A stretch of 37,662 nucleotides of DNA, taken from contig JAGCOF010000023.1 of NCBI GenBank assembly GCA_017645585.1, positions 1 to 37,662 of the forward strand. Direction: 5' to 3'. Position numbers and translations under genes: made by a program. Positions 1 through 37,662 of the stretch are shown here, in pieces. The notes under the pieces are model-generated. The model had not been told where the DNA came from and made no database searches. It was given only the letters and a program-made list of their open reading frames with translations. Every line of letters begins with the position of its first letter. Position 1 is the first letter of the stretch. Origin of the DNA: Bacteroidales bacterium (GTDB lineage Bacteria; Bacteroidota; Bacteroidia; Bacteroidales; P3).

Positions 1-120
1 ACGGGCGGTGTCGCGGCTGGTGAAGCTCATGTGGCGCATGGCGTCGATGAGCTCGGTGCTGTCGTACTTCTTGATGTCAATGTGCTTGACGGTTTCTTTC
101 AGAAGATCTTTCTTTTCCAT
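1..120 (-). CDS. Deoxyhypusine-synthase-like protein, N-terminal fragment
   Basis: This is the first 40 codons of a gene that runs off the left edge. It starts with ATG at 120 and stays open to base 1. The visible protein begins MEKKDLLKETVKHIDI and continues with a stretch ending SFTSRDTAR. From memory this matches the N-terminus of the deoxyhypusine synthase-like family common in Bacteroidota, whose members start with KxxLLKxTVKHIDI and MSFTSRD. The eukaryotic and archaeal enzyme transfers an aminobutyl group from spermidine to eIF5A; the bacterial homologues' substrate is generally unclear. No catalytic lysine is visible in this fragment. The start lies 9 bases downstream of the lipoprotein stop, so the gene is probably the third cistron after dnaB. 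Confidence 0.6.
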   Translation of the reverse strand, partial: MEKKDLLKETVKHIDIKKYDSTELIDAMRHMSFTSRDTAR

Positions 121-129
121 TGTAATATA

Positions 130-591
130 TTATTTGTTTGTTTTTTCGGTCATAACAACATTCTGGATAACGGTGCCTTCTCCCTCATACCAATGGCCGT
201 CGCCACCAGAGAGTTGGACATTTTCTGTATTGATTGTTACTACAGTGTCATTGTAGCTACCATTCACAACCCCATCGATATCGTGGAAGTCAACCGATAA
301 TGGCGTTCCAGGGAACGCGTGATTATAATCCACTTTGTATCGGCCTTCAGAGTCGGTGGTATCCCGATAGCCCATAAATTCAACTGAGTCACCTTCTTCA
401 TTTCGTTGCTTATGCGCCCCCACGCCGATACCTTCTATAGGCTCCCCATTGCTGTTGGCGACGGTGCCTTTCACCTGGTAGTGAGCCTCCGGCGTGCCAT
501 ACATCTTCTCGCACCCTGCAAGATTCACCCCCACCAGGCCTCCCAGCGTGACCAGCAGCCAACTCTTCAGTTTCAGATACTTAATCTTCAC
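130..591 (-). CDS. Lipoprotein of the radical-SAM-associated type
   Basis: The product is a 153-residue predicted lipoprotein. A basic, hydrophobic N-terminus ends in the lipobox LAGC (Cys27), followed by EKMYGTP, a carboxypeptidase-regulatory-like beta-sandwich (VKGTVANSNGEPIEGIGV) and a tail with DIDG, GDGHWYEGE and NVVMTE. That order matches, from memory, the radical SAM-associated putative lipoprotein family of Bacteroidales. No radical SAM gene is visible here. The only usable start is GTG at 591, because an in-frame TAG lies just upstream. The start is separated from the dnaB stop by a 7-bp-period repeat whose last copy touches it. It is probably cotranscribed with dnaB. Its role is unknown, likely at the envelope. 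Confidence 0.75.
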   Translation of the reverse strand: MKIKYLKLKSWLLVTLGGLVGVNLAGCEKMYGTPEAHYQVKGTVANSNGEPIEGIGVGAHKQRNEEGDSVEFMGYRDTTDSEGRYKVDYNHAFPGTPLSVDFHDIDGVVNGSYNDTVVTINTENVQLSGGDGHWYEGEGTVIQNVVMTEKTNK

Positions 592-623
592 AACTTCTAA
601 CTTCTAACTTTTAACTTCTAACT
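592..623. repeat. 7-bp-period array between dnaB and the lipoprotein gene
   Basis: Four and a half heptads with unit AACTTCT fill the whole 30-base gap: 592-598, 599-605, 606-612 (AACTTTT), 613-619 and AACT at 620-623. The dnaB stop codon (622-624) lies in the last partial copy, and the GTG start of the next gene directly abuts the first copy. No other signal is seen in the gap. Confidence 0.85.
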
Positions 624-2130
624 AAAACGGCACATCGCCGTCGGGTCCTAAATCTTCGTTCATCTTGGAGTCGACAATCATGGTGCCGCCCTGCTGGTCG
701 AAGGCGGTGTTCTGCGGCATGCCGCCGAGGCTGCCCAGCTCGCTGGGGTTCTCGAAGCGCACATACTCGTTGACGAAGCGCATGCGCACCTCGCCCACGC
801 CGCCGGAGCGGTGCTTGGCGATGATGAGGTCGGCCATGCCCGCCGTCGAGCCCTTGGTGTCCTCCTGTATATCGTAGTATTCGGGGCGGTAGATGAAGAT
901 TACGATATCGGCATCCTGCTCGATGGCGCCCGACTCGCGCAAGTCGCTCAGCTGAGGTTTGTTACCCACGCGATTCTCCACGGCACGGCTCAACTGCGAC
1001 ATAGCCAACACGGGTATGTTGAGCTCCTTGCTGAGGGCCTTGAGCTGGCGGCTGATCATGCTGATTTCCTGCTCGCGGTTGCCGTTGCGATTGTCGGCGT
1101 TGCCGCTCTGCATCAGCTGCAGGTAGTCAATGAAAATCATCTGTATGTCGTAGCGCTGCTTCAGTCGGCGCGCTTTGGCGCGGAGCTCGAAGATGGTCAG
1201 CGACGGTGTGTCGTCGATGTAGAGCGGTGCGCCGCTCAGGCGCTGGGCCGCCACCTTGAGCTGCTCCTTCTCGTGGGCCGCCAGACGTCCCTTCTTCAGT
1301 TGGTCGCCCTTGATGCGGGCCTCGCTGCTGATGAGACGCATAGCCAGCTCCTGGCCGCTCATTTCGAGCGAGAAGAAGGCCACGGGTTTCTTGAAGTCGA
1401 CAGCCATGTTGCGGGCCATGCTCATGGCGCAGGCCGTCTTACCCATAGCGGGACGGGCGGCGAGGATGATGAGGGTGCCGGGCTGAAAGCCTGCAGTGAT
1501 GCGGTCCAAGCCGATGAAACCGCTCTCCAGGCCGCTGAGGCCGTCCTCCTTTTGGCCGGCCTCCTCAATCTGGTCGGTGGCCAGGCTAACGAAGTCGGAG
1601 ACAGGATGATAGTCGGAGCGGAAGTTCTTGTCGTTGATGTCCATCAGGCGCTGCTCGGTCTTGTCGAGCAGGTTCACCACATCGGTGGTCTCGTCGTAGG
1701 CCTCGGTGATGGTCTCGGTCGAGATGCGTATCATCTCGCGCTGGATAAACTTCTCGCTGAGGATGCGGATATGGTATTCGATATGGGCGGCACTGACCAC
1801 ATTCTCAGTCAGTTTGCTGACGGCATAGGCACCACCCGCGGCCTCCAGCTCGCCGTCCAGGCGCAGGCGCTCGACCACGGTCAGCATGTCCACCGGCTGG
1901 CTCTGCTCGAAAAGTTTACGTATGGCGCGGTAAATAGCCTGGTGTTCAGGCTTGTAGAAATATTCAATATGCAGCGTCTCAATGGCGTTGATGAGTGCCG
2001 CCTGGTCAAGCATGAGTGCTCCCAGCACACTCTCCTCGAGGCTGACAGCCTGCGGAGGGGTGTTGCCATTGATGCCGAAGGCTTGGTCGTAAGTCATTCG
2101 GCTCTTGTGTCTTGTATCGGTTACAGGCAT
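622..2130 (-). CDS. dnaB: Replicative DNA helicase DnaB
   Basis: The 502-residue protein has the usual DnaB size and order: an N-terminal DnaG-interacting domain (about 25-130, SLEESVLGALMLD), a linker, and a RecA-like motor from about residue 200. Walker A is ARPAMGKTACA with Lys231. Also visible are FFSLEMS, the Walker B-type segment MIFIDYLQLM, the H3 region LSQLSRAVENR and the DLRESGAIEQDAD sensor stretch, plus the arginine-finger region IIAKHRSGG. It unwinds DNA ahead of the replication fork as a hexamer. ATG at 2130 is chosen because a TATTTTTGT-type -7 element sits on this strand at 2162-2154, giving a short leader. The C-terminal tail is acidic. It heads a likely operon with the lipoprotein and deoxyhypusine-synthase-like genes. 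Confidence 0.97.
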   Translation of the reverse strand: MPVTDTRHKSRMTYDQAFGINGNTPPQAVSLEESVLGALMLDQAALINAIETLHIEYFYKPEHQAIYRAIRKLFEQSQPVDMLTVVERLRLDGELEAAGGAYAVSKLTENVVSAAHIEYHIRILSEKFIQREMIRISTETITEAYDETTDVVNLLDKTEQRLMDINDKNFRSDYHPVSDFVSLATDQIEEAGQKEDGLSGLESGFIGLDRITAGFQPGTLIILAARPAMGKTACAMSMARNMAVDFKKPVAFFSLEMSGQELAMRLISSEARIKGDQLKKGRLAAHEKEQLKVAAQRLSGAPLYIDDTPSLTIFELRAKARRLKQRYDIQMIFIDYLQLMQSGNADNRNGNREQEISMISRQLKALSKELNIPVLAMSQLSRAVENRVGNKPQLSDLRESGAIEQDADIVIFIYRPEYYDIQEDTKGSTAGMADLIIAKHRSGGVGEVRMRFVNEYVRFENPSELGSLGGMPQNTAFDQQGGTMIVDSKMNEDLGPDGDVPF

Positions 2131-2153
2131 TTTCTGTCGCTATAATTCGGACT

Positions 2154-2162
2154 ACAAAAATA
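2154..2162 (-). promoter_or_regulatory. Bacteroidota-type -7 element for dnaB
   Basis: On the minus strand the bases read TATTTTTGT, a full match to TAnnTTTGY. The element lies 24 bases upstream of the dnaB ATG, which implies a leader of roughly 15-20 bases. No clear -33 TTTG was identified. Confidence 0.6.
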
Positions 2163-2262
2163 CAAAAAAAATCCGAACCGTAATGAAAAAAAATATCAAC
2201 ACCTGAATTACCATCAAGTCACATGTTTTCGTTAATTCTTTTGTCGCCCGACGACCTGCCTC

Positions 2263-2290
2263 TGACAACTGACAACTAACAACTGACAAC
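2263..2290. repeat. 7-bp-period array, unit TGACAAC
   Basis: There are four heptads: TGACAAC, TGACAAC, TAACAAC, TGACAAC. The array ends 2 bases before the 20-bp palindromic box at 2293-2312. No reverse-complement partner array is visible nearby. Confidence 0.9.
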
Positions 2291-2292
2291 TA

Positions 2293-2312
2293 TTTATGTC
2301 GTGCACGACCTA
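2293..2312. repeat. 20-bp box with palindrome GTCGTGCACGAC, copy 1
   Basis: The sequence TTTATGTCGTGCACGACCTA is identical to that at 2571-2590. Its core 2298-2309 is a perfect 12-bp palindrome. It lies 2 bases downstream of a heptad array, as copy 2 does (4 bases). It could be a protein-binding site or the end of a repeat element; the function is unknown. Confidence 0.85.
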
Positions 2313-2344
2313 TCCGCACCGACACCGTGGATGCACCGTGTTTT

Positions 2345-2405
2345 GTCCGACTGCGGTCGGACTTCAGTCGGACTTGAGTCGGACTTGAGTCGGACCAGAG
2401 TCGGA
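2345..2405. repeat. 11-bp-period array, unit CTTGAGTCGGA
   Basis: Five in-phase units occupy 2351-2405: CTGCGGTCGGA, CTTCAGTCGGA, CTTGAGTCGGA (twice) and CCAGAGTCGGA. The last five bases, GTCGGA in most units, are invariant. The left edge forms a 7-bp hairpin, GTCCGAC (2345-2351) with GTCGGAC (2356-2362), around a 4-base loop. Confidence 0.9.
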
Positions 2406-2476
2406 GGGGGTGCGGTGTGTTAGGGGTAGGAAACCGTCGTTTTAACGATTGATATAGTGATTATTAGTGCTTTGGT

Positions 2477-2504
2477 AGCCGGTAATCGGTAGCTGGTAGC
2501 CGGA
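2477..2504. repeat. 7-bp-period array, unit TAGCCGG (left arm of an inverted pair)
   Basis: There are four heptads: TAGCCGG, TAATCGG, TAGCTGG, TAGCCGG. The unit is the exact reverse complement of CCGGCTA found in the array at 2539-2566, 34 bases away. Confidence 0.88.
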
Positions 2505-2538
2505 GAAGTGGCAACTTTGGAGCGTTTTTCGGCCCGTT

Positions 2539-2566
2539 CCGACCACCGGCCACCGGCTACCAACCA
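2539..2566. repeat. 7-bp-period array, unit CCGGCTA (right arm of an inverted pair)
   Basis: There are four heptads: CCGACCA, CCGGCCA, CCGGCTA, CCAACCA. With the array at 2477-2504 it can form a long imperfect hairpin. It is followed after 4 bases by the second copy of the 20-bp palindromic box. Confidence 0.85.
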
Positions 2567-2570
2567 CTAA

Positions 2571-2590
2571 TTTATGTCGTGCACGACCTA
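2571..2590. repeat. 20-bp box with palindrome GTCGTGCACGAC, copy 2
   Basis: This is an exact copy of the box at 2293-2312, in the same orientation and 278 bases further on. Its palindrome is at 2576-2587. The first base lies 5 bases after the preceding heptad array. It sits 109 bases before the start of the surface-protein gene. Confidence 0.85.
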
Positions 2591-2699
2591 ATTTTGGACC
2601 GAAACAAAAATGTTAAATAAAGTTAAAGTTTGGGCAGATTTTGGCACCTTCTCCGTCTATAAGGCACTAAACGGAGCTAATTATAGTTATTGATACTGC

Positions 2700-5600
2700 A
2701 TGTCCGCTGCGACCATACGAAAGACACTCCTCGGCGCCCTGCTGCTTCTGCAGGGCAGTCTCTTCGCGCAGCAGATCAACCTGAGTTACAACCTTGTCAA
2801 TGGCGACACCATCGAAGTGCAGCTCTGCCGGACCGACGATTATGTCAATTTCCATGGGCCTCAGTTTACCCAAACGCCCCACGACGCCTTCGACGGCTGG
2901 GCCCTTGTGCAGGCCAACGGCATCATGGACGCCCTGGTAAACAACGAGATGAGCGCCATCTCCGGGGGTAAATACATCACCGTCAGCGACGGCACGGGAG
3001 TGCTCGACTCTTCCACCAACTCGAGCACCGCCCAGCTCTTCAACATCAGCACCCCCGTGCTGGTACATATCCATGTAGACGCCAACAAGTTGATTCCCGG
3101 CAACTCCACCGTACATGTTATCGTCACGAGCGACTACTGCCGGTCGACGATAGGGAGCATTGCGACCCACAACATGGTGGGCGACTCGGTGTTGTTGACT
3201 TTTTCGTGCACGAACGACAGCGTGCTCGTCAACCCCGACGACGGCCCGCCGACCCCAACGCTGCTGGAACCGTGGACGTCGGGCGACAGTGCGTTTTATG
3301 GAAACATCATGCTGCACGACTTGGATTGCTACCACACAAACACGGTCACCCTCACCACCGTGATTGACAGCGGCAACCACTGTTGCCGTTACAGACACTC
3401 GTTCCGCAACATCACATGCCAACCTGCATATGGTTGCTTTGACGCCACCGCCTTGACCGCCGCCTATACGAACTGCCTGTATGGCTACTGGGAGGGGCCC
3501 GAACACTATGGCATCGTCAACGGCCGTCACACCTTGATGTACGACACCACAGCATACGACGCCACGCTGGGCGGCAACCGGTTGCTCACCGTCTGCCCGG
3601 GATGCGACTACACGATACGGCTGGGCAACAGCGGCAGCGGGTCCCAATGGGAAGCCGTCAACTATGCTGTGACCGTTGACACTATGATTGGCGCCATACT
3701 AATACTGAAATACGCCGCCGTGTTGCAGAACCCAGGCCATCCGGCAGAAATACAACCGCGTTTCTCTTTCGACCTGTTCGACAAAGACATGCAACCGGTG
3801 AGCAATTCCTGCGCCCATGCCGAGTTCATAGCCAGCGACTCGCTGGGATGGGTCAGTATGGGCGATATCGAATGGAAAGATTGGACCACCGTGGGTTTCG
3901 ACCTCTCGGACTATCACGGGCAGACGCTCAACCTGCGCCTCAAGACCAGCGACTGCGGAGCCGGTGGCCACTTCGGCTACGCCTACTACACCACCCGCTG
4001 CGCGCCCCGCACCATCACCGCCTGGCAATGCGGCACCACCGACAGCAACACCTTCACCGCCCCCGAGGGGTTCAACTACCAATGGATCAACTCGGCAAAC
4101 TCCGTCATCAGCACCGACCGCACCATCACGGTGCCCTCCAACGGGGGTGTCTACCGCTGCCGCGTCAGCTCGATTGAGGATCCTTCCTGCAACTTCACGC
4201 TGGGCACCTATGCCGGTGTGCGCCTGCCCAAGGCGGTCGGCAGCGTGGAGCAGATAAGCACCACCGACTGCCACACATATAGCGTCAGCTTCAAGAGCGA
4301 GAGCTACATCACCTCCGACGGCATCCACCCCGTGCCCTACGGCGGAATGTGCGACCAGGTGATTTGGCACTTCGGCGACGGCGACAGCGCCACAGGCTTC
4401 AACCCCACGCACACCTACACCGATACAGGCACCTACGATGTCACCATCATAGCCACCCTCGGCGGTGGCCAATGCACCGACACGGCGCACCTGAGCGTCA
4501 GCATGCCCACCCTCTTTAATTACGACGAGCAGCTGAATGCCTGTGACTCGATGCGCTGGTACGACGGAGAACTCTACACCGCCGACACCGTGATTCCCAC
4601 CCTGCTGGTTGTCAACCCCAATGGCTGTGACACCCTTTTCTCCCTCAACCTGCACATCAACCATTCGAGCTACGGCAACCTGCAGTTCGACACCGTCTGC
4701 CACCGCCAAGTCTATCTGTGGAACGGCAACCCCATTGTGATGCCGTCCGACAGCACACGGCTGACACTCTGCGACACCCTTCTGTCGGTGGCAGGCTGCG
4801 ACTCGAGCGTCATCCTGCACCTCTCAACATGGCCCGACTATGCGGCCGAGCCGGAGCTCGACACCGTCTGCTACGGCCAGAGCTACTCCTGGCGCAGCCT
4901 GACGGTGAACGACACCAGCCAGCCGCAGACGATGCTGTGCATCGCCTTGCGCGACACTATGGCGACCATGCATAGCTGCGACTCGATTGTCGGGCTCGAC
5001 CTCTGCCGCTGGCCCAAAATGGACTTTGGTTTCTCCATCCAGCCCAACTGTAGCGGAAACTACTACACGCTGAGCGTCGGCCATCTATACCACGACTTGC
5101 AGCTGTTCATGTATGAGGGTGAAAACACCCGGAGATCACTTGCTCAGGACGACACGCTGATTATAGCGGTCGACAGCCTGACGGCCTACCGCTTCACCGC
5201 CGGCTACACCGACAGCCTCTTTTGCGCGGCCGACACCACTCTGATACTGCAGCCCATTACCGTCCCCGCTGCCGCCCTCAAGCTGACGCCGCAGCTGCTC
5301 ACCTACGAGAACCTCACCCTGAATGCCTACGACATCACGGAGGGTGAGCACAGTCGCCGGTGGTACATTGTGCACGCCGACGGCGACAGCCTTGCACTGA
5401 TGGATACTGCCGCCCATTTGGTCTACCTCGCCGACGTGAGCGACGACAGCACACGGGTGGTGCTGGCCGTCAGCGACGGAGTGTGTCCCGACACCGCCAG
5501 GGGTTGCATCTACCTGGCGCGCACCGACTTCTTTGCCCCGAATGTGTTCACTCCCGGCCAGGCCGACAACAACCGGTTCGTCATTACAGGCACCGGCATA

Positions 5601-5798
5601 CAGCAACTGAGCCTCAGCATCTTCAACCGACAGGGACTGTTGGTCTTCGCCACCGACCACCCCGAGGAGGGCTGGGACGGCACCCACGATGGCACCCCCT
5701 GTATGCAGGGCGCCTACGTGTGGCACCTCACCTACACCACAGACATTACCCCCGAACGCACACAGACCGCCATAGGCACCATCACACTGTTGCGCTGA
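2700..5798 (+). CDS. Secreted PKD-domain surface protein with T9SS type B sorting domain
   Basis: The 1032-residue protein starts with a signal peptide (residues 1-23, ending LFAQ). The N-terminal half is rich in Cys and Asp/Thr and has no recognised enzyme motif. A PKD domain lies at about 545-600 (VIWHFGDGDSATGF, then THTYTDTGTYDVT). Three degenerate repeats follow at about 605-775, two opening with DTVC and each closing with a CD-rich segment such as GCDSSV. The last 88 residues (from FFAPNVFTPG near 945, through IFNRQGLLVF, EGWDGTHDGTPC and GAYVWHL) form a gliding-motility-type C-terminal domain, the T9SS type B sorting signal. It is probably exported by T9SS to the cell surface as an adhesin-like protein. 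It stands alone between the repeat region and the next promoter. The ligand cannot be inferred. Confidence 0.88.
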   Translation: MSAATIRKTLLGALLLLQGSLFAQQINLSYNLVNGDTIEVQLCRTDDYVNFHGPQFTQTPHDAFDGWALVQANGIMDALVNNEMSAISGGKYITVSDGTGVLDSSTNSSTAQLFNISTPVLVHIHVDANKLIPGNSTVHVIVTSDYCRSTIGSIATHNMVGDSVLLTFSCTNDSVLVNPDDGPPTPTLLEPWTSGDSAFYGNIMLHDLDCYHTNTVTLTTVIDSGNHCCRYRHSFRNITCQPAYGCFDATALTAAYTNCLYGYWEGPEHYGIVNGRHTLMYDTTAYDATLGGNRLLTVCPGCDYTIRLGNSGSGSQWEAVNYAVTVDTMIGAILILKYAAVLQNPGHPAEIQPRFSFDLFDKDMQPVSNSCAHAEFIASDSLGWVSMGDIEWKDWTTVGFDLSDYHGQTLNLRLKTSDCGAGGHFGYAYYTTRCAPRTITAWQCGTTDSNTFTAPEGFNYQWINSANSVISTDRTITVPSNGGVYRCRVSSIEDPSCNFTLGTYAGVRLPKAVGSVEQISTTDCHTYSVSFKSESYITSDGIHPVPYGGMCDQVIWHFGDGDSATGFNPTHTYTDTGTYDVTIIATLGGGQCTDTAHLSVSMPTLFNYDEQLNACDSMRWYDGELYTADTVIPTLLVVNPNGCDTLFSLNLHINHSSYGNLQFDTVCHRQVYLWNGNPIVMPSDSTRLTLCDTLLSVAGCDSSVILHLSTWPDYAAEPELDTVCYGQSYSWRSLTVNDTSQPQTMLCIALRDTMATMHSCDSIVGLDLCRWPKMDFGFSIQPNCSGNYYTLSVGHLYHDLQLFMYEGENTRRSLAQDDTLIIAVDSLTAYRFTAGYTDSLFCAADTTLILQPITVPAAALKLTPQLLTYENLTLNAYDITEGEHSRRWYIVHADGDSLALMDTAAHLVYLADVSDDSTRVVLAVSDGVCPDTARGCIYLARTDFFAPNVFTPGQADNNRFVITGTGIQQLSLSIFNRQGLLVFATDHPEEGWDGTHDGTPCMQGAYVWHLTYTTDITPERTQTAIGTITLLR

Positions 5799-5809
5799 AA
5801 GAAGGTCGA

Positions 5810-5874
5810 TGGGCGGTAGTCTGTGGGCGGAGATATTTTTTCACTTTTTATATTTTACTTTTCACTTTTTTATG
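5810..5874. repeat. 7-bp-period repeats covering the core promoter
   Basis: Two TGGGCGG heptads (5810-5816, 5824-5830) flank TAGTCTG at the same spacing. From 5840 an AT-rich heptad run follows: TTCACTT, TTTATAT, TTTACTT, TTCACTT, TTTTATG (5840-5874). The second run ends exactly at the -7 element of the groES-like/alaS operon, so it occupies the -10 to -40 region. Confidence 0.75.
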
Positions 5875-5883
5875 TATCTTTGC
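5875..5883 (+). promoter_or_regulatory. Bacteroidota-type -7 element for the groES-like/alaS operon
   Basis: TATCTTTGC is a full match to TAnnTTTGY. It lies 24 bases before the ATG at 5907. No canonical TTTG -33 box is present; the corresponding region is a T/C-rich heptad array. Confidence 0.75.
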
Positions 5884-5906
5884 AATTGGAACCCTTTATT
5901 ACTTTC

Positions 5907-6266
5907 ATGGCTAAGAACAACATAGACAAACTGATAGTGATTGGCGACCGTGTGCTGATAGAGCCTGCGGTGGCCACGCACAAGACCAAGGGAGGCCTGC
6001 TGCTGCCCGCCGGTTATCAGGAGAAGGAGGAGATACAGACGGGCTACATCATCAAGGTAGGCCCCGGCTATCCCCTGCCCTCTTCGGACGAAGGCGAAGC
6101 CTGGCAGCCTGCCGACGGCGAGCCGCGCTATCTGCCGCTGCAAGTGCGGCCCGGCGATATGGCCATCTTCATGCTCAAGAACGCCGTGGAGCTGAAATAT
6201 GACGGCGTAAAGTATTTTATTGTTCCCCAAAATGGAATCCTCATGGTGGAACGCGACGAATTCTAA
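5907..6266 (+). CDS. GroES-family co-chaperone-like protein
   Basis: The 119-residue protein begins MAKNNIDKLIVIGDRVLIEP and shows the GroES fold landmarks GDRVLI, GGLLLP, GYIIKVGPG, VRPGD and the late KYFIVPQNGILMV. It carries an extra acidic segment (PLPSSDEGEAWQPADGEPRY) not found in canonical 95-residue GroES. From memory this matches the longer GroES-like paralogue of Bacteroidota. No groEL follows, so it is not the main chaperonin operon, and its partner is unknown. ATG at 5907 is chosen because the -7 element at 5875-5883 would exclude any earlier start. The alaS ATG follows after 6 bases, indicating cotranscription. Confidence 0.85.
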   Translation: MAKNNIDKLIVIGDRVLIEPAVATHKTKGGLLLPAGYQEKEEIQTGYIIKVGPGYPLPSSDEGEAWQPADGEPRYLPLQVRPGDMAIFMLKNAVELKYDGVKYFIVPQNGILMVERDEF

Positions 6267-6272
6267 TTGATT

Positions 6273-8891
6273 ATGACAAGCAACGAAATACGCAAAGCCT
6301 TTTTAGACTACTTTGAAAGCAAACAGCACCATGTGGTGCCCTCGGCCCCCATGGTCATCAAGAACGACCCGACGCTGATGTTCACCAACGCCGGCATGAA
6401 CCAATTCAAGGACATCTTCCTTGGCAACCAGCAGCGCCAGTGGCCCCGCGCCACCGACAGCCAGAAGTGTCTGCGCGTGAGCGGCAAGCACAACGATCTG
6501 GAGGAGGTGGGCCACGACACCTATCACCACACGATGTTCGAGATGCTGGGCAACTGGAGCTTCGGCGACTACTTCAAGAAGGAGGCCATTGCCTACGGTT
6601 GGGAGTTCCTCACCGAGGTGATGAAGATAAACAAGGATTGGCTCTATGTGACTGTCTTTGGCGGCGACGAGAAGGAGGGGCTCGGCATGGATACCGAGGC
6701 CTACGATTTCTGGAAGGAGCACATCAGTGAGGACCGCATCCTGCGCGGCTCGAAGAAGGACAACTTCTGGGAGATGGGCGACCAAGGTCCCTGCGGCCCC
6801 TGCTCGGAGATACACGTCGACATACGTCCCGACGAAGAGAAGGCCAAAGTGCCTGGCAAGGACCTGGTGAACAAAGACAACCCGCAAGTTATCGAAATAT
6901 GGAACCTGGTGTTCATGCAGTTCAACCGCAAGGCCGACGGTAGCCTGGAGCCGCTGGCGGCCAAGCACATCGACACGGGCATGGGCTTCGAGCGCCTCTG
7001 CATGGTGATGCAGGGCAAGCGCTCGAACTACGACACTGACGTGTTCCAGCCCCTCATCCAAGAACTTGCTGCCCGAAGCGGCAAGCGCTATGGCGAGAAC
7101 GAAGAGGCCGATGTGGCCATGCGTGTCTGCGCCGACCACCTGCGCGCCGTCAGCTTCTCCATCGCCGACGGACAGTTGCCCAGCAATGTGAAGGCGGGCT
7201 ACGTCATCCGCCGCATCCTGCGCCGCGCGGTGCGCTACGGCTACACCTTCCTGGGCTTCAACGAACCCTTCATGAACACCCTCGTGCCCACGCTGGTGGG
7301 ACAGATGGGTCACCAATTCCCCGAGCTGCAGAAGCAGCAGGAACTCATCCAGCGCATCATCCTCGAGGAAGAGCAGGCTTTCCTGCGCACCCTCGCAGGT
7401 GGCATCAAGCGCTTCGAGGATTACGCCGCCAAATGCACCGGCAAGGTGGTGGACGGCGCCTTTGCCTTTGAGCTGTTCGATACCTACGGCTTCCCCATCG
7501 ACCTCACGCAGTTGATGGCCTCGGAGAAAGGCCTCAGCGTCGATATGGATGGTTTCAACAAAGGATTGGCCGAGCAGAAAGAGCGCAGCCGCGGTGCCGC
7601 AAAAGTGGAGAGCGACGACTGGGTGGATCTGATGCCTGGCGTGGAGCAGGAGTTTGTGGGCTACGACACCTTGGAAGCCGACGTGAAGATTGCCCGCTAC
7701 CGCCATGTGAAGGCCAAAGACAAGGAGTTCTACCAGCTGGTGTTTGACCACACTCCATTCTATGGCGAAAGCGGCGGCCAGATTGGCGACACGGGAGTTT
7801 TAGAGGTGAAAGGTGAAAGGTTAAAGGTGAATGTGGTGAATACCAAAAAGGAAAACGGTCTTATTGTACACATCGTTGAGGCCGAGGTATTTTCACCTCT
7901 CACCTCTCACCTTTCACCTCTCACCTTCCACGCCAGCGTGGATGCCGACCGCCGTATGGCCATCGGATGCAACCACTCGGCCACCCACTTGATGCACTAC
8001 GCCCTGCGCCAAGTGCTGGGTGAGCATGTGGAGCAAAAGGGCTCGAGCGTCGACGACCAGCGTCTGCGCTTCGACTTCAGTCATTTTGCCAAACTCAGCC
8101 AGGAGGAGATACGCGACGTAGAACGCCGTGTGAACCGCATGATTCGCCAGTGCCTGCCTCTCGAAGAGCACCGCGAGATGCCCATCGCCGAAGCCCAGAA
8201 GCTCGGCGCAATGGCCCTCTTCGGCGAGAAATACGGCGACCGTGTGCGTGTGGTGAAATACGGTCCCAGCGTGGAGTTCTGCGGCGGTACGCATGTGCAG
8301 AACACCGGCATGATTGGTTCCTTCCGCATCGTCAGCGAGGGTGCCGTGGCTGCCGGCATGCGCCGCATCGAGGCCATCACCGCCGAAGCCTGCACCGCCT
8401 ATGCCGACCGGCAGCAGGAGCAGCTGGCCGCGCTGGCCGAGGTGTTCAAGGGCGCCAAGGATCTCGGTGCCGCTATCGCCAAACTGCAGGAAGAGAACAC
8501 CCAGATGAAAGCCGTGGTGGAGCAGATGCAGAAGATGAAGGCCCTTGATGTGGCACGCGGTTACGCTTCGCGCCTGGCCGACACCCCTGTTATCGTGGAA
8601 CGCATTGCCGACGATGTCAATACCCTCAAGGACGCCCTCATCGCCCTGCGCAACGACCATCCCGAGATGGCCATGGTGCTCGGCAGCGTCAAAGACGGCA
8701 AACCGGCCCTGCTCATTGTCCTTGGCCAGCAGCGTGTCGACGGCGGCCTCAACGCCGGTCAGATGGTGCGCACCCTCGGCAAGGAAATCATGGGCGGCGG
8801 CGGCGGACAGCCCCATTTCGCCACTGCCGGCGGCAAGAACCCCAACGGCCTCGACAAGGCCCTCAGCGTCGCCAAAGAGATGCTGGCATAA
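6273..8891 (+). CDS. alaS: Alanine--tRNA ligase
   Basis: The 872-residue protein has normal length. The class II catalytic domain (1 to about 240) shows FTNAGMNQFK, HHTMFEMLGNWSFGDYFK and TGMGFERL. The editing domain has HSATH near residue 567 and CGGTH near 669; a C-terminal coiled coil and a GGGGGQPHFA tail (DHHA1-type) follow. It charges tRNA-Ala and removes mischarged serine. ATG at 6273 is preferred over TTG at 6267. Oddly, two 7-bp-period DNA arrays lie in frame at 7804-7831 and 7893-7927. They encode EVKGERLKV and SPLTSHLSPLTFH in two loops around the conserved TKKENGLIVH strand. The frame and all motifs are intact, so the gene should be functional. Confidence 0.97.
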   Translation: MTSNEIRKAFLDYFESKQHHVVPSAPMVIKNDPTLMFTNAGMNQFKDIFLGNQQRQWPRATDSQKCLRVSGKHNDLEEVGHDTYHHTMFEMLGNWSFGDYFKKEAIAYGWEFLTEVMKINKDWLYVTVFGGDEKEGLGMDTEAYDFWKEHISEDRILRGSKKDNFWEMGDQGPCGPCSEIHVDIRPDEEKAKVPGKDLVNKDNPQVIEIWNLVFMQFNRKADGSLEPLAAKHIDTGMGFERLCMVMQGKRSNYDTDVFQPLIQELAARSGKRYGENEEADVAMRVCADHLRAVSFSIADGQLPSNVKAGYVIRRILRRAVRYGYTFLGFNEPFMNTLVPTLVGQMGHQFPELQKQQELIQRIILEEEQAFLRTLAGGIKRFEDYAAKCTGKVVDGAFAFELFDTYGFPIDLTQLMASEKGLSVDMDGFNKGLAEQKERSRGAAKVESDDWVDLMPGVEQEFVGYDTLEADVKIARYRHVKAKDKEFYQLVFDHTPFYGESGGQIGDTGVLEVKGERLKVNVVNTKKENGLIVHIVEAEVFSPLTSHLSPLTFHASVDADRRMAIGCNHSATHLMHYALRQVLGEHVEQKGSSVDDQRLRFDFSHFAKLSQEEIRDVERRVNRMIRQCLPLEEHREMPIAEAQKLGAMALFGEKYGDRVRVVKYGPSVEFCGGTHVQNTGMIGSFRIVSEGAVAAGMRRIEAITAEACTAYADRQQEQLAALAEVFKGAKDLGAAIAKLQEENTQMKAVVEQMQKMKALDVARGYASRLADTPVIVERIADDVNTLKDALIALRNDHPEMAMVLGSVKDGKPALLIVLGQQRVDGGLNAGQMVRTLGKEIMGGGGGQPHFATAGGKNPNGLDKALSVAKEMLA
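7804..7831 (+). repeat. In-frame 7-bp-period array in alaS, unit AGGTGAA
   Basis: Four heptads: AGGTGAA, AGGTGAA, AGGTTAA, AGGTGAA. The only stop-free reading on this strand is the one used, giving EVKGERLKVN. The unit is the reverse complement of TTCACCT, which is the register of the array at 7893-7927. Confidence 0.9.
7893..7927 (+). repeat. In-frame 7-bp-period array in alaS, unit TCACCTC
   Basis: Five heptads: TCACCTC, TCACCTC, TCACCTT, TCACCTC, TCACCTT. Together with 7804-7831, 61 bases upstream, it can form a long, nearly complementary stem in the alaS mRNA. It encodes the SPLTSHLSPLTFH loop. Confidence 0.9.
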
Positions 8892-8931
8892 ACCACATAA
8901 TCGAGCATATCAAACCATAAATAAAATAGCT

Positions 8932-10497
8932 ATGAAAAAAATATTGATTGCAACGATTCTATCGTTGATGGCCCTGGGACCACTCGGCTCCCTGAGGGCA
9001 CAGGACAGTGTATTCAGCTATACACATCAAGGGACGACACTGTATTATATTGTTGACAGCAACGCGGAAGCCATAGTGGTTCCGCCGTTGTATCCCAACT
9101 TTCATCAAGTGTCCTACAATAATTACAGCACATGGTATGGCTACACACAACCCACAGGCAACGTGGTGATACCCGACACGGTGCCTTGCAACGGTGTCAG
9201 TTATCCGGTGAAAAGTGTAGGTTGGTATGCCTTCTACAATTGCAGTGCAGTGACAGGGGTAACCCTGCCTGACGGCATAGAATGTATGGACATAGGTGCC
9301 TTCATGTTTTGCACGTCCCTGCAGAGTATCACGCTACCTACAGCGCTGCGGGAGATAAGATACTCGGCGTTCACCAACTGCTCGGCACTGACAGCCATAA
9401 GCATCCCGGAGAATGTAGAATTGATTGACTCGGCCGCATTTGCCATGTGCAGTCAACTGCAAACGGTAACCCTGCCCGACGGACTTCAAACCATAAAATG
9501 GGCGACATTCTCAGAATGCTGCAATCTGCAAAACATCAACTTTCCCAATAGCCTGACCACCATAGAGGATAATGCTTTCTCCAACGACATCATGCTTGGG
9601 CCAACAATCGAACTACCCAACGGACTTACCCACATCGGAGCGGAATCATTCAGCAACTGCAGTGGCCTAATCAACGTTGCATTGCCCGGATCGCTAAACT
9701 CCATAAATGTTGGAGCCTTCTACAGCTGCACCCATCTGCAATCGGTGACGCTGGCCGAAGGATTGATATCCATACAAGAACAGGCATTCTCCAATTGCAG
9801 CAGCCTGCGACACATAAACCTGCCACAGACGCTTACATACATTGAGCCATGGACATTCTACGGCTGCACAGCAATAGACACACTGATAATCCCCAACAAT
9901 GTTATTGCTTTAGGCAGCGCCACACTTGCATTGTGCAGCAGTCTGAAGCACTGCCATCTGCCGGAACGGCTGACCAGGGTTGAGGGTTGGCTTCTCTATG
10001 GCACTGCATTGAAGGAGCTGGTGGTGCCCGACAATGTTACATACATAGAAGACCAGGCTTTTGCTGGATGCACACAGCTACACAAAGTGACGCTATCGGC
10101 CTCGTTGAGCACCATATCCGACAGCCTATTCATCGATGGCACGCCCCTCGACACACTTATTCTCCGCAGCCAAGAGCCGCCGATGGTTCCGGCAAACGCA
10201 TTCCCCAGCTTCAACGTAACACTTATCGTACCCTGCGGCACGGAGCAAGCCTATCGACAACACTCTGTATGGGGCCAATTCACCACCATCGTCGAGAACT
10301 GCAACGCCATAGACGAGACCGAAAACCACAACCTCAAGGTATACAACCATGACGGCCACATCGTGGTCGAAGGTGCCGACGGCGAAAAGGTGCATATATA
10401 TGACATGAGCGGGCGAAAAGTGGTGAACAGGATGCTCTCCGCCGGTGCATATATAGTGAAAGTTGGCGACAGAATGACCAAATGCTTGATATACTAA
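8932..10497 (+). CDS. Secreted BspA-type leucine-rich repeat protein with T9SS type A sorting domain
   Basis: The 521-residue protein has a signal peptide (1-23, ending SLRA-Q) and about fourteen 23-residue LRR_5 repeats from about 85 to 420. Each follows the pattern AFxxCxxLxxVxLPxxLxxI. A capping stretch (TLIVPCGTEQAYRQHSVW) follows, then a short C-terminal domain (KVHIYDMSGRKV, SAGAYIVKVGD) typical of T9SS type A cargo. It probably acts at the cell surface in adhesion or host/matrix binding; the ligand is unknown. ATG at 8932 is chosen because signal-peptide features begin right there and the upstream in-frame extension overlaps alaS in another frame. It lies 40 bases after alaS with no terminator, so it is likely cotranscribed. 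Confidence 0.9.
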   Translation: MKKILIATILSLMALGPLGSLRAQDSVFSYTHQGTTLYYIVDSNAEAIVVPPLYPNFHQVSYNNYSTWYGYTQPTGNVVIPDTVPCNGVSYPVKSVGWYAFYNCSAVTGVTLPDGIECMDIGAFMFCTSLQSITLPTALREIRYSAFTNCSALTAISIPENVELIDSAAFAMCSQLQTVTLPDGLQTIKWATFSECCNLQNINFPNSLTTIEDNAFSNDIMLGPTIELPNGLTHIGAESFSNCSGLINVALPGSLNSINVGAFYSCTHLQSVTLAEGLISIQEQAFSNCSSLRHINLPQTLTYIEPWTFYGCTAIDTLIIPNNVIALGSATLALCSSLKHCHLPERLTRVEGWLLYGTALKELVVPDNVTYIEDQAFAGCTQLHKVTLSASLSTISDSLFIDGTPLDTLILRSQEPPMVPANAFPSFNVTLIVPCGTEQAYRQHSVWGQFTTIVENCNAIDETENHNLKVYNHDGHIVVEGADGEKVHIYDMSGRKVVNRMLSAGAYIVKVGDRMTKCLIY

Positions 10498-10516
10498 AAC
10501 CCAAAATACAAACATC

Positions 10517-10762
10517 ATGGATTTACAGACCATTACCTCGCTGATGCTTTCCAGCGACTACAAGGACAGAATGAAAGCCGAGTACTATCACCTGCTGAAC
10601 CGCAAGGAGAACCTCGAAGCCGTGCTGAAATTGTGGGACAGCGGCAAGCTGACCTTCACGCCCGACTGTCCGCGCAGCATCTACGACCTGCAGATGCGCG
10701 CCATGAACGACTACCAGGCCATCCTGGAGGCACGCGCCAGGATTGAAGGCGTCGCACTCTAA
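10517..10762 (+). CDS. Small protein resembling the phage crAss001_48-related family
   Basis: This is an 81-residue soluble protein with no signal peptide. It shows YKDRMKAEYYHLLNRKENLE, a mid-part LWDSGKLTFTPDCPRSIYDLQ and a C-terminal AMNDYQAILEARARIEGVAL. From memory these landmarks (Y..L..R...L, G.L.F.P.CP, Y..ILE.RA.IEG) fit a small, mostly helical protein family seen in crAss-like and other Bacteroidota phages, where its function is unknown. No other phage gene is nearby. It sits 19 bases after the LRR gene and 12 bases before the next gene, embedded in a chromosomal operon. It could be a domesticated phage gene. Confidence 0.7.
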   Translation: MDLQTITSLMLSSDYKDRMKAEYYHLLNRKENLEAVLKLWDSGKLTFTPDCPRSIYDLQMRAMNDYQAILEARARIEGVAL

Positions 10763-10774
10763 GCATTATTCCTG

Positions 10775-12316
10775 ATGACAATAAGGAAGATACTGACGCT
10801 CGCAGTAATGCTGGTGTCAGCTGTGGTGGTGTGGGCCAACGGCGACCCTGTGGCGGTCAATTCCGCCATCACCCTCTCACCCACACCTGTGGCGGTACAT
10901 GTGTCCGAGGTTCAGCTGGTCGACGAGGTGGTCTATTTCACTCCCCGTGGTCGTTATATGGACGTAACGGTGCGCTACCTGCTACACAACCGCAGTAGTC
11001 GCTCGTTCGACAGTCTCCCCTACGGCTTCCCCATCGACTATTGGGGTCAGGGCGAGGCACACTGGGAGGATATCGACGAAATCTTTGAAAGCCAGATGGA
11101 GAAGGGCTGGCGCGACAGCTATATCCGCAATGTCAGCTTCACCCTCGGCGACCGCCAGCTGCAGTGGCAGTGCTCGAAAGACACCCTGCTCTTGCCTCCA
11201 CAGCCTTACATCAGCGAGGCCTGGTTCGACACAGCATCCGAGGAGGGCCGTCGGGAGTTCGACAGCCTCTATGCTATCTATGGCGACTCCGTCTATAGTT
11301 ACACCCACGAAATCTCGCGCCGCTGGTACTATACCTACCTTAATATACCAGCTGGCAGCTTTGTCACCCTCGTAGTACGCTACTCGGTAGAGTGCAACCT
11401 CACCCAAGGCCTTTATTCCCTGCGCGACTACCTGACCGAGGACGTTTGGTATCAACGCTTCCAATACGACTTCACACCCGCCTCTTACTGGGGCGACGGC
11501 CATGCCGACCGCTTCAACGTGCAGCTCGACGTGTCGGGCATTGAACCTCTCGAAGGACACGGCTGGTTGAAAGACATCGGCGACTGGAGCGACAGCCTTA
11601 TTGGCCTTCTGCTGCAACGCGGTGAAGAATATTGGACCTATAGCGCCACTCGCTTCGACCTTGCCGCCGCCAAGCCTTTTGTGCTGGTCTATAACCTGAA
11701 AGGGCCTATGCCCCAGCCCGTCGACAAACTGTTGAGCCACCGCCTCAGTCCCGACCAATACACCATCACGGTCAGCGGCGCCGACAAGCGCTATCCTGTC
11801 GCCAACCTCAGCGACCTCGACCTCTCGACTGCCACCGTATTGCGACCCGACAAGGAGGACTCGCTCTACATCACCATCCGTTTCACGAAGCCCACACGCG
11901 TCGACGCCCTGCTGCTCGTCAACGGCTACACCAAGAACGCCGACACCTGGCGCAACAACGCGCGCATCGACAGCCTGATGGTGCACGACTCGGTGCCATA
12001 CGCCCTCTACCGCGACTATGACACAGAGAAAATAGATACCGTAAGAAATCGTGAAGGTTGGAATCAGCGCATGCTCTTCGGCGAAGCTGACTGGATAGTC
12101 AAATGGACCGACTTCCGTCCCCTGCCGGCCAAATACCCACACGGCGAACCTGCGGCCTACGATTTTCAGTCGATAATCGACAACGCATTGATTCTCACAA
12201 TGAACAACATATACAGTTATAATCTCGTCACCGAGATTAAGATACGCGTCACCGCCGTTGCCAAAGGACTCAAATACAACGACCTCTGCGTCTCGGAGAT
12301 AATACTTCTCAAGTAA
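10775..12316 (+). CDS. Secreted protein with C-terminal NADase-type glycan-binding-like domain
   Basis: The 513-residue protein has a signal peptide (1-22, ending VWA-N). The central part, rich in aromatics, looks like beta-sheet and is not recognised. From about residue 335 the pattern YPVANLSDLDLSTATVL, ITIRFTKP, LLLVNGYTKNADTWRNNARI and late IKIRVTAV plus DLCVSEIIL resembles, from memory, the discoidin-like NADase-type glycan-binding domain (NLxDxxxxTxW, NGYxKN...W..N.R). No NAD-glycohydrolase catalytic domain is visible. A role in binding surface glycans is an inference. Its TAA stop overlaps the tgt ATG by one base (TAATG), so translation of the two is likely coupled. Confidence 0.75.
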   Translation: MTIRKILTLAVMLVSAVVVWANGDPVAVNSAITLSPTPVAVHVSEVQLVDEVVYFTPRGRYMDVTVRYLLHNRSSRSFDSLPYGFPIDYWGQGEAHWEDIDEIFESQMEKGWRDSYIRNVSFTLGDRQLQWQCSKDTLLLPPQPYISEAWFDTASEEGRREFDSLYAIYGDSVYSYTHEISRRWYYTYLNIPAGSFVTLVVRYSVECNLTQGLYSLRDYLTEDVWYQRFQYDFTPASYWGDGHADRFNVQLDVSGIEPLEGHGWLKDIGDWSDSLIGLLLQRGEEYWTYSATRFDLAAAKPFVLVYNLKGPMPQPVDKLLSHRLSPDQYTITVSGADKRYPVANLSDLDLSTATVLRPDKEDSLYITIRFTKPTRVDALLLVNGYTKNADTWRNNARIDSLMVHDSVPYALYRDYDTEKIDTVRNREGWNQRMLFGEADWIVKWTDFRPLPAKYPHGEPAAYDFQSIIDNALILTMNNIYSYNLVTEIKIRVTAVAKGLKYNDLCVSEIILLK

Positions 12317-13461
12317 TGATTGACCGCCTTACCTTTGACCTGCAAGCCACATGCGGCGACGCCCGCGCCGGTGTTATCCACACCGACCATGGCGACATAC
12401 AGACACCTATCTTTATGCCTGTGGGCACCGCCGGCACCGTGAAAGCCGTGCACCAGCACGAGTTGCGCGACGAGATAAACGCCCAGATCATCCTCGGCAA
12501 CACCTACCACCTCTATCTGCGTCCCGGTTGCGACATCCTGCGGCAAGCCGGAGGCCTGCACCGCTTCAACGGCTGGGAGCGCCCCCTGCTGACCGATAGC
12601 GGCGGCTTCCAAGTCTTCTCCCTCGCCGCCAACCGCAAGCTGAAAGAGGAGGGCTGCACCTTCCGCAGCCACATCGACGGCAGCAAACACCTCTTTACGC
12701 CCGAAAACGTGATGGACATCCAACGCGTCATCGGGGCCGACATCATGATGGCCTTCGACGAATGTTGCCCGGGCGACAGCGACCACCGCTACGCCGAGAA
12801 GGCCATGCTGCTCACCCACCGCTGGCTCGACCGCTGCATCGAACGCTTCAACGCCACCGAACCCCTCTACGGCCACCACCAGGCGTTGTTCCCCATCGTG
12901 CAGGGCTGCCAATATGCCGACCTGCGCCGCATCAGCGCCGAATACATCGCCAGCAAGGAGCCCGAGGGCTGCGCCATCGGCGGCCTGGCCGTGGGCGAGC
13001 CTACGGAGAAGATGTACGAGATGATCGAGGTGGTCAACGCTATCCTGCCCAAGGACCGCCCGCGCTACCTGATGGGTGTAGGCACCCCGCAGAACCTGCT
13101 GGAGGCTATCGAGCGCGGCGTGGACATGTTCGACTGCGTGATGCCCACCCGCAACGGTCGCAACGGGCTACTCTTCACCGCCGAAGGCACCATCAACATC
13201 AAGAACAAGAAGTGGGAAAGCTGCTTCCGTACAATCAATGAGGAATTGGGAATTAGCAATGTGGAATTGCACACCCCCTACACATTAGCGTATATCCACC
13301 ATCTGATCAAGGCCGAAGAGATATTGGGCCTGCAGATATGCTCCATCGTCAACCTGCAATTATACCTGTGGCTGGTCGGCGAGGCCCGCAAGCACATCCT
13401 GCAGGGCGACTACGCGCAGTGGAAAGCCTCTATGGTGCAGAAGCTCGGCCGCCGACTGTAA
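12316..13461 (+). CDS. tgt: Queuine tRNA-ribosyltransferase
   Basis: The 381-residue TIM-barrel enzyme exchanges guanine 34 of GUN-anticodon tRNAs for preQ1. Visible motifs are TPIFMPVGT, LGNTYHLYLRPG, LTDSGGFQVFSL with the general-base Asp, GGLAVGEP, RYLMGVGTP and FDCVMPTRNGRNG with the nucleophile Asp at 273. The C-terminal zinc site of canonical enzymes (CxCxxC...H) is not present. The corresponding loop instead carries a 7-bp-period DNA array (13237-13271) encoding NEELGISNVELH. From memory other Bacteroidota Tgt proteins also lack these cysteines, so activity is likely kept. It is the last gene of the operon starting at 5907. Confidence 0.95.
   Translation: MIDRLTFDLQATCGDARAGVIHTDHGDIQTPIFMPVGTAGTVKAVHQHELRDEINAQIILGNTYHLYLRPGCDILRQAGGLHRFNGWERPLLTDSGGFQVFSLAANRKLKEEGCTFRSHIDGSKHLFTPENVMDIQRVIGADIMMAFDECCPGDSDHRYAEKAMLLTHRWLDRCIERFNATEPLYGHHQALFPIVQGCQYADLRRISAEYIASKEPEGCAIGGLAVGEPTEKMYEMIEVVNAILPKDRPRYLMGVGTPQNLLEAIERGVDMFDCVMPTRNGRNGLLFTAEGTINIKNKKWESCFRTINEELGISNVELHTPYTLAYIHHLIKAEEILGLQICSIVNLQLYLWLVGEARKHILQGDYAQWKASMVQKLGRRL
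13237..13271 (+). repeat. In-frame 7-bp-period array in tgt, unit AATTGGG
   Basis: Five heptads: AATGAGG, AATTGGG, AATTAGC, AATGTGG, AATTGCA. It lies exactly where the zinc-binding loop of canonical Tgt would be and is read through without a stop. Confidence 0.8.
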
Positions 13462-13524
13462 AGCGAAATACGGGTTGTCAAAGAACTCCGCTTCGGCCAC
13501 ACGCCACGCCAACTCCACCACTTC

Positions 13525-13590
13525 GACTATTGTATGACGGCTGTTTAACTACTGTTTAACTAAAAATGTAGTTAAACAGCCATCGAACAT
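13525..13590. repeat. 11-bp-period array with two mutually exclusive hairpins
   Basis: Downstream of tgt, an 11-bp phase runs through TATGACGGCTG, TTTAACTACTG, TTTAACTAAAA and ATGTAGTTAAA. GGCTGTTTAACTAC (13539-13552) pairs perfectly with 13568-13581. CTGTTTAACTA (13552-13562) can instead pair with 13569-13579. Both need the same right arm. No T-tract follows, so a classic terminator is unlikely. The rest of the 239-base gap holds only the promoter near 13670. Confidence 0.8.
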
Positions 13591-13669
13591 TTGTAGAAGA
13601 ATGGGCGGCATGTTGATTATGTGTTAATATTTTATGTACGCGCGAGAGCAGCGGGTGGGGTTTATTTAG

Positions 13670-13678
13670 TATTTTTGT
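13670..13678 (+). promoter_or_regulatory. -7 element for the glycosyltransferase/sigma operon
   Basis: TATTTTTGT fits TAnnTTTGY and lies 22 bases before the ATG at 13701. A clear TTTG at -33 is not evident. Confidence 0.65.
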
Positions 13679-13700
13679 ATGTTCAAATTATTGTGCAAAA

Positions 13701-14855
13701 ATGTTTGACTTTAGTCACTTTCTCCTTGATACCTACGCCGTTGCGCTCGCCGCTGCGCTGCTGGTCATGCTCACATATTTGTCCTTGTACTACGGTCTCT
13801 ACCATTTCCGTGTAGGACGTTGGAAACGCAAAGGCGACACCCCGACGGGACAGGCATCGCTGCCGCCCGTCAGTGTGGTGCTCACGGCCCGCAACGACGC
13901 CGCCTGGCTCAAGGAAAACCTCGTCTACCTGCTGGAGCAGGACTATCCCGACTTCGAGGTGGTGGTGGTCGACTACTTGAGCCACGACGAGACACAGTTC
14001 GTCCTCAAGCTGCTCAAGGACTACTACCCCCACCTGAAGATAGTGCCTTTCAAGGAGGACGTGAACCTCTTCCAGGGCAAGAAATACCCCCTGAGCATCG
14101 GCATCAAGAGCGCCGCCAACGACATACTGCTGCTGGCCGACCCCGACTGCACGCCGAAGAACCTGCTATGGCTGCGCGGCATGGTGCGCGGCTACGCCGA
14201 CAAAGGCACCCAGATAGTACTGGGATACTGCGGCATGAAGCGAACCAAGACCCTGCTGGGCGACCTGCAGCAATACGACGCGCTGGCCTACGGCTCGCAG
14301 TATCTCGGCAGCGCCCTCCTTGGACACCCTTACACCGGCTCGGGCCGCAACCTCAGCTACCGCCGCTCGTTCTTCTTCAAGCAAGGGGCCTTCATCAGCC
14401 ACTACGACGTGGCCGACGGCTCGGACGACCTCTTCGTCTACCAGAACGCCGACCGCCACAACACGGCCATCTGCATCGACAGCGACGCCTGCCTCACCAC
14501 CGAGCCCAGGAAGAACTTCGCCCTGTGGCATGACGAACGGCGCCACCGGGTGGCCACCCGCAACCGCCACCGGCTGACCGACCGTCTGCGCGAGTCGATG
14601 CCCTCCATTGTCAATGTGCTCTTCTACGCCGTCGCCGTGCTGCTGGTGCTGCGCGGCACCCTCCCGTGGCCTGTGGTGGCCGCCGCGGTAGCCATCAAGT
14701 GGGCCTGGCAGATTATCTGCTTCTCGCGCCTCACCAAGCGCTTCGACGGAGGCTACGTGCACCTTGCGGCCCCGCTGCTCGAAATTTATTTTATCCTCGC
14801 AAATACTATTTTGATACTTTTGCCGTTACCTAACAATAGAAAGTTCAAAAAGTGA
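13701..14855 (+). CDS. Membrane-anchored family 2 glycosyltransferase
   Basis: The 384-residue protein has an N-terminal membrane segment (about 9-33), a GT2 domain from about 54 and two or three C-terminal membrane segments (about 300-380). Visible motifs are PPVSVVLTARNDAAWLKENL (nucleotide-sugar binding), VVVDYLSHDET, the metal-binding DPDC (Asp147 and Asp149), the acceptor-side GSGRNLSYRRS and a basic WHDERRHR stretch in place of QxxRW. It likely transfers a sugar from a nucleotide donor at the inner membrane for an envelope glycan; the substrate is unknown. The TGA stop overlaps an alternative GTG start of the sigma gene. Promoter at 13670-13678. Confidence 0.88.
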   Translation: MFDFSHFLLDTYAVALAAALLVMLTYLSLYYGLYHFRVGRWKRKGDTPTGQASLPPVSVVLTARNDAAWLKENLVYLLEQDYPDFEVVVVDYLSHDETQFVLKLLKDYYPHLKIVPFKEDVNLFQGKKYPLSIGIKSAANDILLLADPDCTPKNLLWLRGMVRGYADKGTQIVLGYCGMKRTKTLLGDLQQYDALAYGSQYLGSALLGHPYTGSGRNLSYRRSFFFKQGAFISHYDVADGSDDLFVYQNADRHNTAICIDSDACLTTEPRKNFALWHDERRHRVATRNRHRLTDRLRESMPSIVNVLFYAVAVLLVLRGTLPWPVVAAAVAIKWAWQIICFSRLTKRFDGGYVHLAAPLLEIYFILANTILILLPLPNNRKFKK

Positions 14856-14857
14856 AC

Positions 14858-15460
14858 ATGGAGACCGCGACAACAGACCGACTGCAGCACGACTACCAGC
14901 TCGTGTGCGCCGCTCGCGACCACGGAAGCCATAAGGCCTATGCCGACCTGATGGCCACCTACCGTGAGCCGCTCTATCTGCTGTTGCTCCGCATGACCCA
15001 CAATACCACCGTGGCCGACGACCTCACCATCGAGACCTTCGGCAAAGCTTTCCTCCAGCTGCACCGCTACGCACCCACCTCGACCTTCAGTTCGTGGCTC
15101 TACACCATAGGCATCAACACCTATATCGACAGCCTGCGCCGCAACCACCTCGAGACGGTGCCCCTCAGCAGCACACGACGCGACAACGAGGGCGACTTCA
15201 TCGAGTATCAGATTCCCTCCAACCAACCCAACCCCGAAGAAAGCCTCATCCGCATGCAACGCGACGAGACCCTCAAGCAGCTGGTCGACCAGCTCAAGGA
15301 GCCCTATCGCCGCATCATCCACATGCGCTACTACGAGGACCTCAGCTACGAAGAGATAGCCCAACAACTCAACCTGCCCCTCGGCACCGTCAAAGTGCGC
15401 CTGTTGCGCGCCAAGAACCTGCTGGCCGCTGTGGTGGAGAAAAACCGTGTAGAGATATGA
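14858..15460 (+). CDS. ECF-family RNA polymerase sigma factor
   Basis: The 200-residue sigma-70 family protein has region 2 at about 25-95 (AYADLMATYREPLYLLLLRM, ADDLTIETFGKAFLQL, FSSWLYTIGINTYIDSLRR) and region 4 at about 140-195 (LKEPYRRIIHMRYYEDLSYEEIAQQL, GTVKVRLLRAKNLL). It lacks regions 1 and 3, as ECF factors do. It would direct RNA polymerase to a dedicated set of promoters. ATG at 14858 is preferred; GTG at 14852 would overlap the previous stop. No anti-sigma gene (FecR or zinc-finger type) is adjacent; the next gene, overlapping by ATGA, is a beta-barrel-like protein. Regulation by that protein or by transcription level is speculation. Confidence 0.93.
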   Translation: METATTDRLQHDYQLVCAARDHGSHKAYADLMATYREPLYLLLLRMTHNTTVADDLTIETFGKAFLQLHRYAPTSTFSSWLYTIGINTYIDSLRRNHLETVPLSSTRRDNEGDFIEYQIPSNQPNPEESLIRMQRDETLKQLVDQLKEPYRRIIHMRYYEDLSYEEIAQQLNLPLGTVKVRLLRAKNLLAAVVEKNRVEI

Positions 15461-16344
15461 AACGAGCCCTCCTCGCCATAGCCGCCACACTACTGCTTGC
15501 CTCATCGGCCATTGCCGACGATGGCAAGCCTCCGAGTCCGGGTCTCTCATTCTTCGCCAACGCCGGCGCCTTCTGGGCCGACAAAGCCACCGCCAACTTC
15601 TATTCCGGCCGTCCGGGCAACAGCAACACCATAGACACCGTGCTGCACAGCAACACCTATGGCCAGCAGATATGGCAGAACCTGCGCACACAGGGCCTTA
15701 TCAGCGACGCCGTGGGCAGCTACCAGCAACTGCGGGTCATCGAGTACCCCGATATGTACTACCGCACCTCCTTCCAATTCGGCGTGGGCCTGCGCTACGA
15801 CTACAACTCGGGCCTCGGATGGCTGCTGCGGGCCGACATCGCCCAGCTGCAGGCCATCGGCGCCTTCAACCTCAGCACCGACAACGGCACCGGCATCCTC
15901 GGTGGCGACCAATACATCCGTTGCGGCATCCTCGGCCGCGAAGACCGCATCAGCATCGACGCCGCCATCACCGGCCGCCTCGATGCCGGCAACAACATAC
16001 AGCTCGAGCTCGACCTCGGCGCCTCGCTCATCAACACCCGCGTCAAAGAGAACATCATGGAGATTGGCGGCGCCACCTACTCCATCCTCAACGTGTGGCA
16101 CCAAGGCACCCCCGACTACGGTTCGGGCACCTACGAGTACATGAACGAAGGCGGCATCGGCTACGGTGTCTTCATCAGCGCCGTAGTGGGTTACGCCATC
16201 CCCTCCATGGGCAGCCTCAAGGCCTACTACACCTGTTCGCAGAGCAAGACCGTCCTGCGCGGCTACACCGCCTGGGGCTGGCAACACATGCTCGGCATAC
16301 GGGTAGAGCTAAACAACTTCAACCTATTTGACGTCAATCCATAA
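15457..16344 (+). CDS. Predicted outer-membrane beta-barrel-like protein
   Basis: The 295-residue protein has a signal peptide (1-20, ending SSAIA). The rest shows alternating amphipathic strands rich in Tyr, Gly and Asn (RTSFQFGVGLRYDYNSGLG, YMNEGGIGYGVFISAVVGY) as in small outer-membrane barrels or barrel-like proteins. It lacks the usual terminal Phe: the last residues are FNLFDVNP, with an aromatic/hydrophobic pattern just before. No family was recognised. The start is set by the ATGA overlap with the sigma-factor stop, implying coupled translation and a possible regulatory link. The GNAT gene follows after 9 bases. Confidence 0.7.
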   Translation: MKRALLAIAATLLLASSAIADDGKPPSPGLSFFANAGAFWADKATANFYSGRPGNSNTIDTVLHSNTYGQQIWQNLRTQGLISDAVGSYQQLRVIEYPDMYYRTSFQFGVGLRYDYNSGLGWLLRADIAQLQAIGAFNLSTDNGTGILGGDQYIRCGILGREDRISIDAAITGRLDAGNNIQLELDLGASLINTRVKENIMEIGGATYSILNVWHQGTPDYGSGTYEYMNEGGIGYGVFISAVVGYAIPSMGSLKAYYTCSQSKTVLRGYTAWGWQHMLGIRVELNNFNLFDVNP

Positions 16345-16353
16345 AAAACATAA

Positions 16354-16872
16354 ATGATCACATTTACCCCACTTGCAGACAGCGACCATTCGCACTTTGC
16401 ACAAGAATTGTTCGAAGAGGCGTTCCCCGAACAGGAACGCCCGCCCTTCAGTAGTCTCCGGCACCGTGATGCCGGCAAATTCCATTTCCTTGTAGCCGAA
16501 AACGGCGACGAACCCGTAGGAATACTCACCTATTGGACCTTCGACGACCTCGTCTACGTCGAGCACTTCGCCATCGCCGAAGAGCTGCGCAACCAGGGAC
16601 TCGGCAAGGCCGTGTTCCTCAACTTCCTGTCGCAACAGACAGAGCAGGTGGTGCTCGAAGTCGAGTTGCCCAACACCGAGGAGGCCGACCACCGCGTCGA
16701 ATTCTACGCCTCAATGGGCTTCTTCCACAACCCGCAGCCCTACATCCAGCCCTCCTATCACGGCGACGAGCGGTCGGTGCCGATGATCATCATGTCGAAA
16801 TACGAACTCGACGACGACGAATTTGAGGAAATCAAGCAGCTTCTCTACCGCGAAGTATACGGTGTAAAGTGA
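16354..16872 (+). CDS. GNAT-family N-acetyltransferase
   Basis: The 172-residue protein has the GNAT order: a beta strand FLVAENGDEPVGILTYW, then DLVYVEHFAIAEELRNQGLGKAVFLNFL. The acetyl-CoA pyrophosphate loop is RNQGLGKA (residues 79-86). A late VEFYASMGF strand-helix and an acidic helical tail follow. It likely acetylates a small molecule or protein amine; the substrate is unknown. It is the last gene of the glycosyltransferase/sigma operon. Its TGA stop (16870-16872) lies inside the first unit of a 7-bp-period array. Confidence 0.85.
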   Translation: MITFTPLADSDHSHFAQELFEEAFPEQERPPFSSLRHRDAGKFHFLVAENGDEPVGILTYWTFDDLVYVEHFAIAEELRNQGLGKAVFLNFLSQQTEQVVLEVELPNTEEADHRVEFYASMGFFHNPQPYIQPSYHGDERSVPMIIMSKYELDDDEFEEIKQLLYREVYGVK

Positions 16873-16894
16873 AAAAAGAAAAGTGAAAATTGAA
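16867..16894. repeat. 7-bp-period array over the GNAT stop codon
   Basis: Four heptads: AAGTGAA, AAAAGAA, AAGTGAA, AATTGAA. The stop codon of the acetyltransferase gene is supplied by the first unit. The following bases up to 16964 contain no gene. Confidence 0.8.
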
Positions 16895-16964
16895 AAATTT
16901 ACCCTTGCAACGCACTGTCTTACAACCCCAAACTTACGACCATAGACATTAAACCAAAAAAAAA

Positions 16965-16997
16965 TTTGGTCAGTATCTAAAAAGTTCGTACTTTTGC
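16965..16997 (+). promoter_or_regulatory. Promoter of tRNA-Arg
   Basis: TTTG at 16965-16968 and TACTTTTGC at 16989-16997 are separated by 20 bases, matching both the -33 and -7 elements of Bacteroidota housekeeping promoters. The tRNA begins 27 bases later. Confidence 0.8.
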
Positions 16998-17023
16998 ACC
17001 CGCTTTCGAGAGAAAAAGCAGCT

Positions 17024-17100
17024 GGCTCCTTAGCTCAACTGAATAGAGCATCTGACTACGGATCAGAAGGTTGCAGGTTTGAATCCTGCAGGAGTCACCA
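17024..17100 (+). tRNA. tRNA-Arg (anticodon ACG)
   Basis: The 77 bases fold as a standard cloverleaf. GGCTCCT pairs with AGGAGTC (one G-U), the D stem is GCTC/GAGC, the anticodon stem TCTGA/TCAGA encloses loop CTACGGA with anticodon ACG, and the T stem GCAGG/CCTGC encloses TTTGAAT. The 3' CCA is encoded. A34 would be read as inosine after deamination, so it decodes CGU, CGC and CGA. Confidence 0.96.
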
Positions 17101-17106
17101 TCCAAA

Positions 17107-17137
17107 AGAGGACAACAATTGTTGCCCTCTTTTTTTG
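17107..17137 (+). terminator. Intrinsic terminator after tRNA-Arg
   Basis: AGAGGACAACAA is followed directly by TTGTTGCCCTCT, an inverted repeat with one mismatch, and then by a run of T (to 17137). It lies 6 bases after the tRNA. The remaining bases to 17199 show nothing further. Confidence 0.85.
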
Positions 17138-17199
17138 TTGATTGCCGCCCGTCACAGCAGCAAAAACGGCGGTGTACGGCTTGAACATACGAAGGAACT

Positions 17200-17838
17200 T
17201 TACTTCCTGACAACAACAGCGTTGGGGTATTTCGACAGGTCGAGCTTGAAGTAGCTGTCCTTGAGGCCGACACGTATCTTGGCGATGGTTATCGTAACTC
17301 TGGCGCCGTGTATACTGCTCCGCATCTCGCGCAGGGTGTAGTTCTTGTCCGAAATCTTGAGGGTGATGCTTTTCGCCTCGGTATCCTTCTCTTTGGGTTC
17401 GCTGAAAGTAATCTCGTAGTAGCCCTCTTTCCTCTTCATCTGGGCCTTGCGATACTTCTTATCACAGTCGAGGGCGAAGTCGCCGGCATTTTTCTCCTTG
17501 TTGTTACCGCGAGTGATGGTGATGGTGTCGCCCTTCGACGAGTGATGGACACGCCAGGTGTCGGTGCCGTCGAAGCTCGACTCGACGAGCACATCCTTAC
17601 CCATCAGCTTCATGGTCATCACCATGCGGCTGAGGTCGCCCTTGTCGGCCAGAACGAAATGCATCTTCGTTGACAGGGGCCCTAAGCTGGCCGTGATGTC
17701 CGACTCGTATTCGAGGCCGTTGCCGTTGATCATGACCGCGCGGCAACGATCCATCACGTCGGTCACTTCGGCGGGTATCTGTGCCCATCCGGCGAGGGTG
17801 ATGAGCAGCAGGGCGGCAGCGAAGATTGCTTTCTTCAT
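17200..17838 (-). CDS. LolA-like periplasmic outer-membrane lipoprotein carrier
   Basis: The 212-residue protein has a cleavable signal peptide (1-19, ending GWAQ). The mature part has the LolA-type half-barrel strand pattern: GNGLEYESDITASLG, STKMHFVLADKGDLSRMVM, ESSFDGTDTWRVHHSSKGDTITI and KSITLKISDKNYTLREMRS. LolA carries lipoproteins across the periplasm. The DTWRVHH-type strand in place of the usual DGxTxWxY fits the divergent LolA-like proteins of Bacteroidota. The family call is by pattern only. It is transcribed alone from a promoter at 17875-17867, divergent from the large surface protein. Confidence 0.72.
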   Translation of the reverse strand: MKKAIFAAALLLITLAGWAQIPAEVTDVMDRCRAVMINGNGLEYESDITASLGPLSTKMHFVLADKGDLSRMVMTMKLMGKDVLVESSFDGTDTWRVHHSSKGDTITITRGNNKEKNAGDFALDCDKKYRKAQMKRKEGYYEITFSEPKEKDTEAKSITLKISDKNYTLREMRSSIHGARVTITIAKIRVGLKDSYFKLDLSKYPNAVVVRK

Positions 17839-17866
17839 AAGGTAGTTGTAGCTGTATTTTTGATTT

Positions 17867-17875
17867 GCAAAGATA
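17867..17875 (-). promoter_or_regulatory. -7 element for the LolA-like gene
   Basis: The minus strand reads TATCTTTGC, a full TAnnTTTGY match, 28 bases before the ATG at 17838. Confidence 0.75.
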
Positions 17876-17942
17876 CATTTTATTTTTCAATCAGCAAAAA
17901 AATACTTCGCTATAGTGCTACAGTTCGTTTTTCGATGATGAA

Positions 17943-17951
17943 TATCTTTGC
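17943..17951 (+). promoter_or_regulatory. Possible upstream promoter on the plus strand
   Basis: TATCTTTGC matches the -7 consensus. It lies 62 bases upstream of the 11-bp-period array at 18005-18081 and 179 bases upstream of the second plus-strand -7 element. If active, its transcript would include the array in a long leader. Confidence 0.5.
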
Positions 17952-18004
17952 ATTTCGAAAAGGAGGAAGAAGAGTTCTTTGACACGACTGAGTGATTGAT
18001 TATT

Positions 18005-18081
18005 ACGGGACAGCCTCGGGACATTCTTGGGTCACTCTTGGGATACTCTTGGGATGCCCTTGGGACAACCTCGGGCGACAG
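18005..18081. repeat. 11-bp-period array, unit TTGGGANANYC
   Basis: Seven units follow without a break: ACGGGACAGCC, TCGGGACATTC, TTGGGTCACTC, TTGGGATACTC, TTGGGATGCCC, TTGGGACAACC, TCGGGCGACAG. GGG recurs every 11 bases. It lies in the 304-base region between divergent genes, which otherwise holds only promoters. Confidence 0.92.
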
Positions 18082-18121
18082 GTTCAACGAATGTTTTTTC
18101 GGGAGATTTAGAAAATAATCG

Positions 18122-18130
18122 TATATTTGC
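18122..18130 (+). promoter_or_regulatory. -7 element for the large surface protein
   Basis: TATATTTGC matches TAnnTTTGY. It ends only 13 bases before the ATG at 18143, so the leader would be very short (under about 10 bases to 18143, about 15 to 18152). Confidence 0.75.
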
Positions 18131-18142
18131 AGTTTGAAAAGC

Positions 18143-21100
18143 ATGGCTTTTATGCGACGGATAGGGCTGATAGTAATGCTGATGCTATTGTGTTGCAGCA
18201 CGATGGCACGCACGGAGCGCGACACGCTGGGTGTGGGCACGGTGGTGAATTTCGTTGCCAACGAGGGGCAATGGGAGGCGCCATACCTGCTGGAGGCGCA
18301 GTTGCACGACGCGGCGCTGTTTGTAGAGCGAGGCGGCCTGACGGTGGCGCTGCGCGAGCATGTGCCCCACCCCGCCCCGCCGAAGCACACGACACGCTAC
18401 CACGCCTACCGCATGGTGTTCGCCGGTGCCGCTGAGGTGACCCCGACGGGCGAGTACAAGCAGCCGTCGACGAACAACTATTATCTCGGCAACAGTCCTG
18501 CGCGCTGGCGCAGCGGCGTGGCCGCCTACGACGCGGTGCGCTACGAGGGGCTGTATGAGGGCATCGACCTGGAGATTTACGGCGCCAGCAAGGCGTTGAA
18601 ATACAATTTTATTGTGCATGTGGGCGCCGACCCGACGCAGGTGGCCATCGACTATGAGGGCACCGACGGCGTGGAGGTGGGAGCGAACGGCACGTTGCGC
18701 ATCCGCACCTCGGTGAGGGACATTGTGGAGATGAGACCCTATGTGTATCAGGATGTGGAGGGCAAGCCTACGGAGGTCGGCAGCCGCTGGTCGGTGCGCC
18801 GCACGAAGGAGGGGCTGTATCGCGCCACCATCGTGGTGGGCGACTACGACCACAGCAGCGACCTGGTGATCGACCCCATGCTGATCTTCTCGACCTACAC
18901 GGGCTCGACGGCCGACAATTGGGGCACTACGGCGGCCTACGACTCATACAAGAACGTCTACACCGCAGGGCTGGTGTTCAACATCGGCTATCCTGTGTCG
19001 TTGGGAGCCTACCAGCCAGCTTTCGGCGGCGGGGTGGACATCGGCATCTTCAAGTTCGACTCCTCGGGCACGCAGCGTCTCTACGCCACCTATCTGGGCG
19101 GCGCGTCGGCCGATATGCCACACAGCCTGTTTGTGAATTCGTTTGACGAGCTGCTGATTTTCGGCACCACCGGTTCGACCAACTTCCCCGTGACCCCCGG
19201 TGCCTATCAGGGCAGCCACGGGGGCGGCGACAGCATCGGCTACTTTTCGAGCATCACCTTCCCCGCCGGCAGCGACATCTTCGTGAGCCGACTGAGCGCC
19301 GACGGCGCGCAGCTGCTGGCGTCGACCTATGTGGGCGGCAGCGGCAACGACGGCCTGAACTACCGCAACCGCTACAACAGCAACTACACCATCATGATGC
19401 AGGGCAACGACACGCTGTACTACAACTACGGCGACGGTGCCCGCGGCGAGATTATCACCGACAACCTGAACAACGTCTATATCGGCAGCACCACCCACAG
19501 TGCCGACTTCCCCGTCACCGCGGGTAGTGTTCAACCCACCCAGGGCGGCAGGCAGGACGGTGTAGTGCTCAAGCTCGACTACAACCTGCACAACCTGCTG
19601 TGGAGCACCTATCTGGGTGGCACGAACGACGATGCCGTCTACAGCATCGATGTGGACAGCGCCTACAACCTGCTGGTGTGCGGCGGTACGGCGAGCAGCA
19701 ATTTCCCCGTGACCGAGAACACCTATCAAACCACCTACAACGGAGGTTCGGCCGACGGATTTGTGAGCATCATTTCCTACGGTGGCGAGCGCCTGATTGC
19801 GTCTTCGTTTGTGGGGGGTGCGCTGTATGACCAGCTCTATTTTGTCCGTGTGGGCAACCACAACGAGGTGTTCCTCTTCGGGCAAACCCGTAGTGCCAGC
19901 TCGTCGATGATATACAATGCCGGCTACAGTGTGGCGAACTCGGGCATGCTGCTGATGCGCATGAGTCCCGACCTGCGTCAGCGTCGCTGGAGCACCCTTT
20001 TCGGCACTCCCGGGCGCGTCAACCTCTCGCCCACCGCCTTTGCCGCCGACATCTGCAACCGCGTCTATGCCGCCGGCTGGGGGCGCGATTTTGTAGGTTA
20101 CAACAGCGTGCAGTGGAACACCGCCGGCACCACAGGCATGGAGACGACGAGCGACGCCTTCCAATCGACCACCGACGGGCAGGATTTCTATATCATCAGC
20201 CTTGACGCCAATGCCAACCAGCTGGAGTATGCCACCTTCTTCGGTCAGTTGCACCAACCTTCAGCCAGCGGTGGCGGCGCCGACCATGTGGACGGCGGCA
20301 CCTCGCGGTTCGACCGGCAGGGCACACTCTATCAGTCGGTGTGCGCCTCCTGCGGCCGCTACCAGGGTTTCCCCGTCACCGCCAATGCCTGGAGCGACAG
20401 CAACCGTTCGAACAACTGCAACAACGCTTTGTTCCGCTTCAACGTCACCGACGGCTTCCCTGTGGCCGAGTTTGTACCGCCGGCGGCCGGTTGCGCCCCC
20501 TACACGGTGCATTTCCACAATACGGGACGCGGTTCTAACTTCGTGTGGGACTTTGGCGACGGCACCACGTCGACCCAGCGCAGCCCCACGCACACCTATG
20601 CTACGGGCGGCACCTATACCGTCACGCTCGTGGCCATACAGCCTATGGGATGCGCCATTACCGACACCGTGCGCCACACCGTGCGCGTCATTGGCACGGG
20701 CGCTCCCTACACCGCCAGCAGCATTGCCTGCAACAACAGCAGTGTGCAGATAGGCCCCACGCCTCAGTTGGGTGCCACCTACCAGTGGCTCACCCCAGGG
20801 GTATCAGACCCCACAGTGGCCAACCCGTGGGTGAGCGACTCGGGCACTTACCTGCTGCGCATCTCGGCCGATGGCTGCAGCGAGGTGGACACCTTCATTG
20901 TGGAGGCCTATAACCTCATCAAACTTTGGCGCACCAAAGCCATCTCGTGTCACGATTCGACCGACGGCAGCATCACGCTGCTCTACGGCGACGATTTGGA
21001 CGCCGATTCGATTACTGTCAGCATCACCCCCAGCAGTCCTCTGCACTTTGCCTCGAGGGACTCTGTAGTCTTCGGCAAACTCAGAGCCGACAGCTATACT

Positions 21101-21898
21101 GTCTCCATCAGCGGCTATGGTTGCCACAGGGAGATAGCATTCACGCTCGACAACCCCGACCCGCCGCGCTACGAGAAGGAGGCCGTCACGGCCCTGTGTA
21201 GCGACAGCTGCACGGGAAGCCTGCACATCACCTACAGCCTCAGCGACCTGCAACCCCTCGACACCCTGATTGAGGGGCTCTGTCCGGGGACCTATGTCAC
21301 AGAGCTTCTCGACCACGGCTGCCCGCTGATAGACACCACCGTCATTGTGCGCGACCACAGCATCGACAGCCTGCGGGCGTGGGCCGACAACAACCATATC
21401 TACCTCGGCCAAAGTGTGGGGCTGCACGCCCGTGTGAACCAGAACGTCAGCGGCGTCAGCTATGTGTGGTCTCCCGCCAGCGACCTGAACCGACCCGATG
21501 TGCAGAACCCTGTGGCCACCCCCAGCGACACGCTGGTGTGCTACACCGTCACCGCCACCACCGCCAATAACTGCAGCCGCAGCGACAGCGTCTGCATCCA
21601 CTGCGCCGAGATTGTCTGCGGCGCTCCTGAATTCATCATACCCAACGCTTTCACACCCAACGGCGACGGGGTGAACGACCGACTCTGCTTCAACACCGAC
21701 ATCCTGGCCGAGTTCCACATCGCCATCTTCAACCGCTGGGGACAGTGCGTCTATGAGAGCAGCGACGCCTCGCAATGTTGGGACGGCACTTTCCGCAACG
21801 CCCCCTGCCTGCCAGGTGTCTACACCTATACCTGCCACGTGCGCTGCCACAGTCAGGTGGAGAACGACTTCAAAGGCGACATCACGCTCATCAGATGA
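18143..21898 (+). CDS. Giant secreted DUF7948/SBBP beta-propeller, PKD and T9SS type B protein
   Basis: The 1251-residue protein has a short signal peptide (to about residue 21, CCSTMA). Next is a DUF7948-type domain (about 30-245: FVANEGQWEAPYLLEAQL through DLVIDPMLIFSTYTG), then SBBP-like propeller repeats (about 245-600, repeated ATYLGG and SSNFPVT patterns). A PKD domain lies near 780-840 (NFVWDFGDGTTSTQRSPTHT). The last 90 residues (IIPNAFTPNGDGVNDRLCF, IFNRWGQCVYES, PGVYTYTC) form a gliding-motility-type C-terminal sorting domain. It is probably a T9SS-exported surface adhesin. ATG at 18143 is chosen; TTG 18134 is too close to the -7 element, and ATG 18152 is also possible. Its stop overlaps the next gene (ATGA). 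Confidence 0.92.
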   Translation: MAFMRRIGLIVMLMLLCCSTMARTERDTLGVGTVVNFVANEGQWEAPYLLEAQLHDAALFVERGGLTVALREHVPHPAPPKHTTRYHAYRMVFAGAAEVTPTGEYKQPSTNNYYLGNSPARWRSGVAAYDAVRYEGLYEGIDLEIYGASKALKYNFIVHVGADPTQVAIDYEGTDGVEVGANGTLRIRTSVRDIVEMRPYVYQDVEGKPTEVGSRWSVRRTKEGLYRATIVVGDYDHSSDLVIDPMLIFSTYTGSTADNWGTTAAYDSYKNVYTAGLVFNIGYPVSLGAYQPAFGGGVDIGIFKFDSSGTQRLYATYLGGASADMPHSLFVNSFDELLIFGTTGSTNFPVTPGAYQGSHGGGDSIGYFSSITFPAGSDIFVSRLSADGAQLLASTYVGGSGNDGLNYRNRYNSNYTIMMQGNDTLYYNYGDGARGEIITDNLNNVYIGSTTHSADFPVTAGSVQPTQGGRQDGVVLKLDYNLHNLLWSTYLGGTNDDAVYSIDVDSAYNLLVCGGTASSNFPVTENTYQTTYNGGSADGFVSIISYGGERLIASSFVGGALYDQLYFVRVGNHNEVFLFGQTRSASSSMIYNAGYSVANSGMLLMRMSPDLRQRRWSTLFGTPGRVNLSPTAFAADICNRVYAAGWGRDFVGYNSVQWNTAGTTGMETTSDAFQSTTDGQDFYIISLDANANQLEYATFFGQLHQPSASGGGADHVDGGTSRFDRQGTLYQSVCASCGRYQGFPVTANAWSDSNRSNNCNNALFRFNVTDGFPVAEFVPPAAGCAPYTVHFHNTGRGSNFVWDFGDGTTSTQRSPTHTYATGGTYTVTLVAIQPMGCAITDTVRHTVRVIGTGAPYTASSIACNNSSVQIGPTPQLGATYQWLTPGVSDPTVANPWVSDSGTYLLRISADGCSEVDTFIVEAYNLIKLWRTKAISCHDSTDGSITLLYGDDLDADSITVSITPSSPLHFASRDSVVFGKLRADSYTVSISGYGCHREIAFTLDNPDPPRYEKEAVTALCSDSCTGSLHITYSLSDLQPLDTLIEGLCPGTYVTELLDHGCPLIDTTVIVRDHSIDSLRAWADNNHIYLGQSVGLHARVNQNVSGVSYVWSPASDLNRPDVQNPVATPSDTLVCYTVTATTANNCSRSDSVCIHCAEIVCGAPEFIIPNAFTPNGDGVNDRLCFNTDILAEFHIAIFNRWGQCVYESSDASQCWDGTFRNAPCLPGVYTYTCHVRCHSQVENDFKGDITLIR

Positions 21899-22686
21899 AA
21901 GACCAATTCGTCATAGCCTGCATTGAGTCGGCCGCCGATGCCGCTGTGGTGCTCCCCTGGGTGCACCACTTCGCCGAGCACCTGAACCACAAAGGAGTGA
22001 TGGCGCTACACGTGGAAAGTGACACGCGGAAAGCAAACAGCGAAAAGAACGACGAGTGGCTGAAAACGCTGGGAGTACCCTATGTGAGCCTGCAAGGCGA
22101 TTGGCGCACCGCCATCGAGGGGCTGCCGACAGCCTTCAACGGGATACTTGCAGTGGTGGCCGTCAACCCCCAGGCGCCGCGCACCTCGCTCAACCACCCC
22201 AAGCGGCTGCTGCACGAATTCAAGAACTGCAAGACAGCCTACCTCTGTGTTAACGAACATTCAACATTCAATATTCAACATTCAACATTAACGATGACCC
22301 ACCGGCGCGAGGGAAAGGAACTGCTGGTGTGGGCCTCCTATCTGGCGCGCTTCCTCGGCAGCAAAATCACGATTGCGCACCCCGACTATCGCGACGAAGG
22401 ACTGCGGCAACGCTGGCAGAACAACATGCGCTTCGTGGACAAGATGTTCACGCCGCTGAATATAGAATACACCTCGGCAACCATCGACGGCAGCACCCGT
22501 GAGGACCTGCGCACCCTCGACCAAGTGAAGCCCGACCTGCTGATTGCCCGCACCACCGACACGCGCGACCGCGACCTGCTGGATCTGCTTCAGCCGTTGC
22601 CAGAACTGCGGCTCCTCACCCACCCTTCGCACACGCCGCTGCTGCTACTCAACCCGCGTGACGACCTCTATATCCTCTGCGACTGA
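21895..22686 (+). CDS. UspA-like (universal stress) protein with heptad-encoded insert
   Basis: The 263-residue protein has two Rossmann-like halves. The first runs from FVIACIESAADAAVVLPWV through GILAVVAVNPQAPRTSLNHP; the second from ELLVWASYLARFLGSKITIAHP through KPDLLIARTTDTRDRDLLDLL and ends with LTHPSHTPLLLLNPRDDLYI, where a UspA G-x-x-G...S segment would be expected. The assignment to universal stress proteins is by overall pattern. Between the halves, CVNEHSTFNIQHSTLTM is encoded by a 7-bp-period array at 22257-22291. The start is fixed by the ATGA overlap with the surface-protein stop, suggesting cotranscription. Confidence 0.6.
   Translation: MKDQFVIACIESAADAAVVLPWVHHFAEHLNHKGVMALHVESDTRKANSEKNDEWLKTLGVPYVSLQGDWRTAIEGLPTAFNGILAVVAVNPQAPRTSLNHPKRLLHEFKNCKTAYLCVNEHSTFNIQHSTLTMTHRREGKELLVWASYLARFLGSKITIAHPDYRDEGLRQRWQNNMRFVDKMFTPLNIEYTSATIDGSTREDLRTLDQVKPDLLIARTTDTRDRDLLDLLQPLPELRLLTHPSHTPLLLLNPRDDLYILCD
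22257..22291 (+). repeat. In-frame 7-bp-period array in the UspA-like gene, unit ACATTCA
   Basis: Five heptads: ACATTCA, ACATTCA, ATATTCA, ACATTCA, ACATTAA. They are read as EHSTFNIQHSTL in the linker between the two halves of the protein. On the other strand the unit contains TGA, so this orientation is permissive for coding. Confidence 0.92.
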
Positions 22687-22739
22687 TTTGGCACCGAATT
22701 TGCAAAGACAAAAATAAACAAACTTAAAACATTAAAAAT

Positions 22740-23528
22740 ATGAATTTTTTCGGAGACACCAAGAAACTGACCACCTGGATAGTGGTCTTGATTGCGGCAG
22801 TAATCCTGCTGTCATCGTCGTTCTACACCATTAAATCGACCGAGCGCGGCATCCTGAGCACCTTCGGACGCATCTCGGAGAACACCATCGAGGACGGCCT
22901 TCACATGAAGATTCCGTTCATCCAGAGCGTGAAGAAAATCAACATCCAGCAGAAGAAATTCGACGGAAAAGAGAACAGCTACACCAAGGACGTGCAGACC
23001 TCGGAGGTGGAGTACACCATCAACTATGACCTGGTGCGCGCCAACGTGAACAAACTCTACCGCAACGTGGGTATGGACTACCACAACCGCATCGTGGTGC
23101 CCTTCATCCGTTCGGCCATGAAGGAGAGCTTCGGTAACTTCGCCGCCACCGAGATTGTGGAGAACCGTGACGCCGTGCGCCGCGAAATCGAGAACACCCT
23201 GCGCCACACGCTGGACAGCAACTACTTCATGAACATACAGTTCCAGCTGGTCGACATCGACTTCGACGACCAATTCGAGAACGCCATCAAGGAGAAGCAG
23301 GTGGCCGAGCAGGAAGCCCTGAAGGCCAAGAACGTCACCATCCAGGTGGAGGAGAAGGCCAAACAGACGAAGATTGCCGCCGAAGCTGAAGCTGAAGCCA
23401 TGCGTATCAAGGCCAACGCCCTGGAGCGCAACCCCAAGCTGGTCAGCTACGAGGCCGTGCAGAAATGGGACGGCAAGATGCCGCAATACATGCTGGGCAA
23501 CAGCGTGCCCTTCATCGACCTGAAATAG
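22740..23528 (+). CDS. SPFH/band 7 membrane protein, HflC/prohibitin-like
   Basis: The 262-residue protein has one N-terminal membrane segment (about 12-30), then the SPFH domain (YTIKSTERGILSTFGRISENTIEDGLHMKIPFIQSVKKINIQQKK, spread over 28-75; NRIVVPFIRSAMKESFGNF later). An Ala/Glu-rich coiled coil (about 180-230, EQEALKAKNVTIQVEEKAKQ and AAEAEAEAM) follows, with a short tail. Such proteins form ring or cage assemblies that control FtsH and membrane microdomains. Only one SPFH gene is present; an HflK partner is not adjacent. It could equally be called a prohibitin-family protein. No consensus promoter was found in the 53-base upstream gap, only a CGAATTTGC near-match. Confidence 0.9.
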   Translation: MNFFGDTKKLTTWIVVLIAAVILLSSSFYTIKSTERGILSTFGRISENTIEDGLHMKIPFIQSVKKINIQQKKFDGKENSYTKDVQTSEVEYTINYDLVRANVNKLYRNVGMDYHNRIVVPFIRSAMKESFGNFAATEIVENRDAVRREIENTLRHTLDSNYFMNIQFQLVDIDFDDQFENAIKEKQVAEQEALKAKNVTIQVEEKAKQTKIAAEAEAEAMRIKANALERNPKLVSYEAVQKWDGKMPQYMLGNSVPFIDLK

Positions 23529-23547
23529 TACACCCTGACTCCCACCC

Positions 23548-23635
23548 TTCGACAACTATTCGACGGCAGTTCTTCAACAGTTCTTCAATTATTTTTTGAA
23601 GAACTGTTGAAGAACTGCCGTCGAACTGTTATTGA
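23548..23635. repeat. 11-bp-period array forming a 30-bp perfect hairpin
   Basis: Eight 11-bp units run through the region, including TTCGACAACTA, TTCGACGGCAG, TTCTTCAACAG, TTCTTCAATTA, ACTGTTGAAGA and ACTGCCGTCGA. The left arm 23559-23588 is perfectly complementary to the right arm 23596-23625 around the 7-base loop TTATTTT. The right arm is not followed by a T-run. It lies between the SPFH gene and the promoter at 23696. Confidence 0.95.
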
Positions 23636-23695
23636 AATGCAGGAGTCATTAAGGAGAAGAAAACAAATTATTTACAACACATTGGAAAAAATGTG

Positions 23696-23704
23696 TATAT
23701 TTGC
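23696..23704 (+). promoter_or_regulatory. -7 element for the DUF349/gldB-like operon
   Basis: TATATTTGC matches TAnnTTTGY. It is 110 bases upstream of the ATG at 23815, so the leader is about 100 bases. The leader contains a hairpin CGTTCC/GGAACG (23709-23725) and a GC-rich CGCG...CGCG stretch near 23760-23772. Confidence 0.7.
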
Positions 23705-23814
23705 AATTCGTTCCCTTTTGGAACGAGAGAGTAAAACAGCCTGTAATACAAAGTGATACGCGCGCATACGCGTGAGCTTTGCAGTAATTCTTAACAAACA
23801 AAAAACTTCTCATC

Positions 23815-25827
23815 ATGGAAGAAACCACCCCCATGCAGCCCGAACAGAACGAGGAACTGCAAAACAACGCCCAGGAGACCGTAGTGGAAACTATTGTCGA
23901 AGAGCCTAACACTGACAATCAACCTGAAGAAGAAACCGTCGCCGCTCCCGAGGAGGCTCCCGCTGCCGAAGAAACGACAGAAAAGACCGAGCCTGTAGCC
24001 GAGGAGCCGCAGGAGACTCCAGAGACACAGGAGGCAGAAGAGCCTGTAGCCGAAGAGCAGCCGTCGGTCGAGCCCACCGTTGACGTGAACAGTTTGGACC
24101 GTGAAGGTCTGCTGGCCGCCCTGCAGGAGTTGATGAAGGAAGAAATCCAAGCCATCAAAGGCCGTGCTACCGCCCTGCGTGCACACTTCAACGAGCTGAA
24201 CAAAGAGGTACAGAAGAAAGCCTTCGAGACCTTCCTGGCCGAGGGTGGCAACAAAGATGAATACGAGGCACAGAACGACAGCGTGGCTGAGACGTTCTAC
24301 CGCCTATACGACCAATATCGCGAGCGTCGCCAGAAGTTCCTGGCCGACCTCGAAGTGCAGAAACAGAAGAACTACGAAGCCAAGCAGGCCCTCATCGAGG
24401 AGCTGCGCACGCTGATCGACTCGGAGGAGGAGCAGGTGCGCACCGCCCTGGACCGCTTCAACGCCATACAGGACCGCTGGAAAGCCATCGGCGATGTGCC
24501 GCGCGAGAAGATGAACGACCTGTGGCAGAGCTACCACTTCCAGATTGAACAGTTCTTTGCCAAACTGAAAATCAACCGCGAGCTGCGCGAGCTTGATCAG
24601 AAGCACAACTTGGAGCAGAAGATTGCCCTCTGCGAGAAGGCCGAAGAGCTCATTGTGGAGCCCTCCATCACCAAAGCCTTCAAGGAGCTGCAGGACCTGC
24701 GCGCCCAATGGAAAGAGATTGGCCCTGTGCCTGCCGAACAGAACGAGGAAATCTGGCAGCGCTTCCAGAACGCCGCCGCCCAGATCGACGAGCGCCGCAA
24801 AGAATACTACGAGCAACGCAAAGAGGAATTCGACAACAACCTGCTGGCCAAACAGGCCTTGATTGAGAAGGCCGAAGCCCTCACCGCCGAGCACCCCGAG
24901 ACGACCCGTCAGTGGAACGACCTCACGGCCGCCCTTGACGAGCTGCTGAAGGTGTGGAAGACCATCGGCCCCGTGCCGCGCGAGCAGAACGAGGAGATTT
25001 GGACCAAGTTCAAGGGAATGATTGACCGCCACTATGCCGAGAAGAAAGAATACTTCTCCGCCATCCGCGACGAACAGGAAAGCAACTACCAGAAGAAAAT
25101 AGAGCTCTGCCTCAAGGCCGAAGCCGTTGCCCAGCGCGAGGATTGGAAGAAAGCCACCGAGGAGTTGCTCCAGCTGCAGGAGGAGTGGAAAAACATCGGA
25201 GCCACCAGCCGCAAAGTGAGCGAGAAGGTGTGGCAGCGTTTCCGTGGCGCCTGCGACACATTCTTCACCAAGAAGAGCGAATTCTTCAAGGAGCGCCGCA
25301 CCAGCGAGAGCGAGAACCTGGCCAAGAAAGAAGCCATCCTGGCCGAGCTGAAGGGTCACGAGTGGGGCGAGAACCGCGAGGAGAATCTGGAGGCCATCAA
25401 GGACTTCCAGCGCCGCTGGGCCGAGGTTGGCTTTGTGCCCATGCACGACAAGGAGCGCCTGCAACAGGAGTTCCGTGGCGAAATCAACCGCATCTTCGAG
25501 CAACTAAAAATATCGGCCCGCGAAGCCGAAGAGACCGCTTACCGCGAGCGTTTGCGCAATGTGGGCGGCGACGCCAAGAAGTTTATCGGCAGCGAGAAAC
25601 AGGAACTGCTGGAGAAGATTGAGAAGCTGCGTGCCGACCTCAACCTCTGGGAGAACAACCTGGGCTTCTTTGCCTCGAGCAAACAGGCCGACCTGCTGAA
25701 GCAAGAGTTCGAGAAAAAGATGCAGGGTGCCCGTCAGCAGATTGCGCTTCTGCAGGCCAAACTGCGCATCTTGAACGAGAGCGAAAAGGCCGAACAGGAA
25801 AAAGAGGAAAAGAAGGATGCCGAATAG
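23815..25827 (+). CDS. DUF349 repeat protein
   Basis: The 670-residue protein has no signal peptide or membrane segment. Residues 1-95 are a low-complexity acidic tail rich in Glu, Pro and Ala. From about 150 to 610 come tandem DUF349-type helical repeats, seen as recurring W-containing motifs (RWKAIGDVPREKMNDLW, QWKEIGPVPAEQNEEIW, VWKTIGPVPREQNEEIW, EWKNIGATSRKVSEKVW, RWAEVGFVPMHDKERL). These are predicted to form long coiled coils. The family is widespread in Bacteroidota; function is not well defined. The C-terminus is a charged helix ending KAEQEKEEKKDAE. Its last 11 bases overlap the next ATG, so translation of the lipoprotein gene is likely coupled. Confidence 0.9.
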   Translation: MEETTPMQPEQNEELQNNAQETVVETIVEEPNTDNQPEEETVAAPEEAPAAEETTEKTEPVAEEPQETPETQEAEEPVAEEQPSVEPTVDVNSLDREGLLAALQELMKEEIQAIKGRATALRAHFNELNKEVQKKAFETFLAEGGNKDEYEAQNDSVAETFYRLYDQYRERRQKFLADLEVQKQKNYEAKQALIEELRTLIDSEEEQVRTALDRFNAIQDRWKAIGDVPREKMNDLWQSYHFQIEQFFAKLKINRELRELDQKHNLEQKIALCEKAEELIVEPSITKAFKELQDLRAQWKEIGPVPAEQNEEIWQRFQNAAAQIDERRKEYYEQRKEEFDNNLLAKQALIEKAEALTAEHPETTRQWNDLTAALDELLKVWKTIGPVPREQNEEIWTKFKGMIDRHYAEKKEYFSAIRDEQESNYQKKIELCLKAEAVAQREDWKKATEELLQLQEEWKNIGATSRKVSEKVWQRFRGACDTFFTKKSEFFKERRTSESENLAKKEAILAELKGHEWGENREENLEAIKDFQRRWAEVGFVPMHDKERLQQEFRGEINRIFEQLKISAREAEETAYRERLRNVGGDAKKFIGSEKQELLEKIEKLRADLNLWENNLGFFASSKQADLLKQEFEKKMQGARQQIALLQAKLRILNESEKAEQEKEEKKDAE

Positions 25828-26818
25828 CAAAGTTCACACCCTCAACATGATGCAGAGACACACCACCGTGTGTCTCTGCATTGTTGCTACACTGCTCCTT
25901 TTCGCAGGTTGCCAGCGCTCCGAAGAGGTGCATTTCCGCCGCTTCGAGCAGCTGCTGTTCAACACGCCGGCCAACCAGCTGCAGGCCGAACTGCAGAAAC
26001 ACTATGAGGAATACAACACCGAACTCATCACGCTCTACCCCGACGAGCCGGAGTTCATCCAAATGACGCAGGAGTATGTGTCCGACCCCGTGATGCGCGA
26101 CGTCTACCACATCACCGACAGCCTCTACCGCGACCTTTCGGACGTGGAGCGACAGCTGGGGCGCGCTCTTAGCCGCGCCTACAAGCTCTACCCGAAGATG
26201 TATCATGTGAAGCGTTTCTACACCATTGTCACCGGCGACTTCAACTACGATTGGAGGGTATACAGCAACTGTAGCGACCTGTGTGTCTGTCTCGACCAAT
26301 ATTCAATCGGCGCCATGGAGCGCTACCATTACTTCGGTATTCCCAACTACATCGTACGCACCCTCTCCCGTGAATATATCGTTCCCGACTGCATCTATAC
26401 GCTGGCTGGATTGTATATCGAATCCCCCGACGGCGAAAAGACGCTGCTCGACCACGCCATTGCCGACGGCAAGAAACTATACTTCATGGAGAAGGTGTTT
26501 CCGGGCATCGCCGACACACTGCTGCTGCGCTACACCGCCGACCAACTGAGGTGGATGAAGGACAACACCGCCAATGTATGGAGCTGGCTGATACAAAACA
26601 AGATGCTCTACTCCACCGACCAGGGCGCCTACCGCAACCTTCTGGGCGACGCTCCCCACACCAACGCCTTCGGCAACGAATCGGCCCCACGCTCGGTCTG
26701 CTACATCGGCTGGCAGATAGTGCGCGCCTACATGAAGAAAAGCGGCGCCACGATGGAGCAACTGTTTGACGAACCCAACAGTCAGAAGATCCTCACCGAG
26801 TCTGCCTGGAGACCATGA
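25817..26818 (+). CDS. gldB: GldB-like gliding-motility-type lipoprotein
   Basis: The 333-residue lipoprotein has a basic N-terminus, a hydrophobic stretch and the lipobox LFAGC (Cys32 from this start). The body shows RAYKLYPKM, TGDFNYDWRVY, LCVCLDQYSIG, YFGIPNYI, YIVPDC, LLDHAIADGKKLYFMEKVFPG, WLIQNKMLYSTDQ, DAPHTNAFG, CYIGWQIVRAYMKKSG and a terminal ILTESAWRP, the order expected of GldB. GldB is needed for gliding and T9SS-related function in Flavobacterium. ATG at 25817 overlaps the upstream gene, favouring coupled initiation; ATG 25847 and ATG 25850 are alternatives but lie in or beside a strong hairpin. The next gene overlaps by ATGA. Confidence 0.85.
   Translation: MPNSKVHTLNMMQRHTTVCLCIVATLLLFAGCQRSEEVHFRRFEQLLFNTPANQLQAELQKHYEEYNTELITLYPDEPEFIQMTQEYVSDPVMRDVYHITDSLYRDLSDVERQLGRALSRAYKLYPKMYHVKRFYTIVTGDFNYDWRVYSNCSDLCVCLDQYSIGAMERYHYFGIPNYIVRTLSREYIVPDCIYTLAGLYIESPDGEKTLLDHAIADGKKLYFMEKVFPGIADTLLLRYTADQLRWMKDNTANVWSWLIQNKMLYSTDQGAYRNLLGDAPHTNAFGNESAPRSVCYIGWQIVRAYMKKSGATMEQLFDEPNSQKILTESAWRP
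25850..25881 (+). promoter_or_regulatory. 14-bp perfect hairpin at the alternative gldB start codons
   Basis: ATGCAGAGACACAC (25850-25863) and GTGTGTCTCTGCAT (25868-25881) are exact reverse complements around the loop CACC. The left arm begins with the third possible ATG. In mRNA this would hide the start codons at 25847/25850 and slow early elongation from 25817. Confidence 0.8.
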
Positions 26819-28692
26819 GAAAGAAGAACCAACATAATATCTACGCCTACCTTATAATCAAGCTGCTGCTGGCTTTCGGCACCCTGCTGCTGATGCAGGC
26901 CCTGTTCTACCTTTGCAACAGCCACATACTGCGGCCCGAGGGAAGCGAGTGGTACGGCATCCTGCTGGGCAATACCGTCTTCGGCATGGCCACCGTCGCC
27001 ACCTTCCTCCTCCCCTACTTCTTCATGATGCTACTGCCTTTCCGCTTCCGCCAGAAGAAAGGCTACCGCATAGTGGCTGAGGTGCTTTACATTCTGGGCA
27101 TGCTCTCTATCGTCATCCCCCGCGGAGCCAACACCGCCTACTACCAATACACCTACCGGTTGCTGAGCGACGAGATATTCTCCTATCTCGGCATCAGCGG
27201 ACAGATGGGCTCGCTGGCGCCCCACTTCGCCGCCGACTATTGGTATGCCTGGGTATTTCCGTTGATTATCTTCCTGCTGTTCCTCTTCCTCAATAGCCGC
27301 ATCAAGCTCTCTCCCGCCAAACGATCGACAAAGCAACACTTGTTTGGCACTGTTGCCGGCGGCTTGCTGCTGTGGTTCTTGGTCCGTGGAGGGCTCGGCA
27401 AGTTCATCCAGCCCGAAGGCGCCGCCGACTACTGTCAGCCCAAAAACACAGCCCTCGTCAACAACGACGCCTACAACATCCTGCGCACCCTGTTCACGCC
27501 CGAACTCAAAGAGGTGCACTACATGAGCGACGAAGAGGCCGATCAACTGTGCCCCGTGGTATTCACCCCCCTGCCCGTAGCGCCTTGGGAGGAAGCCGAC
27601 AGGCCGTCGCGCAACGTGGTCCTTATCGTCGTGGAAAGCCTTGGGCAGGAATTCATGGGCTGTTACAACACACAACCCGACGCCGACACCCGCACCCCGT
27701 TCCTCGACTCGCTGGCACAATACTGCACCCTCTACGACGGGCGTGCCAACGGCAAGAAAAGCATTGAGGGCATCCTGGCCATCAACACCTCCATCCCCAA
27801 CCTGATGGCGCAACCCTTCACCAACTCCAAATACAGCGACAACGACTTCACCGGCATCCCCGCCGTCTTCAAGCGTCACGGCTACCATACCGCTTTCTAC
27901 CACGGCACCTACAACGGCGTGATGGATTTCGACAAGCTCTGCGCCAAGATTGGTTTCGACGAGTATCTGGGCAAAAACGAGTATGAGGCCGAAGGCCTTG
28001 GTCGGCCCGAGGACTACGATGGCGCCTGGGGCATCCTCGACGAACCTTTCCTGCAATACACCGTACGCCACATAAACAGCTATGGAGACCAACCTTTCTT
28101 CGCCGAGATCTTCACCGTCAGCTCTCACCACCCCTACCCCATTCCCGACGAACACAAAGAGCGTTTCCTTGAGGGCCGCCATCCCATACTGAAATGCGTC
28201 GAATACACCGACCATGCCCTCCGCCGCTTTTTCGAGGAGGCAAAGAAACAACCGTGGTACAGCAACACCCTCTTCATCATCACCGCCGACCACAGCGGCC
28301 ACGGGCTCAGCGACGAATATAACGACTACGACGGTTGGTACCGCATACCGATGATGGTGTTCGACCCGCAGCAACCCACGGGTAGCCGCGACGACCTCAT
28401 CGTCCAACAAATCGACATCTTCCCCTCCCTGGTCGACCGTTTCCGTTTCGGCGACCGCTTTGTCACTTTCGGCAACAGCATCCACCAACTCAGCAAAGTC
28501 GGCAACCAAGTCTACTTCGGCAACGGCTATTACTGCTTGGTCTACAACGACAAGGAGGTGCCTATCCAACACCGCATCGCCGTCATACAGGGCGACTACG
28601 AAGAGGGTGCCCCGCTGGCGCTGAAATACCTCAAAGCCCTCATCCAGCAATACAACGACAGAATAATCAACAACAAACTCATAGCGCAATGA
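26815..28692 (+). CDS. LTA-synthase-type sulfatase-family phosphoglycerol transferase
   Basis: The 625-residue protein has about five N-terminal membrane segments (to about residue 215) and an extracytoplasmic sulfatase/alkaline-phosphatase-fold domain (about 260-560). The metal ligand Glu274 is in VVESLGQEF. The candidate nucleophile is Ser316 in GKKSIEG, in place of the LtaS Thr. A TADHSGHG motif carries Asp492 and His493, with SSHHPYP before it. Relatives move glycerol phosphate or phosphoethanolamine from lipid to an acceptor and release diacylglycerol or a similar lipid. The acceptor in a Gram-negative cell is unknown. ATGA overlaps with gldB upstream and the lipid kinase downstream suggest linked function. 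Confidence 0.88.
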   Translation: MRKKNQHNIYAYLIIKLLLAFGTLLLMQALFYLCNSHILRPEGSEWYGILLGNTVFGMATVATFLLPYFFMMLLPFRFRQKKGYRIVAEVLYILGMLSIVIPRGANTAYYQYTYRLLSDEIFSYLGISGQMGSLAPHFAADYWYAWVFPLIIFLLFLFLNSRIKLSPAKRSTKQHLFGTVAGGLLLWFLVRGGLGKFIQPEGAADYCQPKNTALVNNDAYNILRTLFTPELKEVHYMSDEEADQLCPVVFTPLPVAPWEEADRPSRNVVLIVVESLGQEFMGCYNTQPDADTRTPFLDSLAQYCTLYDGRANGKKSIEGILAINTSIPNLMAQPFTNSKYSDNDFTGIPAVFKRHGYHTAFYHGTYNGVMDFDKLCAKIGFDEYLGKNEYEAEGLGRPEDYDGAWGILDEPFLQYTVRHINSYGDQPFFAEIFTVSSHHPYPIPDEHKERFLEGRHPILKCVEYTDHALRRFFEEAKKQPWYSNTLFIITADHSGHGLSDEYNDYDGWYRIPMMVFDPQQPTGSRDDLIVQQIDIFPSLVDRFRFGDRFVTFGNSIHQLSKVGNQVYFGNGYYCLVYNDKEVPIQHRIAVIQGDYEEGAPLALKYLKALIQQYNDRIINNKLIAQ

Positions 28693-29630
28693 AAACCAAA
28701 ACACTCATAATAGTCAACCCCATCTCGGGTGTCGGGCGCCAGAAGCGCATCGAGACCCTCCTGGAACAGAACCTCAACAAAGACCTGTTCGACTATAGTG
28801 TCCGCTACACTGAATACATCCACCACGGCACCGAGCTGGCCCGCGACGCCGCAGAACACGGATATGAATGTGTCGTTGCCGTCGGCGGCGACGGGTCGGT
28901 CAACGATGTTGTCAACGGCATCAAGGACACCGACGTGCGACTCGGCATCATCCCTTGCGGCTCAGGCAACGGATTGGCCCGTTCGCTCAAGATACCCCTC
29001 CAGCCCTGGCTGGCCATCCGCGTACTCAACCAGCAGTATGAGCAGGTCATCGACTCCATCGTCATCAACGACACCCACGTCTGCGTCAACGCCGCCGGCT
29101 GCGGATACGACGCCTACATCGCCCGCCTGATGCAGGCCGCCAAAACACGCGGCCTCGCTGCCTACACCAACCTTATCCTGCGCGAATACGAGCGCTACAA
29201 ATGCTCCGACTACCACCTCGTCATCAACGGACGCGATTACTACCGCAGTGCTTGGTTCATCGCGGTGGCCAACAGCCAGCAGTTCGGCTACAACCTCGCT
29301 GTGGCGCCAAAGGCCAAACTTGACGACGGCCTCATCGACATCTCCATCATCGACAAGGTGCCCCTCGACCATGTGCCCATCACTGCCCCTCTGGCCTTCA
29401 CCAACCACCTCGACCTCTCGCAGCATGTCGAGATGTTCCGCACCAAAGAAGTGCTCATCGAGGGCAACGCCGACCGCTGGGTGAACATCGACGGCGAAGG
29501 TATCAACGTAGGCACCACCGTCCATTTCGTCAACCACCCCAAGTCCGTCAAAATCTACGCCCGCGACATGGCCCAGCTGCTCATCGTGCGCACCCCCGTC
29601 GGCGACCCCATCACACTCCCCAGAATATGA
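28689..29630 (+). CDS. Diacylglycerol-kinase-family lipid kinase
   Basis: The 313-residue protein shows the DAGK catalytic fold: LIIVNPISGVGRQKRIETLL at the N-terminus, VVAVGGDGSVNDVVNG with Gly66-Asp68, LGIIPCGSGNGLARSLKIP, then the C-terminal beta-sandwich with VCVNAAGCGYDAYI, FNKLxxDG-like KLDDGLIDISIID and the late WVNIDGEG. It would phosphorylate diacylglycerol or sphingosine-type lipids at the cytoplasmic membrane face; Bacteroidota make sphingolipids, so both are possible. Following the phosphoglycerol transferase with a 4-base overlap, recycling of the diacylglycerol it releases is a plausible role. Confidence 0.92.
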   Translation: MKTKTLIIVNPISGVGRQKRIETLLEQNLNKDLFDYSVRYTEYIHHGTELARDAAEHGYECVVAVGGDGSVNDVVNGIKDTDVRLGIIPCGSGNGLARSLKIPLQPWLAIRVLNQQYEQVIDSIVINDTHVCVNAAGCGYDAYIARLMQAAKTRGLAAYTNLILREYERYKCSDYHLVINGRDYYRSAWFIAVANSQQFGYNLAVAPKAKLDDGLIDISIIDKVPLDHVPITAPLAFTNHLDLSQHVEMFRTKEVLIEGNADRWVNIDGEGINVGTTVHFVNHPKSVKIYARDMAQLLIVRTPVGDPITLPRI

Positions 29631-29953
29631 GCAAGAGACAACCCGTCGGCGTGGTCTACAGCACCAACCCCGACTATCAGTACCAATACGACGAGGAGCC
29701 GGAAGCCGAGACCCTCGCGCCCGAGAAGCAACGCCTGCGTGTCAGCATCGACCGGCACCACCGTGGCGGCAAGACGGTGACGCTGATTACAGGCTTTGTT
29801 GGCACAGAGGATGATTTGCAGGCCCTGGGCAAGATGCTGAAGGGCAAATGCGGCGTTGGCGGCTCGGCCAAAGACGGCGAAATCATCATCCAGGGCGACC
29901 AACAGGAGAAGGTGCGTGCCGCCCTCACCGCCGCCGGCTACAAACTCCGCTGA
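29627..29953 (+). CDS. SUI1/YciH-family translation initiation factor
   Basis: The 108-residue protein has a short acidic leader (TNPDYQYQYDEEPEAE) followed by the SUI1 domain (about 35-108): LRVSIDRHHRGGKTVTLITGF, DDLQALGKMLKGKCGVGGSA and DGEIIIQGDQQEKV. Eukaryotic eIF1 uses this fold to check start codons; the bacterial homologue YciH is thought to bind the small ribosomal subunit. Its ATG overlaps the lipid kinase stop by 4 bases. The functional reason for its place in this lipid/envelope operon is not clear. Confidence 0.92.
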   Translation: MSKRQPVGVVYSTNPDYQYQYDEEPEAETLAPEKQRLRVSIDRHHRGGKTVTLITGFVGTEDDLQALGKMLKGKCGVGGSAKDGEIIIQGDQQEKVRAALTAAGYKLR

Positions 29954-29966
29954 CCATCCACCCGTC

Positions 29967-31271
29967 ATGATACGCCGAGGCATAGGACTATTGCTGTTGC
30001 TGCTCACCATCGCCGGCACGGCGTCGGCACAGGAGGTGCTGGTGCTGAAAGGGCGCGTGATGGACGGCCACAACGGCGTGCCCTACGCCACGTTGCAGCT
30101 GGGCAACAGCATGATTGGCGTCTGCTGCAACGACCAGGGAGACTACGAACTGAAGGTACCCGCCGAACATCTGGGCGACAGCATCCTGGTGCGGTCGGTG
30201 GGCTACACGCCTGCCCGTTTCAGCGTGAGCGACCTGCAGCGCCGCAACCGCATCAAGCTCAAGGCACAGGCGGTGGAGCTCCGCGAGGTGAATGTCTCCA
30301 CCTACCGCAGTGCCCTGCACCTGATGATGGACGTCATCCTCAGCCTCGACTACAACTACCATCAGGACATTGCCTACTCTACCTTCTTCTACCGCGATTG
30401 GCGCGCCGTGGACAACGAGATATACCTCTTCGACGAGGCCGTCATGGAGGTGGAGCGCGCTCCCTATTCCCAATATGCCGAGAAGAGTAGCTACCTGTTC
30501 AACCCCTTGATACGCGAGATGGAGACCAACTACAAGACCCTCCTTCGCCACCGCCTGCTGGTGAACGACCGCCGGCTACTCAAGGAGAAGGTAGGAAAGG
30601 CGTTGGGTGTGGACGAGATGATGGAATATGCCGACGACAAGCTCTTCTACGACCCTGCGGCGGCACCCAACGCCAGCTTCAGCCTATCGAAAAGCTGGCT
30701 CATCCGCCAGAGTTTCAAGCCCCTCATGGAGTTCACCGACGGCGGCGAAGGCTATTACCTTGTCCGCTCCACAGGCTCCAGCAGCATCTCGCGCGAGACG
30801 AACTACGAATATGTGGTACGCAAACGCGGCCTGGCGCTGGTGCGTATCACCTCGTGGATCGACAAGCCCGTCAAAAAGAAAGCCCCCGAGGAAGCCTGGG
30901 TGAAGCCCTACTTCACGAAACTCATCATTGAGGCCGACTCCACCACATGGATCTACGACGAGCGCGACGGCAAGCTCACCCTCGCACGCTACTACTCCAC
31001 CTCGACCACCCGCCTGATTTCCAAAGGACGCGGCCACGACAACGAGGAGCAGTGCTGGCGGCAGAGCGTGGATTGGACGCTCACCCACTTCTCCTCCGTG
31101 CCCACCGTCACGGAGGGCGAGGCTGTCGACAGCCACCCGCGCACCCTCGACAGCGCCTTCGGACAGAGCGACTTCACCCCCGCGTTCTGGGGCAACTACA
31201 ACACCATCCCCATCGACTCGCTGCCGCTGCACCTGCTGGAAATGAAAGTATTGAAATACAAAAAGCAATGA
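29967..31271 (+). CDS. Secreted protein with carboxypeptidase-regulatory-like domain
   Basis: The 434-residue protein has a signal peptide (1-22, ending ASAQ). Residues 25-110 form a CarboxypepD_reg-like beta-sandwich (LVLKGRVMDGHNGVPYATLQL, GDYELKVPAEHLGDSILVRSVGY). The rest (HLMMDVILSLDYNYHQDIAYSTFFYRD and onward) has the pattern of uncharacterised Bacteroidota proteins with such an N-terminal domain. No barrel or enzyme motif is obvious. ATG at 29967 is chosen because the signal peptide begins there; the in-frame extension overlaps SUI1. It is probably periplasmic or surface-exposed. The next gene overlaps by ATGA. Confidence 0.75.
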   Translation: MIRRGIGLLLLLLTIAGTASAQEVLVLKGRVMDGHNGVPYATLQLGNSMIGVCCNDQGDYELKVPAEHLGDSILVRSVGYTPARFSVSDLQRRNRIKLKAQAVELREVNVSTYRSALHLMMDVILSLDYNYHQDIAYSTFFYRDWRAVDNEIYLFDEAVMEVERAPYSQYAEKSSYLFNPLIREMETNYKTLLRHRLLVNDRRLLKEKVGKALGVDEMMEYADDKLFYDPAAAPNASFSLSKSWLIRQSFKPLMEFTDGGEGYYLVRSTGSSSISRETNYEYVVRKRGLALVRITSWIDKPVKKKAPEEAWVKPYFTKLIIEADSTTWIYDERDGKLTLARYYSTSTTRLISKGRGHDNEEQCWRQSVDWTLTHFSSVPTVTEGEAVDSHPRTLDSAFGQSDFTPAFWGNYNTIPIDSLPLHLLEMKVLKYKKQ

Positions 31272-31870
31272 AGACTCACCGCCTGCTCATGGTCCTGCTG
31301 CTGGCCGTCACCGTCGCCGCCCAGGCCCAGACGGACACCATCGCCATCACCGGCACGGTGTACAACCAGCACACCCGACTGCCCGAGCCCTACTGTCTGG
31401 TACAACTGCTGCAGGACAGCGTGGCACGGGCCGTCCGCGTGTGCGACAGGGAGGGGTTCTTCTTCATCGACAGCCTGCCGGCAGGCACCTATACCCTCAA
31501 TGTCGGCGTGGGGCGCATGACACTCTTCCAGAACGACTTCGAGCTACTCGAACCGGCCAACCTCAGCATCTATGTGGACACCGTGCAGCTCATCAGGCTC
31601 ATCCCCGTCGACATCAATAGTCGGCGCAAAGTACCCCGACACCCCGGCACGTTGCTCATCACCTCGACCAGCGACCAGCGCCTGTGGAACCTCGGCGGCC
31701 GCATGTCAGAGTCAGGCTCCGCCAGCGCAGACCTCTCCGGCGGGCCAAAAAAGCAGTCCATGCTCAGCGGCACCGTGCCTATCTGGTACTACGAATTCTG
31801 GAGCACCTGGCCCACACGCAAGCGCAAGTCCACAACCACCCCACCCTCCGACACAAGCGCAACAAGATAG
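31268..31870 (+). CDS. Small secreted protein with carboxypeptidase-regulatory-like domain
   Basis: The 200-residue protein has a signal peptide (1-20, ending AAQAQ) and one regulatory-like beta-sandwich (about 25-115: IAITGTVYNQHTRLPEPYCLVQLLQDSVARA, GTYTLNVGVG). A basic, low-complexity tail rich in Ser, Thr, Pro and Arg follows (KSTTTPPSDTSATR). The domain is like the one in the upstream gene, so the pair may have arisen by duplication of the domain. It closes the operon that began at 23815. The stop is followed 19 bases later by an 11-bp-period array. Function unknown. Confidence 0.7.
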   Translation: MKTHRLLMVLLLAVTVAAQAQTDTIAITGTVYNQHTRLPEPYCLVQLLQDSVARAVRVCDREGFFFIDSLPAGTYTLNVGVGRMTLFQNDFELLEPANLSIYVDTVQLIRLIPVDINSRRKVPRHPGTLLITSTSDQRLWNLGGRMSESGSASADLSGGPKKQSMLSGTVPIWYYEFWSTWPTRKRKSTTTPPSDTSATR

Positions 31871-31889
31871 GCTGTCACCCCCTGTCATG

Positions 31890-32021
31890 GACCTACCAAG
31901 GACTTCCCATCGACTACCCAAGGACTTCCCATCGACTACCACAGTGGTGGTTGGATAGTGGTAAATAAGTGTTAAAGTTTAGTTAAAAAAAGTGTTAAAC
32001 ACGTTTTAACACTTATTTTAT
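31890..32021. repeat. Long 11-bp-period array with drifting units and nested hairpins
   Basis: Twelve consecutive 11-base blocks keep phase. GACCTACCAAG, GACTTCCCATC, GACTACCCAAG, GACTTCCCATC and GACTACCACAG (31890-31944) pass into TGGTGGTTGGA, TAGTGGTAAAT, AAGTGTTAAAG, TTTAGTTAAAA, AAAGTGTTAAA. AAATAAGTGTTAAA (31963-31976) pairs perfectly with 32005-32018, and a second copy of AGTGTTAAA (31991-31999) competes for the same arm. It lies in the 223-base gap before the DUF6266-like gene. Confidence 0.85.
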
Positions 32022-32030
32022 TATATATAT

Positions 32031-32058
32031 ATCCGTCGCACTTCACGGTACGGCGGAT
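32031..32058 (+). promoter_or_regulatory. Small inverted repeat upstream of the DUF6266-like gene
   Basis: ATCCGTCG (32031-32038) and CGGCGGAT (32051-32058) form an 8-bp stem with one G-T pair around a 12-base loop. It follows a TATATATAT stretch and lies 35 bases before the ATG. It may be a leader hairpin or an operator; no TAnnTTTG element was seen. Confidence 0.4.
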
Positions 32059-32093
32059 AACCATTTATTATTAACCAATAAAAATTAAAAACC

Positions 32094-32723
32094 ATGGGAA
32101 AACAAAACAACGGAATTAACGGAGGCTATCAAGGGACGGTGGGCACCGCCATCGGCTACAATTGGCGTGGGCGCTGGTGCACGCGGTCCAAACCCTCCGC
32201 AGCGAAAGACCCTCACACCGCGCGGCAAGTGGCGGCACGGGGCTGGTTCACCGCCTCGGTGCAGTTGGCATCACACATGCGAATCGCGTTGCGACAAGGA
32301 CTGCACGACAGTTCGCTGGCACAGCACATGACGGAGGGCAACTACTTCATCCGGCTGAACAGGCCTCACCTCGGATGGCATGACGGGGCCCTGGTGGTGG
32401 ACTACGGCAGCCTGGTAGTGGCCGAAGGACCGGTGACGCCGGTACACTTCGGTGCCGTGACCTCGCCGGAGGCTCATGTGCTGACGGCCACCTTCAGCAC
32501 CGATCCCGCCGACGGGTGTTCGGCGTACCACGACACGGTGCACCTCTTCGCCTACTGCCCCAGTGCCATGCAGGGGGTGATGGCAACGCCGGTCTATCGC
32601 TCTGCGGGATGCGTAACGGTGACGACGCCGCGACCTTGGGGCGACAGCGAGGTGTGGCTCTATGGCTGGGTGCAGAACATCGACGGCCACTGCTCCGCCA
32701 GCGTATGCCTGGCTGAGCCATAA
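32094..32723 (+). CDS. DUF6266-like protein
   Basis: The 209-residue protein has no signal peptide. It begins MGKQNNGINGGYQGTVGTAIGYNWRGRWCTRSKP, split here as a Gly-rich start and a W/R-containing segment. From memory this resembles the DUF6266 N-terminus (GxxGGFSGxVGxVxGxxWxG...RS) found in many Bacteroidota. The rest alternates strands and has DPHTARQVAARGWF and several Cys and His, with no known catalytic motif. The family function is unknown. It stands alone between an 11-bp array and a terminator shared with gcvP. The call rests on the N-terminal pattern. Confidence 0.7.
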   Translation: MGKQNNGINGGYQGTVGTAIGYNWRGRWCTRSKPSAAKDPHTARQVAARGWFTASVQLASHMRIALRQGLHDSSLAQHMTEGNYFIRLNRPHLGWHDGALVVDYGSLVVAEGPVTPVHFGAVTSPEAHVLTATFSTDPADGCSAYHDTVHLFAYCPSAMQGVMATPVYRSAGCVTVTTPRPWGDSEVWLYGWVQNIDGHCSASVCLAEP

Positions 32724-32728
32724 AAAAG

Positions 32729-32758
32729 AGAAGCCGCGGGCTTGAGCCCGCGGCTTCT
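32729..32758 (-). terminator. Intrinsic terminator of gcvP, possibly shared by the convergent gene
   Basis: AGAAGCCGCGGGCT (32729-32742) and AGCCCGCGGCTTCT (32745-32758) form a 14-bp GC-rich stem. On the minus strand it is followed by six T (the A-run 32722-32727), fitting an intrinsic terminator of gcvP. On the plus strand no T-run follows, so it would act weakly for the DUF6266-like gene. Confidence 0.9.
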
Positions 32759-32782
32759 TCCTGACATTTTGTGTCTTGAGGG

Positions 32783-35632
32783 TTACTCAGCCCAGACAGC
32801 TTGCAGATTGCGGTCGCCGTAGGCATCGTCAATCTTGCTGATAGTGGGCCAATACTTCTCGCAGTGGGGCTGCGGGAAGGCGGCTTTCTGACGGCTGTAG
32901 GGCAGCGTCCACTCATCGGCGCAGACGACCTGCATGGTGTGCGGGGCGTTGCAGATGGGGTTGTTGTGCTCGTCGCTGCGGCCGGTCATGATATCGTCAA
33001 TTTCCTGACGGATGGCGATCATGGCATCGCAGAAGCGGTCCATCTCGCTCAGCGGCTCGCTCTCGGTGGGCTCGACCATGAGGGTGTTGTGCACCGGGAA
33101 GGCCACCGTGGGGGCGTGGAAGCCGTAGTCCATGAGGCGCTTGGCAATGTCGCCGACACCGACCTTGAGGCTGAACTCGTTGAAGTCGACAATCATCTCG
33201 TGGCCACACATGCCGTTGCGGTTGGTGTAGAGAATCTTGTAGTACTTCTGCAGGCGGGCGCGCAGGTAGTTGGCGTTGAGGATGGCGTGCTTGGTGACGT
33301 CGGTGAGGCCTTCGCCGCCGAGCATCAGCAGGTAGCCGTAGGTGATGGGCAGGAGGTAGGCGCTGCCGTAGGGGGCTGCCGCCATGGTGTTGCCCTTCTT
33401 GCCGCCGACCTCGACCACGGGATGCGTGGGCAGGAAGTCGACCAGCTTCTGGCTGACGCAGATGGGGCCGACACCGGGGCCGCCGCCACCGTGAGGCATG
33501 GCAAAGGTCTTGTGGAGGTTGAGGTGACACACATCGGCGCCCATGTGACCGGGGCTGGTGAGGCCCACCTGGGCGTTCATGTTGGCACCGTCCATATAGA
33601 CGAGGGCACCCATGCTGTGGATGATGTCGATAATCTCAAGGATGCCTTCCTCGAAGGCGCCATGGGTCGACGGATAGGTGATCATCAGGCAGCTGAGGGT
33701 ATCCTTGTACTGCTCGGCTTTAGCGCGCAGGTCGTCGATGTCGACATCGCCCTTGTCGTTGCACTTCACCACAACCACCGTCATGCCGGCCTTGGCGGCG
33801 GAGGCGGGGTTGGTGCCGTGAGCGGAGGCAGGGATGAGGCAGACATTGCGCTGGGGCTGGCCGTTGGCGATGTGGTAGTTACGGATGACGGTGAGGCCGC
33901 TGTATTCACCGAAAGCGCCGCTGTTGGGCTGCAGTGAGCAGCCAGCGAAACCGGTGACGACAGAGAGCCAATTCTCGATGTCCTTGATCATCTCGAGGTA
34001 ACCCTGGGCCTGGTCGGCGGGCACGAAGGGGTGCATGCCGGCGAACTTGCTCCAGCTGAGGGGCATCATCTCGGCGGCGGCGTTGAGCTTCATGGTGCAG
34101 GAGCCCAGCGGAATCATGGCGCGGTTGAGGCTGAGGTCTTTCTCCTCGAGCATCTTGATGTAGCGCATCATGGAGGTCTCGTCGTGGAAGCGGTTGAAGA
34201 TCTTCTGGGTGAGGAAGGCGCCGTTGCGCTTCAGCTCGGCGGGGATGGCCTCGTCGGCGAACTTGCAGCAGCAGCCCTTGCACTCGAGGGGCTGGGCGCT
34301 CTTGCCGGCGGCTTCGGCCAGACAGGCCACGATGGCGTCGAGGTCGGCCTTCTCGGTGGTCTCGTCGATGGAGATGCCGATGCACTCGTCGCAGATGTAG
34401 CGGAAGTTAATCTCATGCTTCAGGGCCACTTCGCGCACCTTGGCAGTGGGCACGGGGCACTGCAGGGCGAGGGTGTCGAAGTACACCTTGTTCCACTGCT
34501 TGTAGCCGTACTGCTCGAGCTCCATAGCCAGACGGTGGGCACGGGCGCAGATGCGGACGGCAATCTCCTTGATGCCTTCGGGACCGTGCCAGATGGCGTA
34601 GAAAGCGCTCATGTTGGCCACGAGGGCGGCAGAAGTGCAGATATTGGAGGTAGCTTTGTCGCGTTTGATGTGCTGCTCACGCATGCCGAGGGCCATACGG
34701 AGAGCGGGGTTGCCCTTGGCGTCGACGCTCCAGCCGATGATGCGGCCGGGGAAGGCGCGCTTGAAGGTCTCGGTGAAGGCGAAGAAGCCGGCGTGAGGAC
34801 CGCCAAAGCCCATCGGCAGACCGAAGCGCTGGGCGTTACCCACGGCGCAGTCGGCACCCATCTCACCGGGAGTCTTCATCAGGGCCAAGGCCATCAAGTC
34901 GGTGGCCATGCAGACGAAGATGCCCTTCTCGTGGCACTTGCCGATGAAGGAGGTCCAATCCTGAGCTTCGCCGAATTGGTTGGGATACTGCACGAAGGCG
35001 GCGAAGTAACTGCCGTCGAGTTCGGTCTGGGCGGCTTTGCCGGTGACGATTTCGATGCCACGGGGAGCGGCATTGGTCTGCATCACAGCAAGGGTCTGGG
35101 GCAGGATGCCTTCGTCAACAAACACCTTGCAGATACCGTCTTTGACGGCCTGGCGCGAGCGGCTGTTGAAGAACATAATCATAGCCTCGCCGGCGGCGGT
35201 GGCCTCGTCGAGCAGACAGGCATTGCTCAGGGGCATGCCGGTCATGCTGGCAATCATGGTCTGATAGTTCATCAGGGCCTCGAGACGTCCCTGCGAGATT
35301 TCGGTCTGGTAGGGAGTGTAGCTGGTGTACCAGCCGGGGTTCTCGAAGACGTTGCGCATGATGACGGCGGGGGTAATGGTGCCGTAGTAGCCCATGCCGA
35401 TATAGGAACGGTAGAGCTTGTTCTTCTGTGCCAACGAGCGGACATGGTTGAGGAACTCGTATTCGCTCATGCCCTCGGGAAGAGGCATCGGTTCCTTCAG
35501 CCGGATGGCGGCGGGAACTGCTTTCTCGATAAGCTCGTCCATAGAAGAAACTCCAATGGTCTGGAGCATCTTCTGCGTTTCGGCCTCATTGGAAACACCG
35601 TTGTGACGGGATGCAAAATTATTGTTTTTCAT
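32783..35632 (-). CDS. gcvP: Glycine dehydrogenase (decarboxylating), P-protein of the glycine cleavage system
   Basis: The 949-residue single-chain P-protein has both halves fused. N-half landmarks are YIGMGYYGTITPAVI, NPGWYTSYTPYQTEISQGRLE and DEATAAGEAM. The C-half has LGSCTMKLNAAAEM, GFAGCSLQPNSGAFGEYSGL, PASAHGTNPASA, MDGANMNAQVGL and the PLP-binding lysine at 708 in HLNLHKTFAMPHGGGGPG. It decarboxylates glycine and passes the aminomethyl group to lipoyl-GcvH. Length is normal. GcvT and GcvH are not in the window. ATG at 35632 follows the upstream LRR gene by 28 bases, and a shared transcript with pckA and the LRR gene is possible; no TAnnTTTG promoter is seen in the gap. Confidence 0.97.
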   Translation of the reverse strand: MKNNNFASRHNGVSNEAETQKMLQTIGVSSMDELIEKAVPAAIRLKEPMPLPEGMSEYEFLNHVRSLAQKNKLYRSYIGMGYYGTITPAVIMRNVFENPGWYTSYTPYQTEISQGRLEALMNYQTMIASMTGMPLSNACLLDEATAAGEAMIMFFNSRSRQAVKDGICKVFVDEGILPQTLAVMQTNAAPRGIEIVTGKAAQTELDGSYFAAFVQYPNQFGEAQDWTSFIGKCHEKGIFVCMATDLMALALMKTPGEMGADCAVGNAQRFGLPMGFGGPHAGFFAFTETFKRAFPGRIIGWSVDAKGNPALRMALGMREQHIKRDKATSNICTSAALVANMSAFYAIWHGPEGIKEIAVRICARAHRLAMELEQYGYKQWNKVYFDTLALQCPVPTAKVREVALKHEINFRYICDECIGISIDETTEKADLDAIVACLAEAAGKSAQPLECKGCCCKFADEAIPAELKRNGAFLTQKIFNRFHDETSMMRYIKMLEEKDLSLNRAMIPLGSCTMKLNAAAEMMPLSWSKFAGMHPFVPADQAQGYLEMIKDIENWLSVVTGFAGCSLQPNSGAFGEYSGLTVIRNYHIANGQPQRNVCLIPASAHGTNPASAAKAGMTVVVVKCNDKGDVDIDDLRAKAEQYKDTLSCLMITYPSTHGAFEEGILEIIDIIHSMGALVYMDGANMNAQVGLTSPGHMGADVCHLNLHKTFAMPHGGGGPGVGPICVSQKLVDFLPTHPVVEVGGKKGNTMAAAPYGSAYLLPITYGYLLMLGGEGLTDVTKHAILNANYLRARLQKYYKILYTNRNGMCGHEMIVDFNEFSLKVGVGDIAKRLMDYGFHAPTVAFPVHNTLMVEPTESEPLSEMDRFCDAMIAIRQEIDDIMTGRSDEHNNPICNAPHTMQVVCADEWTLPYSRQKAAFPQPHCEKYWPTISKIDDAYGDRNLQAVWAE

Positions 35633-35660
35633 TGTGTATAATATTTATTGTTTATTTCAA

Positions 35661-37166
35661 TTATCTTTTTCTGACGTGGAAGAAACGGAGAATAATCTCA
35701 TCGTAGATGGTAGAGACGCGGACGATGTAGGAGCCGGTGGGGAAGCGGCGCATATTGACGCGACCACGTTTGGGAAGGCCCGTGAAGACACACTGTCCAA
35801 CATCGTTGTAGAGGGCGATGCCCACAAGTTCGTTTTTGTCGGTGGGCACCTCGATGCGGCGTTTGTCGCGATTGTAGACGATATCCTCCTGGGAGGCGAT
35901 GGGTTCGGCCACGTCGTTGATTTCGTAATACTCGGTGACGATCTCTTTGCCTTCCATGTAGGTGGTGTCGTGCACGTATTCTATTTCATGGATGATTTCG
36001 GCCGGCTGCATGAGGGCCAGGTAGGTGGCGGTGTCGTTGACCACGATATTGCGCGGGTTCTCGAGGTTGCCGTCGCTCCAGCCTTTGAAGCCGTAGCCAG
36101 CGTTGCAAATAACAAGGAGCGAGACATTGGCGCCAACATCGTAGGTGCCGCCGCCGCGCACGGTGCCGCTGAGCGAGTCGCTGACTCGAGCCACCACGTC
36201 AAGTTTGCAGGGATAGGTGGTGCGCAGATTGTGTAAACGCTTCCAGGAAGCCGATGCCTTGTAGCGCTCAATACTGATGCAGGGTACGTTGTAGACAACG
36301 TTGGACTTGAGACCGGCAAAAGCCTCCAAGCCAAGCGTGGGAGGTTCAATGGCCTTGACATTGACCTCTTTCACCCCGATGCATTGATAGAAAGCACGCT
36401 GGTCAATCTGCTTGAGACGCAGCGGCAATTCTATCTGGGTGATGTTGTGACACTGCGCAAAAGCATTGGCGCCGATGTGCTTCACGCCGATGGGCAACTT
36501 CAGCACGCCACGAATACCATCGCAATAGGCAAAGGCATACTCGCCCACATACTCCAACGCTTCGGGCATCATCCATTCCATGTTCAGGGCATCCATACCC
36601 ACAAAGGCATAGTCGGGGATGCGAGTCACACGGGGGCCAAACTCAATGCGGGTCAATGCGCGACAGCCACCGAAGGCGATGGTGCTGCGTGTGCCACCCA
36701 TACCCTCGCACTTGATGGCATTGAAATGCACCACAGCGATGCCGAAACAGCCGTAGAAGGCCGAGCGGCCAATGCGGACAATCTCCTCCCCTATCGTCAC
36801 CTCGTCTTTAATGCCGGTGCATTGGTAGAATGCATAGGCACCAATCTCGGTGACGGTGGAAGGGATGGTGATGGACGTAATCTCGTTGCAACCCGAGAAG
36901 GCGCGGTCGCCAATGGCCACAACGGTATAGGTGACGCCATCGTGCTCCACCTCGGCGGGTATCACCAACTCACCCCACGGTGCACGGTGTCCCTGCCAAC
37001 GGTTGTTGCCTGTGGTGGACGGATAGGTCACCTCCACCACATTGTCTTCATCATCCTCAAGGATGTTGAAGTAGAGGGTATAGCCCTCATCGCGCTGCGA
37101 CTCGAAGTCGAAGGCAAAGAGCGGCAGGGCTATACCCAGCATCAGTATTATCAGCAGTCGTTTCAT
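35661..37166 (-). CDS. Secreted LRR_5/InlB-B-repeat surface protein with T9SS type A sorting domain
   Basis: The 501-residue protein has a signal peptide (1-18, ending PLFA). About eight BspA-type LRR repeats lie at about 80-320 (AFSGCNEITSITIPSTVTEIG, spaced AFYQC, AFYGC, AFAYC, AFAQC). A divergent InlB B-repeat-like segment follows (about 328-388: SGTVRGGGTYDVGANVSLL, GYGFKGWSDGNLENPR). A C-terminal domain (VGIALYNDVGQCVFTG, PTGSYIVRVSTIYDEIILRFF) typical of T9SS type A cargo closes it. It is likely a surface adhesin. The start lies 9 bases after the pckA stop, so it is cotranscribed with a metabolic gene, which is an unusual pairing. It is a paralogue in architecture of the LRR protein at 8932-10497. 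Confidence 0.9.
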   Translation of the reverse strand: MKRLLIILMLGIALPLFAFDFESQRDEGYTLYFNILEDDEDNVVEVTYPSTTGNNRWQGHRAPWGELVIPAEVEHDGVTYTVVAIGDRAFSGCNEITSITIPSTVTEIGAYAFYQCTGIKDEVTIGEEIVRIGRSAFYGCFGIAVVHFNAIKCEGMGGTRSTIAFGGCRALTRIEFGPRVTRIPDYAFVGMDALNMEWMMPEALEYVGEYAFAYCDGIRGVLKLPIGVKHIGANAFAQCHNITQIELPLRLKQIDQRAFYQCIGVKEVNVKAIEPPTLGLEAFAGLKSNVVYNVPCISIERYKASASWKRLHNLRTTYPCKLDVVARVSDSLSGTVRGGGTYDVGANVSLLVICNAGYGFKGWSDGNLENPRNIVVNDTATYLALMQPAEIIHEIEYVHDTTYMEGKEIVTEYYEINDVAEPIASQEDIVYNRDKRRIEVPTDKNELVGIALYNDVGQCVFTGLPKRGRVNMRRFPTGSYIVRVSTIYDEIILRFFHVRKR

Positions 37167-37175
37167 GATATATTG

Positions 37176-37662
37176 TTAATTCATCTTGGGGCCGGCAGCG
37201 ACAAGTGCTTTACCAGCCTCATTGTGCGTGAACTTGACGAAGTTCTTCACAAAGCGGTCGGCCAGGTCGCGGGCTTTGTCTTCCCACTGCTTGGCGTCGG
37301 CATAGGTGTCGCGCGGGTCGAGGATCTTCGGGTCGACGCCGGGCAGCGACGTGGGCACCTCGAAATCGAAGTACGGTATCTTCTTGGTCTCAGCCTTGAG
37401 GATGGAACCATCGAGAATGGCGTCAATGATGCCGCGCGTATCCTTGATGCTGATGCGCTTGCCGGTGCCGTTCCAGCCGGTATTGACCAGGTAGGCTTTG
37501 GCACCGCTCTTCTCCATGCGCTTCACCAGCTCCTCGGCATACTTGGTGGGATGCAGCTCGAGGAAGGCCTGGCCGAAGCAGGCGCTGAAGGTGGGCGTGG
37601 GTTCGGTGATGCCGCGCTCGGTGCCGGCCAACTTGGCGGTGAAGCCGCTGAGGAAGTAGTAT
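37176..37662 (-). CDS. pckA: ATP-dependent phosphoenolpyruvate carboxykinase, C-terminal part
   Basis: The last 162 residues of the enzyme are visible; the gene continues off the right edge. The frame is open through the edge with [17 protein letters not shown], then [51 protein letters not shown] and a terminal AAGPKMN. These are hallmark segments of the ATP-type enzyme, which converts oxaloacetate to phosphoenolpyruvate (or the reverse in fermenting Bacteroidota). TAA at 37178-37176 ends it 9 bases before the LRR gene. Confidence 0.97.

Follow-up and report, generated by a model that had tools for sequence, protein, structure and literature searches.

The window, a 37,662-nucleotide stretch of a Bacteroidales genome (GenBank assembly GCA_017645585.1, contig JAGCOF010000023.1), carries five elements built on an 11-bp step, together with arrays that have a period of 7 (Table 1). 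The original prediction described five strict arrays that kept an 11-base phase and sat between transcription units. Each of the five places is intergenic and does carry period-11 sequence, but the description as strict arrays holds only in part: good direct arrays lie at 2345-2405 and 18006-18065, and 31896-31940 consists of two perfect 22-bp units, equal to four 11-mers, whereas 13541-13579 and 23567-23617 are hairpin-like dyads and not simple arrays. The last array had been drawn as far as 32021; we found no 11-periodicity after 31940, and the sequence at ~31963-32019 is an inverted repeat. The period of 7, equally strong in the window and found also within genes, had been missed. An Rfam search of the window gave no match at the arrays above the gathering score and detected only a tRNA at 17024-17097.

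Table 1. Period-11 elements and period-7 arrays in the window
Feature	Position	Strand	Remarks
Family A element (array 1)	2292..2433	+	142-b match, 86%, to L014 17228-17369, equal lengths
Family F dyad (array 2)	13541..13579		CTGTTTAACTA x2, 6-b spacer, TAGTTAAACAG
Family G array (array 3), CTTGGGATACT-type units	17971..18065	+	78% match to L028 5627-5721
Family B element (array 4), 111-bp dyad	23537..23647		34 loci in genome, 33 aligned
Family C array (array 5), CCAAGGACTTC/CCATCGACTAC units	31878..31951		TRF; dispersed match, depth 3
Period-7 array AACTTCT	592..623		between two genes
Period-7 array CTGACAA	2262..2291		directly adjoins family A element
Two inverted period-7 arrays	7804..7926 (7804-7831, 7893-7926)		within alanyl-tRNA synthetase gene
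Period-7 array AACATTC	22256..22289		within open reading frame

Period 11 in the genome and the genus

A sample of 320,077 bases from the same genome contained 40 arrays of period 11, 35 of period 7 and no more than 5 of any other period, and TRF (score of at least 40, at least 2.5 copies) gave 30, 31 and at most 5, respectively. Three Markov-shuffled versions of the sample yielded no array of any period from 4 to 40 at the threshold used for this comparison (a score of 14 or more), and a chance origin was rejected; the excess of period-11 arrays is far above chance. Long, almost perfect arrays are among those in the sample (L022 5970-6053 and L025 1055-1158). An inverted partner lay within 120 bases of 17 of the 40 arrays in this genome and 29 of 73 in the genus (control, 0 and 0).

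All 10 sampled congeners carry period-11 arrays (26 in a 400-kb genus sample), and none was found in the 737 kb sampled from other families of Bacteroidales. The check proposed with the prediction came out in its favor, the lag-11 excess being present in the sampled genome and genus and absent from the sampled stretches of other families. Inside genes we found only 2 of 40 arrays in this genome and 1 of 73 in the genus; the arrays are nearly restricted to the intergenic DNA of one rumen Bacteroidales genus. A shared period without a shared sequence is also what we found between species, where the units turn over and the 11-bp step stays: 29 of 69 congener units fall within 3 mismatches of the families of this genome (14.5 expected from shuffled units), to which they are only weakly closer than shuffled units. 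All six congeners that keep both neighbors of array 4 lack a period-7 or -11 array in the orthologous gap, and array 2 is absent from the gap in 2/2 congeners, which makes a conserved local regulator an odd proposition.

Divergent gaps hold 19 of the 40 arrays in this genome and convergent gaps, which make up only 5% of gap length, hold 1; in two genus sets the divergent share was 8/26 and 14/47, with 6 and 7 arrays in convergent gaps. Both promoter motifs could be found for 17 of 41 divergent-gap arrays, and 15 of these 17 arrays lie between outward motifs, near the 12.1 expected from random placement. The word RACACC, which we picked after viewing these same flanks, points at the array on 7 of 50 sides in this genome with family A left out (0.9 expected; 2 in the opposite orientation) and on 17 of 126 sides in the genus, a count that includes one locus seen twice (4.1 expected; 1 opposite). 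This enrichment spans families and species and is confined to period-11 arrays. A universal TCCGA terminal unit was rejected, being weak in the flanks of this genome and not clear in the genus. Genes contain 23 of the 35 period-7 arrays in this genome and 15 of 79 in the genus, where most of the others occupy co-directional gaps; the different genic share, and the occurrence of RACACC flanks only at period 11, led us to reject one process for both periods.

Dispersed families and their architecture

The units had been called locus-specific, unrelated and free of the spread of any one element. All five window arrays, however, have copies elsewhere in the genome, within which the units fall into about eight dispersed families (8 clusters among the period-11 arrays of the 320-kb sample). 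Four of the five lie inside repeats of 74 to 142 bases that recur in the sample, and similar places exist elsewhere in the genome for the fifth, at 13541-13579. Element spread is therefore part of the story for the window arrays. We rejected one ancestral unit for all families because only B, F and H are near each other (3 mismatches, P ~0.06 each).

The family A element consists, in order, of the palindrome GTCGTGCACGAC, ACACCG-type units, a dyad (GTCCGAC-TGCG-GTCGGAC, 2345-2362) and GTCGGA units at 11-bp steps. Its dyad core occurs at 45 places with at most one mismatch and at 72 with at most two (1 per strand in the reversed control), and divergent gaps hold 10 of 14 placed copies. Alignment of 16 copies, picked by their core, a choice that leaves only the outer units unaffected, gave a CGG core of ~1.9 bits at the dyad and all five right-hand units, and a weaker CCG, in phase, in the left arm. 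The family F dyad in the window has two direct copies and one inverted; it has BLAST matches at other places, and five other loci have a 7-base spacer (control, 0). Family G-like unit pairs occur at 6 loci including the window (control, 0). Family C units adjoin a degenerate CTACCAC-GTGGTGG dyad; their cluster numbers 6 arrays with that in the window, and the core CTACCACSGTGGTAG is found at 11 places elsewhere with at most one mismatch (control, 1 per strand).

When aligned, families B and A proved to be dyads of a fixed plan, about 111 and 125 bp long, respectively, in which each arm has five 11-bp units that point toward a short spacer. Their phase continues past the visible tandem copies and through altered units, with a short motif in phase at each turn and variable bases between; in families C and D the number of units varies. 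In array 4, the five units per arm flank a 7-base spacer (23589-23595) and end in TGACTCC/GGAGTCA, and the visible copies (23567-23617) are two plus two inverted. Its unit, TTGAAGAACTG, recurs at 34 loci as counted from the match list. Over the 33 family B copies, or 66 arms, units 1 and 2 are nearly invariant. Units 3 and 4 have G at position 3 in 95 and 93% and A at position 7 in 92 and 100%, whereas the commonest base at positions 4 and 5 reaches only 37 to 50%; unit 5 has G at position 3 in 98%. The spacer is 7 bases long in 33/33 copies, and GGAGTCA (at least 5/7), a candidate for the terminal inverted repeat of a MITE, marks the exact end in 29 of 44 arms, lies elsewhere in 4 and is missing in 11.

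Median distance in family B is 39% in outer units and 5% in inner ones, and only 2 of 528 pairs are below 10%; the copies look old and star-like, and gene conversion could be a source of the uniformity of the inner units. Complementarity between arms in units 3 to 5 is no better within a copy than between copies (a level attained by 448 of 2000 shuffles); taken singly, unit 3 is borderline (69/2000), and units 1 and 2 do covary (6/2000). The outer units conserve their motif without clear arm-to-arm covariation. Family B neighbors match mixed housekeeping families, and a regulon reading was rejected. We also rejected indel depletion as proof of a phase constraint: among intergenic repeats the gap-to-substitution ratio is 58:1605 in those of period 11 versus 15:415 in others, so any preservation of phase beyond that of overall length is not visible.

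Weighing the possible origins of the 11-bp step

One could see in these elements a nonautonomous mobile class, MITE- or REPIN-like, whose transposase recognizes the dyad and ends, with the 11-bp units as subterminal binding sites and no gain to the host. Dispersal in many intergenic copies, the absence of array 4 from orthologous gaps and the RACACC flanks shared across families and species all suit such a class, although that word was selected after inspection. No sign of the target-site duplication expected of a MITE appeared among 33 family B copies (248 offset-size combinations), and these copies, apparently old, nevertheless conserve their motif positions. The Y1 transposase (PF01797), the RAYT cognate to a REPIN, had no match in this genome (G000; assembly 83% complete) or in G016, G017 and G029, congeners with arrays, and RAYT was rejected as a common driver. 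We regard a mobile class as possible but rather unlikely. Polymerase slippage that favors steps of 7 and 11 bases would explain the two periods of one genome and the long, nearly perfect arrays, and slippage at 7 is a published idea for heptamers in the text available. It is nonetheless improbable, because units recur between loci and number is fixed in families A and B. Nor did the proposed check reveal general slippage at 11 in genes: perfect 11-bp duplications number 28 intergenic and 0 genic in this genome (285 kb of genes), 59 and 2 in the genus (1.01 Mb) and 0 and 0 in other families, whereas the genes of this genome do hold perfect duplications of period 8 (7 cases) and period 9 (11 cases). 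The lack of 11-bp duplications in those 285 kb disfavors general slippage. Of the 28, 26 are within 3 mismatches of known unit families.

If the elements acted as RNA, whether in the form of hairpin terminators, attenuators or small RNAs, 11 bp would be the turn of an A-form helix. The inverted partners fit, as do the convergent-gap arrays of the genus, the strong structure of many of the arrays folded (with no shuffled control) and stem position 15 of family B, at which both arms are changed in 3/3 variant copies, as expected of a hairpin. Against this stand the lack of covariation in family B units 3 to 5 taken together, the lack of Rfam matches at the window arrays and the divergent-gap position of 19 of the 40 arrays in this genome and of most placed family A copies. 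Rho-independent terminators belong at gene ends and not between divergent promoters, and the 15 of 17 testable arrays between both motifs count against a terminator role. We consider an RNA role very doubtful. A VNTR has a variable count of near-identical units, which we saw neither in family B (33 copies) nor in family A (14/16 by eye), and the diverged outer units of both families run counter to it. The pattern found in families A and B, direct repeats of putative half-sites at 11 bp with conserved and variable positions, is one shared with PhoB/OmpR- or ParR-type arrays.

Our preferred explanation, which we rate at about an even chance, is that the elements are a genus-specific class of dispersed, putative multivalent DNA-binding sites laid out on an 11-bp step. 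They would act as double-stranded DNA, with a putative protein contacting one motif per helical turn and assembling side by side from the central dyad outward; PhoB/OmpR-type and ParR-type proteins assemble head-to-tail on 11-bp repeats. Paralogous or drifting proteins would bind the different families, the sequence changing and the step staying. Of the common generating or binding mechanism first proposed, a lineage-specific common cause behind the step stands, whereas its opposition to the spread of an element does not, since the families are dispersed and spread contributes; we favor binding over generation. More tentatively, the geometry of one half-site per 11-bp turn and five per arm around a dyad may be conserved while the recognized sequence is replaced species by species, giving nucleoprotein sites on the chromosome that are specific to the genus and number dozens in the larger families, perhaps through coevolving proteins that organize the chromosome or mark gene boundaries. 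Dispersed bacterial repeats are usually recognized by shared sequence; here spacing is the conserved feature, and such elements would escape sequence-based repeat searches across species. If they are protein sites, they would represent a many-copy chromosomal system of no known function in gut bacteria and a natural test of the joint drift of sites and proteins. In the literature searched, which left most subscription journals outside its coverage, we recognized no paper on dispersed elements phased at 11 bp.

Comparison with known systems

The elements resemble PhoB/OmpR boxes and ParR-parC iterons in the 11-bp spacing of half-sites and differ from them in their dozens of chromosomal copies, their several sequence families and their inverted arms of five units each about a spacer. 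REPINs are driven by a RAYT transposase; the genome studied here (83% complete) has no Y1_Tnp match. Porphyromonas gingivalis, host of the BrickBuilt MITE, belongs to the same order as the source bacterium. REPINs are, like these elements, miniature dispersed bacterial repeats, as far as the available text of PMC3116915 describes them. The period-7 arrays are of the same general kind as the heptamer repeats TAACTGA and GGGAATC in the available parts of PMC4679880 and PMC4692102, from which period 11 with its dyads is separate. BrickBuilt, in the portion of PMC4596501 at hand, has 19 copies in one strain, always intergenic, and forms one family with 1 to 22.8 tandem units of 23 nt between a leader and a tail with small inverted-repeat ends. 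It and the elements described here are both dispersed and intergenic, with tandem units of conserved and variable positions; on the same portion of that source, ours differ in the lack of a detected target-site duplication (family B), in their 11-bp units and several families and in the fixed-plan dyads of families A and B.

Period 11 in the window and across the genome

TRF and a lag scan of the window, contig C24 of a 1.93-Mb genome in 62 contigs (83% complete), found period 11 at all five places named in the original prediction and period 7 at several others. Although each place is periodic, those at 13541-13579 and 23537-23647 are dyads with inverted copies rather than plain arrays, and the periodicity assigned to array 5 is absent past 31940. 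Our own sample combined the window with 20 further stretches of its genome, 320,077 b in total. Our scan counted 40 period-11 and 35 period-7 arrays in it, followed by period 8 with 5, and none in three Markov-shuffled versions, bearing out the expected lag-11 excess. TRF returned 30 and 31 arrays of periods 11 and 7 from this DNA and at most 5 of every other period. Perfect 11-b tandem duplications numbered 28 in intergenic and 0 in genic DNA (10 b, 4 and 0; 12 b, 1 and 3). Period-7 arrays, almost as numerous in the genome as period-11 arrays, often lie in genes or operon gaps; they were genic in 23/35 cases in our own sample and in 5/23 and 10/56 in two sets from the genus, and the alanyl-tRNA synthetase open reading frame holds two inverted ones.

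The units had been thought locus specific, but each window unit was found again elsewhere in the genome. Grouped by unit, the 40 arrays formed eight clusters (families A to H), with 100 close pairs where shuffled units averaged 4, and a BLAST comparison of the 320-kb sample with itself placed four of the five window arrays inside dispersed matches of 74-142 b. Family A occurs at 19 exact places and 26 with one mismatch (a hand count of the list), or 72 in all at up to two mismatches (control, 1 per strand); the family B 20-mer has 81 matches at up to two mismatches, counted as 34 loci (reversed control, 0). The family C dyad core was found at 11 places, family F at 5 besides the window copy, and family G at 6 loci, the window's included. 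Unit number varies in families C and D, which include long near-perfect runs, and the displayed copies of families E, F, and H have a dyad structure. An inverted partner lies within 120 b of 17/40 own and 29/73 genus arrays (controls, 0 and 0).

Anatomy of families B and A

We aligned 33 family B copies, leaving out one further copy cut by a contig end. The spacer was 7 b in all 33, although 5 to 9 b were permitted, and 5 to 7 of its bases are A/T. Outward from it, each arm consists of five 11-bp units: TTGAAGAACTG twice, nearly invariant; NTGnnGAANNN and TTGnnGAANNG, with variable n positions; and NCGGAGTCA, conservation fading beyond about position 55. Within-copy complementarity exceeded between-copy complementarity in units 1-2 (6/2000 shuffles), a signal to which position 15, changed in both arms in 3/3 variant copies, contributes; at the other variable positions of the first 20, 7/7 variant cells were one-sided. 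Unit 3 alone was borderline (69/2000), and units 3-5 jointly showed no excess (19.45 versus 19.13 of 33; 448/2000). Thus, what is kept beyond the inner stem is mainly the motif at its phase rather than pairing. The copies look old and star-like, with a median distance of 25% (outer units, 39%; inner units, 5%) and 2 of 528 pairs under 10%. We saw the same pattern in a preliminary round based on 22 distinct cores.

For family A, 16 copies were chosen from the 72 places by a near-exact core, so that the core reflects ascertainment, of which the outer units are free. The consensus runs in 11-bp steps through ATTTATGTC, GTGCACGACNT, ATCCGTANCNA, CACCGTAGATA, CACCGTGTTTT, and GTCCGACTGCG into five GTCGGAC/G-type units and ends in GGGGGTGCG. 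Each turn is marked by CCG at the left and CGG at the right, conservation falls past about +66, and two copies (in L010 and L013) deviate. Intergenic DNA contains several copies of the palindrome ATTTATRTCGTGCACGAY, which lie at the left ends of family A elements and sometimes beside period-7 arrays. Two contig ends (L023 1-141 and L028 1-141) are identical and inverted, probably one repeat split by assembly.

Coordinates of features in the window and in other stretches (L) of the same genome
Feature	Location	Remarks
Period-7 arrays	window 592-623, 2262-2291, 2474-2503, 2539-2561, 7804-7831, 7893-7926, 22256-22289	
Palindrome ATTTATRTCGTGCACGAY	window 2292-2312, 2570-2591; L009 3482, 3870; L014 77, 17236, 17513; L018 1624; L028 10668, 10946	
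Inverted repeat, AT-rich (AAGTGTTAAA ... TTTTAACACTT)	window ~31963-32019	between array 5 and DUF6266 gene; terminator-like
tRNA gene	window 17024-17097	Rfam RF00005

Relatives and genomic context

Every one of ten congeners (40 kb each) carried period-11 arrays, 26 in all with at least one per species, a result in favor of the original prediction. A further 47 were present in 24 of 41 loci (770,352 b) fetched via one protein of the genome, mostly from assemblies labelled rumen or gut Bacteroidales and one Candidatus Colimorpha; one locus (L164) has only 36% identity to the query, and at most 3 arrays are counted in both sets because L130 overlaps L107 and L108. Units of the relatives are weakly similar to our families (29/69 arrays within three mismatches; 14.5 expected). 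Other Bacteroidales families yielded no period-11 array in 391,682 b from 11 genomes or in a second sample of 344,953 b (20 stretches from 17 genomes, six sampled before). The two samples cover 736,635 b of 22 genomes. Period 7 is present in these families (genomes G060 and G052), and G060 also has several period-10 arrays (L119 10240-10562, L120 136-178), which may mean a different preferred step in another lineage.

By a simple purpose-made gene caller, the 40 own arrays were genic in 2 cases, divergent in 19, co-directional in 15, convergent in 1, and unresolved in 3 (divergent and convergent gaps make up 34% and 5% of gap length). The genus sets (26; 47 arrays) gave 1 and 0 genic, 8 and 14 divergent, 9 and 18 co-directional, 6 and 7 convergent, and 2 and 8 unresolved. 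Family A copies are divergent (10), co-directional (3), convergent (1), or at a contig edge (2), and family B copies co-directional (8), divergent (6), or at an edge (1), 18 having too little flank. TAnnTTTG, a Bacteroidetes-like motif that we take as a promoter marker, identified both promoters for 17/41 divergent arrays, 15 of which lie between the two (12.1 expected by placement); of 28 co-directional arrays for which the motif was found, 26 are upstream of the motif (22.7 expected). Among 20 listed family B neighbors, the 10 named by model matches, some of which involve truncated genes and score under the model's cut-off, match dnaK, murF, glnS, prfA, dnaA, dihydrolipoyl dehydrogenase, D-Ala-D-Ala ligase, purE, phosphofructokinase, and phoH, a mixture that indicates no single pathway.

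Mobility, slippage, and protein recognition as possible explanations

The arrays may be mobile; orthologous gaps that lack them and flanks common to them fit this. No period-7 or -11 array occupies the array 4 gap in 6/6 congeners with both neighbors (G010, G012, G029, L129, L131, and L133, the last with a 3-kb gap) or the array 2 gap in 2/2; some congeners with a different upstream neighbor do have an 11-bp array ahead of the corresponding gene (e.g., L134, L149, and L150, by eye). The word RACACC, picked after inspection of the same flanks in which it was counted, points toward the array on 14/66 own sides (1.2 expected), 7/50 without family A (0.9), and 17/126 in the genus (4.1; L107 and L130 are one locus), with no significant enrichment around period-7 arrays (3/68, 1.2 expected; 7/138, 4.5). 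However, Y1_Tnp was not found in this 83% complete genome, and the 33 family B copies gave no signal of target-site duplications. General slippage at 11 is an unlikely origin, since genic 11-bp duplications are almost absent and units recur, and arrays between divergent promoters are unlikely to function as RNA.

Copies in which motif positions are held in phase while the rest is lost suggest that each site is under constraint, which argues for protein-DNA recognition once per turn by a putative binding protein. Near-random placement within gaps, inner-stem covariation, and an ordinary gap-to-substitution ratio count against such protein sites. If they exist, the putative proteins would assemble side by side, a model borrowed by analogy from PhoB/OmpR and ParR.
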